DNA of 44,459 nt from Bacteroidaceae bacterium (GTDB lineage Bacteria; Bacteroidota; Bacteroidia; Bacteroidales; Bacteroidaceae). The stretch spans positions 1-44,459 of the forward strand of contig JAFTEV010000011.1 of assembly GCA_017453465.1 (NCBI GenBank), read 5' to 3'. The position numbers and the translations under genes were made by a program. Shown in pieces: positions 1 through 44,459 of this stretch (within the stretch, counting starts at the first letter, position 1; every line of letters starts with the position of its first letter). A model generated the notes under the pieces. The model was not told the origin of the DNA, did not search any database, and saw only the letters and a program-made list of their open reading frames with translations.

Positions 1-1
1 A

Positions 2-109
2 CAGCAGGAACAGACGCAGGGGATACAGCTGTCACTCTTCGAGAGGGGGCCTGTTTTTGAAAATCAAAAGACACTTGCCTATTTATCGGCAGTTTCTGAT
101 GGTGATTGA
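2..109 (+). CDS. C-terminal end of an unidentified protein (partial)
   Basis: An open frame enters from the left edge and ends at a TGA at 107-109, giving about 35 residues that include the stretch IQLSLFERGPVF. Several DNA-repair and nuclease proteins end with a similar QLSLF tail, but this is too short to assign a family. The next gene starts 43 nt downstream on the same strand. The 110-151 gap is AT-rich and consistent with a leader. The frame could also be fortuitous. Confidence 0.35.
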   Translation, partial: QQEQTQGIQLSLFERGPVFENQKTLAYLSAVSDGD

Positions 110-151
110 GTCAAATGGAAATTTTATCGGACAGCAATAGTTTAATTATAA

Positions 152-1147
152 ATGCAGAACTTAGCGCAAATAAAATGGGGCTTCATTGGCTGCGGCGAAG
201 TGACCGAGCGGAAGAGCGGCCCGGCCTTCAGCCAGGTGGAAGGCTCTGAGGTGGTGGCCGTGATGAGCCGCAACAGGGACAAGGCGCAGTCCTATGCCCA
301 GCGGCACGGCATACCCCGCAGCTACACCGACCCACAGGCCCTCATCAGCGACCCCGAAGTGAACGCCATCTACATAGCCACGCCGCCCTCGTCGCACGCC
401 ACCTACGCAATCATGGCCATGCGTGCCGGAAAGCCCTGCTACGTGGAGAAACCGCTGGCTCGGAGCTATGAGGAATGTGTGCGCGTGAACCGCATTTCGG
501 AGCTGACCCAGATTCCCTGCTACGTGGCCTACTACCGCCGCTACCTGCCCTACTTCCAGAAGGTGAAGCAGCTGGCCCACTCCGGGCAGATTGGCCGTCT
601 ACTCTCGGTGCAGGTGCAGTTCCACGTGCCGCCACGCGAACTCGACACGGCCAGCGGAGCCGAAATGCCCTGGCGACTGCAACCCGAAGTGGCGGGCGGC
701 GGGGGCTACTTCTACGACCTGGCCAGCCATCAGCTCGACCTGCTGCAATATATGTTCGGTGTCATCATCGAGGCCGAAGGCTTCTGCCGCAACATGGGGG
801 GCTTGTACAAAGTGGAAGACACGTTCAATGCGTGCTTCCGTTTCGACAGCGAGATTACAGGCTCGGCCTCGTGGTGCTTCGTGGCCCACAAGTCGGCACG
901 CAAGGACCGCATCCTGCTCGTGGGCGACAAGGGCACCATCACTTTCTCCGTCTTCGACTACAAGCCCATCAAGCTCTACACGGAACAGGGCATCGAGCTG
1001 TTCGACATCCCCAACCCGCCCCACGTGCAGCTGCCCCTCATCCAGAACGTGGTGAAGGCCCTGCAGGGCGTGGAGAAGTGCGACTGCGACAGCTTCAGTG
1101 CCACACCCACCAACTGGGTCATGGACCGCATCCTGGGCAGGTTCTGA
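152..1147 (+). CDS. Gfo/Idh/MocA family NAD(P)-dependent oxidoreductase
   Basis: 331 aa, a usual length for the family. The N-terminal Rossmann fold opens with IKWGFIGCGEVTERKSGPAF (residues 7-26), which holds the GxGxxT-type dinucleotide loop. It continues to the conserved YIATPPSSHATYAI stretch and the family signature CYVEKPLAR, whose Glu-Lys-Pro carries the catalytic-site lysine. The C-terminal alpha/beta substrate domain includes GGGYFYDLASHQLDLL, with the histidine often seen in sugar dehydrogenases of this family. It has no signal peptide, so it is probably cytosolic. The substrate, likely a sugar or inositol-type polyol, cannot be read from sequence. The start at 152 follows an AT-rich leader without a Shine-Dalgarno site, normal for Bacteroidetes. 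A DUF4421 gene begins 29 nt after the stop and is probably cotranscribed. Confidence 0.93.
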   Translation: MQNLAQIKWGFIGCGEVTERKSGPAFSQVEGSEVVAVMSRNRDKAQSYAQRHGIPRSYTDPQALISDPEVNAIYIATPPSSHATYAIMAMRAGKPCYVEKPLARSYEECVRVNRISELTQIPCYVAYYRRYLPYFQKVKQLAHSGQIGRLLSVQVQFHVPPRELDTASGAEMPWRLQPEVAGGGGYFYDLASHQLDLLQYMFGVIIEAEGFCRNMGGLYKVEDTFNACFRFDSEITGSASWCFVAHKSARKDRILLVGDKGTITFSVFDYKPIKLYTEQGIELFDIPNPPHVQLPLIQNVVKALQGVEKCDCDSFSATPTNWVMDRILGRF

Positions 1148-1176
1148 ACATACACCCCCTACTGAGCGCACGAAGC

Positions 1177-2247
1177 ATGAAATCCGTGTTGAAAGCCTAC
1201 CTATATTATATTAAAGTCATCGCCCTGTTCCTGCTGCTGCCGGCCACAGCCCAGGCCCAGGCCGACTCGCTGCGTGCGCAGCGCAAGCCCTTCTTTCCGC
1301 GCCTGCTGAACGGAATCACCGAGTTCTTCATGGGGTGCGACACCAACTACATCACACCCCAGAAGTACCAGTTCACCACACAGGCCGAACTGAGCTACTG
1401 GCACGACTTCTACCGCCTGCGCTCCTCCGAGACGGGCAACACGATGACCATCCAGTCGGTGCCCTCCGTGGTGCTGGGCGGATACATCTACTACAGCATC
1501 CTGGGCTACGGCATCTCGTGGAACCTGGGCGACATAGGCAAACCCAAGGGACAGACCAACGGCACCTCCATGCGGCAGGGCCTCGTGCTGAACACCGCCA
1601 AAATCTTCGCCGAAGTCTATACCTACACGTCGGGCAAATCGGCACGCATCACACAGCTGACAAACTTCAACTTCAAGGGCTACGACCGCTCCTTCACGGG
1701 ACTGAACTCCAAGGTCTTCGGCCTGCAAGCCTTCTACATCTTCAACAACCGCCACTTCTCCTGGCCGGCGGCCTATGGCGAAAACGCCGTGCAGCGGCGC
1801 AGCTGCGGCAGCTGGAACCTGGGATTCCAGTACAACCACCAGACGGTCACCTTCAACGACGAAGAGCTGCCCGACTACCTGAAGCCCACCATGGACCCCA
1901 CCCTGCTCTTCAACCGCGTGGACTACAACGACTACTCCGTCAGCATCGGCTACAGCTTCAACTGGGTGCCGCGCCGCAACCTGCTCCTGGCCATCTCGCT
2001 GCAGCCCTCCGTGGGCTACCGCTGCTCGAACATCGAGGAGGCCAACCAGAAGCACAACATCCTGAACAACGTCTCGACCGACCTCACCACACGGGCCTCC
2101 GTCGTGTGGAACAACACAAAGATGTTCTCCGGACTCATCCTGGAACTCCACACCTACTCCTACCGCCGCGAGAAGTTCGGCCTGACCAACACCTACGGCA
2201 CGCTGAAACTGGTGGTCGGATTCAATTTCCTCAGAAAAAAACAATAA
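1177..2247 (+). CDS. DUF4421-like outer-membrane protein
   Basis: 356 aa from the ATG at 1177. A longer reading of this frame starts at 475 inside the previous gene, but its first part is a shadow. The N-terminus has a charged start, a hydrophobic core (VIALFLLLPATAQAQA) and an Ala-X-Ala cleavage site, so the protein is exported. The mature part has FFMGCDTNYITPQKY near its start, as in DUF4421 proteins, then many alternating aromatic/polar stretches (SIGYSFNWVPRRNLLLAISL, YGTLKLVVGFNFLRKK) typical of beta-barrel strands, ending in an aromatic-rich last strand. The function of the family is unknown to me; I infer an outer-membrane beta-barrel. It lies 29 nt after the oxidoreductase and 26 nt before nadE, so the three are probably one transcript. 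Confidence 0.8.
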   Translation: MKSVLKAYLYYIKVIALFLLLPATAQAQADSLRAQRKPFFPRLLNGITEFFMGCDTNYITPQKYQFTTQAELSYWHDFYRLRSSETGNTMTIQSVPSVVLGGYIYYSILGYGISWNLGDIGKPKGQTNGTSMRQGLVLNTAKIFAEVYTYTSGKSARITQLTNFNFKGYDRSFTGLNSKVFGLQAFYIFNNRHFSWPAAYGENAVQRRSCGSWNLGFQYNHQTVTFNDEELPDYLKPTMDPTLLFNRVDYNDYSVSIGYSFNWVPRRNLLLAISLQPSVGYRCSNIEEANQKHNILNNVSTDLTTRASVVWNNTKMFSGLILELHTYSYRREKFGLTNTYGTLKLVVGFNFLRKKQ

Positions 2248-2273
2248 CACACACCTATAAAAAGAAAAGAACT

Positions 2274-4283
2274 ATGAACTACGGATTTGTAAAAGTGGCC
2301 ACGGCCATCCCCAGCCTGCAAGTGGCCGACGTCACCTACAACGAGCGGCAGATAGAGAGCCTCGTGGTGCAGGCCGAGGGCAAAGGAGCCGAAATCATCT
2401 GCCTGCCCGAACTCAGCCTGTGCGGATACACCTGCGCCGACCTCTTCGGCCAGCAACTGCTCATCGACGGATGCGAGTCGGCCCTCTTCCAGCTGCTCGA
2501 CATCACACGCTCACTGCGCATCATCGCCATCGTCGGTATGCCCGTGCAGGTGGGCGGACTGCTCTTCAACACAGCCGTAGTCGTCCAGGGCGGCAAGATA
2601 CTCGGCATCGTGCCCAAGACCTACCTGCCCAACTACAAGGAGTTCTATGAGAAACGCTGGTTTGCACCCGCCACGGCACTGACCCAGCAGGAGTGCCACC
2701 TCTGCGGACAAGCCGTGCCCATCGGCTCCAACCTGCTGTTCCACTCGGCGGGCTGCTGCTTCGGCATCGAACTCTGCGAAGACCTCTGGGCCCCCGTCCC
2801 GCCCAGCACACGCCACACACTGGCCGGAGCCGAAATCATCTTCAACCTGAGTGCCACCAACGAACTCATCTGCAAGCACCAGTACCTCACCACCCTCATC
2901 GCCCAGCAGTCGGCACGCTGTCTCTGCGGCTACGTCTATGCCTCGTGCGGCTATGGCGAATCCACACAAGACCTCGTCTTCGCCGGCAACGCCCTCATCT
3001 ACGAGAACGGCACCTGTCTGGCCCGCAGCCAGCGGTTCAGCCTCGGCGAACAGCTCATCATCAGCGAAATCGACGTAGAACGCCTGGACACCGAGCGGCG
3101 CACCAACACCACCTTTGCCGACGCTGTGCCGGGCGCAGGACTGCCCTCCGCGCCCCACGTCCACATCCACGCCCAGCCCGTCACGCCAGCCTACGACTTC
3201 CAGCTCACCCGCTGGGTCAACCCCCACCCCTTCGTCCCCGGCGGAAGCGAACTGCAGGAACGCTGCCAGGAGATATTCGCCATCCAGACCTCAGCCCTGG
3301 CCAAGCGCATCCAGCACACAGGCGCAAAGACCGTCGTAGTGGGCATCAGCGGCGGACTCGACTCCACGCTGGCCCTGCTCGTCTGCGTCAAGACCATGGA
3401 CCTGCTGAAACGTCCGCGCACCGACATCGTGGGCATCACCATGCCCGGCTTCGGCACCACCGACCGCACCTACACCAACGCCCTCACCCTGATGCAGACA
3501 CTGGGCATCACCATCCGCGAAATCAGCATACGCGAAGCCTGTCTGCAGCACTTCCGGGACATCGGCCACAGCCCCAGCGTGCACGACGTGACCTACGAGA
3601 ACGCACAGGCACGCGAGCGCACCCAAATCCTCATGGACGTGGCCAACCAGCTCAACGGCTTCGTCGTGGGCACGGGCGACCTCTCCGAACTGGCCCTGGG
3701 CTGGGCCACCTACAACGCCGACCACATGTCGAACTACGGAGTCAACTGCTCCATACCGAAGACCCTCGTGCGCTACCTCGTCTCCTGGGTGGCACACACC
3801 AGCATCGACCCGGAGGCAAAGGACACCCTGCTCGACATCATCGACACCCCCATCTCGCCCGAACTCATCCCCGCCGACAAGGACGGCAACATACAGCAGA
3901 AGACCGAAGACCTCGTGGGTCCCTACGAGCTGCACGACTTCTTCCTCTACAACTTCCTGCGCCTGGGCTTCAGCCCAAAGAAAATCTACTACCTGGCCCA
4001 GCAAGCCTTCATCCACCAGGACAACAGCCAGCTCGACGCTACGTTTGCCGACAAGGGCGACACCATCCTGCGCGGCATGGCCGTGGGCAGCTACGACGAG
4101 CAGACCATCCTGCGCTGGCTCAAGACCTTCTGCCGCCGCTTCTTCACCCAGCAATTCAAGCGCAGCTGCCTGCCCGACGGACCCAAGGTGGGCAGTGTCA
4201 GCCTCTCGCCCCGTGGCGACTGGCGTATGCCCAGCGACGCCAGCTACCAGATGTGGCTGAAGGAACTGGACGGAGAAATGTAA
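2274..4283 (+). CDS. nadE: Glutamine-dependent NAD+ synthetase
   Basis: 669 aa from the ATG at 2274. Catalyses ATP-dependent amidation of nicotinic acid adenine dinucleotide to NAD+, using glutamine as ammonia source, in the cytosol. The N-terminal nitrilase-like glutaminase domain (about 1-280) shows the Glu-Lys-Cys triad context: ICLPELSLCGY (Glu46), VPKTYLPNYKEFYEKRW and GIELCEDLWAP (catalytic Cys). The C-terminal synthetase domain has the ATP-pyrophosphatase P-loop VGISGGLDSTLALL and later GTGDLSELALGWATY, both diagnostic of NadE. The length matches two-domain bacterial enzymes. It is the third gene of a probable operon with the oxidoreductase and DUF4421 gene. The next gene has its own TAATTTTG box. 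Confidence 0.97.
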   Translation: MNYGFVKVATAIPSLQVADVTYNERQIESLVVQAEGKGAEIICLPELSLCGYTCADLFGQQLLIDGCESALFQLLDITRSLRIIAIVGMPVQVGGLLFNTAVVVQGGKILGIVPKTYLPNYKEFYEKRWFAPATALTQQECHLCGQAVPIGSNLLFHSAGCCFGIELCEDLWAPVPPSTRHTLAGAEIIFNLSATNELICKHQYLTTLIAQQSARCLCGYVYASCGYGESTQDLVFAGNALIYENGTCLARSQRFSLGEQLIISEIDVERLDTERRTNTTFADAVPGAGLPSAPHVHIHAQPVTPAYDFQLTRWVNPHPFVPGGSELQERCQEIFAIQTSALAKRIQHTGAKTVVVGISGGLDSTLALLVCVKTMDLLKRPRTDIVGITMPGFGTTDRTYTNALTLMQTLGITIREISIREACLQHFRDIGHSPSVHDVTYENAQARERTQILMDVANQLNGFVVGTGDLSELALGWATYNADHMSNYGVNCSIPKTLVRYLVSWVAHTSIDPEAKDTLLDIIDTPISPELIPADKDGNIQQKTEDLVGPYELHDFFLYNFLRLGFSPKKIYYLAQQAFIHQDNSQLDATFADKGDTILRGMAVGSYDEQTILRWLKTFCRRFFTQQFKRSCLPDGPKVGSVSLSPRGDWRMPSDASYQMWLKELDGEM

Positions 4284-4328
4284 CAGGATTGTAACACAGT
4301 TCATGCCAACCGTCTCAGGCATATTCCA

Positions 4329-4336
4329 TAATTTTG
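4329..4336 (+). promoter_or_regulatory. Bacteroidetes-type -7 box upstream of the Na/Pi cotransporter
   Basis: TAATTTTG fits the TAnnTTTG -7 consensus and lies 22 nt before the ATG at 4359. A good -33 element is not obvious at the usual distance, so the call rests on the -7 box and its position in the intergenic gap after nadE. Confidence 0.45.
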
Positions 4337-4358
4337 CAGCAAAAAAACAGAAAAGCCT

Positions 4359-6089
4359 ATGGATTCCACCCACGACATTCTGATGCTGGTCTTCCGGCTG
4401 CTCGGCTCACTGGCTCTGCTCGTGTTCGGCATGAAGCAGATGAGCGACACCCTGCAGAAAATGGCAGGCCCACAGCTGCGCCACGTCCTCGGACGCATGA
4501 CCACCAACCGCTTCACAGGGATGCTCACCGGCATCCTCGTCACAGCCACCGTGCAAAGCTCCACGGCCACCACGGTGATGACCGTCTCCTTCGTCAACGC
4601 CGGACTGCTCACCCTGGCACAGGCCATCAGCGTCATCATGGGAGCCAACATCGGCACCACACTGACGGCCTGGATCATGTCGGCAGGCTTCTCGTTCAAC
4701 ATCACCGACTTCGTCTGGCCCGCCTTCATCATCGCCATGCTGCTCATCTACAAGAAGCGGAACGAAAACATCGGCGACTTCCTCTTCGGCATCGCCTTCA
4801 TGTTCCTCGGCCTCGGCACCCTGCGCCAGACGGGTGTGGACATGCGACTGGGCGAACAGGAAGCCGTGCTCAATTTCTTCGCCTCGTTCAACCCCGACAG
4901 CTTCACCACCACCCTGCTCTTCCTCCTCATCGGCGGCGTGCTCACCATGTGCGTACAGTCGTCCGCAGCAGTCATGGCCATCACCATGATACTCTGCTCC
5001 AGCGGCGCACTGCCCATCTACCAGGGCATCGCACTCGTCATGGGCGAAAACATCGGCACCACCGTCACCTCCAACCTGGCAGCTATGACAGCCTCCACAC
5101 AGGCACGCCGAGCCGCCTTCGCACACATGTTCTTCAACCTCTTCGGCGTGTGCTGGATTCTCACCGTCTTCCACCCCTTCATCGACGGCGTGTGCCAGCT
5201 CGTGGGCTACGACTCCACACTGACCAAGGAGGCTGCTGGTGAGGCCGCATTCCTGGCCAACGCCGCCAAGCTGAGCGTAGTGCTGGCAGCCTTCCACACC
5301 TGCTTCAACGTGGCCAACACCTTCATCCTCATCTGGTTCATTCCGCAGATAGAACGCATCGTTTGCTACGTCATCAAGGGTCGGCAGACGGGCAGCAGCG
5401 ACGAGGCCGAAGAGCCCATGCGCCTGCAGTACATCGACGGCGGACTCATCCACACGCCCGAAATCGCCGTCCTGCAGGCACAGAAGGAAGTGGCCCTCTT
5501 TGCCCAGCGCATCCAGCGCATGTTCGGCATGGTGCAGAGCCTCTTCACCGAGCAGAACGACGAAACCTTTGCCAAGACCTTCTCGCGCATCGAGAAGTAT
5601 GAAGGCATCAGCGACCGCATGGAAATCGAGATTGCCCAATACCTGGAACAGGTGAGCCAGGCCCACCTCTCCGACGACACCAAGGCCAAGATACGCGCCA
5701 TGATGAAGCAGGTAAGCGAAATAGAGAGCATCGGCGACGCCTGCTACAACCTCTCGCGCACGCTCAACCGCAAGCACGACCAGCAAAAGCAGTTCACCGA
5801 AGAGCAGACACAGGCCCTCCACCAGATGATGCAACTCGTGGACAGCGCACTCACCCAGATGAACCGCGTCATCGGCGGACGGCGCGAAGACTTCGACATG
5901 AAGGAGACCTTCCGTCTGGAGAACGAAATCAACGCACTGCGCGACAAGCTGAAGACCAGCAACATTGCCGCCATCAACAACCACCAGTACGACTACGCCC
6001 TGGGCACCCTCTTTGCCGACCTCGTCAACGAAAACGAGAAGCTGGGCGACTACATCGTGAACGTCGTAGAGGCGCGGTTTGGAAAATAA
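4359..6089 (+). CDS. Na+/phosphate cotransporter family protein with PhoU-like C-terminal domain
   Basis: 576 aa. The first about 340 residues are membrane-spanning with the inverted QSS-type repeats of the NptA/PNaS family: TVQSSTATTVMTVSFVNAG with GANIGTTLTAWI, and later CVQSSAAVMAITMIL with GENIGTTVTSNLAAMTAS. These repeats bind Na+ and phosphate in the inner membrane. From about residue 375 on the protein is charged and helical (RIQRMFGMVQSLFTEQNDET to the end), resembling a PhoU-like domain, a common fusion in this family. A response regulator and sensor kinase follow directly, which suggests phosphate-linked regulation; that link is inference. Confidence 0.92.
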   Translation: MDSTHDILMLVFRLLGSLALLVFGMKQMSDTLQKMAGPQLRHVLGRMTTNRFTGMLTGILVTATVQSSTATTVMTVSFVNAGLLTLAQAISVIMGANIGTTLTAWIMSAGFSFNITDFVWPAFIIAMLLIYKKRNENIGDFLFGIAFMFLGLGTLRQTGVDMRLGEQEAVLNFFASFNPDSFTTTLLFLLIGGVLTMCVQSSAAVMAITMILCSSGALPIYQGIALVMGENIGTTVTSNLAAMTASTQARRAAFAHMFFNLFGVCWILTVFHPFIDGVCQLVGYDSTLTKEAAGEAAFLANAAKLSVVLAAFHTCFNVANTFILIWFIPQIERIVCYVIKGRQTGSSDEAEEPMRLQYIDGGLIHTPEIAVLQAQKEVALFAQRIQRMFGMVQSLFTEQNDETFAKTFSRIEKYEGISDRMEIEIAQYLEQVSQAHLSDDTKAKIRAMMKQVSEIESIGDACYNLSRTLNRKHDQQKQFTEEQTQALHQMMQLVDSALTQMNRVIGGRREDFDMKETFRLENEINALRDKLKTSNIAAINNHQYDYALGTLFADLVNENEKLGDYIVNVVEARFGK

Positions 6090-6093
6090 TGCG

Positions 6094-6101
6094 TAACTTT
6101 G
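6094..6101 (+). promoter_or_regulatory. -7 box upstream of the response regulator
   Basis: TAACTTTG lies just after the stop of the transporter gene and 27 nt before the ATG at 6129. It suggests the two-component genes have their own start as well as possible readthrough. No strong -33 partner is seen at 19-21 nt. Confidence 0.45.
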
Positions 6102-6128
6102 CCCAAAAAACAGACAGACACACACACC

Positions 6129-6803
6129 ATGAAACGAATACTTGTAGTTGACGATGAGCCTGACCTATGCGACATACTCCGTTTCAACCTCCAGGCAGCA
6201 GGCTACGAGGTTGAAACGGCACGCTCGGCTGAAGAAGCCCTGAACAAGAACCTCACGGAGTTTGACCTCCTGCTGCTCGACGTAATGCTCGGCGGCATGT
6301 CGGGCTTCGACCTGGCCCACCAGCTGAAGGCCAACCCGCAGACAGCCCACCTGCCCATCATCTTCCTCACCGCACTCGACTCGGAAGAAAACACTCTGCA
6401 GGGCTTCCGCCTCGGAGCCGACGACTACGTGACCAAACCATTCTCTATCAGAGAAGTGCTCGCCCGCGTGAAAGCCGTGCTCACCCGCGCAGCCACGGCA
6501 GAAACGCCCCAAACACTCAGCTACGAAGGACTAACCATGAATCACACAGACCGCTCGGTCAACATCGACGGCACGGACGTACCCTTCACCCGCACAGAAT
6601 TTGACCTGCTCTGGACCCTCCTCAGTCAGCGAGGAAAAGTCTTCTCGCGTCAGGAACTCATCGACCAGGCATGGCCCCCCGGCGTGATTGTTACCGACCG
6701 TACCGTCGATGTAAACATTACCCGCGTGCGCAAAAAAGTAGGCCGCTACGCCCTCTGCATCGTCACCCGCCAGGGCTACGGCTACTACTTCTGCCTGAGC
6801 TGA
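6129..6803 (+). CDS. OmpR/PhoB-family response regulator
   Basis: 224 aa from the ATG at 6129; an upstream in-frame ATG at 6099 would sit on the -7 box. The receiver domain begins MKRILVVDDEPDLCDILRF with the acidic pair (Asp8, Asp9), phosphoacceptor Asp51 in LLLLDVMLGG, and the conserved Lys in ADDYVTKPFS. The C-terminal winged-helix DNA-binding domain (about 125-224) has FTRTEFDLLWTLLSQRGKVF, SRQELIDQAWP and DRTVDVNITRVRKKVG, typical of OmpR/PhoB effectors. It is a DNA-binding transcription regulator and pairs with the sensor kinase 39 nt downstream. The preceding Na/Pi transporter makes a PhoB-like role likely but not proven. Confidence 0.95.
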   Translation: MKRILVVDDEPDLCDILRFNLQAAGYEVETARSAEEALNKNLTEFDLLLLDVMLGGMSGFDLAHQLKANPQTAHLPIIFLTALDSEENTLQGFRLGADDYVTKPFSIREVLARVKAVLTRAATAETPQTLSYEGLTMNHTDRSVNIDGTDVPFTRTEFDLLWTLLSQRGKVFSRQELIDQAWPPGVIVTDRTVDVNITRVRKKVGRYALCIVTRQGYGYYFCLS

Positions 6804-6842
6804 TGAGAATCTCTGTGTTCAAAACCAGATATGAATTAACCT

Positions 6843-7757
6843 ATGTCCGAAGGCCGTAAAATGTTTCTCAGCGTGATGGCCATCTTCGCCACCTACGCCA
6901 TCATCTTCATCCTCTTCGAAGACTACGACCGCAACTTCCTCCAGCCCTTCGAGGAAGCCAGCGACTGGCACCTGCTCCTCTTTACCATCATCGTCATGAG
7001 CGGCCTCGCCCTCCTGCTCCACCGCTACGCCCACCAGATGGACGAGCGAATCAGCCGCGAACAGGCAGCCAAGGAAAACCGCGTGCGCCGCGAACTCACC
7101 CAGAACATTGCCCACGAACTGAAGACACCCGTGGCCAGCATCCTGGGCTACACCGAAACCCTGCTGGCCAACCCCGACATCACACCCGAACAGCAGCAGC
7201 AATTCGTCCGACGCACCCACGACCAGGCCCAACGACTCACAGCCCTCCTGCAAGACGTGTCCACCCTCAACCGCATGGACTACGCACCCGAACAACTCAC
7301 CATGCAACCAGAAAACGTGTCGAGGCTCGTGGCCGAAATCGTCAGCGAAACCACCCACACCGTCCAGGCACACAACATGACCCTCAAGAACTGCCTACCC
7401 GAAGACATCATCCTCCCCGGCAACTACTCCCTCCTCTACAGCATCTTCCGCAACCTCATCGACAACGCCGTCAACTACGCCGGCACAGGCACCACCATCG
7501 AAATCTCCGCAGAAGAACAACCCACCCACTGGCACTTCACCTTCAGCGACACAGGCGGAGGCATCGCCCCCCAGCACCTGCCCCGCATCTTCGAGCGATT
7601 CTACCGCATCGACAAAGGCCGCAGCCGCGCCCTCGGAGGCACCGGCCTCGGCCTCGCCATCGTCAAGAACGCCGTCCTGCTCCACGACGGCACCATCACC
7701 GCACATTCCGCACCCGAAGGCGGCCTCCAGTTCCACTTCACCCTGAAAAAACGCTGA
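6843..7757 (+). CDS. Sensor histidine kinase, partner of the preceding response regulator
   Basis: 304 aa. Two membrane segments (about 7-26 and 42-61) enclose only about 15 extracytoplasmic residues, so there is essentially no periplasmic sensor domain. The dimerisation/phosphoacceptor helix carries His91 in NIAHELKTPVASILGYTE. The ATPase domain has the N box IFRNLIDNAVNYAG, G1 SDTGGGIAP, F box RIFERFYRID and G2 GGTGLGLAIVKNAV. There is no PAS or clear HAMP domain between membrane and kinase core, so it probably senses a membrane partner; with the Na/Pi transporter upstream, phosphate status is a reasonable guess. It runs convergent to the HU-like gene. Confidence 0.94.
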   Translation: MSEGRKMFLSVMAIFATYAIIFILFEDYDRNFLQPFEEASDWHLLLFTIIVMSGLALLLHRYAHQMDERISREQAAKENRVRRELTQNIAHELKTPVASILGYTETLLANPDITPEQQQQFVRRTHDQAQRLTALLQDVSTLNRMDYAPEQLTMQPENVSRLVAEIVSETTHTVQAHNMTLKNCLPEDIILPGNYSLLYSIFRNLIDNAVNYAGTGTTIEISAEEQPTHWHFTFSDTGGGIAPQHLPRIFERFYRIDKGRSRALGGTGLGLAIVKNAVLLHDGTITAHSAPEGGLQFHFTLKKR

Positions 7758-7769
7758 CATCCCTGACAC

Positions 7770-7814
7770 AATAAAAAACCGCCGGGCAGTCTGGAAAAAA
7801 GACCACCCAGCGGT
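7770..7814 (-). terminator. Rho-independent terminator of the HU-like gene
   Basis: On the minus strand a 14-bp stem (accgctgggtggtc paired with gactgcccggcggt, with G-U pairs) is followed by TTTTTTATT. On the plus strand the same stem has three mismatches and lacks a T-run, so it acts mainly for the minus-strand HU transcript, between two convergent genes. Confidence 0.7.
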
Positions 7815-7858
7815 ACAAATCATTTACTGCGCACAATCATCACAAAGAAACTGCAAGG

Positions 7859-8266
7859 CTAACCCTCCGAGGAGTCATCATCCTCCACAATCACCGTGTC
7901 GAACTTCACGTCGTCCATCTCGTCGCGCAGCTTCGAGCTGGCACGGAACACCATCCTGCGGGTCTTGATGAGGTCAGTGGACAAGTCATCCTTATTCTCC
8001 ACCGACTTGCAGCTGATGCTGAACTTCAGCGTCCCCAGGTCGCCCAGCTGCACACTGTGTCCGTTCAGAGCCAGCTGGCGGATTTCCTGCATCATCGCCT
8101 CGAATGTGGCCTTCAGCATCGCCTTGCTCACACCCGTGTCTGCCGAAGCATGGCTGAGCAGCTCGTCAGTGCCGATGGTGTTGTAGCGCACGGCACGTGT
8201 CACGTAAGCCACCTTCTTGTTGAAACCAATCTTTCTCTTCTTCGCGTTCAATACAATTGTTCCCAT
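7859..8266 (-). CDS. HU family DNA-binding protein (HU-HIG type)
   Basis: 135 aa. The N-terminal extension (MGTIVLNAKKRKIGFNKKVA) precedes an HU/IHF-like fold: helices in TIGTDELLSHASADTGVSKAM and ATFEAMMQEIRQLALNGHSV, then the beta-arm part LGDLGTLKFSISCKSV and FRASSKLRDEMDDVKFD. This matches the Bacteroidetes HU-like group with an Ig-type or variable C-terminus. The tail is strongly acidic (VEDDDSSEG). It is a probable nucleoid-associated protein. It is transcribed alone, away from the accessory island at 8.5 kb and convergent to the sensor kinase. Confidence 0.88.
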   Translation of the reverse strand: MGTIVLNAKKRKIGFNKKVAYVTRAVRYNTIGTDELLSHASADTGVSKAMLKATFEAMMQEIRQLALNGHSVQLGDLGTLKFSISCKSVENKDDLSTDLIKTRRMVFRASSKLRDEMDDVKFDTVIVEDDDSSEG

Positions 8267-8508
8267 AACAATTCTTAAATTTTAACAGTTGATAAAATAA
8301 CATTAAACATTCACCTGTATCTGAAAAGTTCCGTTCCACGGGCAACCTACCAAACTGATTTCGCGACGTTTCAGTCCCTCAGTCACTCCCCTTCACTTCC
8401 CCTCTCATTTACGCTACAAAGTTACGAATTTCTGCTGTAACCACCAAACATTTCCCCAAGTTTTTTACAGGGAAACCGAAACTTTTTTCAACTTTTTCCA
8501 CCGCCCCC

Positions 8509-8539
8509 TTGTCCGTCTTAAATCTTTTCAGTACCTTTG
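8509..8539 (+). promoter_or_regulatory. Promoter of the toxin-antitoxin-like pair
   Basis: TTG at 8509-8511, a 20-nt spacer and TACCTTTG at 8532-8539 fit the Bacteroidetes -33/-7 pattern. The ATG of the first small gene lies 23 nt after the -7 box. Confidence 0.7.
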
Positions 8540-8562
8540 CCCCCAAACAAGACAACTGCCCC

Positions 8563-8778
8563 ATGAAATACGAAGAAAACGCACCCGAAGAGAGCTGCAT
8601 GGCCAGCGAACCTGTGATGAGTATGCACCTCGCACAGCAGCTTAACTTTTTCGACCGCCACTACAACCCAGACTTCAGCCCCGAAAATGTGCTGGAATGG
8701 GAAGAAGCCGAGGCGATTTTGGAAGAACGTATCCACCAGATGTTCCATGAAAAAGAAACCGACCTTTCCATCGCCTGA
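8563..8778 (+). CDS. Small acidic protein, candidate antitoxin
   Basis: 71 aa from the ATG 23 nt after the promoter; a longer reading from 8509 would start inside the -33 element. The protein is acidic (MKYEENAPEESCM..., EWEEAEAILEERIHQMFHEK), has no membrane segment and no domain I can name. It overlaps the next gene by 32 nt in another frame. Small size, acidic character, being first in the transcript and overlap with a RelE/ParE-like gene are the usual hallmarks of an antitoxin. The assignment is by context only. Confidence 0.6.
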   Translation: MKYEENAPEESCMASEPVMSMHLAQQLNFFDRHYNPDFSPENVLEWEEAEAILEERIHQMFHEKETDLSIA

Positions 8779-9079
8779 ATACGTCGATGAACTCACAGAA
8801 CTGGTGGAAACACTCGTCAGTAAGGGTTACTTCTCTGCTGAAAGGTACGCGCAGGCATACGTGAAGAAGCTGAACAAATATGCCCGCACTCATGCTGCCA
8901 TAGCGCCAAGAAAACCCGTCCCAGACGTATTCGACCGTTATGGCCATCGGTTGACTTACTTCACCTACACCCCCTCAACACACACCACATGGTACATCTT
9001 CCTTGAAGAAACAGACACCGTTTACGTGCTCCGTCACATCACCAACAACCACATTGCAGGACAGTATTTTAACACCTGA
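8747..9079 (+). CDS. RelE/ParE-like candidate toxin
   Basis: 110 aa from the ATG at 8747, inside the 3' end of the previous gene; the in-frame start at 8687 would add a shadow of that gene. The sequence opens MKKKPTFPSPEYVDELTELV, then LVSKGYFSAERYAQAYVKKL, and its C-terminal half has the beta strands typical of small ParE/RelE-like proteins of Bacteroidetes: THTTWYIFLEETDTVYVLRH followed by ITNNHIAGQYF. Such proteins are usually mRNA interferases or gyrase poisons, but target and activity cannot be read here. Translation is coupled to the candidate antitoxin through the 32-nt overlap. A large palindrome follows at 9151. Confidence 0.62.
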   Translation: MKKKPTFPSPEYVDELTELVETLVSKGYFSAERYAQAYVKKLNKYARTHAAIAPRKPVPDVFDRYGHRLTYFTYTPSTHTTWYIFLEETDTVYVLRHITNNHIAGQYFNT

Positions 9080-9150
9080 GCGTTTGAAGCGATATATTCC
9101 AGTGCAATCATAAACTGGTCGTCCAGGGGGCTTGTTGCTCTCTAAAAGTT

Positions 9151-9207
9151 TTCCAAAACGTGCAACTTTCAACAAAAATTGGGGGAGAAAGTTTGCACGT
9201 TTTGGAA
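9151..9207. repeat. 20-bp inverted repeat overlapping the next promoter
   Basis: Left arm ttccaaaacgtgcaactttc (9151-9170) and right arm 9187-9207 are reverse complements apart from one extra A, with a 16-nt loop. The right arm contains the TTTG (9192-9195) used as the -33 element of the following promoter, so it is placed like an operator. It could also work as an RNA hairpin ending the toxin transcript, though no T-run follows directly. Confidence 0.75.
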
Positions 9208-9223
9208 TTTTTGTGTAGCTTTG
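9192..9223 (+). promoter_or_regulatory. Promoter of the coiled-coil gene
   Basis: TTTG at 9192-9195, a 20-nt spacer and TAGCTTTG at 9216-9223 match the Bacteroidetes sigma-factor consensus well. The -33 element lies inside the right arm of the palindrome at 9151-9207. Confidence 0.7.
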
Positions 9224-9308
9224 CAGCCGAGAAAGTTCCCCTTCCCGCTGGACGGAAGAGGAAATTCTAAAAATACTTTAATTTTAGTAAAAACACAAAC
9301 ACAAGATA

Positions 9309-10004
9309 TTGAAGCCAAGCGAACTACATAGTACGCTGAGCTGGAATGTAAGCAATGAGAAAAGTTCTTTTCAGCCGATGAGCCTGGAGCAGGAAGTGCA
9401 CCGGGCTTTGGATGCTGCGATGAGCCAGTACAGGGACAAGCTGGCCGAGGAGAACAGGCGGCTGAGGCGGGAGCTGGAGGAGAAGAACAGGCTCATCAAT
9501 ACGCTGATGGAGGTGCTGAAGGCACAGGACAAGGGCGAGGCTTTCCGGCTGGCTGTAAGCATGGCGGAGCGGAACACCTCGGTCGCAGGCCCTGCCGCAG
9601 ACGTGGGGGCGCAGGATGTCAGCTGCCCGGAAGAATTTACCCAGACGCTGTGCATCCCGTCTGACTTCGGCATCCTGAAGGTGCGTGTGCAGGGCATCAG
9701 GGACATGTTCCACAACAATGCCGACATCGCCATCTGCGAGCAGGTGTTTGCCGCCCACGGGGTCATCCGCAGCAACCACCGCCACAAGGATTTCGTCCTG
9801 CTGATGCAGGCATTTGGCATCGTGGCGAAGGAGGTGACACAAAAGGAGTTGAAGCGGATGATAAAGTGCATTGTCAGCAAAATAGCCTCCATCCACGGAG
9901 TTGCAAAGGAACGCTACAAGGGCTGGGACAGCAGCGACGACCAGCGCAAGGCCAGGAAGATGGCGCAGGTTCTGCCCGAAAAGTACACCTACATGTCCAC
10001 ATGA
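9309..10004 (+). CDS. Hypothetical protein with N-terminal coiled coil
   Basis: 231 aa if translation starts at TTG 9309, which follows an A-rich stretch like other starts here; the first in-frame ATG is at 9378 (MSLEQEVHRAL, 208 aa). Residues about 25-78 are a long charged helix (YRDKLAEENRRLRRELEEKN) with leucine-spaced heptads, a clear coiled coil. The C-terminal half (about 115-225) is a compact helical domain (ILKVRVQGIRDMFHNNADIA, then MLxxFGIVAKEVTQKELKRM-like text) that I do not recognise. It is followed by a RepA-like ATPase and a toprim-like gene, so a role in replication or partition of a mobile element is plausible but inferred. Confidence 0.7.
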   Translation: MKPSELHSTLSWNVSNEKSSFQPMSLEQEVHRALDAAMSQYRDKLAEENRRLRRELEEKNRLINTLMEVLKAQDKGEAFRLAVSMAERNTSVAGPAADVGAQDVSCPEEFTQTLCIPSDFGILKVRVQGIRDMFHNNADIAICEQVFAAHGVIRSNHRHKDFVLLMQAFGIVAKEVTQKELKRMIKCIVSKIASIHGVAKERYKGWDSSDDQRKARKMAQVLPEKYTYMST

Positions 10005-10114
10005 CAAAGGCTGGATATGGCTGGCCCTAAAGTTAGACAATGGCTGGTTATGGCTGGCAGTACTTGGACGCAAAACTGGTAGTCGCTGGACTTTTTCCTT
10101 TTTCCACAATTTTT

Positions 10115-10147
10115 TTTGGTGCACACGCCAGTGCACGGCTAACTTTG
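10115..10147 (+). promoter_or_regulatory. Promoter of the RepA-like ATPase gene
   Basis: TTTG at 10115-10118, a 21-nt spacer and TAACTTTG at 10140-10147. The long leader to the ATG at 10293 (about 140 nt) contains further small inverted repeats (ttcgg/ccgaa near 10210 and cctct/agagg near 10235). Confidence 0.65.
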
Positions 10148-10188
10148 CAGACAGAATTCGAGACCGAATCGCTGTCTGCCGTTTTTTT
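10147..10188 (+). terminator. Hairpin plus T-run overlapping the repA-like promoter
   Basis: gcagacag (10147-10154) pairs with ctgtctgc (10172-10179), with an inner attcg/cgaat pair, and is followed by seven T at 10182-10188. It would end transcripts from the upstream coiled-coil gene. The left arm begins at the last base of the TAACTTTG box, so RNA started at that promoter probably lacks part of the stem. Confidence 0.65.
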
Positions 10189-10292
10189 GTGCAGACGAAA
10201 CTGAGCACGGGATTCGGACGACCCGAAGGTCAACCTCTCAAGACCAAGAGGGCGAGTGCGAGAGAGGGCCACTAAATTCTGATAAAAACACA

Positions 10293-11450
10293 ATGAACAA
10301 GGATTTAGAGAAAGGAAAACAAAGCAGCACGGCTGAGGAGATGGAGCGGCTGGTGCTGGAGTCGGAAACTATGCCCACGGTGCAGCAGGAGGCCGAGCGA
10401 GCCTTCAGGGAGGAGGTGATGGCCAGGCGGCTGAGCCTGGCAACGCCCTATCCGCCGGAGGTGTGTCTGCTGAGCGTGGACGACGTGCCGCTGTTGGCCA
10501 AGGGCGACCTGAGTGCCATCAAGGCGAAGCAGAAGCAGGGCAAGACGACGGCCATCTGCCTCATGGTGGCAGCCATGGTGGGTGGCCAGTGGGGACGGCT
10601 GCGCGGGTTGCAGGAGGGCTGCAAGGTGCTCCTCATCGACACGGAGCAGAAGGCGCAGGACTCGCAGCTGGTGTACCGCCGTGTGGTGCAGCTGGCCGGA
10701 CGGCCCGAAGTGGACGACTACAGCCGCCTGCAGGTCTATACGTTCCGCACGATGGAGATGGAGCAGATGTTGCAGGCCATCGAGCTGCTGGTGCGCCAGG
10801 AGCGGCCCGACGTGGTGCTGATTGACGGCATCGTTGACCTCATCCACAACTTTAACGAAGTGGAGGAAAGTCAGCAGGTAATCAAGGAGTTGATAAAGCT
10901 GGCTTCGGCAGACTATTCGGGGCAGGACGTGGCCATTGTCTGTGTGCTGCACGAGAACAAGTTGCAGGAGGACAAGAACATGCGCGGACACCTGGGCACC
11001 ATGCTCTCGCAGAAGGCGGGCATCGTGCTGGAGTGCGTGAAGCGCGACGATGTGTTCACGGTGCGCTGCAGCGACAGCCGTCACCAGCCGGTGCCGGAGT
11101 GGTCGTTCCTGTACGACCGCGAGGGTCAGGTGGTGAATGCCGACGAGGTGCGTGCCGAGCGGCTGGAGGCCGAGCGCGAACTGCGCCGCCAGCTGGCCGA
11201 GCAGCGGCAGCAGGAGCAGCGGGACGAGAAGTTCATTTTGCTGAAAAAAATTGTCAAAAAGGAAGGCGGGTGTATTTTGCGTCAAAAGCTGGCAGAAAAG
11301 TATGCCGAAAAACAGGGCGTAAAGAAAGACACAGCCTACTATTACCTCAGGCATTTTGTTGAAAAAGAGCTACTTTTTTTTGACGGCAAATTTATTCGTC
11401 TGGAACGGCCAGTTGAAAACCAGCTAAAATTCAGTGATACAGAAGATTAA
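10293..11450 (+). CDS. RepA-like / RecA-fold AAA ATPase
   Basis: 385 aa. The RecA-like core has a Walker A of the form AKQKQGKT (residues 78-85, Lys84), a second conserved strand KVLLIDTEQ (about 111-119) and Walker B RPDVVLIDGI (Asp178), followed by VAIVCVLHENK, typical of the KaiC/RepA helicase-loader group found in Bacteroidetes mobile elements. The C-terminal part (about 310-375) is a charged helix followed by a winged-helix-like segment (LRQKLAEKYAEKQGVKKDTA, YYYLRHFVEKELLFFDGKFI). It is presumably a hexameric ATPase acting in element replication. The first residue of the P-loop is Ala instead of Gly, which this group tolerates. No integrase, relaxase or origin protein accompanies it. 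Confidence 0.82.
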   Translation: MNKDLEKGKQSSTAEEMERLVLESETMPTVQQEAERAFREEVMARRLSLATPYPPEVCLLSVDDVPLLAKGDLSAIKAKQKQGKTTAICLMVAAMVGGQWGRLRGLQEGCKVLLIDTEQKAQDSQLVYRRVVQLAGRPEVDDYSRLQVYTFRTMEMEQMLQAIELLVRQERPDVVLIDGIVDLIHNFNEVEESQQVIKELIKLASADYSGQDVAIVCVLHENKLQEDKNMRGHLGTMLSQKAGIVLECVKRDDVFTVRCSDSRHQPVPEWSFLYDREGQVVNADEVRAERLEAERELRRQLAEQRQQEQRDEKFILLKKIVKKEGGCILRQKLAEKYAEKQGVKKDTAYYYLRHFVEKELLFFDGKFIRLERPVENQLKFSDTED

Positions 11451-11480
11451 GTTTGGCCAGGGATAAAATTTAGGCGAGCC

Positions 11481-11549
11481 GAATCAGTTGAACGCAACCA
11501 TATAGGGAAGCGTTCCACTGATTCCGCCGGCTGAATCCCCCGATTTTTT
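11481..11549 (+). terminator. Terminator after the RepA-like gene
   Basis: gaatcagt-t-gaacgc (11481-11495) pairs with gcgttc-c-actgattc (11510-11524). Six T follow at 11544-11549 after a short GC-rich spacer. It lies 30 nt past the stop codon. Confidence 0.55.
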
Positions 11550-11619
11550 ACACTTGAAACAACCAAAAAATTGAACGTTTCGGATGGAAGAATCCACCGC
11601 TTGGCGCGGCTTAAAAAAA

Positions 11620-11890
11620 ATGATTATCCGCAAAAATACCACCAATGTTTTTTTCAACACGAATTACACGAAACTTCACGAAAGCGTTGCGGCATGTGTT
11701 CATCTCACGAAGCACCTCGACGGTGACGAACCACACGAAACCATCCGGCGGGCTTCGTGAAATTCGTAGCACCGCCCAAGGTGCTCCTTCGTGTAATATG
11801 AATGTTTCGTGAAGTTTCGTGTAATTCGTGTTGAAAAAAAATAACCTTCGTGTCGAAAAAAGTGTTGGTGGTACGATTGCGGATAATCAT
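11620..11890. repeat. 271-bp palindromic element with iterated CACGAA words
   Basis: The outer ends atgattatccgc (11620-11631) and gcggataatcat (11879-11890) are inverted copies. Inside, 11648-11683 and 11805-11840 form a perfect 36-bp inverted repeat built from variants of caCGAAttaCACGAAacttCACGAA. The centre continues the pattern (acgaagcacct with aggtgctccttcgt). The right half carries about 23 extra bases. It looks like a MITE-like or REP-like insertion between two genes of the island. Confidence 0.85.
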
Positions 11891-12060
11891 ATAAAAAAAA
11901 CAAGAAAAAACCCAAAAAAAACAAGAAAAAACATGACAATGATGAAGAGAAAGGACAATGATGAAGAGAGGAACATGCAGTTAAACACCGGCCTGCGGGC
12001 TAAAGGCTCTTGTTTTTTCTTGTTTTTTCTTGTTTTCTTTGGTTTTTTCTTGTTTTTCTT
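11891..12060. repeat. A-rich palindrome built from AAACAAGAAAA words
   Basis: The left arm 11891-11932 has repeated aaacaagaaaaaac; the right arm 12008-12060 has its complement repeated (ttgttttttcttg, ttttctttggttttttcttg). The right arm ends 47 nt before the next ATG. It abuts the CACGAA palindrome without a gap. Confidence 0.75.
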
Positions 12061-12107
12061 CAGACGCGCCGAGCGTAAAACACATCCAAAAATTAAGTAG
12101 AATTGAC

Positions 12108-12986
12108 ATGAGAAATCAGAATGACAATTATCGCTATGGGCTGGAGCGGTATCGCACTCCGGCATCGAGGCACACCTGTCCGCAGTGCGGACGGAAGCGG
12201 TGCTTCACGTATTATGTAGATAGGCTGACGGGCGAGCCTATCGACCCCTCCTGCGGACGGTGTGACCATGAGCACAGCTGCGGGTATCACCTGAGGCCGA
12301 GGGAGTTTTTCGGGGAAAGGAATGGAGGGTGTGGGAGCATCACGCCCATTCCTCCCACAGCCCCGCCCCTCACCCTCCACCTTCCCTCCACGCTGCCAGC
12401 GCAGTGCATGGGCACGGAGACACTACTGCACACGTGGCTGGCGGACTGCTTCGGACGCGAGACGATGGAGCGCGTGGCCAGGCTCTACTGGCTGGGGCAG
12501 TGGAGCGACCACCGCACGGTGTATTGGCAGATTGACCGGCGGGGACGGGTGCGCGACGGGAAAATCATGGACTACCTGCCCAACGGACACCGCAACACGG
12601 AGCGGCCTCCCTCGTGGGTGTTCAGCGAACTGCGCCGCCAGGGGCGATACCCAGCCGAGGCGGTGACGCGCAAGTGTCTCTTCGGCGAGCATCTGCTGGC
12701 CCGGACGGAGGGCACGGTGGGGCTGGTGGAGAGCGAGAAGTCGGCCATCTACCTGGCTTGCCGCTTCCCGCAGTTCACGTGGGTAGCCACGGGCGGCTGC
12801 AAGGCCCTGAACGCGGAGGTGCTCACGCCGCTGAAGGGCAGGCGCACGGTGGTCTATCCCGACAGCGGGGTACACGACGAATGGGCAGCGGTGTTGAGCC
12901 GCGTGAATGGATTGGAGTATTGCTTGCACAACTTCGACTATCTTCCTGTAAACACAGACCTTGTAGATGTGTTGACCGCGCAATGA
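12108..12986 (+). CDS. Zinc-ribbon, toprim-like protein (DUF6371-like)
   Basis: 292 aa from the ATG at 12108; the longer frame from 12030 reads through the A-rich palindrome and is unlikely. An N-terminal zinc ribbon has Cys24/Cys27 (HTCPQCGRKRCF) and Cys49/Cys52 (DPSCGRCDHEHSCGYH). The C-terminal part (about 195-285) resembles a toprim-like fold: GTVGLVESEKSAIYLACRFP with the acidic Glu, WVATGGCKALN, and TVVYPDSGVHDEW with Asp, as in primase-like proteins of Bacteroidetes elements. With the RepA-like ATPase it suggests a primase/helicase replication module. The DUF6371 name is from memory of similar proteins, not from a search. Confidence 0.78.
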   Translation: MRNQNDNYRYGLERYRTPASRHTCPQCGRKRCFTYYVDRLTGEPIDPSCGRCDHEHSCGYHLRPREFFGERNGGCGSITPIPPTAPPLTLHLPSTLPAQCMGTETLLHTWLADCFGRETMERVARLYWLGQWSDHRTVYWQIDRRGRVRDGKIMDYLPNGHRNTERPPSWVFSELRRQGRYPAEAVTRKCLFGEHLLARTEGTVGLVESEKSAIYLACRFPQFTWVATGGCKALNAEVLTPLKGRRTVVYPDSGVHDEWAAVLSRVNGLEYCLHNFDYLPVNTDLVDVLTAQ

Positions 12987-12990
12987 CGAA

Positions 12991-13160
12991 GTGCCGCAGG
13001 GGTGCCGTCGGGGTGACACTGCATTCGTCCCACGGGGAGGGTGCAGTGCCACCCCTGCGGCATCCCTTTCGGGCAGCAGCGGGAGTGCAGCGGGACGGCA
13101 GCGGCAGAACTGCGCCACAGCCCGCCGAACACAGCCGCATGGAGCGGGCAAAACAGCGGT
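12991..13160. repeat. GC-rich palindromic repeat, copy A
   Basis: gccgcaggggtg (12993-13004) pairs with cacccctgcggc (13050-13061), with inner acactgca/tgcagtg. It is followed by ggcagaactgcgccac. The same words (gcagaactg, gtgcagt, cactgca) recur at 27310-27450 and 42257-42428. Confidence 0.6.
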
Positions 13161-13274
13161 CGCACGCGCTTAAATAATGTTAAACAGGGGCTGAATGGGC
13201 TTCTGGAGGGCGGTGGGGGCTTGTTTTATGTTTTACAACATATTTTTTAGGGGTAGAATATGGGAAGATAAGAG

Positions 13275-13282
13275 TATCTTTG
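13275..13282 (+). promoter_or_regulatory. -7 box of the arabinose operon
   Basis: TATCTTTG matches the -7 consensus and lies 52 nt before the ATG at 13335. A T-rich stretch (about 13243-13249) is at the right distance for a -33 element. It probably drives the whole 13.3-27.3 kb operon. I cannot define an operator by eye. Confidence 0.6.
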
Positions 13283-13334
13283 TAGAAATTTTGAAAAACA
13301 AATACCTTTTCTAATCTACAAAACAACAATCAAA

Positions 13335-14570
13335 ATGATGAAATTCAAGAATTTTATGTGGGGAAGTGCTGCCAGCGTAGCACTGCTCTGCGCGTGTGGC
13401 GGACAGCAGTCTGCCTCACAGCCCGAACTGACCCAGTCGGGCATCAATCCAGCCGACTACGACACGACCGTGGCCGTAGCCTACGACTATGAGAACCACA
13501 AGTTTGTGCCCGACACCGTGAACGCCAAGCCCGTGAAGCTCTACACGCTGAAGAACGAGAGCGGCATGGAGGTGTGCATCACCAACTTCGGCGGACGCAT
13601 CGTCAGCATCATGGTGCCCAACCGGGACGGCAAGCTGGTGGACGTGTGCTGCGGTTTCGACAAGGTGGAGAACTACTTCCCCTGGAACTTCGAGACGGAC
13701 TTTGGCTGCTCGGTGGGCCGCTATGCCAACCGCATAGACCAGGCACAGTTCACCCTGCCCGGACAGGACCAGCCCATCCAGCTGGACAAGAACAACAATG
13801 GCATCCATTCGCTCCACGGCGGATACACGGGCTGGCAGTATCAAGTGTATGACGTAGAGGAGAGTACACCGCAGAGCCTCACGCTGAAGATGACCTCGCC
13901 CGACGGCGACAACAAGTTCCCCGGCAACGTGGAGGCCACCGTGCAGTTTGCGCTGACCGACGCCAACGAAATCATCATCAACTACAACGCCACGACCGAC
14001 GCTGTGACTCCGTTCAACATGACGAACCACACGTACTTCAACCTCAGCGGCGACCTCACGCAGACCATCGACGAGAGCCTCTTGCAGGTGAACGCCGACT
14101 ACTACACTCCTGCCGATGAGACCTACATGCCCACGGGCGCAGTGAAGGCCGTGGAGGGCACCGTGTTCGACTTCCGCGCACCGAAGGCCATCGGCACGAA
14201 CTTTGCCGACGGTGACCCCGAAATCGAGGCTGCGGGCGGCGGCTACGACCACAACTGGGTGCTGAACACGAAGGGCAACCAGGAGGAGATTTGCGCCACG
14301 CTGACCGACCCGCGCAGCGGCATCCGTCTGGACATGTACACCAACGAGCCTGGCGTGCAGTGCTACACGGCCAACTTCCAGGACGGCACCCGTCCCGGCA
14401 AGCAGGGCATCATGTACCAGAAGCACTGTGCCATCTGCCTGGAGAGCCAGAAGTTCCCCGACAGCCCCAACAAGTATAAGATGCTGGGCTGGGAACTGAG
14501 CGACCCGTTCATCACACCTGAAAAGCCTTATCACAGCTACTGCAAGTATGCTTTCTCCGTTGAGAAATAA
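13335..14570 (+). CDS. Aldose 1-epimerase, lipoprotein form (GalM-type)
   Basis: 411 aa. The signal peptide MMKFKNFMWGSAASVALLCA ends in a lipobox with Cys21 (ALLCAC), so the enzyme is probably lipid-anchored, unlike cytosolic GalM. The mutarotase domain starts at about residue 55: VCITNFGGRIVSIMVPNRDG, GRYANRIDQAQFTL, NGIHSLHGGYTGWQYQVYDV (His of HGG), then NMTNHTYFNLSGD (catalytic-site His), GGYDHNWVLN and CLESQKFPDSPN (catalytic Glu). It interconverts anomers of aldoses, here presumably L-arabinose released outside the cell. First gene of the operon. The start could also be Met2. Confidence 0.94.
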   Translation: MMKFKNFMWGSAASVALLCACGGQQSASQPELTQSGINPADYDTTVAVAYDYENHKFVPDTVNAKPVKLYTLKNESGMEVCITNFGGRIVSIMVPNRDGKLVDVCCGFDKVENYFPWNFETDFGCSVGRYANRIDQAQFTLPGQDQPIQLDKNNNGIHSLHGGYTGWQYQVYDVEESTPQSLTLKMTSPDGDNKFPGNVEATVQFALTDANEIIINYNATTDAVTPFNMTNHTYFNLSGDLTQTIDESLLQVNADYYTPADETYMPTGAVKAVEGTVFDFRAPKAIGTNFADGDPEIEAAGGGYDHNWVLNTKGNQEEICATLTDPRSGIRLDMYTNEPGVQCYTANFQDGTRPGKQGIMYQKHCAICLESQKFPDSPNKYKMLGWELSDPFITPEKPYHSYCKYAFSVEK

Positions 14571-14577
14571 TAAACTA

Positions 14578-14703
14578 ACCACAGATTTCACAGATGACAC
14601 AGATTTTGAAATTCTGAGACAGATTGCACAGATTAGAATCTGTGAAATCAAAAAAATAATAATTCACAAAGGAAAAATCCGTGAAATCCGTGAAATCTGT
14701 GGT
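14578..14703. repeat. CACAGATTTCACAGAT-word palindrome
   Basis: 14578-14606 (accacagatttcacagat...) and 14675-14703 are inverted copies over 29 nt with few mismatches. The interior repeats the word (gattgcacagatt, aatctgtgaaatc) as a nested hairpin. It fills almost all of the 188-bp gap between the epimerase and the symporter. Confidence 0.85.
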
Positions 14704-14758
14704 AAAAAAAGCAAGAACAATCATCAAATTTTAATAACAAAAAAAATCAGAAAAACTT

Positions 14759-16483
14759 ATGAACTGGAATTCCACAGAATTCATCTGGCTCGACTGGGCC
14801 GTTCTTGCCGTAGGAATCTGCGGCGTGGTATGGGCCGTCTATCGGGCCATCGTGAAAGACAAGCAGGCCCAGAAGGGCGAGGACTCATCGGCTTACCTCT
14901 TCGGTAAGGGCGAACCCTGGTACGTAATCGGTATGGCTATCTTTGCCGCCAACATCGGGTCGGAACACCTGGTGGGACTGGCCGGCACGGGTGCAAAGAG
15001 CGGCGTGGGCATGGCCCACTGGGAAATGCAGGGCTGGATGATTCTCATCCTCGGCTGGCTGTTCGTCCCATTCTATCAGCTGATGATTAACAAGATGGGC
15101 AAAATCATCACCATGCCCGACTTCCTGAAGTTCCGCTACACACAGCGCACTGGCTCATGGCTGAGCATCATCACGCTCGTGGCCTACATCCTGACGAAGG
15201 TCAGCGTGACAGCCCTCACAGGCGGCATCTTCTTCAAGTACCTCTGGGGACTGAACTTCTGGGTGGGAGCCATCGGCCTGATTCTCGTCACAGCCATCTT
15301 CACCGTCTTCGGCGGCATGAAGGGCGTGATGACCCTCTCCACCATCCAGACCCCTATCCTCATCATCGGCTCCTTCCTCGTGCTGTTCCTCGGCCTTGCA
15401 GCCCTGGGCGGCGGCAACATCGCCGAAGGCTGGAGCAGCATGATGGACTACTGCGGACAGCTCAACAACGGCTACGGCACGACCCACATGTTCCACTGGG
15501 AGGAGGGCGACTCGATGTATCAGGAGTACCCCGGCTTCGTGGTCTTCCTGGGAGCCTCGATCATCGGCTTCTGGTACTGGTGTACTGACCAGCACATCGT
15601 ACAGCGTGTGCTGGGACAGGTGCCGGGCGAAGACAACGCCGAGGTCATCAAGCGTGCCCGCCGTGGCACCATCGCCGCCGGCTTCTTCAAGGTGCTCCCC
15701 TGCTTCATGTTCCTCATCCCCGGCATGATTGCCGCTGCACTGGCCCAGAAGGGTGTCTTCCAGATGGAAGAGACCGACGCTGCCTTTGCCATCATGGTTC
15801 AGCAGGTGCTGCCAGCCGGCATCAAGGGCATCGTGACCATCGGCTTCATCTGCGCACTGGTGGCTTCGCTGGCTGCCTTCTTCAACTCGTGCGCCACACT
15901 GTTCACCGAGGACTTCTACAAGCCCATGAAGAAGGGCATGAGCGAGGCTCACTACGTGTTCGTAGGCCGCGTGGCCACCGTCGTTGTGGTTATCCTCGGC
16001 TTCCTCTGGCTGCCCGTCATGATGAGCATGGACACACTGTACAACTACCTGCAGGGCATCCAGTCGCTGCTGGCTCCGGCCATGGTAGTGGTATTTGCCT
16101 GTGGCATCCTGAGCAAGACCGTCACTCCCAAGGCTGGTGAATACACGCTGATTGTGGGCTTCCTCATCGGTATGCTCCGCCTGGTGACCAACGTCTTCAC
16201 CGACACGGGCAAGGCCACCATGGAGGGTGCCTTCTGGGAGAACACGGCATGGTTCTGGCAGACCAACTGGCTGGTGTTCGAGTGCTGGCTGCTGGTCTTC
16301 CTGTTCATCTTCATCTATGCCGTCTCGCTGTGCACGCCCAAGCCTACACAGGCACAGATTGACGCCATCACCTTCACGAAGGACTTCCGCAAGAGCATCA
16401 GCGAAAGCTGGGGTGCCTTCGACGTAATCGGCACGCTCGTCGTCATCGGCCTCTGCGCTTGCTTCTACGCTTATTTCTGGTAA
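14759..16483 (+). CDS. Sodium:solute symporter (SSS family), probable L-arabinose transporter
   Basis: 574 aa with about 13-14 hydrophobic segments. SSS hallmarks: an early segment then YLFGKGEPWYVIGMAIFAAN followed by GSEHLVGLAGTGAKSG, the FTVFGGMKGVMTLSTIQ stretch, WYWCTDQHIVQRVLG (a signature of SGLT-like sugar symporters), and FICALVASLAAFFNSCATLF. It would couple sugar uptake to Na+ in the inner membrane. Placement between the epimerase and AraD suggests L-arabinose or another pentose as substrate. The ATG at 14759 follows an A-rich leader just past the palindrome. Confidence 0.93.
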   Translation: MNWNSTEFIWLDWAVLAVGICGVVWAVYRAIVKDKQAQKGEDSSAYLFGKGEPWYVIGMAIFAANIGSEHLVGLAGTGAKSGVGMAHWEMQGWMILILGWLFVPFYQLMINKMGKIITMPDFLKFRYTQRTGSWLSIITLVAYILTKVSVTALTGGIFFKYLWGLNFWVGAIGLILVTAIFTVFGGMKGVMTLSTIQTPILIIGSFLVLFLGLAALGGGNIAEGWSSMMDYCGQLNNGYGTTHMFHWEEGDSMYQEYPGFVVFLGASIIGFWYWCTDQHIVQRVLGQVPGEDNAEVIKRARRGTIAAGFFKVLPCFMFLIPGMIAAALAQKGVFQMEETDAAFAIMVQQVLPAGIKGIVTIGFICALVASLAAFFNSCATLFTEDFYKPMKKGMSEAHYVFVGRVATVVVVILGFLWLPVMMSMDTLYNYLQGIQSLLAPAMVVVFACGILSKTVTPKAGEYTLIVGFLIGMLRLVTNVFTDTGKATMEGAFWENTAWFWQTNWLVFECWLLVFLFIFIYAVSLCTPKPTQAQIDAITFTKDFRKSISESWGAFDVIGTLVVIGLCACFYAYFW

Positions 16484-16498
16484 TATGCTGAAAGGTTA

Positions 16499-16541
16499 GT
16501 GGAAGGGGAAGGAGGCTCGGCCTCGGCTTCCCCCTCCCCAC
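16499..16541 (+). terminator. Hairpin after the first symporter (attenuator-like)
   Basis: gtggaaggggaag (from 16499) pairs with cttccccctccccac (to 16541) around gaggctcggcctcg. It is followed by tctctcttt instead of a clean T-run, so partial termination or mRNA end protection is more likely than full stop, since the operon continues. Confidence 0.45.
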
Positions 16542-16563
16542 TCTCTCTTTACACAATAGAACG

Positions 16564-16851
16564 ATGAATGCAAACAGAAACAAGCAAAAGACACAAAACA
16601 GACAGTTGCACAGACAGCTGCAAGAGGCGGAAATGATTCAAGACGAAAGAGAGCAGAAGAAGGCACTCTTGCTGAAGATTAGTGACTTCCTGCTCGACCT
16701 CACCAAGCTGGTCTTTGCAGGAATCATTCTGACAGGCATCATCGACCTTGACCTCAACAAGGTTTGGCTGTTCACCATCGGACTGACAGTCACTTTTGCT
16801 TCAACAACACTTGGATTCTATATGTTTAAACGAGGTTCACAAATAAACTAA
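16564..16851 (+). CDS. Small membrane protein (DUF6722-like)
   Basis: 95 aa. A highly charged N-terminal helix (QLHRQLQEAEMIQDEREQKK, about residues 16-35) is followed by two membrane segments, LTKLVFAGIILTGIIDL and WLFTIGLTVTFASTTLGFYM. The same layout occurs in small Bacteroidales proteins annotated as DUF6722; I have not verified the match. It lies between the symporter and AraD, 13 nt before another tiny membrane-protein gene. The function is unknown. A helper subunit of the symporter is possible. Confidence 0.75.
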   Translation: MNANRNKQKTQNRQLHRQLQEAEMIQDEREQKKALLLKISDFLLDLTKLVFAGIILTGIIDLDLNKVWLFTIGLTVTFASTTLGFYMFKRGSQIN

Positions 16852-16864
16852 AAACTGCAAACAA

Positions 16865-16981
16865 ATGGAATTTCTCTGTTTCTTGATTTTTCTCGGTATC
16901 CTTAGCATTATCGGAATCATCTGGACCTATTTCGGCATCAAGGAAGATGAACGAAAGGGCTGGCACCGCGCCTATAAATAA
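16865..16981 (+). CDS. 38-aa single-pass membrane protein
   Basis: ATG at 16865 to TAA at 16979-16981 encodes a 38-residue protein: MEFLCFLIFLGILSIIGIIW as membrane helix, then TYFGIKEDERKGWHRAYK as charged tail. It starts 13 nt after the previous stop behind an A-rich leader (aaaactgcaaacaa) and ends 37 nt before araD. The clean hydrophobic/charged split and operon placement support a real gene. The function is unknown. Confidence 0.68.
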   Translation: MEFLCFLIFLGILSIIGIIWTYFGIKEDERKGWHRAYK

Positions 16982-17018
16982 ATAATGTAATAACAGAAAA
17001 ACCTAAATATATCTTGAT

Positions 17019-17723
17019 ATGTTAGAAGAACTCAAAGAAAAAGTATTCAAGGCCAATCTCGACCTGGTAAAGCAGGGACTGGTCATCTTCACCTGGGGCA
17101 ACGTCTCAGGCATTGACCGTGAAAAGGGCCTGGTGGTGATTAAGCCATCGGGCGTGAGCTACGACGAGATGAAGGCCAGCGACATGGTGGTCGTTGACCT
17201 GCAGACGGGCAAGGTGGTGGAAGGCGACCTCAACCCCAGCAGCGACACCCCTACCCACCTGGTGCTCTACAAGGCTTTCCCCAACATCAAGGGAGTGGTT
17301 CACACCCACTCTACCTACGCTACGGCCTTTGCACAGGCTGGACGCGACATTCCCAACATCGGCACTACCCACGCCGACTATTTCTACAAGGACATCCCCT
17401 GCACTCGCGATATGACGAAGGACGAGGTGGAGGGACAGTATGAGCTGGAGACAGGTAATGTCATTGTGGACGAAATCCTGAACATCCGCAAGATTAACCC
17501 CGACCACACGCCTGCCGTGCTGGTGAAGAACCACGGCCCGTTCTCGTGGGGCACGTCGCCCGACAACGCGGTCTATAACGCCAAGGTGATGGAGCAGTGC
17601 GCTAAGATGGCTTTCGTGGCCTTCTCGGTGAACCCTGACCTCACTATGAATCCGCTGCTCGTGGAGAAGCACTATAACAGAAAGCATGGCCCTAACGCTT
17701 ATTATGGGCAGAAAAAGAAATGA
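17019..17723 (+). CDS. araD: L-ribulose-5-phosphate 4-epimerase
   Basis: 234 aa, the usual length. Converts L-ribulose-5-P to D-xylulose-5-P, the last step specific to arabinose. Class II aldolase/epimerase fold: [50 protein letters not shown], the metal ligands in [16 protein letters not shown] (two His) and a further His in [11 protein letters not shown], and the C-terminal [18 protein letters not shown]. Cytosolic and zinc-dependent by family. An intruding GxxExxY cassette follows 16 nt after the stop and separates it from araA. Confidence 0.96.
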
Positions 17724-17741
17724 GGAGGCTTCACATTAATG

Positions 17742-17836
17742 AGGGGCTTCACATTAATTTGGACAAATTAGTCCGTTAATTAGGATAAATTTTTGGTGAG
17801 TTGGTGATAGTAAAATTCTTTTGAGTTGGTGATATA
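17742..17836 (+). repeat. Left terminal inverted repeat of the GxxExxY cassette
   Basis: The left arm begins gaggggcttcacattaat and continues through gttaattaggataaat and two copies of gagttggtgat. It aligns with the reverse complement of 18292-18387 along nearly its full length (cttyacattaat, ggacaaat, ggttaattgggataaat, aaattcttttt, agttggtgat/agttgggatga). A second copy of ggcttcacattaat lies just outside, at about 17728-17741. Confidence 0.85.
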
Positions 17837-17855
17837 TAATAAATAATAAAGGAGG

Positions 17856-18287
17856 ATGACGAGACAGGAGTATCGGGACATATATGATGCCGTGGGTGTG
17901 GCGATGGAGGTACACAGCACGATAGGCAGAGGTATGGCCGAGCAGGTTTATCAGGAAGCATACGCCATTGAAGCCACGATGCGCGGAATGGATGTAGAGC
18001 GCGAGAAGAAGCTGCACCTGTCTTACAAAGGAGTGGATTTGCAGAAAGTCTTCTTTGCCGACTTCTACTACAAAGGCATCATCATGGAGTTCAAGTCTGT
18101 GGAGGAATTATGTGCCGAACACCGTGCACAACTTCTCAACTACTTGCGGATAGCCCAACTGGACCGAGGCATTCTCTTCAACTTCGGAGAGGCCAGCCTG
18201 CGTGCCGAGCGTTATCTCTACCTCCCCACTGAAGACCAATTCGTACTGCTCACCCACCAAAACTACAAATCCTACATCACAGACTAA
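17856..18287 (+). CDS. GxxExxY family protein
   Basis: 143 aa. The naming motif is present in IGRGMAEQVYQEAYAIEATM (Gly-X-X-Glu-X-X-Tyr). Further conserved parts are the PD-(D/E)XK-like strand VFFADFYYKGIIMEFKSVEE, with Asp and Glu-X-Lys spaced as in nuclease folds, and HRAQLLNYLRIAQLDRGILF followed by NFGE. This suggests a small nuclease-like fold; biochemical function of the family is unknown to me. It sits between araD and araA, has no sugar-related role I can see, and is bracketed by about 95-bp inverted repeats, so it looks like an inserted cassette. It starts directly after the left repeat. Confidence 0.88.
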   Translation: MTRQEYRDIYDAVGVAMEVHSTIGRGMAEQVYQEAYAIEATMRGMDVEREKKLHLSYKGVDLQKVFFADFYYKGIIMEFKSVEELCAEHRAQLLNYLRIAQLDRGILFNFGEASLRAERYLYLPTEDQFVLLTHQNYKSYITD

Positions 18288-18291
18288 AACA

Positions 18292-18393
18292 TTCATCCCA
18301 ACTACCCCAAAAAAGAATTTCATCCCAACTACCCCCCAAAAAAAATTTATCCCAATTAACCATTCCATTTGTCCCAATTAATGTAAAGCCCTC
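18292..18393 (-). repeat. Right terminal inverted repeat of the GxxExxY cassette
   Basis: The reverse complement reads gggctttacattaattggg, acaaatgg, ggttaattgggataaat, then two copies of ggggtagttgggatga. It mirrors the left arm at 17742-17836 and starts 5 nt after the GxxExxY stop. A C-run (18381-18404) and another aattaacgtaa copy follow outside. Confidence 0.85.
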
Positions 18394-18470
18394 CCTCCCC
18401 CCCCAATTAACGTAACAAACAAAACCCAAAAACATAAACTATTTATTAACTTTAAAATTTCAGAAAAACG

Positions 18471-20009
18471 ATGAAAGCATTTGAAAATTTGGAACTTTGG
18501 TGGGTGACTGGTGCACAGTTGCTCTATGGTGGTGACGCAGTCGTACAGGTTGACGCTCACTCAAAAGAAATGGTAGAAGGTCTGAACGCCAGCGGCATCA
18601 TTCCTATAAAGGTGGTTTACAAGGGCACAGCCAACTCCAGCAAGGAGGTGGAAGCCGTGATGAAGGCTGCCAACAACGAAGAGAAGTGTGTGGGTGTCAT
18701 CACCTGGATGCACACATTCTCGCCAGCCAAAATGTGGATTAAGGGTCTGCAAGACCTGCAGAAGCCTCTGCTCCACTTCCACACACAGTACAACGCCGAA
18801 ATTCCTTGGGACACCATGGACATGGACTTCATGAACCTGAACCAATCGGCTCACGGAGACATCGAGTTCGGACACATCTGCACTCGTATGCGCGTGCCAC
18901 GCAAGGTGGTTTGCGGCTACTGGAAGGACGAACAGGCTCAGAAGCAGATTGCAGTGTGGGCACGTGTGGCCGCTGGTGTGGCCGATGCCAAGAACGTGCG
19001 CTGCCTCATGTTCGGCATGAACATGAACAACGTGGCAGTTACCGACGGAGACCGTGTAGAGTTTGAGCAGCGTCTGGGCTACCACGTTGACTACTACCCA
19101 GTCAGCTCATTGATGGAGTACTTCAAGAAGGTGACCGACGCTGAGGCCGACGCACTGGTTGAGGAGTACAAGAAGCTCTACACCATCAAGATTGACGAGA
19201 GCGGCGAACAGGTTTACTGGGAGAAGGTGAAGAACGCTGCCAAGGCAGAAATCGCCCTGCGCCGTGTGCTGGCCGACGAGGGTGCCACTGCATTCACTAC
19301 GAACTTCGACGACCTGGGCGATGCTGACATCAACGACCCCAACTTCGTTGGTTTCGACCAGATTCCTGGCCTCGCTTCACAGCGTCTGATGGAAGAAGGC
19401 TACGGCTTCGGTGCCGAGGGCGACTGGAAGACTGCCTGCCTCTACCGCACACTCTGGGTCATCCAGCAGGGTCTGCCCACAGGCTGCTCGTTCCTGGAGG
19501 ACTACACCCTCAACTTCGCCGGCGACCGCTCCAGCTGTCTCCAGAGCCACATGCTCGAAGTATGTCCGCTCATCGCCGTTGACAAGCCAAAGCTGGAAGT
19601 TCACTTCCTCGGCATCGGCATCCGCAAGCAGCAGACTGCTCGCCTCGTCTTCACCTCGAAGGTGGGTCGTGGCATCAAGGCCACCGTTGTTGACCTGGGC
19701 AATCGTTTCCGCCTCATTTCTCAGGAGGTAGAGTGCATCGAGCCAAAGCCAATGCCCAACCTGCCCGTTGCCAGCGCACTGTGGGTTCCGCAGCCTACAT
19801 TTGAAATCGGTGCCGGCGCATGGATTCTGGCCGGTGGCACTCACCACAGCGCATTCTCCTACGACATCACCGAGGAGTATTGGGAGGACTTCGCCGAGAT
19901 GACAGGCATCGAGTATGTGAAAATCAACAAGAACACCTGCATCAGCGAGTTCAAGCAGCAGCTCCAGAACAACGAGATGTACTATATGCTGAGCAAGGCT
20001 TTGAAGTAA
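18471..20009 (+). CDS. araA: L-arabinose isomerase
   Basis: 512 aa, close to the usual 500. Isomerises L-arabinose to L-ribulose in the cytosol with Mn2+. The N-terminus NLELWWVTGAQLLYGGDAV and the internal HTFSPAKMWIKGLQDLQKPL and LHFHTQYNAEIPWDTMDMDF are diagnostic of AraA. Metal-binding Glu/His contexts are in ASQRLMEEGYGFGAEGDWKT and near the end in ILAGGTHHSAFSYD. The start follows a long A/T-rich leader after the GxxExxY cassette. araB follows after a palindrome-filled 108-bp gap. Confidence 0.97.
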   Translation: MKAFENLELWWVTGAQLLYGGDAVVQVDAHSKEMVEGLNASGIIPIKVVYKGTANSSKEVEAVMKAANNEEKCVGVITWMHTFSPAKMWIKGLQDLQKPLLHFHTQYNAEIPWDTMDMDFMNLNQSAHGDIEFGHICTRMRVPRKVVCGYWKDEQAQKQIAVWARVAAGVADAKNVRCLMFGMNMNNVAVTDGDRVEFEQRLGYHVDYYPVSSLMEYFKKVTDAEADALVEEYKKLYTIKIDESGEQVYWEKVKNAAKAEIALRRVLADEGATAFTTNFDDLGDADINDPNFVGFDQIPGLASQRLMEEGYGFGAEGDWKTACLYRTLWVIQQGLPTGCSFLEDYTLNFAGDRSSCLQSHMLEVCPLIAVDKPKLEVHFLGIGIRKQQTARLVFTSKVGRGIKATVVDLGNRFRLISQEVECIEPKPMPNLPVASALWVPQPTFEIGAGAWILAGGTHHSAFSYDITEEYWEDFAEMTGIEYVKINKNTCISEFKQQLQNNEMYYMLSKALK

Positions 20010-20017
20010 ACATCAAA

Positions 20018-20110
20018 GCACAGAGGACACAGAGAAGACAGAGAACACAGAGACAGAAAGACTATGTTACCTCTTCTCTGTGACCTCCGTCTTCTCTGTG
20101 ACCTCTGTGC
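20018..20110. repeat. CACAGAG-word palindrome between araA and araB
   Basis: 20018-20054 (gcacagaggacacagagaag...) and 20074-20110 are inverted copies over 37 nt with about five mismatches, separated by 19 nt. Both arms iterate cacagag/gacagag. It begins 8 nt after the araA stop and ends 7 nt before the araB start, so it makes up nearly the whole intergenic region. Confidence 0.9.
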
Positions 20111-20117
20111 ATAATCA

Positions 20118-21719
20118 ATGATTATGACTATGAACGCTAAACAAACAATACAAGAAGGCAAGGCCATCCTCGGCATCGAGTTCGGCTCGACCCGCATCAA
20201 GGCCGTGCTCATCGACCAGGAGCAGAAGCCCATCGCACAGGGTAGCCACACATGGGAAAACCAGCTGGTTGACGGCCTGTGGACCTACTCTACAGAGGCC
20301 ATCTGGTACGGCCTGCAGGACTGCTACGCCGACCTCAGAAAGAACGTACTGGAGCAGTACGAAGTGGAAATCGAGACACTGGCCGCCATCGGCTTCAGTG
20401 CCATGATGCACGGCTACATGCCCTTCAAGGGCAACGACATCCTCGTGCCCTTCCGCACATGGCGCAACACCAACACGGGCAAGGCTGCTGCCGAACTCTC
20501 GGAACTCTTCAACTACAACATCCCACTGCGCTGGAGCATCAGCCACCTCTACGAAGCCATCCTCGACAACGAAGAGCACGTGAAGGACATCGACTTCCTC
20601 ACTACCCTCGCCGGCTACGTACACTGGCAGGTGACGGGCCAGAAGGTGCTCGGCGTGGGCGACGCATCGGGCATGATTCCCGTTGACCCCGCTACGAAGA
20701 CCTACGACGCAACGATGGTGGAGAAGTTCGACAAGCTCATTGCCCCACGCGGCTTCAGCTGGAAACTGCTCGACATCCTGCCCAAGTCGCTCAACGCTGG
20801 CGAAAACGCTGGCTACCTCACACCCGAAGGCGCACTGAAGCTCGACGTGAGCGGACACCTGAAGGCCGGCATACCCGTATGTCCACCTGAAGGCGACGCT
20901 GGCACAGGCATGGTGGCCACCAACGCCGTGAAGCAGCGCACGGGCAACGTCAGTGCCGGAACCAGCAGCTTCTCTATGATTGTGCTGGAGAAGCCGCTCA
21001 GCAAGCCCTACGAAATGATTGACATGGTGACTACACCCGACGGCTCGCTCGTGGCCATGGTGCACTGCAACAACTGCACCTCGGACATCAACGCCTGGGT
21101 GAAGCTCTTCAAGGAGTATGCCGAACTGCTCGGCGTGCAGCAGAGCACCAACGAACTCTACACCAACCTGTTCAACGCTGCCCTCAAGGGCGACGCAGAC
21201 TGCGGTGGCACGATTTCGTACAACTACATTTCGGGCGAACCCGTGACAGGTCTGGAAGACGGACGGCCACTCTTCGTGCGCTCTGCCGGCGACAAGTTCT
21301 CGCTGGCCAACTTCATGCGTGCCCACCTCTACGGTGCCATCGGCGTGCTGAAGCTGGGCAACGACATCCTGCTCAACGAGGAAATGGTTCGCGTGGACCG
21401 CATCATGGGTCACGGCGGCTACTTCACCACCCCCATCGTGGGTCAGCGCATGTTGGCTGCTGCCCTCAACACACCCATCTCCGTCATGGAGACAGCCGGT
21501 GAAGGCGGTGCATGGGGCATTGCCCTGCTTGCCAGCTATGTGGTCAACAACCCGAAGAAGCTCGCCCTGGCCGACTGGCTCGAAGAGGTTGTCTTCGCTG
21601 GCAACACAGGCACCGAGGTGGCTCCCACACCCGAAGACGTGGCTGGCTTCAACCGCTACATCGAGAACTACAAGGCATGCCTCCCCGTGGAGCAGGCAGC
21701 CGTAAAGTGCAAGAAATAA
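20118..21719 (+). CDS. araB: Ribulokinase (FGGY family carbohydrate kinase)
   Basis: About 530 aa; three in-frame ATG codons at 20118, 20124 and 20130 compete, and the last (MNAKQTIQEGK) is equally likely. FGGY fold: N-terminal phosphate loop AILGIEFGSTRIKAVLID, IGFSAMMHGYMPFKG, FRTWRNTNT, then GVGDASGMIPVDP, PEGDAGTGMVATNAVKQRTG and NVSAGTSSFSMIVLE (ATP/phosphate region), and the C-terminal METAGEGGAWGIALLAS. It phosphorylates L-ribulose to L-ribulose-5-P between the AraA and AraD steps. Context within the arabinose operon supports the specific call over other FGGY kinases. There is no usable Shine-Dalgarno site because the palindrome reaches almost to the start. Confidence 0.93.
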   Translation: MIMTMNAKQTIQEGKAILGIEFGSTRIKAVLIDQEQKPIAQGSHTWENQLVDGLWTYSTEAIWYGLQDCYADLRKNVLEQYEVEIETLAAIGFSAMMHGYMPFKGNDILVPFRTWRNTNTGKAAAELSELFNYNIPLRWSISHLYEAILDNEEHVKDIDFLTTLAGYVHWQVTGQKVLGVGDASGMIPVDPATKTYDATMVEKFDKLIAPRGFSWKLLDILPKSLNAGENAGYLTPEGALKLDVSGHLKAGIPVCPPEGDAGTGMVATNAVKQRTGNVSAGTSSFSMIVLEKPLSKPYEMIDMVTTPDGSLVAMVHCNNCTSDINAWVKLFKEYAELLGVQQSTNELYTNLFNAALKGDADCGGTISYNYISGEPVTGLEDGRPLFVRSAGDKFSLANFMRAHLYGAIGVLKLGNDILLNEEMVRVDRIMGHGGYFTTPIVGQRMLAAALNTPISVMETAGEGGAWGIALLASYVVNNPKKLALADWLEEVVFAGNTGTEVAPTPEDVAGFNRYIENYKACLPVEQAAVKCKK

Positions 21720-21744
21720 ATAAAAGAATAAAGAATAGAAAGGA

Positions 21745-22035
21745 ATGCCCAAGATTCTGCTCTACATCACAGCGCATGTCATCTGGAATTTTCTGTTCTA
21801 CAACACAGACTTCCATGAAAACAGGGCGCATGTGCACGTAGGCAAACGCAGCACCGAACATCTGTGCAAGATTTGGCTGGAACCTGTCGTGGAACTGGCC
21901 AAACAAGGTGACCTGACCGATGCACAGGCACGGGAAGTTGTTCAGATTGCCACTCGATACCAAACGTAACTGCTGCGCCAGTGGAATCTGTTTAAGCAGG
22001 GCAAACCCATCAGAATTATCAAAGTAAAGAAATAG
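21745..22035 (+). pseudogene. DUF4160-like protein with in-frame stop
   Basis: The frame from ATG 21745 gives 74 residues to a TAA at 21967-21969. It continues in the same frame for another 21 codons (LLRQWNLFKQGKPIRIIKVK) to a TAG at 22033-22035. The 74-residue part has the DUF4160 look: an aromatic first strand (ILLYITAHVIWNFLFYN), HENRAHVHVGKR with the conserved His-Val-His, then KIWLEPVVELAKQGDLTDAQ. The basic, hydrophobic tail after the stop looks like a genuine C-terminus, so I read this as a gene with one nonsense change, or a slightly shorter functional form. It is paired with a DUF2442-like gene 16 nt downstream. Confidence 0.7.
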
Positions 22036-22051
22036 GAACCATTGATTTTGT

Positions 22052-22318
22052 ATGCATAAGACGGAAGGCTACTGGAATGTGATTCCACAAATCAAATCCT
22101 TGTCATTTCCCAAACGCGGCAAGTTTCAAGTTGATTTACAGGACGGACGCTCTATCGTGATGCCCATTGCGGCATTCCCCTGCATGAAGAAAGTGCCTAC
22201 CCGTGAACGTCCCAACTGGTATCTGATGGGAGGCGGCGTGACATGGGACTCATGCCCGGAAGTCATCCACATCGAGCAGATTCTCGGCAACTTCCAAAAC
22301 TATGCCCATGAGCAATAG
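22052..22318 (+). CDS. DUF2442-like protein
   Basis: 88 aa. The text MHKTEGYWNVIPQIKSLSFP, GKFQVDLQDGRSIVMPIAAF and WDSCPEVIHIEQILG matches the beta-rich DUF2442 pattern of small proteins commonly encoded next to DUF4160 proteins. That pair is often regarded as a candidate toxin-antitoxin unit; which partner is toxic is not known to me. It lies within the pentose operon between araB and transketolase, 33 nt before the latter. No flanking inverted repeats were found, unlike the two other intruders. Confidence 0.75.
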   Translation: MHKTEGYWNVIPQIKSLSFPKRGKFQVDLQDGRSIVMPIAAFPCMKKVPTRERPNWYLMGGGVTWDSCPEVIHIEQILGNFQNYAHEQ

Positions 22319-22351
22319 ATCCTGTTTCCCCTTAACTTCAAAACAAACATC

Positions 22352-24370
22352 ATGAACGATATCAAAGTATTAAACCACGCAGCCGACAACATTCGCATAC
22401 TGGCTGCCAGTGCAGTGGAGAAGGCAAAGTCTGGTCACCCAGGCGGCGCAATGGGCGGTGCCGACTTCATCAATGTGCTCTACTCCGAATACCTGCAGTA
22501 CGACCCCAAGAACCCAGGATGGGTGGGCCGCGACCGCTTCTTCCTCGACCCCGGCCACATGGCTCCCATGCTCTACTCACAGCTCTGCCTCATCGGAAAG
22601 TTCAGCCTCGACGAACTGGCACAGCTCCGTCAGTGGGGCTCACCCACTACGGGACACCCCGAATTTGAGATTGCACGCGGCATAGAGAACACATCCGGTC
22701 CGCTCGGACAGGGACACGTCTTCGCCATCGGTGCAGCCATCGCAGCCAAGTTTCTCGCTGCCCACACGGGCAACCCCACCTTCGAGAAGGAGACCATCTA
22801 TGCCTACATCAGCGATGGCGGCATACAGGAGGAAATCAGCCAGGGCGGTGCACGCATCGCCAGCGTACTGGGACTGGACAACCTCATCATGTTCTACGAC
22901 TCCAACGACATCCAGCTCTCTACCGAGACCAAGGACGTGATGACTGAGGACACAGCCGCCAAGTACCGCGCCTTCGGTTGGGAAGTCATCGAAATCGTGG
23001 GCAACGACGCACAGCAGATTCGCCAGGCCCTCGACCAAGCCAAGCAGGTGAAGGGCAAGCCTACCCTCATCATCGGCAAGTGCATCATGGGCAAGGGCGC
23101 ACTGAAGGCCGACGGCACCAGCTACGAAGCCAACTGCAAGACCCACGGCGCACCCCTCGGCGGTGATGCCTACGTCAACACCATCAAGAACCTGGGCGGC
23201 GACCCTGAGAACCCATTCCAGATTTTCCCCGACGTGCAGGAACTCTACGCCAACCGTGCCAAGGAACTCGCCGACATCTGCGCTGCCCGCTATGCCGAAG
23301 AAAAGGCATGGGCCGAGGCCAACCCAGAGAAGGCCGCACAGCAGGCCGACTGGTTCAGCGGCAAGGCTCCAAAGATTGACTGGAGCAAGTGTGTGCAGAA
23401 GGACAACGACGCTACCCGCTCAGCCTCGGCAGCCTGTCTCGGCGTACTGGCAGAACAGGTGCCCAACATGATTTGCGCCAGTGCCGACCTCAGCAACTCA
23501 GACAAGACCGACGGTTTCCTCAAGAAGACCCACGCCTTCACGAAGGGCGACTTCACCGGTGCCTTCTTCCAGGCCGGTGTAGCCGAACTCACGATGGCCT
23601 GCTGCTGCATCGGTATGGCCCTGCATGGCGGTGTCATCCCAGCCTGCGGCACATTCTTCGTATTCTCCGACTACATGAAGCCAGCCGTGCGCATGGCTGC
23701 CCTCATGGAACTGCCTGTGAAGTTCATCTGGACACACGACGCATTCCGCGTGGGCGAAGACGGACCTACCCACGAGCCCGTTGAGCAGGAAGCACAGATT
23801 CGCCTCATGGAGAAGCTGAAGAACCACAGCGGCAAGCCCAGCGTACTCGTTCTGCGTCCAGCCGACGCACAGGAAACCACCGCTGCCTGGGCACTTGCCA
23901 TGGAGAACATGGCCACCCCGACGGCACTCATCCTCTCGCGCCAGAACATCCAGAACCTGCCCGCCGGCAACGACTACTGCCAGGCAGCCAAGGGCGGCTA
24001 CATCGTGGCTGGCTCGGACGAGAATCCCGATGTCATCCTTGTAGCCACAGGCTCGGAAGTCAGCACACTCGTAGCCGGAGCCGAACTCCTGCGCAAGGAC
24101 GGCAAGAAGGTGCGCATCGTCAGCGTGCCCAGTGAAGGTCTCTTCCGTCTGCAACCCAAGGAGTACCAGCAGAGCGTACTGCCCGCAGGCGTAAAGAAGT
24201 TCGGCCTCACAGCCGGCCTGCCCGTCAACCTGCTCGGCCTTGTGCCCGAATCGGAAGGCACCATCTGGGGTCTGGAGTCCTTCGGCTTCTCAGCCCCCTA
24301 CAAGGTGCTCGACGAAAAGCTGGGCTACACAGCAGAAAACGTCTATAACCAAGTCATGAAACTGTTCTAA
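22352..24370 (+). CDS. tkt: Transketolase
   Basis: 672 aa, full length. Thiamine-diphosphate enzyme moving two-carbon units between ketoses and aldoses in the non-oxidative pentose phosphate pathway; it consumes the xylulose-5-P from AraD. Conserved parts: VEKAKSGHPGGAMGGADFIN, DRFFLDPGHMAPMLYSQLCL, TSGPLGQGHVFAIGAAIAAK, the TPP motif SDGGIQEEISQGGARIA (Ser in place of the first Gly of GDG), pyrimidine-domain FTGAFFQAGVAELTMACCCI, and TIWGLESFGFSAPYKVLDEK at the C-terminus. The His and Asp of WTHDAFRVGEDGPTHEPVEQ belong to the active site. Operon context makes it the arabinose-dedicated copy. Confidence 0.96.
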   Translation: MNDIKVLNHAADNIRILAASAVEKAKSGHPGGAMGGADFINVLYSEYLQYDPKNPGWVGRDRFFLDPGHMAPMLYSQLCLIGKFSLDELAQLRQWGSPTTGHPEFEIARGIENTSGPLGQGHVFAIGAAIAAKFLAAHTGNPTFEKETIYAYISDGGIQEEISQGGARIASVLGLDNLIMFYDSNDIQLSTETKDVMTEDTAAKYRAFGWEVIEIVGNDAQQIRQALDQAKQVKGKPTLIIGKCIMGKGALKADGTSYEANCKTHGAPLGGDAYVNTIKNLGGDPENPFQIFPDVQELYANRAKELADICAARYAEEKAWAEANPEKAAQQADWFSGKAPKIDWSKCVQKDNDATRSASAACLGVLAEQVPNMICASADLSNSDKTDGFLKKTHAFTKGDFTGAFFQAGVAELTMACCCIGMALHGGVIPACGTFFVFSDYMKPAVRMAALMELPVKFIWTHDAFRVGEDGPTHEPVEQEAQIRLMEKLKNHSGKPSVLVLRPADAQETTAAWALAMENMATPTALILSRQNIQNLPAGNDYCQAAKGGYIVAGSDENPDVILVATGSEVSTLVAGAELLRKDGKKVRIVSVPSEGLFRLQPKEYQQSVLPAGVKKFGLTAGLPVNLLGLVPESEGTIWGLESFGFSAPYKVLDEKLGYTAENVYNQVMKLF

Positions 24371-24378
24371 ATAATTAG

Positions 24379-24449
24379 GAATGAGGAATTAGGAATGAGG
24401 AATTGATACAGAGCACACTCTATCACCCTTCACCCCTAATTCCTCATTA
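24379..24449 (+). repeat. Left inverted repeat of the four-helix-bundle cassette
   Basis: 24379-24403 iterates gaatgaggaattag and is a perfect 25-bp inverted match of 24870-24894. An inner inverted copy, cctaattcctcatta (24435-24449), makes the left flank self-complementary as well. It starts 8 nt after the transketolase stop and ends 15 nt before the gene. Confidence 0.88.
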
Positions 24450-24464
24450 CTTTTTAAAGACATC

Positions 24465-24842
24465 ATGGACAAAGAGAACAACATTGTTGCTGAGAAAAGT
24501 AAACTTTTTGCAATAAGAATTGTCAACTTATACAAATACCTTCTAAAAGAGAAAAAAGAATACCTATTAAGCAAACAGCTGGTCAGAAGCGGTACCAGCA
24601 TTGGTGCAAACATAGCAGAAGCAATCTGTACAATCAGCAAAAAGGATTTTATAGCTAAAATGTATATAGCATACAAAGAATGCTCCGAAAGTTTATACTG
24701 GATAGAGCTGCTATATGCAACGGAATACTTAGATGAGAAAGAATACCTGTCCATCTGGGAACAATGCAAAGAACTCCATAAAATCTTGAGTAGCATAACA
24801 AAATCATCTGAGGAAAGAATTGAAACACTCAGTGGTAAATAA
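24465..24842 (+). CDS. Four-helix-bundle protein (23S rRNA-intervening-sequence protein family)
   Basis: 125 aa. Four amphipathic helices: KLFAIRIVNLYKYLLKEKKE, LSKQLVRSGTSIGANIAEAI (the family signature around SGTSIGANIAEA), KKDFIAKMYIAYKECSESLY with WIELL, and EYLSIWEQCKELHKILSSIT. The fold is that of the S23/IVS protein and of Avd, the accessory protein of diversity-generating retroelements. No reverse transcriptase or 23S rRNA gene is near, so the role here is unknown. The gene is clearly more AT-rich than transketolase and rpiB on either side and is bracketed by inverted repeats, which suggests recent arrival as a cassette. Confidence 0.9.
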   Translation: MDKENNIVAEKSKLFAIRIVNLYKYLLKEKKEYLLSKQLVRSGTSIGANIAEAICTISKKDFIAKMYIAYKECSESLYWIELLYATEYLDEKEYLSIWEQCKELHKILSSITKSSEERIETLSGK

Positions 24843-24869
24843 ACACATTGCCCACAGTGATAATTCCTC

Positions 24870-24894
24870 ATTCCTCATTCCTAATTCCTCATTC
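24870..24894 (-). repeat. Right inverted repeat of the four-helix-bundle cassette
   Basis: attcctcattcctaattcct... is the perfect 25-bp inverse of 24379-24403. It ends one base before the rpiB ATG at 24896, so it has replaced or become the rpiB translation-initiation region. Confidence 0.88.
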
Positions 24895-24895
24895 T

Positions 24896-25336
24896 ATGAA
24901 ATACAAGACCGTCGGAATTGCCAGCGACCACGCGGCGTTCCCATTGAAGCAATTTGTGAAGAAATATCTGGAAGAGAAAGGCATCCCGTACAAGGACTAC
25001 GGCACCTACACCGAGGAGTCGTGCAACTACGCTACCTACGGACACGCACTGGCCGAGGGCATAGAGCGGGGCGAAGTCTATCCGGGCATCGCCATGTGCG
25101 GGTCGGGCGAGGGCATCAGCATGACGCTGAACAAGCACCAGAGCATCCGCGCCGGACTGGTGTGGCAGCCAGAGATTGCCCACCTCATCCGCGAACACAA
25201 CGACGCTAATGTCATCGTGTTCCCAGGCCGTTTCATCACGGAAGAGGTGTGCCGCCAGTGTCTCGACGAATTCTTCCAGACCGAGTTTGCGGGCGGCAGA
25301 CATCAGCAGCGCATCGAGGCCATCCCTTGCAAGTAA
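24896..25336 (+). CDS. rpiB: Ribose-5-phosphate isomerase B
   Basis: 146 aa from the ATG at 24896. A longer frame from 24848 would translate the repeat (PHSSFLIPHS) and is unlikely. RpiB/LacAB fold: YKTVGIASDHAAFPLKQFVK, KDYGTYTEESCNYATYGHAL, and PGIAMCGSGEGISMTLNKHQ, where Cys is the catalytic base, then HNDANVIVFPGRFI. It interconverts ribose-5-P and ribulose-5-P and pairs naturally with transketolase. Its 5' leader consists of the right repeat of the preceding cassette, so its expression may depend on readthrough and translational context altered by that insertion. Confidence 0.95.
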   Translation: MKYKTVGIASDHAAFPLKQFVKKYLEEKGIPYKDYGTYTEESCNYATYGHALAEGIERGEVYPGIAMCGSGEGISMTLNKHQSIRAGLVWQPEIAHLIREHNDANVIVFPGRFITEEVCRQCLDEFFQTEFAGGRHQQRIEAIPCK

Positions 25337-25360
25337 CCCCTTGAAATACATACCTGCGGA

Positions 25361-27301
25361 ATGAACACATTTGCCGAAGCATTAGCTTCATCCGGCTTCA
25401 AGACGCTCGACTTTATCATCCTCTGCGTCTATGTCATACTGATTGTAAGCATCGGTATGTTCCTGTTGCGGAACAAGAGCGAGTTGGAAAAATCAGCTTC
25501 CAGTTATTTCCTGGCCAACAACACACTGACGTGGTGGGCTGTGGGGGCCAGCATCCTGGCTGCCAACATCTCAACCGAGCAGTTCATCGGTCTGTCGGGC
25601 ACATCGTTTGCCAACGGTATTGCCACGGCTGCCTACGAAATCATGGTAGCCCTGGTGCTTGTCTTCATCGGCAAATTCCTGTTGCCCATCCTCATGGAGC
25701 GCAAGACATTCACCATTCCGCAGTTTCTGCGAGAACGCTACAACGACGGCGTGGGCCTGGCCTTCAGTATCCTGTGGCTCTTTCTCTACATCTTCGTCAA
25801 CCTCACGTCCGTGGCCTGGCTGGGTTCACTGGCCATTGAGCAGATCTTCAACGTGCAGGGGCTGGAGTTCGACCTGGGCTTCATGAATGTCAGTGTGCGC
25901 TCGTGCATCGTCTTCTTCGTATTCGTCATTGCCGGCCTCTACTCCACCTACGGGGGACAAGCCAACGTGGCCTGGACCGACGTGTTGCAGACCACCTTCA
26001 TCATAGGCGGCGGACTCATCACGACGTGGTCAATGGTGCAGGTGATAGCCAACAACTTCGGCATGACAGGCTTCGAACTCATCAGCAACATCTATGATGA
26101 AATGACGGTCGAGAGCATTGACACGGGCCATCTGCACCTGATACTCCAAGAGTCGCACAATCCCGAAGCCTACGACAACATGCCCGGCGTGGCAGCCATC
26201 GTGGGTGCCGTGCTGCTGACCAACCTAAGCTACTGGGGCTTCAACCAGTACATCATCCAGAAGGGTCTGGCAGCCCAGAACATCGAAGAGGCCCGCAAGG
26301 GACTCATCTTTGCCGGAATGCTCAAGCTGCTCATCCCCGTCATCGTCGTGCTTCCCGGCATCTGCGCTTACTACGTCTATACGCTCCACCCCGAAACCGT
26401 GGCCACGCTCGGCCTGGAGGGTACCATCGAGAAGCCCGACTATGCCTACGCCTGGCTCGTCCGCCACTTCACGCCGTCGGGCTTCAAGGGGCTGGCCCTC
26501 GTAGCCCTCACAGCTTCCATCATCTCGTCCCTGGCCTCCATGGTGAACAGTGCGTCGGCCATCTTCACCATGGACATCTACAAGAAGCACCTCAACCCTG
26601 GGGCTAACGACCAGACACTGGTCACCACCGGACGCTTCGTGTCGCTCGGAGCCCTCATCATCGCCTTCGCAGCCTCGCATCCGCTCTTCGGCAGTCTGGA
26701 CCAAGCCTTCAACTTCATCCAAGAGAACTCCATGCTCTTCTATCCGGGCATCATCGTAGTGTGCGGTTTCGGTCTGTTCTGGAAACGTGCCTCCACGACG
26801 GCAGCCGTCTGGACAGCCCTCATCACCATTCCGCTCGGCATCCTCATGCGTCACTTCTTCGGCCACATGCCCTTCATCAGCCGTGCCAGCTTGGTGTTCA
26901 TCATCGAGGCCATCTTCTTCATCGTCATCTCGCTGTGCAGCCACAAGACCCAGAACGCAGAGCTACAGAAGGCCGAAGACCGCCGCACCATGCTCCGCTG
27001 GGCATACATCCTGGGCGGAACGGGGCTGGGCTTCATCCTGCTGACAGCCATCGTCATGCTGATGGGCAACACCACTCAGCTGACCGCCTATCTCAACGAC
27101 ATCGGCTTCCAGGCTTTCATCTTCTTCGGCGCACTCGTGAGCTGCGGCGGCTTGGTTCTCTACAACAACAGCCTGGACAGCAAGGCCGACCCCAAGGCTA
27201 TGCCCATCAACCTGAGCCTCTTCCGCACCACGCGGGGATACACCTACGGCTTCCTGGCCGTCCTCTTCTTCACCCTGCTCTACTATGTAGTCCTCTGGTG
27301 A
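25361..27301 (+). CDS. Second sodium:solute symporter (SSS family) of the pentose operon
   Basis: 646 aa, about 14-15 membrane segments. SSS features: SYFLANNTLTWWAVGASILA followed by AANISTEQFIGLSGTSFANG, YSTYGGQANVAWTDVLQTTF, LSYWGFNQYIIQKGLAAQNI and LVALTASIISSLASMVNSAS followed by AIFTMDIYKKHLNP. It is longer than the first symporter and only distantly similar, nearer the SGLT-like group with a C-terminal extension. It probably imports a sugar with Na+, perhaps a different pentose or oligosaccharide. It begins 24 nt after rpiB and closes the operon, followed by GC-rich palindromes. Confidence 0.92.
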   Translation: MNTFAEALASSGFKTLDFIILCVYVILIVSIGMFLLRNKSELEKSASSYFLANNTLTWWAVGASILAANISTEQFIGLSGTSFANGIATAAYEIMVALVLVFIGKFLLPILMERKTFTIPQFLRERYNDGVGLAFSILWLFLYIFVNLTSVAWLGSLAIEQIFNVQGLEFDLGFMNVSVRSCIVFFVFVIAGLYSTYGGQANVAWTDVLQTTFIIGGGLITTWSMVQVIANNFGMTGFELISNIYDEMTVESIDTGHLHLILQESHNPEAYDNMPGVAAIVGAVLLTNLSYWGFNQYIIQKGLAAQNIEEARKGLIFAGMLKLLIPVIVVLPGICAYYVYTLHPETVATLGLEGTIEKPDYAYAWLVRHFTPSGFKGLALVALTASIISSLASMVNSASAIFTMDIYKKHLNPGANDQTLVTTGRFVSLGALIIAFAASHPLFGSLDQAFNFIQENSMLFYPGIIVVCGFGLFWKRASTTAAVWTALITIPLGILMRHFFGHMPFISRASLVFIIEAIFFIVISLCSHKTQNAELQKAEDRRTMLRWAYILGGTGLGFILLTAIVMLMGNTTQLTAYLNDIGFQAFIFFGALVSCGGLVLYNNSLDSKADPKAMPINLSLFRTTRGYTYGFLAVLFFTLLYYVVLW

Positions 27302-27309
27302 GAACACAT

Positions 27310-27450
27310 TGCCGCAGCCGTGGGAGTGCAGTCGCACAGCGGCAGCAAAGCAGTCTCGGCGCAGTGACCATGCAGTGTCACTGCGCCGAGACTGTATTCT
27401 CAGGGCAGGGGCAGAACTGTGTCCCAGTGGGCAGAGTGCAGTCGCGCCCC
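27310..27450. repeat. GC-rich palindromic repeat, copy C, with 17-bp perfect hairpin
   Basis: cagtctcggcgcagtga (27351-27367) pairs perfectly with 27378-27394 around a 10-nt loop. Flanking text repeats gggagtgcagtcgc, ggcagaactgtgtccc and gagtgcagtcgc. It lies between two convergent genes and may stop or protect both transcripts, but lacks a T-run. Words are shared with 13.0 kb and 42.3 kb. Confidence 0.7.
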
Positions 27451-27456
27451 ACCCGC

Positions 27457-28221
27457 TCAGCACTCAAACTCCAGTCCGTCGTAGGCCAGGTGGAACCCAG
27501 CGGGCAGCAGGGCCTCCTCCTGGGCGTGGGGCTGGATGTGGTGCGACATGTGTATCAGGTACGTCTCTGGACTGCCCAGCGAGCGGGCAAAGGCCACAGC
27601 CTCCTCAATGGTCTGGTGCGTAGGATGCGGCTCGTGGCGCAGGGCGTTGAGCACAAGGGTATCTATGCCCCTGAGCAAGGGCAGCTCCTCGTCGGGCAGG
27701 GTCTTCATGTCGGTGATGTAGGCCATGTTCCCGATGCGGTAGCCCAGAATGGGCAGCTTGCCGTGCATGACGAGCAGGGGAATGATTTCCAGCCCGCCCA
27801 CACGGATGGGCACATGGGGCGTGGCCACACGCAGGTCCAGCGCGGGCACCCCTGGATAGCGGCGTTCCTTGGGGATGAAACAGTAAGGGAGGCGTTCCGT
27901 CAGGTGCTTTGCAGAGAGCGCGTCGGCATAGATGTGCACGTCGCCGAAGATGCTGTAGGGGCGCAGATCGTCCAGCCCGCCCACGTGGTCATAGTGCTCG
28001 TGGGTGATGAGCACCGCGTCGAAGGGTTTGAACTGGGTGCGGAGCATCTGCTGGCGGAAGTCGGGTCCGCAGTCGATGAGGATGCGCTTGCCTTCCGCCT
28101 CGACAATGGCCGAACAGCGTAGCCGCTTGTCACGCGGGTCAGCCGATGTGCAGGTGGGGCAGGTGCAGCCTATCTGAGGCACTCCCGTGGAGGTGCCTGT
28201 GCCAAGAATGGTGATGTGCAT
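27457..28221 (-). CDS. MBL-fold metallo-hydrolase (PhnP-like)
   Basis: 254 aa. Metallo-beta-lactamase fold with the metal motif LITHEHYDHVGGLDDLRP (HxHxDH form), ILIDCGPDFRQQML before it, LLVMHGKLPILGYRI and LIHMSHHIQPH with further metal-ligand His. The N-terminal IGCTCPTCTSADPRDKRLR has the Cys cluster of PhnP-type phosphodiesterases. It is likely a cyclic phosphodiesterase or general phosphoesterase; the substrate is unknown. It is the last gene of a minus-strand set (DUF4348, murB, this), 48 nt after murB. Confidence 0.9.
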   Translation of the reverse strand: MHITILGTGTSTGVPQIGCTCPTCTSADPRDKRLRCSAIVEAEGKRILIDCGPDFRQQMLRTQFKPFDAVLITHEHYDHVGGLDDLRPYSIFGDVHIYADALSAKHLTERLPYCFIPKERRYPGVPALDLRVATPHVPIRVGGLEIIPLLVMHGKLPILGYRIGNMAYITDMKTLPDEELPLLRGIDTLVLNALRHEPHPTHQTIEEAVAFARSLGSPETYLIHMSHHIQPHAQEEALLPAGFHLAYDGLEFEC

Positions 28222-28269
28222 TGATATATGGGGGGAAAACAGTTTTATACTGAATGGGGAAATGAAGTG

Positions 28270-29295
28270 TCAGATGAAGTTCACTTCGGGACGGATGTCG
28301 ATGCCGAACTTCTGCTTCACGCTCTGGCAGACTGCATCGCTCAGTCGCAGAATGTCGGCAGGGGTGGCTCCGCCCAGGTTGACCAGCACCAGTGCCTGTC
28401 GGCTGTGCACGGCGGCGGAGCCCAGGTTGCGCCCCTTCCATCCGCACTGGTCGATGAGCCAGCCGGCGGGCACCTTCACCCGTCCGTCGTCCAGTTCGTA
28501 GTGGGGCACGTCGGGGTACTGCTGTTGCAGGGCCAGGAATTGACTGCGCGGCACGACGGGGTTCATGAAGAACGAGCCGGCATTGCCCAGTGTGGCGGGG
28601 TCGGGCAGTTTTTCCCGGCGGATGTCGATGATGGCCTGGCGCACGGTGGCAACGGTGGCCTGGCCGAGGCGGTCGGCTCCCAGCATCTTCACGAGCTGGT
28701 CGCGTATGCCCCCGTAGCTGGTGTTCAGGCGGGGACGGCGGCTCAGGCGGTAGGTGACGTGGGTGATGGCATACTGCCCCTTAAGCTCCTGCTTGAAGAT
28801 GCTCTGTCTGTAGGCATAGCGGCAGTCGGCATTGCCGAAGGTGCGCTTCTCGCCCGTGCGCAGGCTGATGGCCTCCACGCTGTCGATGATGTCCTTGGCC
28901 TCGGCTCCGTATGCGCCTATGTTCTGCACGGCAGAGGCTCCCACCTCGCCGGGGATGAGCGAGAGGTTTTCGGCTCCGCCCAGTCCCTCCCTGACGGTGT
29001 AGGCCACAAAGTCGTCCCACACCTCGGCTGCCCCCGCCCGCAGGAGCACAGTGTCGGTGTCGCCACCCACGGCTGTGATGCCCCGGATGGCAGAGTGGAG
29101 CACGGTGCCCTCAAAGTCGGCCCGGAAGAGCAGGTTGCTGCCCCCGCCGATGTGGAGCAGGGGCTGGAGGGAAGAGAGCTGGGGGATGAGCTGTTGCAGC
29201 TCCTCCTCGCTTGAGTATTCTATGAAATGGCTGGCACGCACGTCCATGCCGAAGGTGTTGTGCCTGAGCAGCGAGTAGTCGGTGTAGTGCTTCAT
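28270..29295 (-). CDS. murB: UDP-N-acetylenolpyruvoylglucosamine reductase
   Basis: 341 aa. NADPH- and FAD-dependent step giving UDP-MurNAc for peptidoglycan, in the cytosol. FAD-binding part: [40 protein letters not shown] and [20 protein letters not shown]. The catalytic Ser is in [16 protein letters not shown], and the C-terminal [20 protein letters not shown] with [10 protein letters not shown] completes the active site. It starts 3 nt after the end of the DUF4348 gene, so the two are cotranscribed. Length and domain order are standard. Confidence 0.97.
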
Positions 29296-29298
29296 GGG

Positions 29299-30141
29299 TC
29301 AGTTTTCTATGCCGAAGAGTTTCCATTCGCCGTATTCCTTGCGGAACCGGAACTTGATGAGCAGCCCGTTGCCCACGCCCTCCATGAGCAGGTTCTTGTG
29401 CCAGTTGCTCTCGTTGGGCTGGCCGTAGTCTATGTTGACCAGTGCCTGCGTGGGGATGGGCAGTTCGGGGCGCATCTCCATCCAGTCGCTCAGGTTGAGC
29501 AGTGTGTCGTGCTGGTAGTCCTCGTCGGCATCGTCGGTGAGGGTGAGCTTCAGGGGCACCTTGATGGCCTCTACCTGCGCCGTGGAGTCGCTGACAAAGT
29601 GGGCGTAGAACTTCAGGAAGTCGCCGTTGGGCAGGTCGCTGATGTGGGAGACATTGATGTCCTTCAGAATCCACTTCGACTGGAACCTGCGGAAGGTGTA
29701 TGCCTCCACGTAGTCGTCTTGCAGGTAAATCCACTCCACACTGACGCAGTTGATGGAGGTGTCCTTCTGTACGCGGATGTCCTCGTCTGCATCGTAGATG
29801 ACGGAGAAGAAGTCCTGCGTGCTGAAGCGGCTGAACTGCTGCCATTCCTCACGCGAGATTTCCTCCTGCCCCTCCTGCTTGTTGCACTGCAAGGGGAAGC
29901 TGATGCGCGAAAGCTGAAAGCTGGGCTTGCTGACAAAGGTGAAGAAGAAGTCGTCGAAGAGTTCGTCCACAGCCTGGGGCGGTTCGGGGTCTTCCACAAT
30001 GAGGTGGAGGGTGTCGCTGGCCGAGTCGATGGAGTCCTGTGCATGGAGCTCCTCCACGTCGGCAATCTTCCGCCCCGAACCCAAGCAGGAACAGAACATC
30101 AGCACTGCCGCCAGCGACAGGAATAGATTAGCTTTACTCAT
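29299..30141 (-). CDS. DUF4348 lipoprotein
   Basis: 280 aa. The signal peptide MSKANLFLSLAAVLMFCSCL has a lipobox with Cys19 (FCSC), so it is a probable lipoprotein. The mature part has an acidic linker (DSIDSASDTLHLIVEDPEPP), then a domain with VDELFDDFFFTFVSKPSFQL, RISFPL and later GNGLLIKFRFRKEYGEWKLF at the end, characteristic of DUF4348, whose repeats resemble the NTF2-like fold. The function is unknown. It is the first gene of the murB/MBL transcript and divergent from pheS. Confidence 0.85.
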   Translation of the reverse strand: MSKANLFLSLAAVLMFCSCLGSGRKIADVEELHAQDSIDSASDTLHLIVEDPEPPQAVDELFDDFFFTFVSKPSFQLSRISFPLQCNKQEGQEEISREEWQQFSRFSTQDFFSVIYDADEDIRVQKDTSINCVSVEWIYLQDDYVEAYTFRRFQSKWILKDINVSHISDLPNGDFLKFYAHFVSDSTAQVEAIKVPLKLTLTDDADEDYQHDTLLNLSDWMEMRPELPIPTQALVNIDYGQPNESNWHKNLLMEGVGNGLLIKFRFRKEYGEWKLFGIEN

Positions 30142-30185
30142 AGATAATAGCCCACAGGGAGCCGATGAAAACTCAAAAAATCGTG

Positions 30186-30193
30186 CAAATTTA
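30186..30193 (-). promoter_or_regulatory. -7 box for the DUF4348-murB-MBL transcript
   Basis: The minus strand reads TAAATTTG here, 45 nt upstream of the DUF4348 start. A TTG on the minus strand at 30216-30218 is 22 nt away. It lies in the 146-bp divergent region shared with pheS. Confidence 0.5.
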
Positions 30194-30237
30194 GCAGTTT
30201 ATTTTTTAACTTGTGCAATATTCTGAAGAAAAAGCAT

Positions 30238-30245
30238 TACCTTTG
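30238..30245 (+). promoter_or_regulatory. -7 box of pheS
   Basis: TACCTTTG is 43 nt before the pheS ATG. The TTG at 30211-30213 is 24 nt away, a little more than usual. Together with the minus-strand box at 30186 it gives back-to-back promoters. Confidence 0.55.
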
Positions 30246-30287
30246 CGGAAAATTTGATAAAGTTCCTTAAAAAACGACACACAAATT

Positions 30288-31307
30288 ATGTTAGTAAGAA
30301 TAAAAGAAATGCTTGAGCAGGTGGAGCACCTCACGGCCAACAGCGCCGAGGACATCGAGGCTCTGCGCATCAAGTACCTGAGCAAGAAGGGTGAGATTAC
30401 GGCCCTGATGAACGACTTCCGCAACGTGCCCGCCGAACAGAAGAAGGAGGTGGGCATCAAGATTAACGAGCTGAAACAGCGTGCCATGGAAATCATCAAT
30501 GACCTGAAGCAGAGCGTGGCACAGACCGACACCGAGGAAGCCGACATCGACATCACGCGCACAGCCTACCCCATCCAGCTGGGCACACGCCATCCGCTGA
30601 CCATCGTGAAGAACGAAATCATCGACATCTTTTCGCGCCTGGGCTTCTCCCTGGCCGAGGGACCCGAAGTGGAGGACGACTGGCACGTGTTCTCAAGCAT
30701 GAACTTCGCCGAAGACCATCCCGCACGCGACATGCAGGACACCTTCTTCGTGGAGGCACACCCCGACATCATTCTGCGCACACACACCAGCTCGGTGCAG
30801 GCCCGCGTCATGGAACGCCAGCAGCCGCCCATCCGCGTCATCTGCCCAGGCCGCGTCTATCGCAACGAGGCCATCTCTGCCCGCGCCCACTGCTTCTTCC
30901 ACCAGGTGGAGGGACTCTACGTGGACAAAGAAGTGAGCTTCACCGACCTCATGCAGGTGCTCCTGCTCTTCGCCAAGGAAATGTTCGGCGAGGACACCAA
31001 GATTCGGATGCGCCCCAGCTACTTCCCCTTCACCGAACCCAGTGCCGAAATGGACGTGAGCTGCACCCTCTGCAAGGGCAAAGGCTGCAACATGTGCAAG
31101 GGCAGCGGATGGCTGGAAATCCTGGGCTGCGGCATGGTTCACCCCAACGTGCTCGAACTCAACGGCATCGACCCCACCAAGTATAAGGGCTACGCCTTCG
31201 GCATGGGCATTGAGCGCATTGCCAACCTGAAGTATCAGGTGAAGGACCTCCGCCTGTTCTCAGAGAACGACGAGCGATTCCTCAAAGAGTTTGAAGCCGC
31301 CAACTAA
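30288..31307 (+). CDS. pheS: Phenylalanyl-tRNA synthetase alpha subunit
   Basis: 339 aa. Class II aaRS; forms an alpha2beta2 complex with PheT, which is not in this window. The N-terminal coiled coil (about 1-85) binds tRNA-Phe; LRIKYLSKKGEITALMNDFR is typical. The catalytic core shows GTRHPLTIVKNEIIDIFSRL, FSLAEGPEVEDDWHVFSSMN, motif 2 CPGRVYRNEAISARAHCFFH with QVEGLYVD, and motif 3 GYAFGMGIERIANLKYQVKD. The full length is standard. The next gene overlaps its 3' end by up to 17 nt. Confidence 0.97.
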   Translation: MLVRIKEMLEQVEHLTANSAEDIEALRIKYLSKKGEITALMNDFRNVPAEQKKEVGIKINELKQRAMEIINDLKQSVAQTDTEEADIDITRTAYPIQLGTRHPLTIVKNEIIDIFSRLGFSLAEGPEVEDDWHVFSSMNFAEDHPARDMQDTFFVEAHPDIILRTHTSSVQARVMERQQPPIRVICPGRVYRNEAISARAHCFFHQVEGLYVDKEVSFTDLMQVLLLFAKEMFGEDTKIRMRPSYFPFTEPSAEMDVSCTLCKGKGCNMCKGSGWLEILGCGMVHPNVLELNGIDPTKYKGYAFGMGIERIANLKYQVKDLRLFSENDERFLKEFEAAN

Positions 31308-33054
31308 ACTGAATGGTGTGGACACACTGCAACGCAAAATAAAGATTATCTTCACGACCGACATCCACGGCAACTACTTCCCCTACGACTTCCGTCACGA
31401 CCGCTGGGGGAAGGGCAGCTTGCAGCGGGTGCACGGATTCGTGGCGCAGCAGTGCCGATACAACCCCGTGGGCACCATCCTCATCGACGGCGGCGACATC
31501 CTGCAGGGCGAACCCACCAGCTACTACTTCAACTTCGTGGCACAGCGGAAACACCACCGCGTGGCCGACTTCTGCAACTTCATAGGCTACGATGCCTGCG
31601 TGATGGGCAACCACGACATCGAGACCGGCCACGCCGTCTTCGACGACTTCACCAGTCACTGCAACTTCCCCGTGCTCGGTGCCAACGCCATCTCGAAGGA
31701 GACGGGTCTGCCCTATTTTGAACCCTACACCATCCTGCGCCGCAGCGGGCTGAAGATAGCCGTGCTGGGCTTCATCACCGCAGCCATTCCCCAGTGGGTG
31801 CCCCGCAACATCTGGAGCGACCTCCGCTTCGAGGGCATACGCGAGAGTGCAGCCAAGTGGATTCAGCGACTCAAGGAGACCGAACAGCCCGACTACATCA
31901 TCGGCGTGTTCCACTCCGGCATGGACGACGGCATCGTCACGCCCGAATACAAGGAGAACGAAGTGCGCGACACGGCTGAGAGCGTTGACGGATTCGACCT
32001 CATCCTCTACGGCCACGACCACGCCAGCAGGATGGAGGAGATTGACTCGCCTTCGGGCCAGAGCGTCCTGTGCATCAACCCCGGCAGCAACGCCTACTCC
32101 GTGGCCGAAATCGACGTGCGCTTCACCCTCAGCCCTACGGGACGGGTGCTCCACAAAGACCGCAACGCCCAGCTGCGCTACATCGGCACCCTGCACAACA
32201 GTCACACGGCAGAGTTCAACCGATTCTTCAACCAAGACTTCAAGGAAGTGAAAGCCTACGCTGAAGAGAAAATCGGCATCTTCACCGACCGCGTGGATGT
32301 GCGCGACGCTTACTTTGGCTCCTCGGCCTACATCGACCTCATCCAGGAACTGCAACTCTACATTTCGGGCGCAGAAATCTCCTTCTCCGCCCCACTCTTC
32401 TTCCACGCCAGCATCGAGGCCGGCGACGTGCGGGTGAGCAACCTCTTCGACCTCTACCGATTCGAGGACCACCTCTTCACACTCGACATGACGGGGCAGG
32501 AAATCAAGAATTACCTGGAAATGAGCTATGCCAACTGGACCAACCAGATGCTCACCCCCACCGACACCATGCTGCAAATAGCCCCCATGCGCGGCAACCC
32601 CGACCGCATGGGCTTCGTCAACTTCATCTTCAACTTCGACTCCGCCGCCGGCATCCAGTACGAAGTGGACGTGACCAAACCCACGGGACAGAAAGTGCGC
32701 ATCCTGCAGACCGACACAGGCCAGCCCTTCCTGCTCGACAAGACCTACCGCGTGGCCATGACAGCCTATCGCGCCAACGGCGGCGGCGAACTGCTGACCA
32801 AGGGGGCTGGGCTTAGCAAGGAGGAGATAGCCCGCCGCGTCCACAGCGTATCGAAACACGACATCCGCTACTACCTGCTGCAATACGTCAAGGCCAAAGG
32901 CATCATCACCCCGCAACCACGCGGACACTGGCGATTTGTGCCGACGGAATGGACCCAGCCAGCCATCGAGCGTGAACGCAGCTTGCTCTTCGACCGCAGA
33001 AAACCCTTTCCGGCCAACACAAAAAAAGCGGACACCGAGACCGAAAAACAGTGA
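31291..33054 (+). CDS. Metallophosphoesterase / 5'-nucleotidase family protein
   Basis: 587 aa if started at TTG 31291; GTG 31318 is an alternative that avoids the overlap with pheS, and no ATG is near. The N-terminal calcineurin-like domain has metal motifs IIFTTDIHGNYFPYDF, DGGDILQGEP, GNHDIETGHAVF, GVFHSGMDDG and ILYGHDHASRMEE. The C-terminal 5'-nucleotidase domain (about 300-520) contains YGSSAYIDLIQELQ-like text and NPDRMGFVNFIFNFDSAAGI with TYRVAMTAYRANGGGELL. It is unusual for the family in lacking any signal peptide, so it appears cytosolic. The last about 70 residues are a basic extension. Substrate, probably a nucleotide or sugar phosphate, is unknown. Confidence 0.88.
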   Translation: MKPPTKLNGVDTLQRKIKIIFTTDIHGNYFPYDFRHDRWGKGSLQRVHGFVAQQCRYNPVGTILIDGGDILQGEPTSYYFNFVAQRKHHRVADFCNFIGYDACVMGNHDIETGHAVFDDFTSHCNFPVLGANAISKETGLPYFEPYTILRRSGLKIAVLGFITAAIPQWVPRNIWSDLRFEGIRESAAKWIQRLKETEQPDYIIGVFHSGMDDGIVTPEYKENEVRDTAESVDGFDLILYGHDHASRMEEIDSPSGQSVLCINPGSNAYSVAEIDVRFTLSPTGRVLHKDRNAQLRYIGTLHNSHTAEFNRFFNQDFKEVKAYAEEKIGIFTDRVDVRDAYFGSSAYIDLIQELQLYISGAEISFSAPLFFHASIEAGDVRVSNLFDLYRFEDHLFTLDMTGQEIKNYLEMSYANWTNQMLTPTDTMLQIAPMRGNPDRMGFVNFIFNFDSAAGIQYEVDVTKPTGQKVRILQTDTGQPFLLDKTYRVAMTAYRANGGGELLTKGAGLSKEEIARRVHSVSKHDIRYYLLQYVKAKGIITPQPRGHWRFVPTEWTQPAIERERSLLFDRRKPFPANTKKADTETEKQ

Positions 33055-33142
33055 AAAAACAGCCCCGCAGGGCACTTCCGACCGAGGAAAACGGTTTTTA
33101 TTGTGTTTTTCCACACTTTTTTTGCAAAAAAATAACGGAAAA

Positions 33143-33174
33143 TTTGTTTGGAAGAAAAAGATTTCCTAATTTTG
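33143..33174 (+). promoter_or_regulatory. Promoter of the T9SS-tail mini-protein
   Basis: TTTG at 33143-33146, a 20-nt spacer and TAATTTTG at 33167-33174: one of the best matches to the Bacteroidetes consensus in the window. The ATG is at 33216. Confidence 0.75.
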
Positions 33175-33215
33175 CATCGTAAACTATACTAACGTGATAA
33201 AAACCGCACAAATAT

Positions 33216-33542
33216 ATGAATAAAACTACACTCAAGATATTATCATTAGCATTCGCAATGATGCTCAATGTAAACCTGGCCGAGGCTTCGACCTACACGC
33301 CAGAACCCCTGCCCGCCATCGAGAACGAAATGGAGCAGGTACAAATCTCAGTGAGCAACGGAAGTACCATCCACGTGAAATTCGCCGACGGCAAAGTGCT
33401 GGAAGTTTACAGCATCACGGGCGAGAAAGTCTATACACAGCGCATCGACAGCCCCAGCAAAAGCTACGAACTTTCAAGCCTGCCCAAAGGCTTCTACCTG
33501 GTAAAGGTCGGCGATGTCACCCGCAAGGTCTTCCTCAAGTAA
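33216..33542 (+). CDS. Small secreted protein consisting mainly of a T9SS-type C-terminal domain
   Basis: 108 aa. The signal peptide MNKTTLKILSLAFAMMLNVN is cleaved around Ala-Glu-Ala-Ser. The remaining about 80 residues form the beta-rich pattern of Por/type IX sorting tails: VQISVSNGSTIHVKF, VLEVYSITGEKVYTQRID, SYELSSLPKGFYLVKVGDVT followed by RKVFLK. Normally such a tail is attached to a large cargo protein; here there is none. It may be a stand-alone tail-like protein of unknown role. A strong own promoter and a terminator show it is a single-gene transcript. Confidence 0.82.
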   Translation: MNKTTLKILSLAFAMMLNVNLAEASTYTPEPLPAIENEMEQVQISVSNGSTIHVKFADGKVLEVYSITGEKVYTQRIDSPSKSYELSSLPKGFYLVKVGDVTRKVFLK

Positions 33543-33580
33543 CCCCGAATAGTTCCCCCGCAGTCGCGGACTTTTATAAA

Positions 33581-33639
33581 CACAAAAATAAACCAAAGAA
33601 AACAGAAATTGAGATTGTTTTCTTTGGTTTATTTTTGTG
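33581..33639. terminator. 24-bp perfect A/T-rich hairpin, likely bidirectional terminator
   Basis: 33581-33604 (cacaaaaataaaccaaagaa...) and 33616-33639 are exact reverse complements with an 11-nt loop. It separates the convergent mini-protein gene and kdsB. The stem is T-rich on both strands, which fits termination in either direction. Confidence 0.7.
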
Positions 33640-33666
33640 CCCTGTTTTCCGCAAAACCCAATAGGG

Positions 33667-34428
33667 TCAGCCGAGGGGATGGGAGTGGAGGAACTGCTCG
33701 GCTCGCTGCAAGTCTTCGGGCGTGTCGATGCCGATGGTCTCCACCTGTGTAGTGCCCACCTTGATTTTGTAGCCGTTCTCCAGCCAGCGAAGCTGTTCGA
33801 GCGACTCCACACGCTCCAGGGTGCCCTGGGGCAAGGCCGTGATTTGGCGCAACACGTCCGTGCGGTAGGCATAGAGGCCGATGTGCTTGTAGTAGGTGTG
33901 GTTGGGCAGCCACTCTTCCCTATCCTTTCCACGCATGAATGGGATGATGGAGCGCGAGAAGTAGAGTGCCTCCATCCGGTTGTTGACCACCACCTTGGGA
34001 CTGTTGGCATTCTCCAGCGCGGCAAAGCCGTCGGCTGGCGTGAAAGGCTTTACCAGCGTGGCGATGTCCACAGTGGGGTCGTCGAAACACTGGCACACGG
34101 TGCGCAGCTGCTGGGGCTGGATGAACGGCTCATCGCCCTGAATGTTGACCACCACATCGAAACGGTCGGCCCCCACCAGGGTCAGGGCCTCGTAGCAACG
34201 GTCGGTACCGCTGCGATGCGCCGTGCTGGTCATCACGACATTGCCCCCGAACTGGCGGACGGCCTGATAAATGCGCTCGTCATCTGTGGCCACAACCACG
34301 TCGTCCAGTGTGCCTTCCACCTGGCGATACACTCGCTCGATGACCATCTTGCCTCCCAGCATGGCCAGGGGTTTGGCCGGAAAACGGGTAGAGGCATAGC
34401 GTGCGGGGATAATACCTAAATATCTCAT
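33667..34428 (-). CDS. kdsB: 3-deoxy-manno-octulosonate cytidylyltransferase (CMP-Kdo synthetase)
   Basis: 253 aa. Activates Kdo with CTP for lipopolysaccharide inner core synthesis, in the cytosol. The signature start MRYLGIIPARYASTRFPAKP is followed by LAMLGGKMVIERVYRQ, VVVATDDERIYQAVRQFGGN, VMTSTAHRSGTDRCYEALTL, DVVVNIQGDEPFIQPQQL and GLYAYRTDVLRQITALPQGT with the Mg2+-binding GIDTPEDLQRAE near the end. Full length. It starts 9 nt after the PBP1A stop and is probably in one transcript with the genes to its right. Confidence 0.97.
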   Translation of the reverse strand: MRYLGIIPARYASTRFPAKPLAMLGGKMVIERVYRQVEGTLDDVVVATDDERIYQAVRQFGGNVVMTSTAHRSGTDRCYEALTLVGADRFDVVVNIQGDEPFIQPQQLRTVCQCFDDPTVDIATLVKPFTPADGFAALENANSPKVVVNNRMEALYFSRSIIPFMRGKDREEWLPNHTYYKHIGLYAYRTDVLRQITALPQGTLERVESLEQLRWLENGYKIKVGTTQVETIGIDTPEDLQRAEQFLHSHPLG

Positions 34429-34437
34429 GTCTTTTGA

Positions 34438-36861
34438 TTATCTGAAGTTTGCGTCCAGCTTACTGCCCGCCTCTTCCTCCTTGGGTTTCTCGTCGCTTTC
34501 GGCATAGCCGAGGCCGTCGAGTTCGCTCGAACACATCTGGAAGCCGACAGGGATGTCAAACGTGTCCTTCTGTGTGATGCCGAGCCGGGGATTCGCATAG
34601 ACTTTGTTGATGAACTTGCCGTAGATGGGCAACGCTGCACGCGCACCCTGTCCGTAGGCCATGCTCTTGAAGTGGATGTCACGGTCTTCGCCGCCTACCC
34701 AGCAACCCACGACGAGGTTGGGAGTCACTCCCATGAACCATCCGTCTGCATTGGAGTTGGTGGTGCCCGTCTTGCCTATCATGTCGGCTGTGATGTTGTA
34801 CTTCGAGCCACGCAGCGACTGGCCCGTTCCGCTGTTGATGACGGCGCGCAGCATGTCAATCATCTTGTAGCACGACTCCTTCGACATCACTTCGTTCATG
34901 CGCGGCGTGAAGGTTGCCACCACATTGCCGTCGGCATCCTCAATGCGTGTGACCAGCAGCGGAGCGAAGCGCACGCCGTTGTTGGCAAAGGCGGTGTAGG
35001 CACTGACCATTTCGCCCACGCTGATGTCGCAGGGACCCAGGCAGAGCGGCAACGAGGGGTAGATGTCCTGATTCGTGATACCGAAGAGGTGGAGCATGTC
35101 GATGAGTGCCTTGGGACTGAGCTGCGCCATGACGTAGGCTGCAATCCAGTTGTTCGACTGCGAGAGTCCCCACTTCAGGGTGACCATTTCGCCGTAGCGC
35201 GAGTGCGAACCGTTGCGCGGTGTCCAGGCCGTGGGGCCTGAGCCGTAGGTGCGCTGCACGTTGGGTGCCACATCGCAGGGCGTGAATCCGTTCTCCATGG
35301 CCAGCGTGTAGAGGAAGGGCTTCATGGTGGACCCAATCTGGCGGCGACCGCCTCCGAGCACATTGTCATACTGGAAGTACTTGTAGTTCAGTCCGCCAAC
35401 GTAGGCTTTCACCTGCCCCGTGTGGGGGTCCATGGCCATCATCGCCGTGCGCAGGAAGTGCTTGTAGTAGCGGATGGAGTCGAGCGGGGTCATCTCCACC
35501 TCCTGGTCTTCCTTGCCGTAGAGCGTCATGGGCACTTTCGTGTTGAACGCCTTCTCAATCTCCTCGTCCGAGCAGCCCGCCTTCTTCATCATCACGTATC
35601 GCTCGCTCTGGCGCATGGCTCGGTGCAGGATTTTGTCGATTTCTTTCCGCGAGAGGTCCCAGTAAGGCGCAGTGGGGTTGCCCTTCTGTTCGCCGTCGAA
35701 AGCACCCTGCAAGTAGCCGGTCACGTGCTCGCGTGTGGCTTGTTCGGCATATTCCTGCATCCGGCTGTCCAGTGTGGTGTAGATTTTCAGACCGTCGGTA
35801 TATATATTATAATGTGAACCGTCCTTCTTCACGTTCTTGTTGCACCAGCCAAAGACGGGGTCGGTCTCCCAGGCGAGACTATCGTCGTAGAACTGCTGAT
35901 ACTGCCAGGAAGCGTAGTTTTCGCGTCGCGGCTCCTTGGCCATGAGGATACGGCGCAGATACTCACGGAAGTAGGGCGCGCTGCCCTCTTTGTGGTCCTG
36001 CACGTGGAAGTGGCTCACATCCAGCGGCTCGGCCTGTGCCTTGCGCATCTCCTCTTCGGAGAGGTAGCCGGCCTTGTGCATCTGGGCCAGCACCACATTG
36101 CGGCGTTCACGGCTCCGCTCGTTGAATCGGCGCGGATTGTAGAGCGAGGGGTTTTTGCACATACCCACCAGCGTGGCGCACTCCACCAGCGAGAGGTCCT
36201 GCACACGGTCGCGGGCGAAGTAGGTCTTGGCGGCGTTCTTGATGCCCACGGCGTTGTTCAGGAAGTCGAAGTAATTCAGATACATCGTCATAATCTCCTC
36301 CTTCGTGTAGAAGCGTTCCAGCTGCACGGCAATGAACCACTCGATGGGTTTCTGCAAGAGACGCTTGCGCTCGTCGCGTGCCACGTCGGAATAGAGCTGC
36401 TTGGCCAGCTGCTGGGTAATAGTGGAGCCGCCGCCGGCAGACTTCTGGTGCATGAATCCGCGCTTCACTACGGCTCGCAGCACAGCACGCAGGTCTATGC
36501 CGGAGTGTTCGTAGAAACGGGCATCCTCGGTTGCCACCAGGGCATTGACGAGGTTCTGCGGCAGGGAGTCATAGCTGACCATGACGCGGTTCTCGGATGC
36601 GTAGCTCCAGGTGCCGAGCAGCTGGTTGTCAGACGTGTAGATGCGCGAGGCATACTTATTGATGGGGTTCTCCAGTTCGGACACTGGCGGCAGTGCGCCG
36701 AGCCATCCCTGCGAAATGCCATATACGGCCAGTGCGCCCAGACCCAGCAGGAGAAAAACGCACACCCACAGTGTGGCGAGAATCGCCCGCATGTGGCCGC
36801 TTCGGGGCTTTTGTGCTGAAGTCCTGTCTATTGTGTCACCATTTGATGGGTTCTTTTCCAT
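34438..36861 (-). CDS. Class A penicillin-binding protein (PBP1A-like)
   Basis: 807 aa. A cytoplasmic basic N-terminus and one membrane segment (about 28-50) precede the GT51 glycosyltransferase domain: [20 protein letters not shown] (catalytic Glu), [15 protein letters not shown], and [20 protein letters not shown]. The transpeptidase domain has SxxK in [15 protein letters not shown], SxN in [11 protein letters not shown] and KTG in [16 protein letters not shown]. It polymerises and crosslinks peptidoglycan in the periplasm. Its start overlaps the end of the uracil-DNA glycosylase gene by 26 nt. Length is typical for Bacteroidetes PBP1A. The C-terminus is acidic ([13 protein letters not shown]). 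Confidence 0.96.
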
Positions 36862-37498
36862 GTTTTTTCAGATAATCATTGGTTAATGTAAAATGATGAT
36901 TGCCAAAGAAACCGCGATAGGCCGAGAGGGGCGACGGATGGGCTGAGCGGAGAATCAGGTGACGGCTGCCGTCGATGAGCGGTGCCTTGCTCTGCGCGTA
37001 GCTGCCCCACAGGATGAAGACGAGACCCTCGCACTGCTGGCTGAGCAGACTGATGACGGCGTCGGTGAAGCGTTCCCAGCCCCGGTTCTGATGCGATCCC
37101 GCCTGGTGTTCCCTCACGGTGAGCGTGGCGTTGAGCAGTAAGACTCCCTGATGAGCCCAGCGCAGGAGGTTGCCCGATGTGGGGATGGGCACGCCCAGGT
37201 CGGTGTTGAGTTCCTTGAAGATGTTCAGCAGCGAGGGCGGAAAGGGCACGCCGTCGTTCACCGAGAAGCAAAGTCCGTGTGCCTGCCCAGGCTCGTGGTA
37301 GGGGTCTTGGCCTATGAGCACCACTTTCACGTTGGGCAGCGGACAAGCATTGAAGGCATTGAAGATGAGCGACCCAGGCGGATAGACCGTGTACTGGCGA
37401 TATTCGCTCCGCACAAAGTCTGTCAGCTGTGCAAAATAGGGTTTGTCAAATTCCGACTGCAAAGCCTGTTTCCAGCTCGGTTCTATCTTAACGTCCAT
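36836..37498 (-). CDS. ung: Uracil-DNA glycosylase
   Basis: 220 aa from the ATG at 37498 ([11 protein letters not shown]); a longer frame from 37552 would cross the end of the pqqD-like gene. Removes uracil from DNA. Family-1 motifs: [20 protein letters not shown] with the water-activating Asp, [29 protein letters not shown], and [20 protein letters not shown] with the His and minor-groove loop. Standard length. Its last 26 nt overlap the PBP1A start, so the two genes are coupled. Confidence 0.97.
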
Positions 37499-37505
37499 AC
37501 ATTTA

Positions 37506-37769
37506 TTATATAAGCCCCGCATCCTTCCACGACGCAACGAGCATATTGGCATCGTTCTGCGCCGTCATCACATCCACATCGTACTCCTTCACCAGTGCCT
37601 TGACAATGTCCTGCTCTGTGAAGTCCTTGCCAACGACGGCTTTCCACGCCGAGGCTGCACTGTCGTTCAAGGTAATGACTTTCGAGAAGTCGATGTTCTG
37701 CACACCGTGTGCGATGATGATGTTTTCTCCGAGAATGTTGCGGAGTTCAAAACCTGATTTTATCTGCAT
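37506..37769 (-). CDS. PqqD family peptide-binding protein
   Basis: 87 aa. The sequence [20 protein letters not shown], then [20 protein letters not shown] and [12 protein letters not shown] matches PqqD/RiPP recognition element proteins: three beta strands followed by a helical bundle that captures the leader peptide of a ribosomally made precursor. Here it follows an S26-type peptidase, HprK-like kinase and C11 peptidase, so it probably serves a peptide-modification system. No radical SAM protein or precursor is seen beside it. It ends 7 nt before the ung start. Confidence 0.85.
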
Positions 37770-37830
37770 TTTATGTTATATTTTTATTGATGGATAGTTT
37801 GTCTTCATTGGAGTTAAGGAGTTGAAGGTA

Positions 37831-38316
37831 TCAGTCCAGCGACACGTTGCGAGCCAAGAGCGGCATTCCGTGGGTGGCACGGTAGAAGGCCAGCAACACA
37901 CGGCGCAGGAACGACCACCGAGGCCACAGCGCGGAGTAGAGTTTCCAGGTGCGCGAGGTTCTGAGGTCGTAGGTCTTTCCGTCACGGACAACGGCCTGAA
38001 GACGTGCCCTCACGTCGGCCAGACGGCAGTGTTCCACTCCCACGAGATTACCGTCGCCGCGCATCGTGAGCCTGTCGCCCTGGAGGGAGACCACACGGTG
38101 GCAGACGTAGTGGCCCTTTGCGACCTCGGCCAGCACCACATCACCCAGCCTGACATCCACATCGAGCGTGAAGCGGAGCAGGTCTTTGTTGTGACGGATG
38201 AAGGGCATCATGCTCTGTCCGCGTGCAGTCATCGTGCCAGAGGCTCCGCCTTCTTCCTGCATGAGGCTGAAGAGTACGGGCATGAACTCCTCGTTGGGCA
38301 AGCGCAGGGTCTTCAT
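37831..38316 (-). CDS. S24/S26 family peptidase, signal-peptidase-like with Ser/His dyad
   Basis: 161 aa. The nucleophile context GQSMMPFI (Ser35) and YVCHRVVSL (His73) resemble the Ser-His dyad of the ER/archaeal type rather than the Ser-Lys dyad of bacterial LepB. RGDGN near residue 90 fits the third conserved box. No N-terminal membrane anchor is present; a C-terminal amphipathic region (KLYSALWPRWSFLRRVLLAF) may hold it to the membrane. The start ATG overlaps the stop of the HprK-like gene (ATGA), so translation is coupled. It probably cleaves a peptide made by this cassette. Confidence 0.82.
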   Translation of the reverse strand: MKTLRLPNEEFMPVLFSLMQEEGGASGTMTARGQSMMPFIRHNKDLLRFTLDVDVRLGDVVLAEVAKGHYVCHRVVSLQGDRLTMRGDGNLVGVEHCRLADVRARLQAVVRDGKTYDLRTSRTWKLYSALWPRWSFLRRVLLAFYRATHGMPLLARNVSLD

Positions 38317-39206
38317 ACGGCGCGTATCGTGTTATAGCTCAGCTGGCAAGCGGCCTCGTCGGGCAGACATTCCAGCAGGTATGTGGGTGTGGTCTGCATG
38401 ATGGCAGCCACGGTGTCGCATGTGCCCATGTAGTCGCGTTCATCCCATTTCATCACGCTGCACGAGGGCAGGAGCGAGGCGAAGGATTCGACCACCGACT
38501 GGCGGCGAATCTTGTTGTGGGGAGCCTGTTGCAGTTGCAAGAACGCGCCCACCGGAGCCTCGACATTGCGGTAGCAGGGTGTCTTTCCGCTCCAGGGCGA
38601 ACCATAGACGCGCACCACCCCGTCGGGGCAGCGGCGCACCACAGGGTTGTCGTCGTTCATCAGGTCGGTGCCGGGGATGTGCTTGAGCCAGAGTCCCGTG
38701 TGGGTGCTCTTGCCCGTGCCGCTCACACCGAGGCAGAGGTAGCCGTAGCCGTCCTTGCGCACCACGGAGGCGTGCATGAGCAGGGTCTGGCATTGTGAGC
38801 CGGCAAAGGCATAGGCCATCATCAGGGCGTTGTTCAAGCCAAAGTTGCGCATGGCAAATGTTCCATTGAGGCAGACCTTTGCCTGACGGAAGTCGGCGGT
38901 CACTTCGAGCAGGGAGCACTGGCGGTCCTGCACGTCGGAGACCACAATTTGGTAGCTGCCGTCGGGGAGCCGATAGACACCGTGGTTGTTGCCACCACAG
39001 TTGAACTGCCCTATCTCCTCGCCGCGCACGGCGGGTCGCCAGCCATCGTCAACGGTCAGCGTGAAGAGCAGGTCTGTGGTGTCGGCCTCCGGGAGCAGGA
39101 AGGGCTGGCTCGACGGAAGCAGTGCGGCGGTGTTCACATCGTCTGCAAAACAGACGCAATAGGTGTGTCCGCCTACGCGATAGTATGTTGGTTTCTTCAT
39201 GTTCAT
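38313..39206 (-). CDS. HprK-like / PEP carboxykinase-fold kinase
   Basis: 297 aa from 39206 (ATG overlapping the previous TGA), or 295 aa from the ATG at 39200. The P-loop is GVSGTGKS (160-167) in YLCLGVSGTGKSTHTGLWLK, with LMNDDNPVVRR and YGSPWSGKTPCYRNVEAPVG following as in HPr-kinase-like proteins. The N-terminal half (about 1-145) is a beta-rich domain without a name I know. Such kinases occur in lasso-peptide and other RiPP gene sets and phosphorylate the precursor, or act as unrelated kinases. Here it is coupled to the C11 and S26 genes on both sides by ATGA overlaps. Confidence 0.82.
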   Translation of the reverse strand: MNMKKPTYYRVGGHTYCVCFADDVNTAALLPSSQPFLLPEADTTDLLFTLTVDDGWRPAVRGEEIGQFNCGGNNHGVYRLPDGSYQIVVSDVQDRQCSLLEVTADFRQAKVCLNGTFAMRNFGLNNALMMAYAFAGSQCQTLLMHASVVRKDGYGYLCLGVSGTGKSTHTGLWLKHIPGTDLMNDDNPVVRRCPDGVVRVYGSPWSGKTPCYRNVEAPVGAFLQLQQAPHNKIRRQSVVESFASLLPSCSVMKWDERDYMGTCDTVAAIMQTTPTYLLECLPDEAACQLSYNTIRAV

Positions 39207-40513
39207 TCTTCTTCTTCGGTTTCAATCCATACGGCCTTGGCCCAGTCTGTGTCGTAGTAGGCCGGGGCAAACCACTTGTCGCGCATGGCATACTTGTAGA
39301 GCGGGATGTGCATGGAGACACCGCTGTACTGCTGGGCATCCACCTTGTTGTTGGAACTGCGGTTGAAGGCAGAGTACCAGGTCGGGGTGTGTACTTGTGC
39401 GATGAACATCTTCTGATATTCAGCCAGCCAGAGGGGGTACTCCTCTGCACTGAGCACGGCGCGCATCAGGCCCTGCATGTCGTAGAAGTCGGGGTAGTCG
39501 TTCATAAAGTAGCTGTCCCACCAGAAATAGTCCTGCACGTCGGTATAGTCCATGTAGAGCAGGTCTTGCTTGTATTTCTTGACGTAGGGCTGGGTGACCT
39601 GGGCCACGTGTTCCAGCTGGGCGCAATCGACAGCCGAGAGCAACACGCCGTAGAGGTTGTCTGCCTGGTAGTAGTCATAGTATGCCTGCACCATGCCTTC
39701 TACGTAGGCCGAGTCCTGAAACATGGGCTTCACCAGGGACTGGTATGGGGCACCGGGGCCAGGGATTTCAGCCGGCGAGCCCACTATGCAGCGGGCGCAG
39801 TGGCGCAGTTGGTAGAGCACCTCGATGTTCTGCATGAAACAGGCATCGAAGAGCAGAAAGTCGAGCGTGCCAAATTGCTGGAGCACGTCGCGTATGTCGT
39901 TGATGGTGAGTTGACCGCCCGTATTGGCCAGGGTGTTCTTTCCGTTGTCGTAGCCAAAGGAGCGGAGCTTTGCGCCCCAAGCGTTGTTGGCCCCTGTGTA
40001 TGGGCTGGGCACGGGCGGAATCCAGCCCGAACCGTGGGACCAGAGCACCAGTCCGTAGCTCTGCGAGGGGTAGTTCCGCCTGACGTATGCAAGCACATCG
40101 CTCATGGCCTCGGTTGAGCAGGAGTTGACATCACTCTCGTAGGTGCGCACGGGACGGATGCTGTCGAGCGGGGTGTCCTTGCTGTAGTAGGTGAAGTCGT
40201 AGATGCGGGGTAGCAGGGTGTTGTCGAGATAGACAATGAGGTGGTCGTTGAGGCCCAGGTACTTCGCACAGGAGTACATCTCACGCAGGTCGGTGGGAGA
40301 ATAGGACCCAAGGGAGTTCTCGGCTGCCATATAGACAACGACGACACGCCCCTCTGTTGTGCCGTACTGAGGCAGGTCGATGGGCTGCGCGGGTTCGTCC
40401 TTCTTGCAGGAGGACAGCAGCAGCAGACTGGCCAGCAAGCAGCAGAGCAACGCCGCGAGGGGTGTCGCCATGGGGCTGGAGTGGAGGTATGTGTGTCGGG
40501 CTCTGTTCAGCAT
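39203..40513 (-). CDS. Clostripain-like C11 cysteine peptidase, lipoprotein
   Basis: 436 aa; an internal start at 40471 (MATPLAALLCCLLASLLLLS) would give a more normal 22-residue signal. The lipobox LLSSC follows, so it is a probable lipoprotein on the cell envelope. Catalytic dyad: His in SYGLVLWSHGSGWIPPV and Cys in DFLLFDACFMQNIEVLYQLR, both as in clostripain (C11). The C-terminal half is helical (VQAYYDYYQADNLYGVLLSA). C11 enzymes cleave after Arg/Lys. It is coupled to the HprK-like gene by an ATGA overlap and may process a secreted peptide. Confidence 0.9.
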   Translation of the reverse strand: MLNRARHTYLHSSPMATPLAALLCCLLASLLLLSSCKKDEPAQPIDLPQYGTTEGRVVVVYMAAENSLGSYSPTDLREMYSCAKYLGLNDHLIVYLDNTLLPRIYDFTYYSKDTPLDSIRPVRTYESDVNSCSTEAMSDVLAYVRRNYPSQSYGLVLWSHGSGWIPPVPSPYTGANNAWGAKLRSFGYDNGKNTLANTGGQLTINDIRDVLQQFGTLDFLLFDACFMQNIEVLYQLRHCARCIVGSPAEIPGPGAPYQSLVKPMFQDSAYVEGMVQAYYDYYQADNLYGVLLSAVDCAQLEHVAQVTQPYVKKYKQDLLYMDYTDVQDYFWWDSYFMNDYPDFYDMQGLMRAVLSAEEYPLWLAEYQKMFIAQVHTPTWYSAFNRSSNNKVDAQQYSGVSMHIPLYKYAMRDKWFAPAYYDTDWAKAVWIETEEEE

Positions 40514-40532
40514 GGTGTGTAGATATGTGGGC

Positions 40533-41123
40533 CTACTTGAGGCTGTCTGTGGGCTGCGCTCCGTCGCTGTCCGCCGCTGCCCGTATCAGGTCGAGCGGAT
40601 GGACAAAGCGGAACTGTGCGCTGTTGATGAGCGTCAGTGTGCCTTCGGGCTGAAGGAGCACGTGCCGCTTCACCTTTTCGAGCCGCCGCTCCAGTTTCTT
40701 CTTGTCTTTGTCGAAGAAGACACTGGTGGTCTGGTGGGTCTTCCCAAGCGTGCCCTCGGTGTATTGTTGCAGCTGCAGACTGAAGGAGGAACGGAAGGGC
40801 AGGAAGTTCGTCTTCTTCTGGAGCGCGAGGCTGTCAATCTGTGTTATGTCAGTGACATACACCTCGTCGGTTCCCAGTGTGGTCGAGGTGCCAAAGACAT
40901 AGACTGTGCCGGAAGTCTTGTGCATCGGGAGGGCATCGCGGACGGGCTGCTGCCGGGTCTCCTTTGCCTCCTTCTTCTTGGCCTGTGCCTTCTGCTTCTC
41001 CACCTTTGCCTGCTGCTTGGCGGCTTGGGCTTTCTGCTTTTCGGCCAGTGTCTGGGTCTGCGCCCGCAGTGGGCTGATGGCGGAAAGGAAGCACACGAGC
41101 AACAGGATGAATTTGTTCTTCAT
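40533..41123 (-). CDS. Secreted protein with Lys/Ala/Gln-rich coiled coil, unknown function
   Basis: 196 aa. The signal peptide MKNKFILLLVCFLSAISPLR ends before AQTQ. Residues about 25-60 are a highly charged helix (KQKAQAAKQQAKVEKQKAQA), then a beta-rich part with SGTVYVFGTSTTLGTDEVYV, SFSLQLQQYTEGTLGK and QPEGTLTLINSAQFRFVHPL. I do not recognise a domain. It lies 19 nt upstream of the C11 peptidase gene and probably belongs to the same transcript. Confidence 0.75.
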   Translation of the reverse strand: MKNKFILLLVCFLSAISPLRAQTQTLAEKQKAQAAKQQAKVEKQKAQAKKKEAKETRQQPVRDALPMHKTSGTVYVFGTSTTLGTDEVYVTDITQIDSLALQKKTNFLPFRSSFSLQLQQYTEGTLGKTHQTTSVFFDKDKKKLERRLEKVKRHVLLQPEGTLTLINSAQFRFVHPLDLIRAAADSDGAQPTDSLK

Positions 41124-41170
41124 ACAGTTGATGTTGAAATATGTAGATGTTGTTCTTATTAAATAGTAAA

Positions 41171-41191
41171 CGGGGGATGCTATGTCCCCCG
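41171..41191 (-). terminator. Hairpin after rpoD
   Basis: The minus strand reads cgggggacatagcatcccccg followed by TTTACTATTTAA, 20 nt past the rpoD stop. It is a short but strong GC stem with an imperfect T-rich tail. Confidence 0.55.
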
Positions 41192-41210
41192 AATTAGTCT
41201 GCTGCGGTGC

Positions 41211-42071
41211 TTAGCCCAGGTAGGACTTGAGCAGCTTGCTGCGCGAATTGCTGCGTAGGCGGCGAATGGCTTTCTCCTTGATTTGTCGCACGCGCTCGCG
41301 TGTGAGATTGAAGCGGTCGCCGATTTCCTCCAGTGTTTTCTCCTGTTCGCCTATGCCGAAGAACATGCAGATGATTTCCTTCTCGCGTGGCGTCAGGGTG
41401 TCGAGCGTGCGGTCAATCTCTTTCGACAGCGATTCACCCACCAGCTGGCGGTCGGCCATGGGCGAGTCGTCGTTCACCAGCACATCGAGCAGACTGTTGT
41501 CCTCGCCCTCCACAAAGGGGGCATCCACACTGATGTGGCGACTGCTCTGCTTCATGGTGTCGGCAACCTTGTCCACCGGCAGGTCGAGCTGTTCGGCCAG
41601 CTCCTCGGCTGAGGGGCGACGCTCGTTTTCCTGTTCAAACTTGGAGAAAGCCTTGCTGATTTTGTTGAGCGAACCCACCTGATTGAGCGGCAGGCGCACA
41701 ATGCGGCTCTGCTCGGCCAGTGCCTGCAGGATGCTCTGGCGAATCCACCAGACGGCGTAGCTGATGAACTTGAATCCGCGAGTCTCGTCGAATTTCTCGG
41801 CTGCCTTGATGAGGCCCAGATTTCCCTCATTGATGAGGTCGGGCAGACTGAGGCCCTGGTTCTGGTACTGTTTTGCTACAGAAACAACGAAGCGCAGATT
41901 AGCTCTGGTCAGCTTCTCAAGCGCACGGCGGTCGCCCTTGCGGATGCGTCCGGCAAGTTCAACCTCCTCTTCCACCGTAATCAGTTCTTCACGACCGATT
42001 TCCTGCAGATACTTGTCCAGCGATGCACTCTCTCGGTTCGTGATACTTTTCGTAATCTTTAATTGTCTCAT
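41211..42071 (-). CDS. rpoD: Primary RNA polymerase sigma factor RpoD/SigA (short Bacteroidetes form)
   Basis: 286 aa from the ATG at 42071 ([15 protein letters not shown]), as usual for the short primary sigma of Bacteroidetes; a longer frame from 42137 lacks family similarity and would cross the promoter. Region 1.2 [20 protein letters not shown]; region 2 [40 protein letters not shown] and [20 protein letters not shown]; region 3 [14 protein letters not shown]; region 4 [17 protein letters not shown] and [20 protein letters not shown]. It recognises the TAnnTTTG-type promoters seen in the window. Confidence 0.97.
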
Positions 42072-42134
42072 ACAAAAAGATAAATGATTAACTTCTGACG
42101 TGTTTGCGTAAGGGCACAATACACGTATTCCGTG

Positions 42135-42142
42135 CAAAGATA
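42135..42142 (-). promoter_or_regulatory. -7 box of rpoD
   Basis: The minus strand reads TATCTTTG, 64 nt before the rpoD ATG. The -33 side is weak. Confidence 0.55.
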
Positions 42143-42256
42143 CAGATTTTTCATTGCACTCACACCTAAAAACGCACGTTTTTAAGATTTATTATATAAA
42201 GTATCGGAGAAAATCGAAAAAAACACACATTTTTGCCCCACAGCAATGACTTTTCA

Positions 42257-42428
42257 GCGGGAAAGTTCTCCCACTGCCGTGGCACTGCATTGCTGCTGCC
42301 GTGGCAAAGTTCTGCTACTGCGGTGGCACTGCATTGCTGCTGCGGTGGGAGAACTGTGCCACGGCAACGGGAGAACTTTGCGCCGGCAGTCAGAGAACTG
42401 TGCCACGGCAACGGCAATGCAGTGCTAC
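42257..42428. repeat. GC-rich palindromic repeat array, copy B
   Basis: Two direct copies of gtggcactgcattgctgctg lie at 42279 and 42323 (44-nt period), and inverted copies of the same words follow: gagaactgtgccacggcaac at about 42350 and 42394 (also 44 nt apart), ending with ggcaatgcagtgct. The core words gagaactgtgccac and cactgca recur at 13.0 and 27.3 kb. Confidence 0.8.
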
Positions 42429-42549
42429 TTTTACTTTTCCTGATTTCTGTTTGTATAAATACGGGAAAAGCAAGCCTTTTGGGGTTTGCGCATCCTTGCT
42501 CATTTAGGAAAAAAGGGCGCAAATTGGCTAATGCCGAAGGTTCTGAAGG

Positions 42550-43818
42550 CTACGGGCACACAGCACGGACAGGTTGCCCGTAGTAGCGGCCGTCACTGCT
42601 AATAATGATCATGTTAGAATGGAAGAACAAGATAAGAGCATTGTTCGGTTCATTCGTTCTGAGCGAACTCGACCAATAGTCGCCGAAGTAGCCCGCTGAG
42701 TAAAGCGAACTGTCTTTGCGATACCCTGTAGCGGGCAAGAAAATGGAGTTACCATTCGAGCCTGTCACCTTGTAACCATATATACCATGCAAGGTTGTCC
42801 ATTCCCATCTACAATCATCTATGAGTTCACGACATTCTTTCTCAGTAGGCATACGCCATGCGCCACGCCAGTTTACATGGGCTGCATCATCTTCAAGGTC
42901 AAGAACCGTTTTGTGGTCAACTGTACCATAAGACGAACTGTCGTTATATTGGGTCAGAGCGTTGGATGAGCTGTTGTACCATCTGTAGTTTTCCCTGCTG
43001 TAGGTATCCTTTGGATGAGTTTCTCCCCAAGCAAAATAGTCACCAGACTCTTCAGGAGAACTTGCACCGATGTTCATGTTTGCCCATTTCACGGAGAGTC
43101 CAAGATCTATAACTTCTGGCTCAATAACTTTTACCTTGCACGAAGCTGTCAATTTGCTACCATCGGTCGTTGTACAAGTAATGGTGGCTGTACCTTTTGC
43201 AACTGCAGTAACAATACCGTTTTCCACAGTAGCAACGTTTTCATCCGTGGACGCCCATGTCACACCAGGATTATCAGCATCAGCTGGATATACATTGACC
43301 GTCAGCGTTGTCATTCCTCCTACAATCAAGGAGGCACTTTGAGCTATCGCGATGCTTGTAACAGGCTGTGGCGGTGCTGTACGGTAATAAATCGTATAAC
43401 TGCTTGGAGCTGAAGAAAGTCTCAAATACATTTTCTCATCAGTCAAGTAGAGCACGGAAGCATCTTGCATATCCCCATCTGGCTCAAACACAAGTATGCG
43501 CCCTTGGAACGGCAGGAATTTATAAATACAACCTTTCATGTCTGAATTTCCGAAAGTTCCATCTTCGTTACAAATGACATAGTCTGACTTCGTTTTGTAC
43601 CATGTACCCACTATGCGACTGTTGTCCTCCATGAAAGGGTCAACGGTGGTGGTAATGGTTTCCTTCTCTCCTGTGAGGTAGCCGTCAATGAGCAAGGTTA
43701 CATCTTCCACATCAAGACCGTCATTATGATTGAGGTCTCCATTAATTACTTGTGCACGAACAGTTGTAGTCAGCACGGTAGCTACGAGAAGCAGCAAAAA
43801 GCGTCTAAAAGTTTTCAT
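42550..43818 (-). CDS. Secreted EF-hand / Big2 / FISUMP-domain protein
   Basis: 422 aa. Signal peptide 1-22 (FRRFLLLLVATVLTTTVRAQ). Then one dockerin-like EF-hand, NGDLNHNDGLDVEDVTLLID (about 26-45), with Ca2+-ligand spacing, followed by a lipocalin-like segment (GTWYKTKSDYVICNEDGTFG). A bacterial Ig-like Big2 domain covers about 150-232 (VTSIAIAQSASLIVGGMTTL, VTWASTDENVATVENGIVTA). The C-terminal FISUMP domain (about 236-422) starts VIDLGLSVKWANMNIGASSP and ends with GDYWSSSLRTNEPNNALILF and SDGRYYGQPVRAVCP. FISUMP domains have a C-type-lectin-like fold and serve binding roles, in some phages and bacteria as retroelement targets; no reverse transcriptase is near. Probably cell-surface or secreted. 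Confidence 0.88.
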   Translation of the reverse strand: MKTFRRFLLLLVATVLTTTVRAQVINGDLNHNDGLDVEDVTLLIDGYLTGEKETITTTVDPFMEDNSRIVGTWYKTKSDYVICNEDGTFGNSDMKGCIYKFLPFQGRILVFEPDGDMQDASVLYLTDEKMYLRLSSAPSSYTIYYRTAPPQPVTSIAIAQSASLIVGGMTTLTVNVYPADADNPGVTWASTDENVATVENGIVTAVAKGTATITCTTTDGSKLTASCKVKVIEPEVIDLGLSVKWANMNIGASSPEESGDYFAWGETHPKDTYSRENYRWYNSSSNALTQYNDSSSYGTVDHKTVLDLEDDAAHVNWRGAWRMPTEKECRELIDDCRWEWTTLHGIYGYKVTGSNGNSIFLPATGYRKDSSLYSAGYFGDYWSSSLRTNEPNNALILFFHSNMIIISSDGRYYGQPVRAVCP

Positions 43819-43851
43819 GTTATTATTGGTTTTATAGTACTAATTTGACTG

Positions 43852-43859
43852 CAAAGGTA
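43852..43859 (-). promoter_or_regulatory. -7 box of the FISUMP gene
   Basis: The minus strand reads TACCTTTG, 33 nt before the ATG at 43818. No clear -33 element at the expected distance. Confidence 0.5.
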
Positions 43860-43967
43860 TCACATACAAATGGGAAAAGTAAATTTATTGGAGAGAAAAA
43901 GAACTTTTTTCTTGTATGTAATTAACAAAAACTAAAATTCGTGGCTAATTCATGGTCATTTATGTTT

Positions 43968-44043
43968 AGGGATGTTCTAAAAATTAGCAAACTGATAGTC
44001 AGATGTTTCTGACTATCAGTTAATTAATTTTTAGAACATCCCT
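43968..44043. repeat. 76-bp hairpin with 36-bp arms, MITE-like
   Basis: agggatgttctaaaaatta (43968-43986) and its complement at 44025-44043 form the ends; the inner aactgatagtcaga pairs with tctgactatcagtt around a 4-nt loop (tgtt). Only three bases of the 36-bp arms fail to match. The ends are flanked by gttt and taaac, continuing the palindrome. Its right end touches the stop codon of the truncated paralogue. Confidence 0.85.
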
Positions 44044-44360
44044 TAAACAAAACTGCCATCTGGGCCGTACATCAGAATATGTTTCTGGAAAGGCATATAC
44101 TTATACGTCAGTCCTTGCAGGATGCCACCGAAAGTGCCGTCCGCATTAAAAATGGTGCTATTCGTTTTCGAAGAATACCATGTACCCGCAACGAGGCTGT
44201 TGTCCACCATGTAGGGGTTCACGGTGGGTTTGAGGGATTCCGTCTCGCCCGTCAAATAGCCGTCAATGAGCAGGGTGACATCATCCACATCCAGATCCCC
44301 GTTATGGTTCAGGTCGCCGTTAACCCAACTTTGACGCTTTGAACTTGATTTTTCTTGCTA
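44043..44360 (-). pseudogene. Truncated paralogue of the EF-hand/FISUMP protein
   Basis: The minus strand encodes WVNGDLNHNGDLDVDDVTLL, then GYLTGETESLKPTVNPYMVD and VAGTWYSSKTNSTIFNADGT, ending GPDGSFV at a TAA (44043-44045). It is closely similar to residues about 24-125 of the neighbouring 422-aa protein. There is no signal peptide: the frame is closed by a TAG just upstream (about 44357-44359) with no suitable start, and the Big2 and FISUMP parts are missing. Loss of the 3' part coincides exactly with the 76-bp hairpin, so I read it as a gene remnant cut by that element or by recombination there. Confidence 0.8.
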
Positions 44361-44459
44361 ATCAGCGACTTTCACATTCTTGTTATGGTGACTGTGTTCT
44401 ACAGATTTTGATTTTTCGGAACGGCATTTTCTTGTAGTTCAACATGGAGTAGATGTCAG

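Follow-up and report, generated by a model that had tools for sequence, protein, structure and literature searches.

Palindromes built from short repeated words enclose two small gene families and point to a probable, so far overlooked class of tiny bacterial mobile elements

The closest described systems are 23S rRNA intervening sequences (IVS), REP/REPIN palindromes with their RAYT genes, and arrays of heptamers. REP palindromes are dispersed and tied to a gene that is flanked by the same palindrome, RAYT, which is a HUH transposase; REPs are not word arrays, and mobilisation of small palindromes in trans has been suggested for them. The accessory protein Avd works with a reverse transcriptase. 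In the cited passages of the heptamer literature, GGGAATC words of Xanthomonas form inverted pairs in 70 and 75 cases in two genomes, with GGGANTN given as a looser form (PMC4692102), TAACTGA words occur in Beggiatoaceae, Cyanobacteria and Bacteroidetes (PMC4679880), and 7-nt motifs lie in the trnL P6b stem of Nostoc (PMC4476775). In one of these passages MacGregor (2015, PMC4679880) suggested an unidentified repeat-binding protein as a possible mobile element. Among the matches listed by our search of open PubMed Central, none tied PF05635 or PF13366 genes to word palindromes; a subscription paper or a preprint could hold such a tie.

The stretch of DNA analysed here, called the window, covers 44,459 nt of a contig of a Bacteroidaceae bacterium. 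An earlier note had described six loci in it as one design, namely inverted arms made of iterated short words, with a different word at each locus. The window scan found inverted repeats at all six loci where that note had placed them. From the Tandem Repeats Finder rows and from CACGAA words recognised by eye, three loci are clearly word-built and two more loosely so, and the A-rich one is doubtful. The cargo-less CACGAA palindrome at 11620–11890 is nested, with outer arms at 11620–11663/11847–11890 and perfect inner arms at 11648–11683/11805–11840 (36/36 complementary). Its words are unevenly spaced, and it is the only locus of the six for which Tandem Repeats Finder gave no row. A sister copy with identical arms (33/33 nt) lies just upstream of a PF13366 gene elsewhere (L001) and does not enclose it. 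The A-rich AAACAAG palindrome at 11893–12060 (AAAAAACAAG words, period 10; Tandem Repeats Finder 10–11) is of low complexity and had no sister in the list of arm pairs from 399 kb of the same genome; it is the weakest of the six and may not belong to the class. Two cargo-less palindromes gave a Tandem Repeats Finder period of 9: one of CACAGATTT words in the galM–SSF gap (14578–14703), whose word is of the same kind as that of a loaded PF13366 locus (L002), and one of CACAGAG words in the araA–araB gap (20018–20110).

The remaining two loci are loaded, so that the proposed division into two loaded and four empty palindromes was borne out. In the araD–araA gap, the left arm (17744–17794, + strand, TTAATTnGGAnAAAT words) is 51 nt long and 82% complementary to the right arm (18341–18391, − strand), with Tandem Repeats Finder periods of 18, 25 and 27 in and beside the arms. 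Between them lies a PF13366/TIGR04256 GxxExxY gene (17856–18287, + strand, PF13366 E 3.5e-30). Its product has a PD-(D/E)XK nuclease fold with the D...(D/E)xK residues present and with D69, E78 and K80 invariant. A sequence search gave no credible solved relatives of PF13366. A role as a defence system was rejected, as for this protein PADLOC gave nothing beyond weak nuclease-fold matches (best E 0.0024), and the four other proteins submitted had no match. The second loaded copy sits between tkt and rpiB and holds a PF05635/TIGR02436 gene for a four helix bundle protein, the 23S rRNA-intervening sequence protein (24465–24842, + strand, E 3.9e-28), without obvious catalytic residues. A hairpin at 24373–24456, formed by the left arm (24373–24404) and a short partner at about 24430–24456, precedes this gene, and the right arm (24862–24894, − strand) ends one base before an ATG at 24896. 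The arm pair 24373–24404/24862–24893 has a 25-nt core of 100% complementarity and periods of 7/14. RNA folding z scores were −13.1 (11620–11890), −8.2 (14578–14703), −10.3 (20018–20110) and −6.7 (24373–24450).

A stricter filter (inverted score of at least 15 and arm periodicity of at least 0.5) detected 48 arm pairs in 399 kb of the window's genome and 0 in shuffled copies. Only the loci at 14578 and 24379 of the six pass it. A third window arm pair that passes, at 33581, is a different hairpin. That the six are known repeats of unrelated families, or hairpins that arose by chance, might be argued from their differing words and from the lack of any Rfam match at 10–26 kb of the window. The count of 48 against 0, the scarcity of arms around other ORFs (9/383, see below) and a cargo rule that holds in other phyla make this hardly conceivable, and we rejected it for the class as a whole, the A-rich locus excepted.

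The association of genes and palindromes was then followed beyond the window, with PF05635 loci denoted IVP and PF13366 loci GXX. The earlier note had proposed testing whether GxxExxY and four-helix genes are the enriched cargo, and both were strongly enriched. At an inverted score of at least 13, the gene lay between inverted arms at 55/73 IVP and 52/70 GXX loci of the window's family, compared with 0/29 ParE control loci and 9/383 other ORFs of the sampled stretches; arms swapped between loci gave 3.5–3.7%. These loci comprise the top-ranking listed places and a further selection from the same lists (73 PF05635 and 72 PF13366, including the four and three of the window's genome, weak PF05635 matches L008–L010 left out), and short flanks removed two GXX loci and one ParE locus from the count. 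Across phyla 54/77 IVP genes were enclosed (swapped 3.1%); of at least 584 listed places the best 80 had been kept, and 3 of these 80 were left out. For samples of longer lists (30, 30 and 14 loci), the values were 25/29 for GXX outside Bacteroidota (flanks 350 nt, swapped 6.2%), 29/30 for a Lysobacteraceae-centred IVP family (350–450 nt, swapped 32%, the word being common to the loci) and 9/14 for IVP on cyanobacterial plasmids (300 nt, swapped 9.3%). About a quarter of the cargo genes, among them L001, L045 and L047, had no arms at the score cut.

The word follows the gene family. In PF05635 its period is mostly 7 nt; in PF13366 it is mostly 9 nt, and the words have CRCRRA cores. The difference extends to other phyla. 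The best lag was 7 for 29/55 IVP arms in the window's family, 45/54 across phyla and 28/29 in the Lysobacteraceae-centred family, against 1/52 GXX arms in the window's family and 0/25 outside Bacteroidota. At least two CRCRRA in the 5′ arm were present in 22/52 and 18/25 GXX loci of the same two sets, and in 1/55, 1/54 and 0/29 IVP loci. A sharp 9-nt GXX period outside Bacteroidota was rejected, since lags 8, 9 and 10 were found in 9, 6 and 5 of 25 loci. Within PF05635, the word also follows the protein lineage. On the protein tree the IVP word period changed 9 times against 19.8 in shuffles, none of 200 being as low (the tree test took in 50/53 IVP and 40/50 GXX with clear arms). IVP pairs at different sites had arm words in common in 25/41 cases at 60–80% protein identity and in 6/826 below 30%; for GXX the signal was weak (4/41 at 60–80%). 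Coupling between the two arms of one palindrome was tried and rejected (10/32 identical, 6.6 in shuffles, 678/10000 shuffles as high).

These results refine the proposal of one process acting on words. Its arms, cargo, and empty and loaded forms stand; a single process indifferent to the word does not, since the cargo comes from two families that differ in their usual period (7 against 9). They also bear on an origin in which an unrelated transposase, IS200/IS605- or RAYT-like, makes the palindromes and the two genes are frequent cargo. Trans mobilisation in REP/REPIN–RAYT systems would suit such an origin. The word should then track the transposase, yet it tracks the cargo, and no other gene class stood out among the 383 other ORFs (9 with arms). 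We therefore consider it very improbable.

Empty and loaded copies of one word occur within one genome. Many dispersed palindromes carry the same sequence as the gene-bearing copy, and dispersed copies at unrelated sites have their arms and most of the loop in common. In whole-genome counts, a GXX-type word reached at least 5 copies in 22/40 genomes with PF13366 and in 3/75 without (p 6e-10), and the link was also visible inside several genera. Six further genomes, whose PF13366 matches were all weak, were kept out of both groups (word counts 0, 16, 0, 0, 3 and 1). The exceptions are three genomes with 5–8 copies and no gene (G062, G074, G080), one with 16 copies and a weak match only (G017), and seven with the gene and zero copies (G013, G018, G036, G047, G068, G089, G095). 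The link in trans is a loose one for the IVP word AGTGAAAAGTGAAAAATCT. Its median was 20 copies in 17 genomes with a homologue of the L007 protein against 2 in 28 without (p 0.006), where homologue means at least 45% identity and more than 100 bits, a bit cut set after the list had been seen; G139, G151 and G158 (45–47% identity) fall just below it. High counts were found in genomes scored as lacking the homologue (G081 67, G063 61, G113 44, G151 43), and the G151 homologue (47% identity, below 100 bits) contains a stop. A strict one-to-one rule, under which no word family could persist without its own master gene alongside it, was rejected for AGTGAAA. Arm pairs numbered 48 in the window's genome (20 stretches, 399 kb of 3,160 kb), 17 on contigs holding either gene and 2 in set intervals of five genomes lacking both families, all of other genera; this contrast is supportive only, because the stretches were chosen on contigs met in gene searches or holding the genes.

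The anchor gene was present in 42 other genomes of the same genus, and operon regions from 40 of these were compared for allelic forms. Across sister species, one operon gap was empty or held a bare palindrome or either gene. The galM–SSF gap, cargo-less in the window, contains a PF05635 gene in L180. The araA–araB gap, also cargo-less in the window, contains a PF13366 gene between CACAGAG words in L191 and L193 (flanks judged by eye, with arm scores below the cut). The earlier note had suggested looking for allelic sites with both loaded and empty forms, and three gaps of the window's gene row provided them. Inspection of the compared gaps by eye revealed neither a clear target-site duplication nor a fixed target. 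It could be argued that nothing moves here, that the arrays grow in place by slippage and hairpin template switching and are kept for mRNA processing or insulation, with the genes as passengers. Array copy number does vary, reaching about 22 AGTTCTC copies per arm in a Terriglobia locus. However, growth in place does not account for a word class that depends on gene family and protein lineage, for dispersed copies at unrelated sites with common arms and a mostly common loop, or for word counts that depend on the gene; we regard it as very improbable.

The reading we prefer, with a probability of roughly 0.7, is that these loci belong to a class of minimal, palindromic mobile elements of bacteria, whose small protein would work on the word of its own element both in cis and in trans. 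Mobility is read from presence and absence of copies and from their dispersal; no jump was observed. Each element would consist of two arms inverted to each other, both of them short arrays of a single degenerate word. In a loaded (master) copy the arms would flank one small gene, PF05635 or PF13366; an empty copy would have only the arms and a loop. The cargo gene would probably be expressed by read-through from the host operon. We infer that the protein binds the word of its element, probably within the hairpin, and may enable every palindrome written in this word, whether in cis or in trans, to spread to further gaps between genes. The chemistry of movement may differ between the families: PF13366 would likely make word- or structure-directed DNA cuts with its PD-(D/E)XK site, and PF05635, a relative of Avd, would more likely keep the hairpin in place for an enzyme of the host (nuclease, polymerase or reverse transcriptase).

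A route through RNA is possible but doubtful. The element would then be a generalised 23S rRNA IVS, with the arms in the operon transcript folded into a stem, this stem trimmed by RNase III, RNA held by the protein, and reverse transcription back to DNA. PF05635 is the 23S IVS protein, the passage cited for Coxiella gives the IVS a 28-bp terminal stem and RNase III excision (PMC4990558), and PF05635 resembles the DGR accessory protein Avd in the cited part of PMC10053308. The window palindromes form strong RNA stems, and cargo genes lie sense with both neighbours far more often than antisense to both (IVP 43:3, GXX 34:1; antisense to both in 3/14 on cyanobacterial plasmids). Against this, cargo-less copies were also found between convergent (7) and divergent (5) genes, PF13366 has a DNA-nuclease-like fold, and there is no reverse transcriptase within the element as seen here.

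Under the preferred reading of a protein acting on its word, the scattered word hairpins and the two small genes found inside some of them, each family with its own kind of word, would make up a class of tiny mobile elements that has been overlooked. A wider version, which we hold to be evenly balanced, would make PF05635 and PF13366 two unrelated, bacteria-wide families of word-programmed mobilisers. Protein lineage would fix word length and spelling, such palindromes would be mobile with or without the gene and without a DDE, HUH, tyrosine or serine recombinase of their own, and many of the orphan repeats of 7 and 9 nt would derive from the two protein families (Xanthomonas GGGAATC, cyanobacterial heptamers and perhaps TAACTGA, whose link to PF05635 is by likeness). 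At least two GGGANTN in the 5′ arm were present in 14/29 PF05635 loci of the Lysobacteraceae-centred family (shuffled 0.1) and in 1/55 of the window's family. Exact GGGAATC arrays at PF05635 genes were rejected (exact word in 3/29, exact pair in 0/30 Lysobacteraceae-centred loci). The solved PF05635 protein XCC0516 (PDB 2gsc), presumably from Xanthomonas campestris judging by its locus tag, is now testable against GGGANTN words. 'Four helix bundle protein' and 'GxxExxY protein', names without function, gain a testable role, published orphan heptamers a possible origin, and several repeat families a candidate maker. Annotators should note that where PF05635 is associated with CRISPR loci, this may reflect no more than insertion into long operons, because on cyanobacterial plasmids such genes are located between cas6 and cas4 or between cas10 and cmr3.

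Among known systems, IS elements and MITEs of DDE transposases have terminal inverted repeats with a target-site duplication; the loci have inverted arms, and the compared gaps showed no clear duplication by eye. The BrickBuilt MITE of Porphyromonas gingivalis, also of Bacteroidales, likewise combines an intergenic inverted repeat with an internal tandem repeat; in the cited part of PMC4596501 it differs by 23-nt direct repeats, IS5-family-like terminal inverted repeats and the lack of a small gene inside. Avd of DGRs is a relative of PF05635 according to the passage cited above, whereas the window's PF05635 gene lies between tkt and rpiB. With REPIN/RAYT the loci have in common dispersed intergenic palindromes that share sequence with a gene-bearing copy, but the enclosed genes are PF13366 (PD-(D/E)XK fold) or PF05635 (four-helix bundle) and not a Y1 HUH transposase. 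The published heptamer families have tandem 7-nt words, intergenic or in stems, as here; in the passages of the three papers cited (PMC4692102, PMC4679880, PMC4476775) no gene is tied to the words. The 23S IVS with its S23/IVP gene, in Coxiella and others, shares a PF05635 gene between stem-forming terminal inverted repeats at a tolerated site. Unlike the IVS, the copies described here lie between protein genes of operons (the window's copy between tkt and rpiB, not inside a 23S rRNA gene), have iterated-word arms (mostly 7 nt) and many gene-less copies, and include a second, unrelated family, PF13366, in the same part with mostly 9-nt words.

The six inverted repeats that the earlier note had placed in the window at 11.6, 11.9, 14.6, 17.7/18.3, 20.0 and 24.4/24.9 kb were all confirmed. 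The two said to bear genes do so: family search identified a PF13366/TIGR04256 'GxxExxY' gene (17856-18287) between the 17.7/18.3 kb arms and a PF05635/TIGR02436 'four helix bundle' gene (24465-24842) between the 24.4/24.9 kb arms. PF05635/TIGR02436 is also the family of the protein encoded by 23S rRNA intervening sequences. Tandem Repeats Finder gave repeat periods at five of the loci, namely 10-11 nt (11.9 kb), 9 nt (14.6 kb, and the bare CACAGAG palindrome in the araA-araB gap at 20.0 kb) and 7/14 nt (24.4/24.9 kb), and longer units within and beside the 17.7/18.3 kb arms; it returned no row for the CACGAA words at 11.6 kb. The window is a single contig from a 3.16-Mb draft genome. Its surrounding gene row is an arabinose/pentose cluster in the order aldose epimerase, SSF symporter, class II aldolase-type epimerase (here araD), arabinose isomerase, FGGY kinase, tkt and rpiB, the last two named by reading and conserved order, not by family search.

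Other features were seen nearby. GC-rich 22-nt tandem units (CTGCCGTGGCACTGCATTGCTG) at 42252-42428 are mutually inverted as well, and a GATGGCACTGCATTGCC hairpin elsewhere in the genome (L233, 673-736) resembles them. Long hairpins at 43952-44059 (52-nt arms, 81% complementary) and 33581-33639 (24-nt perfect arms) do not appear word-built. The 11.6-12.1 kb palindromes are flanked by AAA_25 ATPase and DUF6371/zinc-ribbon genes, and this stretch (10293-12986) may belong to an integrated plasmid or a mobilisable region.

The class of palindrome plus gene is real, wide and rule-bound. Enclosure was scored as the best ungapped inverted match between the 300 nt upstream and the 300 nt downstream of each gene, with a cut of at least 13. 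Four-helix and GxxExxY genes were enriched in the window's family, as 55/73 PF05635 and 52/70 PF13366 loci passed, against 0/29 ParE toxin genes from the same genome set and 9/383 (2.3%) other ORFs of 240-1200 nt in sampled stretches. One of these nine lies antisense in the loaded element of the window itself. Because they are enclosed far more often than either control, PF05635 and PF13366 are preferred palindrome contents. When arms were swapped between two loci of one family only 3.5-3.7% passed, so the match is locus-specific. Separately, inverted 16-nt arms at L263 (7057-7736) surround an ORF resembling, by eye, a type I restriction specificity subunit, perhaps an invertible locus.

Each gene family has its own kind of word. 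In the window's family the best lag (arm repeat period) was 7 in 29/55 PF05635 loci (8 in 11, 10 in 6) and 9 in 30/52 PF13366 loci (10 in 11, 7 in 1). A many-phyla PF05635 set (80 named loci, the best 80 of at least 584 places; 77 usable) had arms in 54/77, with lag 7 in 45/54. The corresponding values were 29/30 and 28/29 for a Lysobacteraceae-centred PF05635 family, and 9/14 and 8/9 for a cyanobacterial plasmid sample (14 loci from 23 records found). At 14/29 Lysobacteraceae-centred loci the 5' arm held at least two GGGANTN words (shuffled 0.1); exact GGGAATC occurred in 3/29 loci with arms, and none of the 30 loci had an exact GGGAATC pair. In this family 32% of swapped arms matched, because its loci have a word in common. 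PF13366 was present in 20/37 non-Bacteroidota genomes, with arms at 25/29 loci and lags scattered across 8 to 10. At least two CRCRRA cores lay in the 5' arm of 18/25 of these loci and of 22/52 PF13366 loci in the window's family; for PF05635 the counts were 1/55 (window's family), 1/54 (many-phyla) and 0/29 (Lysobacteraceae-centred).

Word copy number also followed gene presence. At least five copies of CACRRATNNCACRRAT were found in 22/40 genomes with a strong PF13366 match versus 3/75 without (Fisher p 6e-10; medians 6.5 and 0), with six genomes of weak match kept apart, one of which has 16 copies. Read backwards, the word gave 28 matches versus 688 forward in all 121 genomes. The contrast was also seen within several genera; seven PF13366-bearing genomes had zero copies. 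The PF05635 word AGTGAAAAGTGAAAAATCT (at most one mismatch) occupied 81 places in the window's genome (backwards control 1); its median copy number was 20 in the 17 genomes having a homologue (at least 45% identity and 100 bits) and 2 in the 28 lacking one (p 0.006). This link is looser than that of CACRRATNNCACRRAT, as several many-copy genomes lack a close homologue. Such a picture would result if families decayed after the loss of their master, and a shared-ancestor effect would give it too.

The window's genome gave 48 periodic arm pairs over 399 kb (shuffles 0); five gene-bearing relatives gave 17 over 400 kb, and five genomes with neither PF05635 nor PF13366 gave 2, also over 400 kb. Leaving out spans above 260 nt and merging neighbours gave 34 bare loci in the window's genome. 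By reading, the word families AGTGAAA (loaded at L007), AGTTAAA (L006), AAGGAGATAA (L004), AATTAGGAATGAGG (window) and CACAGATT (L002) have a loaded member there; none was seen in this incomplete assembly for words such as ACGGTTTT and ATCCGAAATTACGAA. Eight AGTGAAA copies at unrelated sites had arms in common and different flanks. The loop (~30 nt, about GGCTAAACGCARCCTAATGCTGGCTAAAC) is mostly kept, in either orientation, in six of them (L219, L228, L229, L230, L234, L238) and differs in L226 and L272, so the loop may matter too. The 11.6 kb CACGAA palindrome has a sister directly upstream of a PF13366 gene, with 33/33 arm bases equal. A complete 9-nt-word palindrome (~180 nt) is tandemly duplicated at L237 (4525-4947).

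Loaded and empty forms at allelic sites, for which the earlier note had proposed a test, were found among 40 same-genus genomes plus the window. The araA-araB gap, scored in 34/41, is empty, bare or PF13366-loaded: in 10 the two genes share an 11-nt overlap, other genomes carry bare palindromes of five different words (by eye; some with low arm scores), and L191 and L193 hold PF13366 between CACAGAG words where the window has its bare palindrome, their degenerate arms falling below the cut (9.5 and 9.0). At the araD-araA gap (41/41) the window and L179 have PF13366, and L191, L193, L211 and L212 have PF05635; the PF05635 of L210 is degenerate, and L203 seems to retain a right-hand remnant. GTACCCCTCGGGTAC-built palindromes stand two or three in a row in this gap in L182, L213 and L217. 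The tkt-rpiB gap (30/41) was at most 5 nt, mostly overlapping, in 13. Bare palindromes, of several words, also stand there, and the window, L191 and L193 carry a PF05635 gene flanked by AATTAGGAATGAGG arms. A stop is present in each of the two PF05635 copies of L191. Many elements fill the space from stop to start codon, and no clear target-site duplication was seen by eye in the gaps compared.

The word tracks protein lineage. On a tree of 50 PF05635 proteins its period changed 9 times versus a shuffled mean of 19.8 (0/200 as low), and the three period-6 loci formed a single clade; on a tree of 40 PF13366 proteins the values were 9 and 13.7 (2/200). PF05635 pairs at different genomic sites had arm words in common in 25/41 cases at 60-80% identity, 15/135 at 45-60%, 5/358 at 30-45% and 6/826 below 30%. 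Sharing was weak for PF13366 pairs (4/41 at 60-80%, 2/2 above). This pattern shows one inherited unit and not yet binding, because a gene travelling with its arms gives the same result. Mobility is what we best infer from the gene-word rule; it is not demonstrated.

Cargo genes mostly lay in sense with both neighbours (PF05635 43 of 55, antisense to both 3; PF13366 34 of 52, antisense to both 1; orientation at the remaining loci was mixed or uncalled), and the ParE counts were 6 versus 4. Most simply, a cargo gene would persist where operon read-through covers it; the rival reading has an RNA step in spreading. The ORFs flanking the 34 bare loci were co-directional at 15, convergent at 7 and divergent at 5, the background pairs being 160:42:41; of the other loci, 3 fell within an ORF call and 4 at edges. 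On cyanobacterial plasmids 3/14 PF05635 genes were antisense to both neighbours.

D69, E78 and K80 were invariant in ten diverse PF13366 members. The AlphaFold model (pLDDT 93) has a PD-(D/E)XK fold, and its nearest structures, with modest scores, were BpuSI nuclease and SSO0001, a Cas4. Solved relatives of PF05635 are XCC0516 (2gsc) and 2rld, and excerpts of PMC10053308 liken the family to Avd.

Among the papers listed in our searches of the open literature, none was seen to connect PF05635 or PF13366 with word arms. From the portions available of each source, 23S rRNA elements with PF05635 are cut out by RNase III (PMC4990558), and BrickBuilt is a MITE (PMC4596501). GGGAATC heptamers form 186 and 183 arrays and 70 and 75 inverted pairs in Xanthomonas, GGGGA(C/T)T occurs in Nostoc, and the same portions of PMC4692102 tie no protein to either. 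The author on TAACTGA repeats considered a repeat-binding protein as a possible mobile element (PMC4679880, in part), and Nostoc trnL P6b stems, repeatedly replaced and with 7-nt motifs, are called of unknown origin in excerpts of PMC4476775. A figure legend on CRISPR-linked proteins shows PF05635 (PMC10910872, in part). Three copies of the gene on cyanobacterial plasmids lie in CRISPR operons (L420, L424, L429), two of them between cas6 and cas4 and one between cas10 and cmr3. Because each is flanked by its own word arms, the link may reflect insertion, and PF05635 in these operons seems to be a passenger rather than a CRISPR part.
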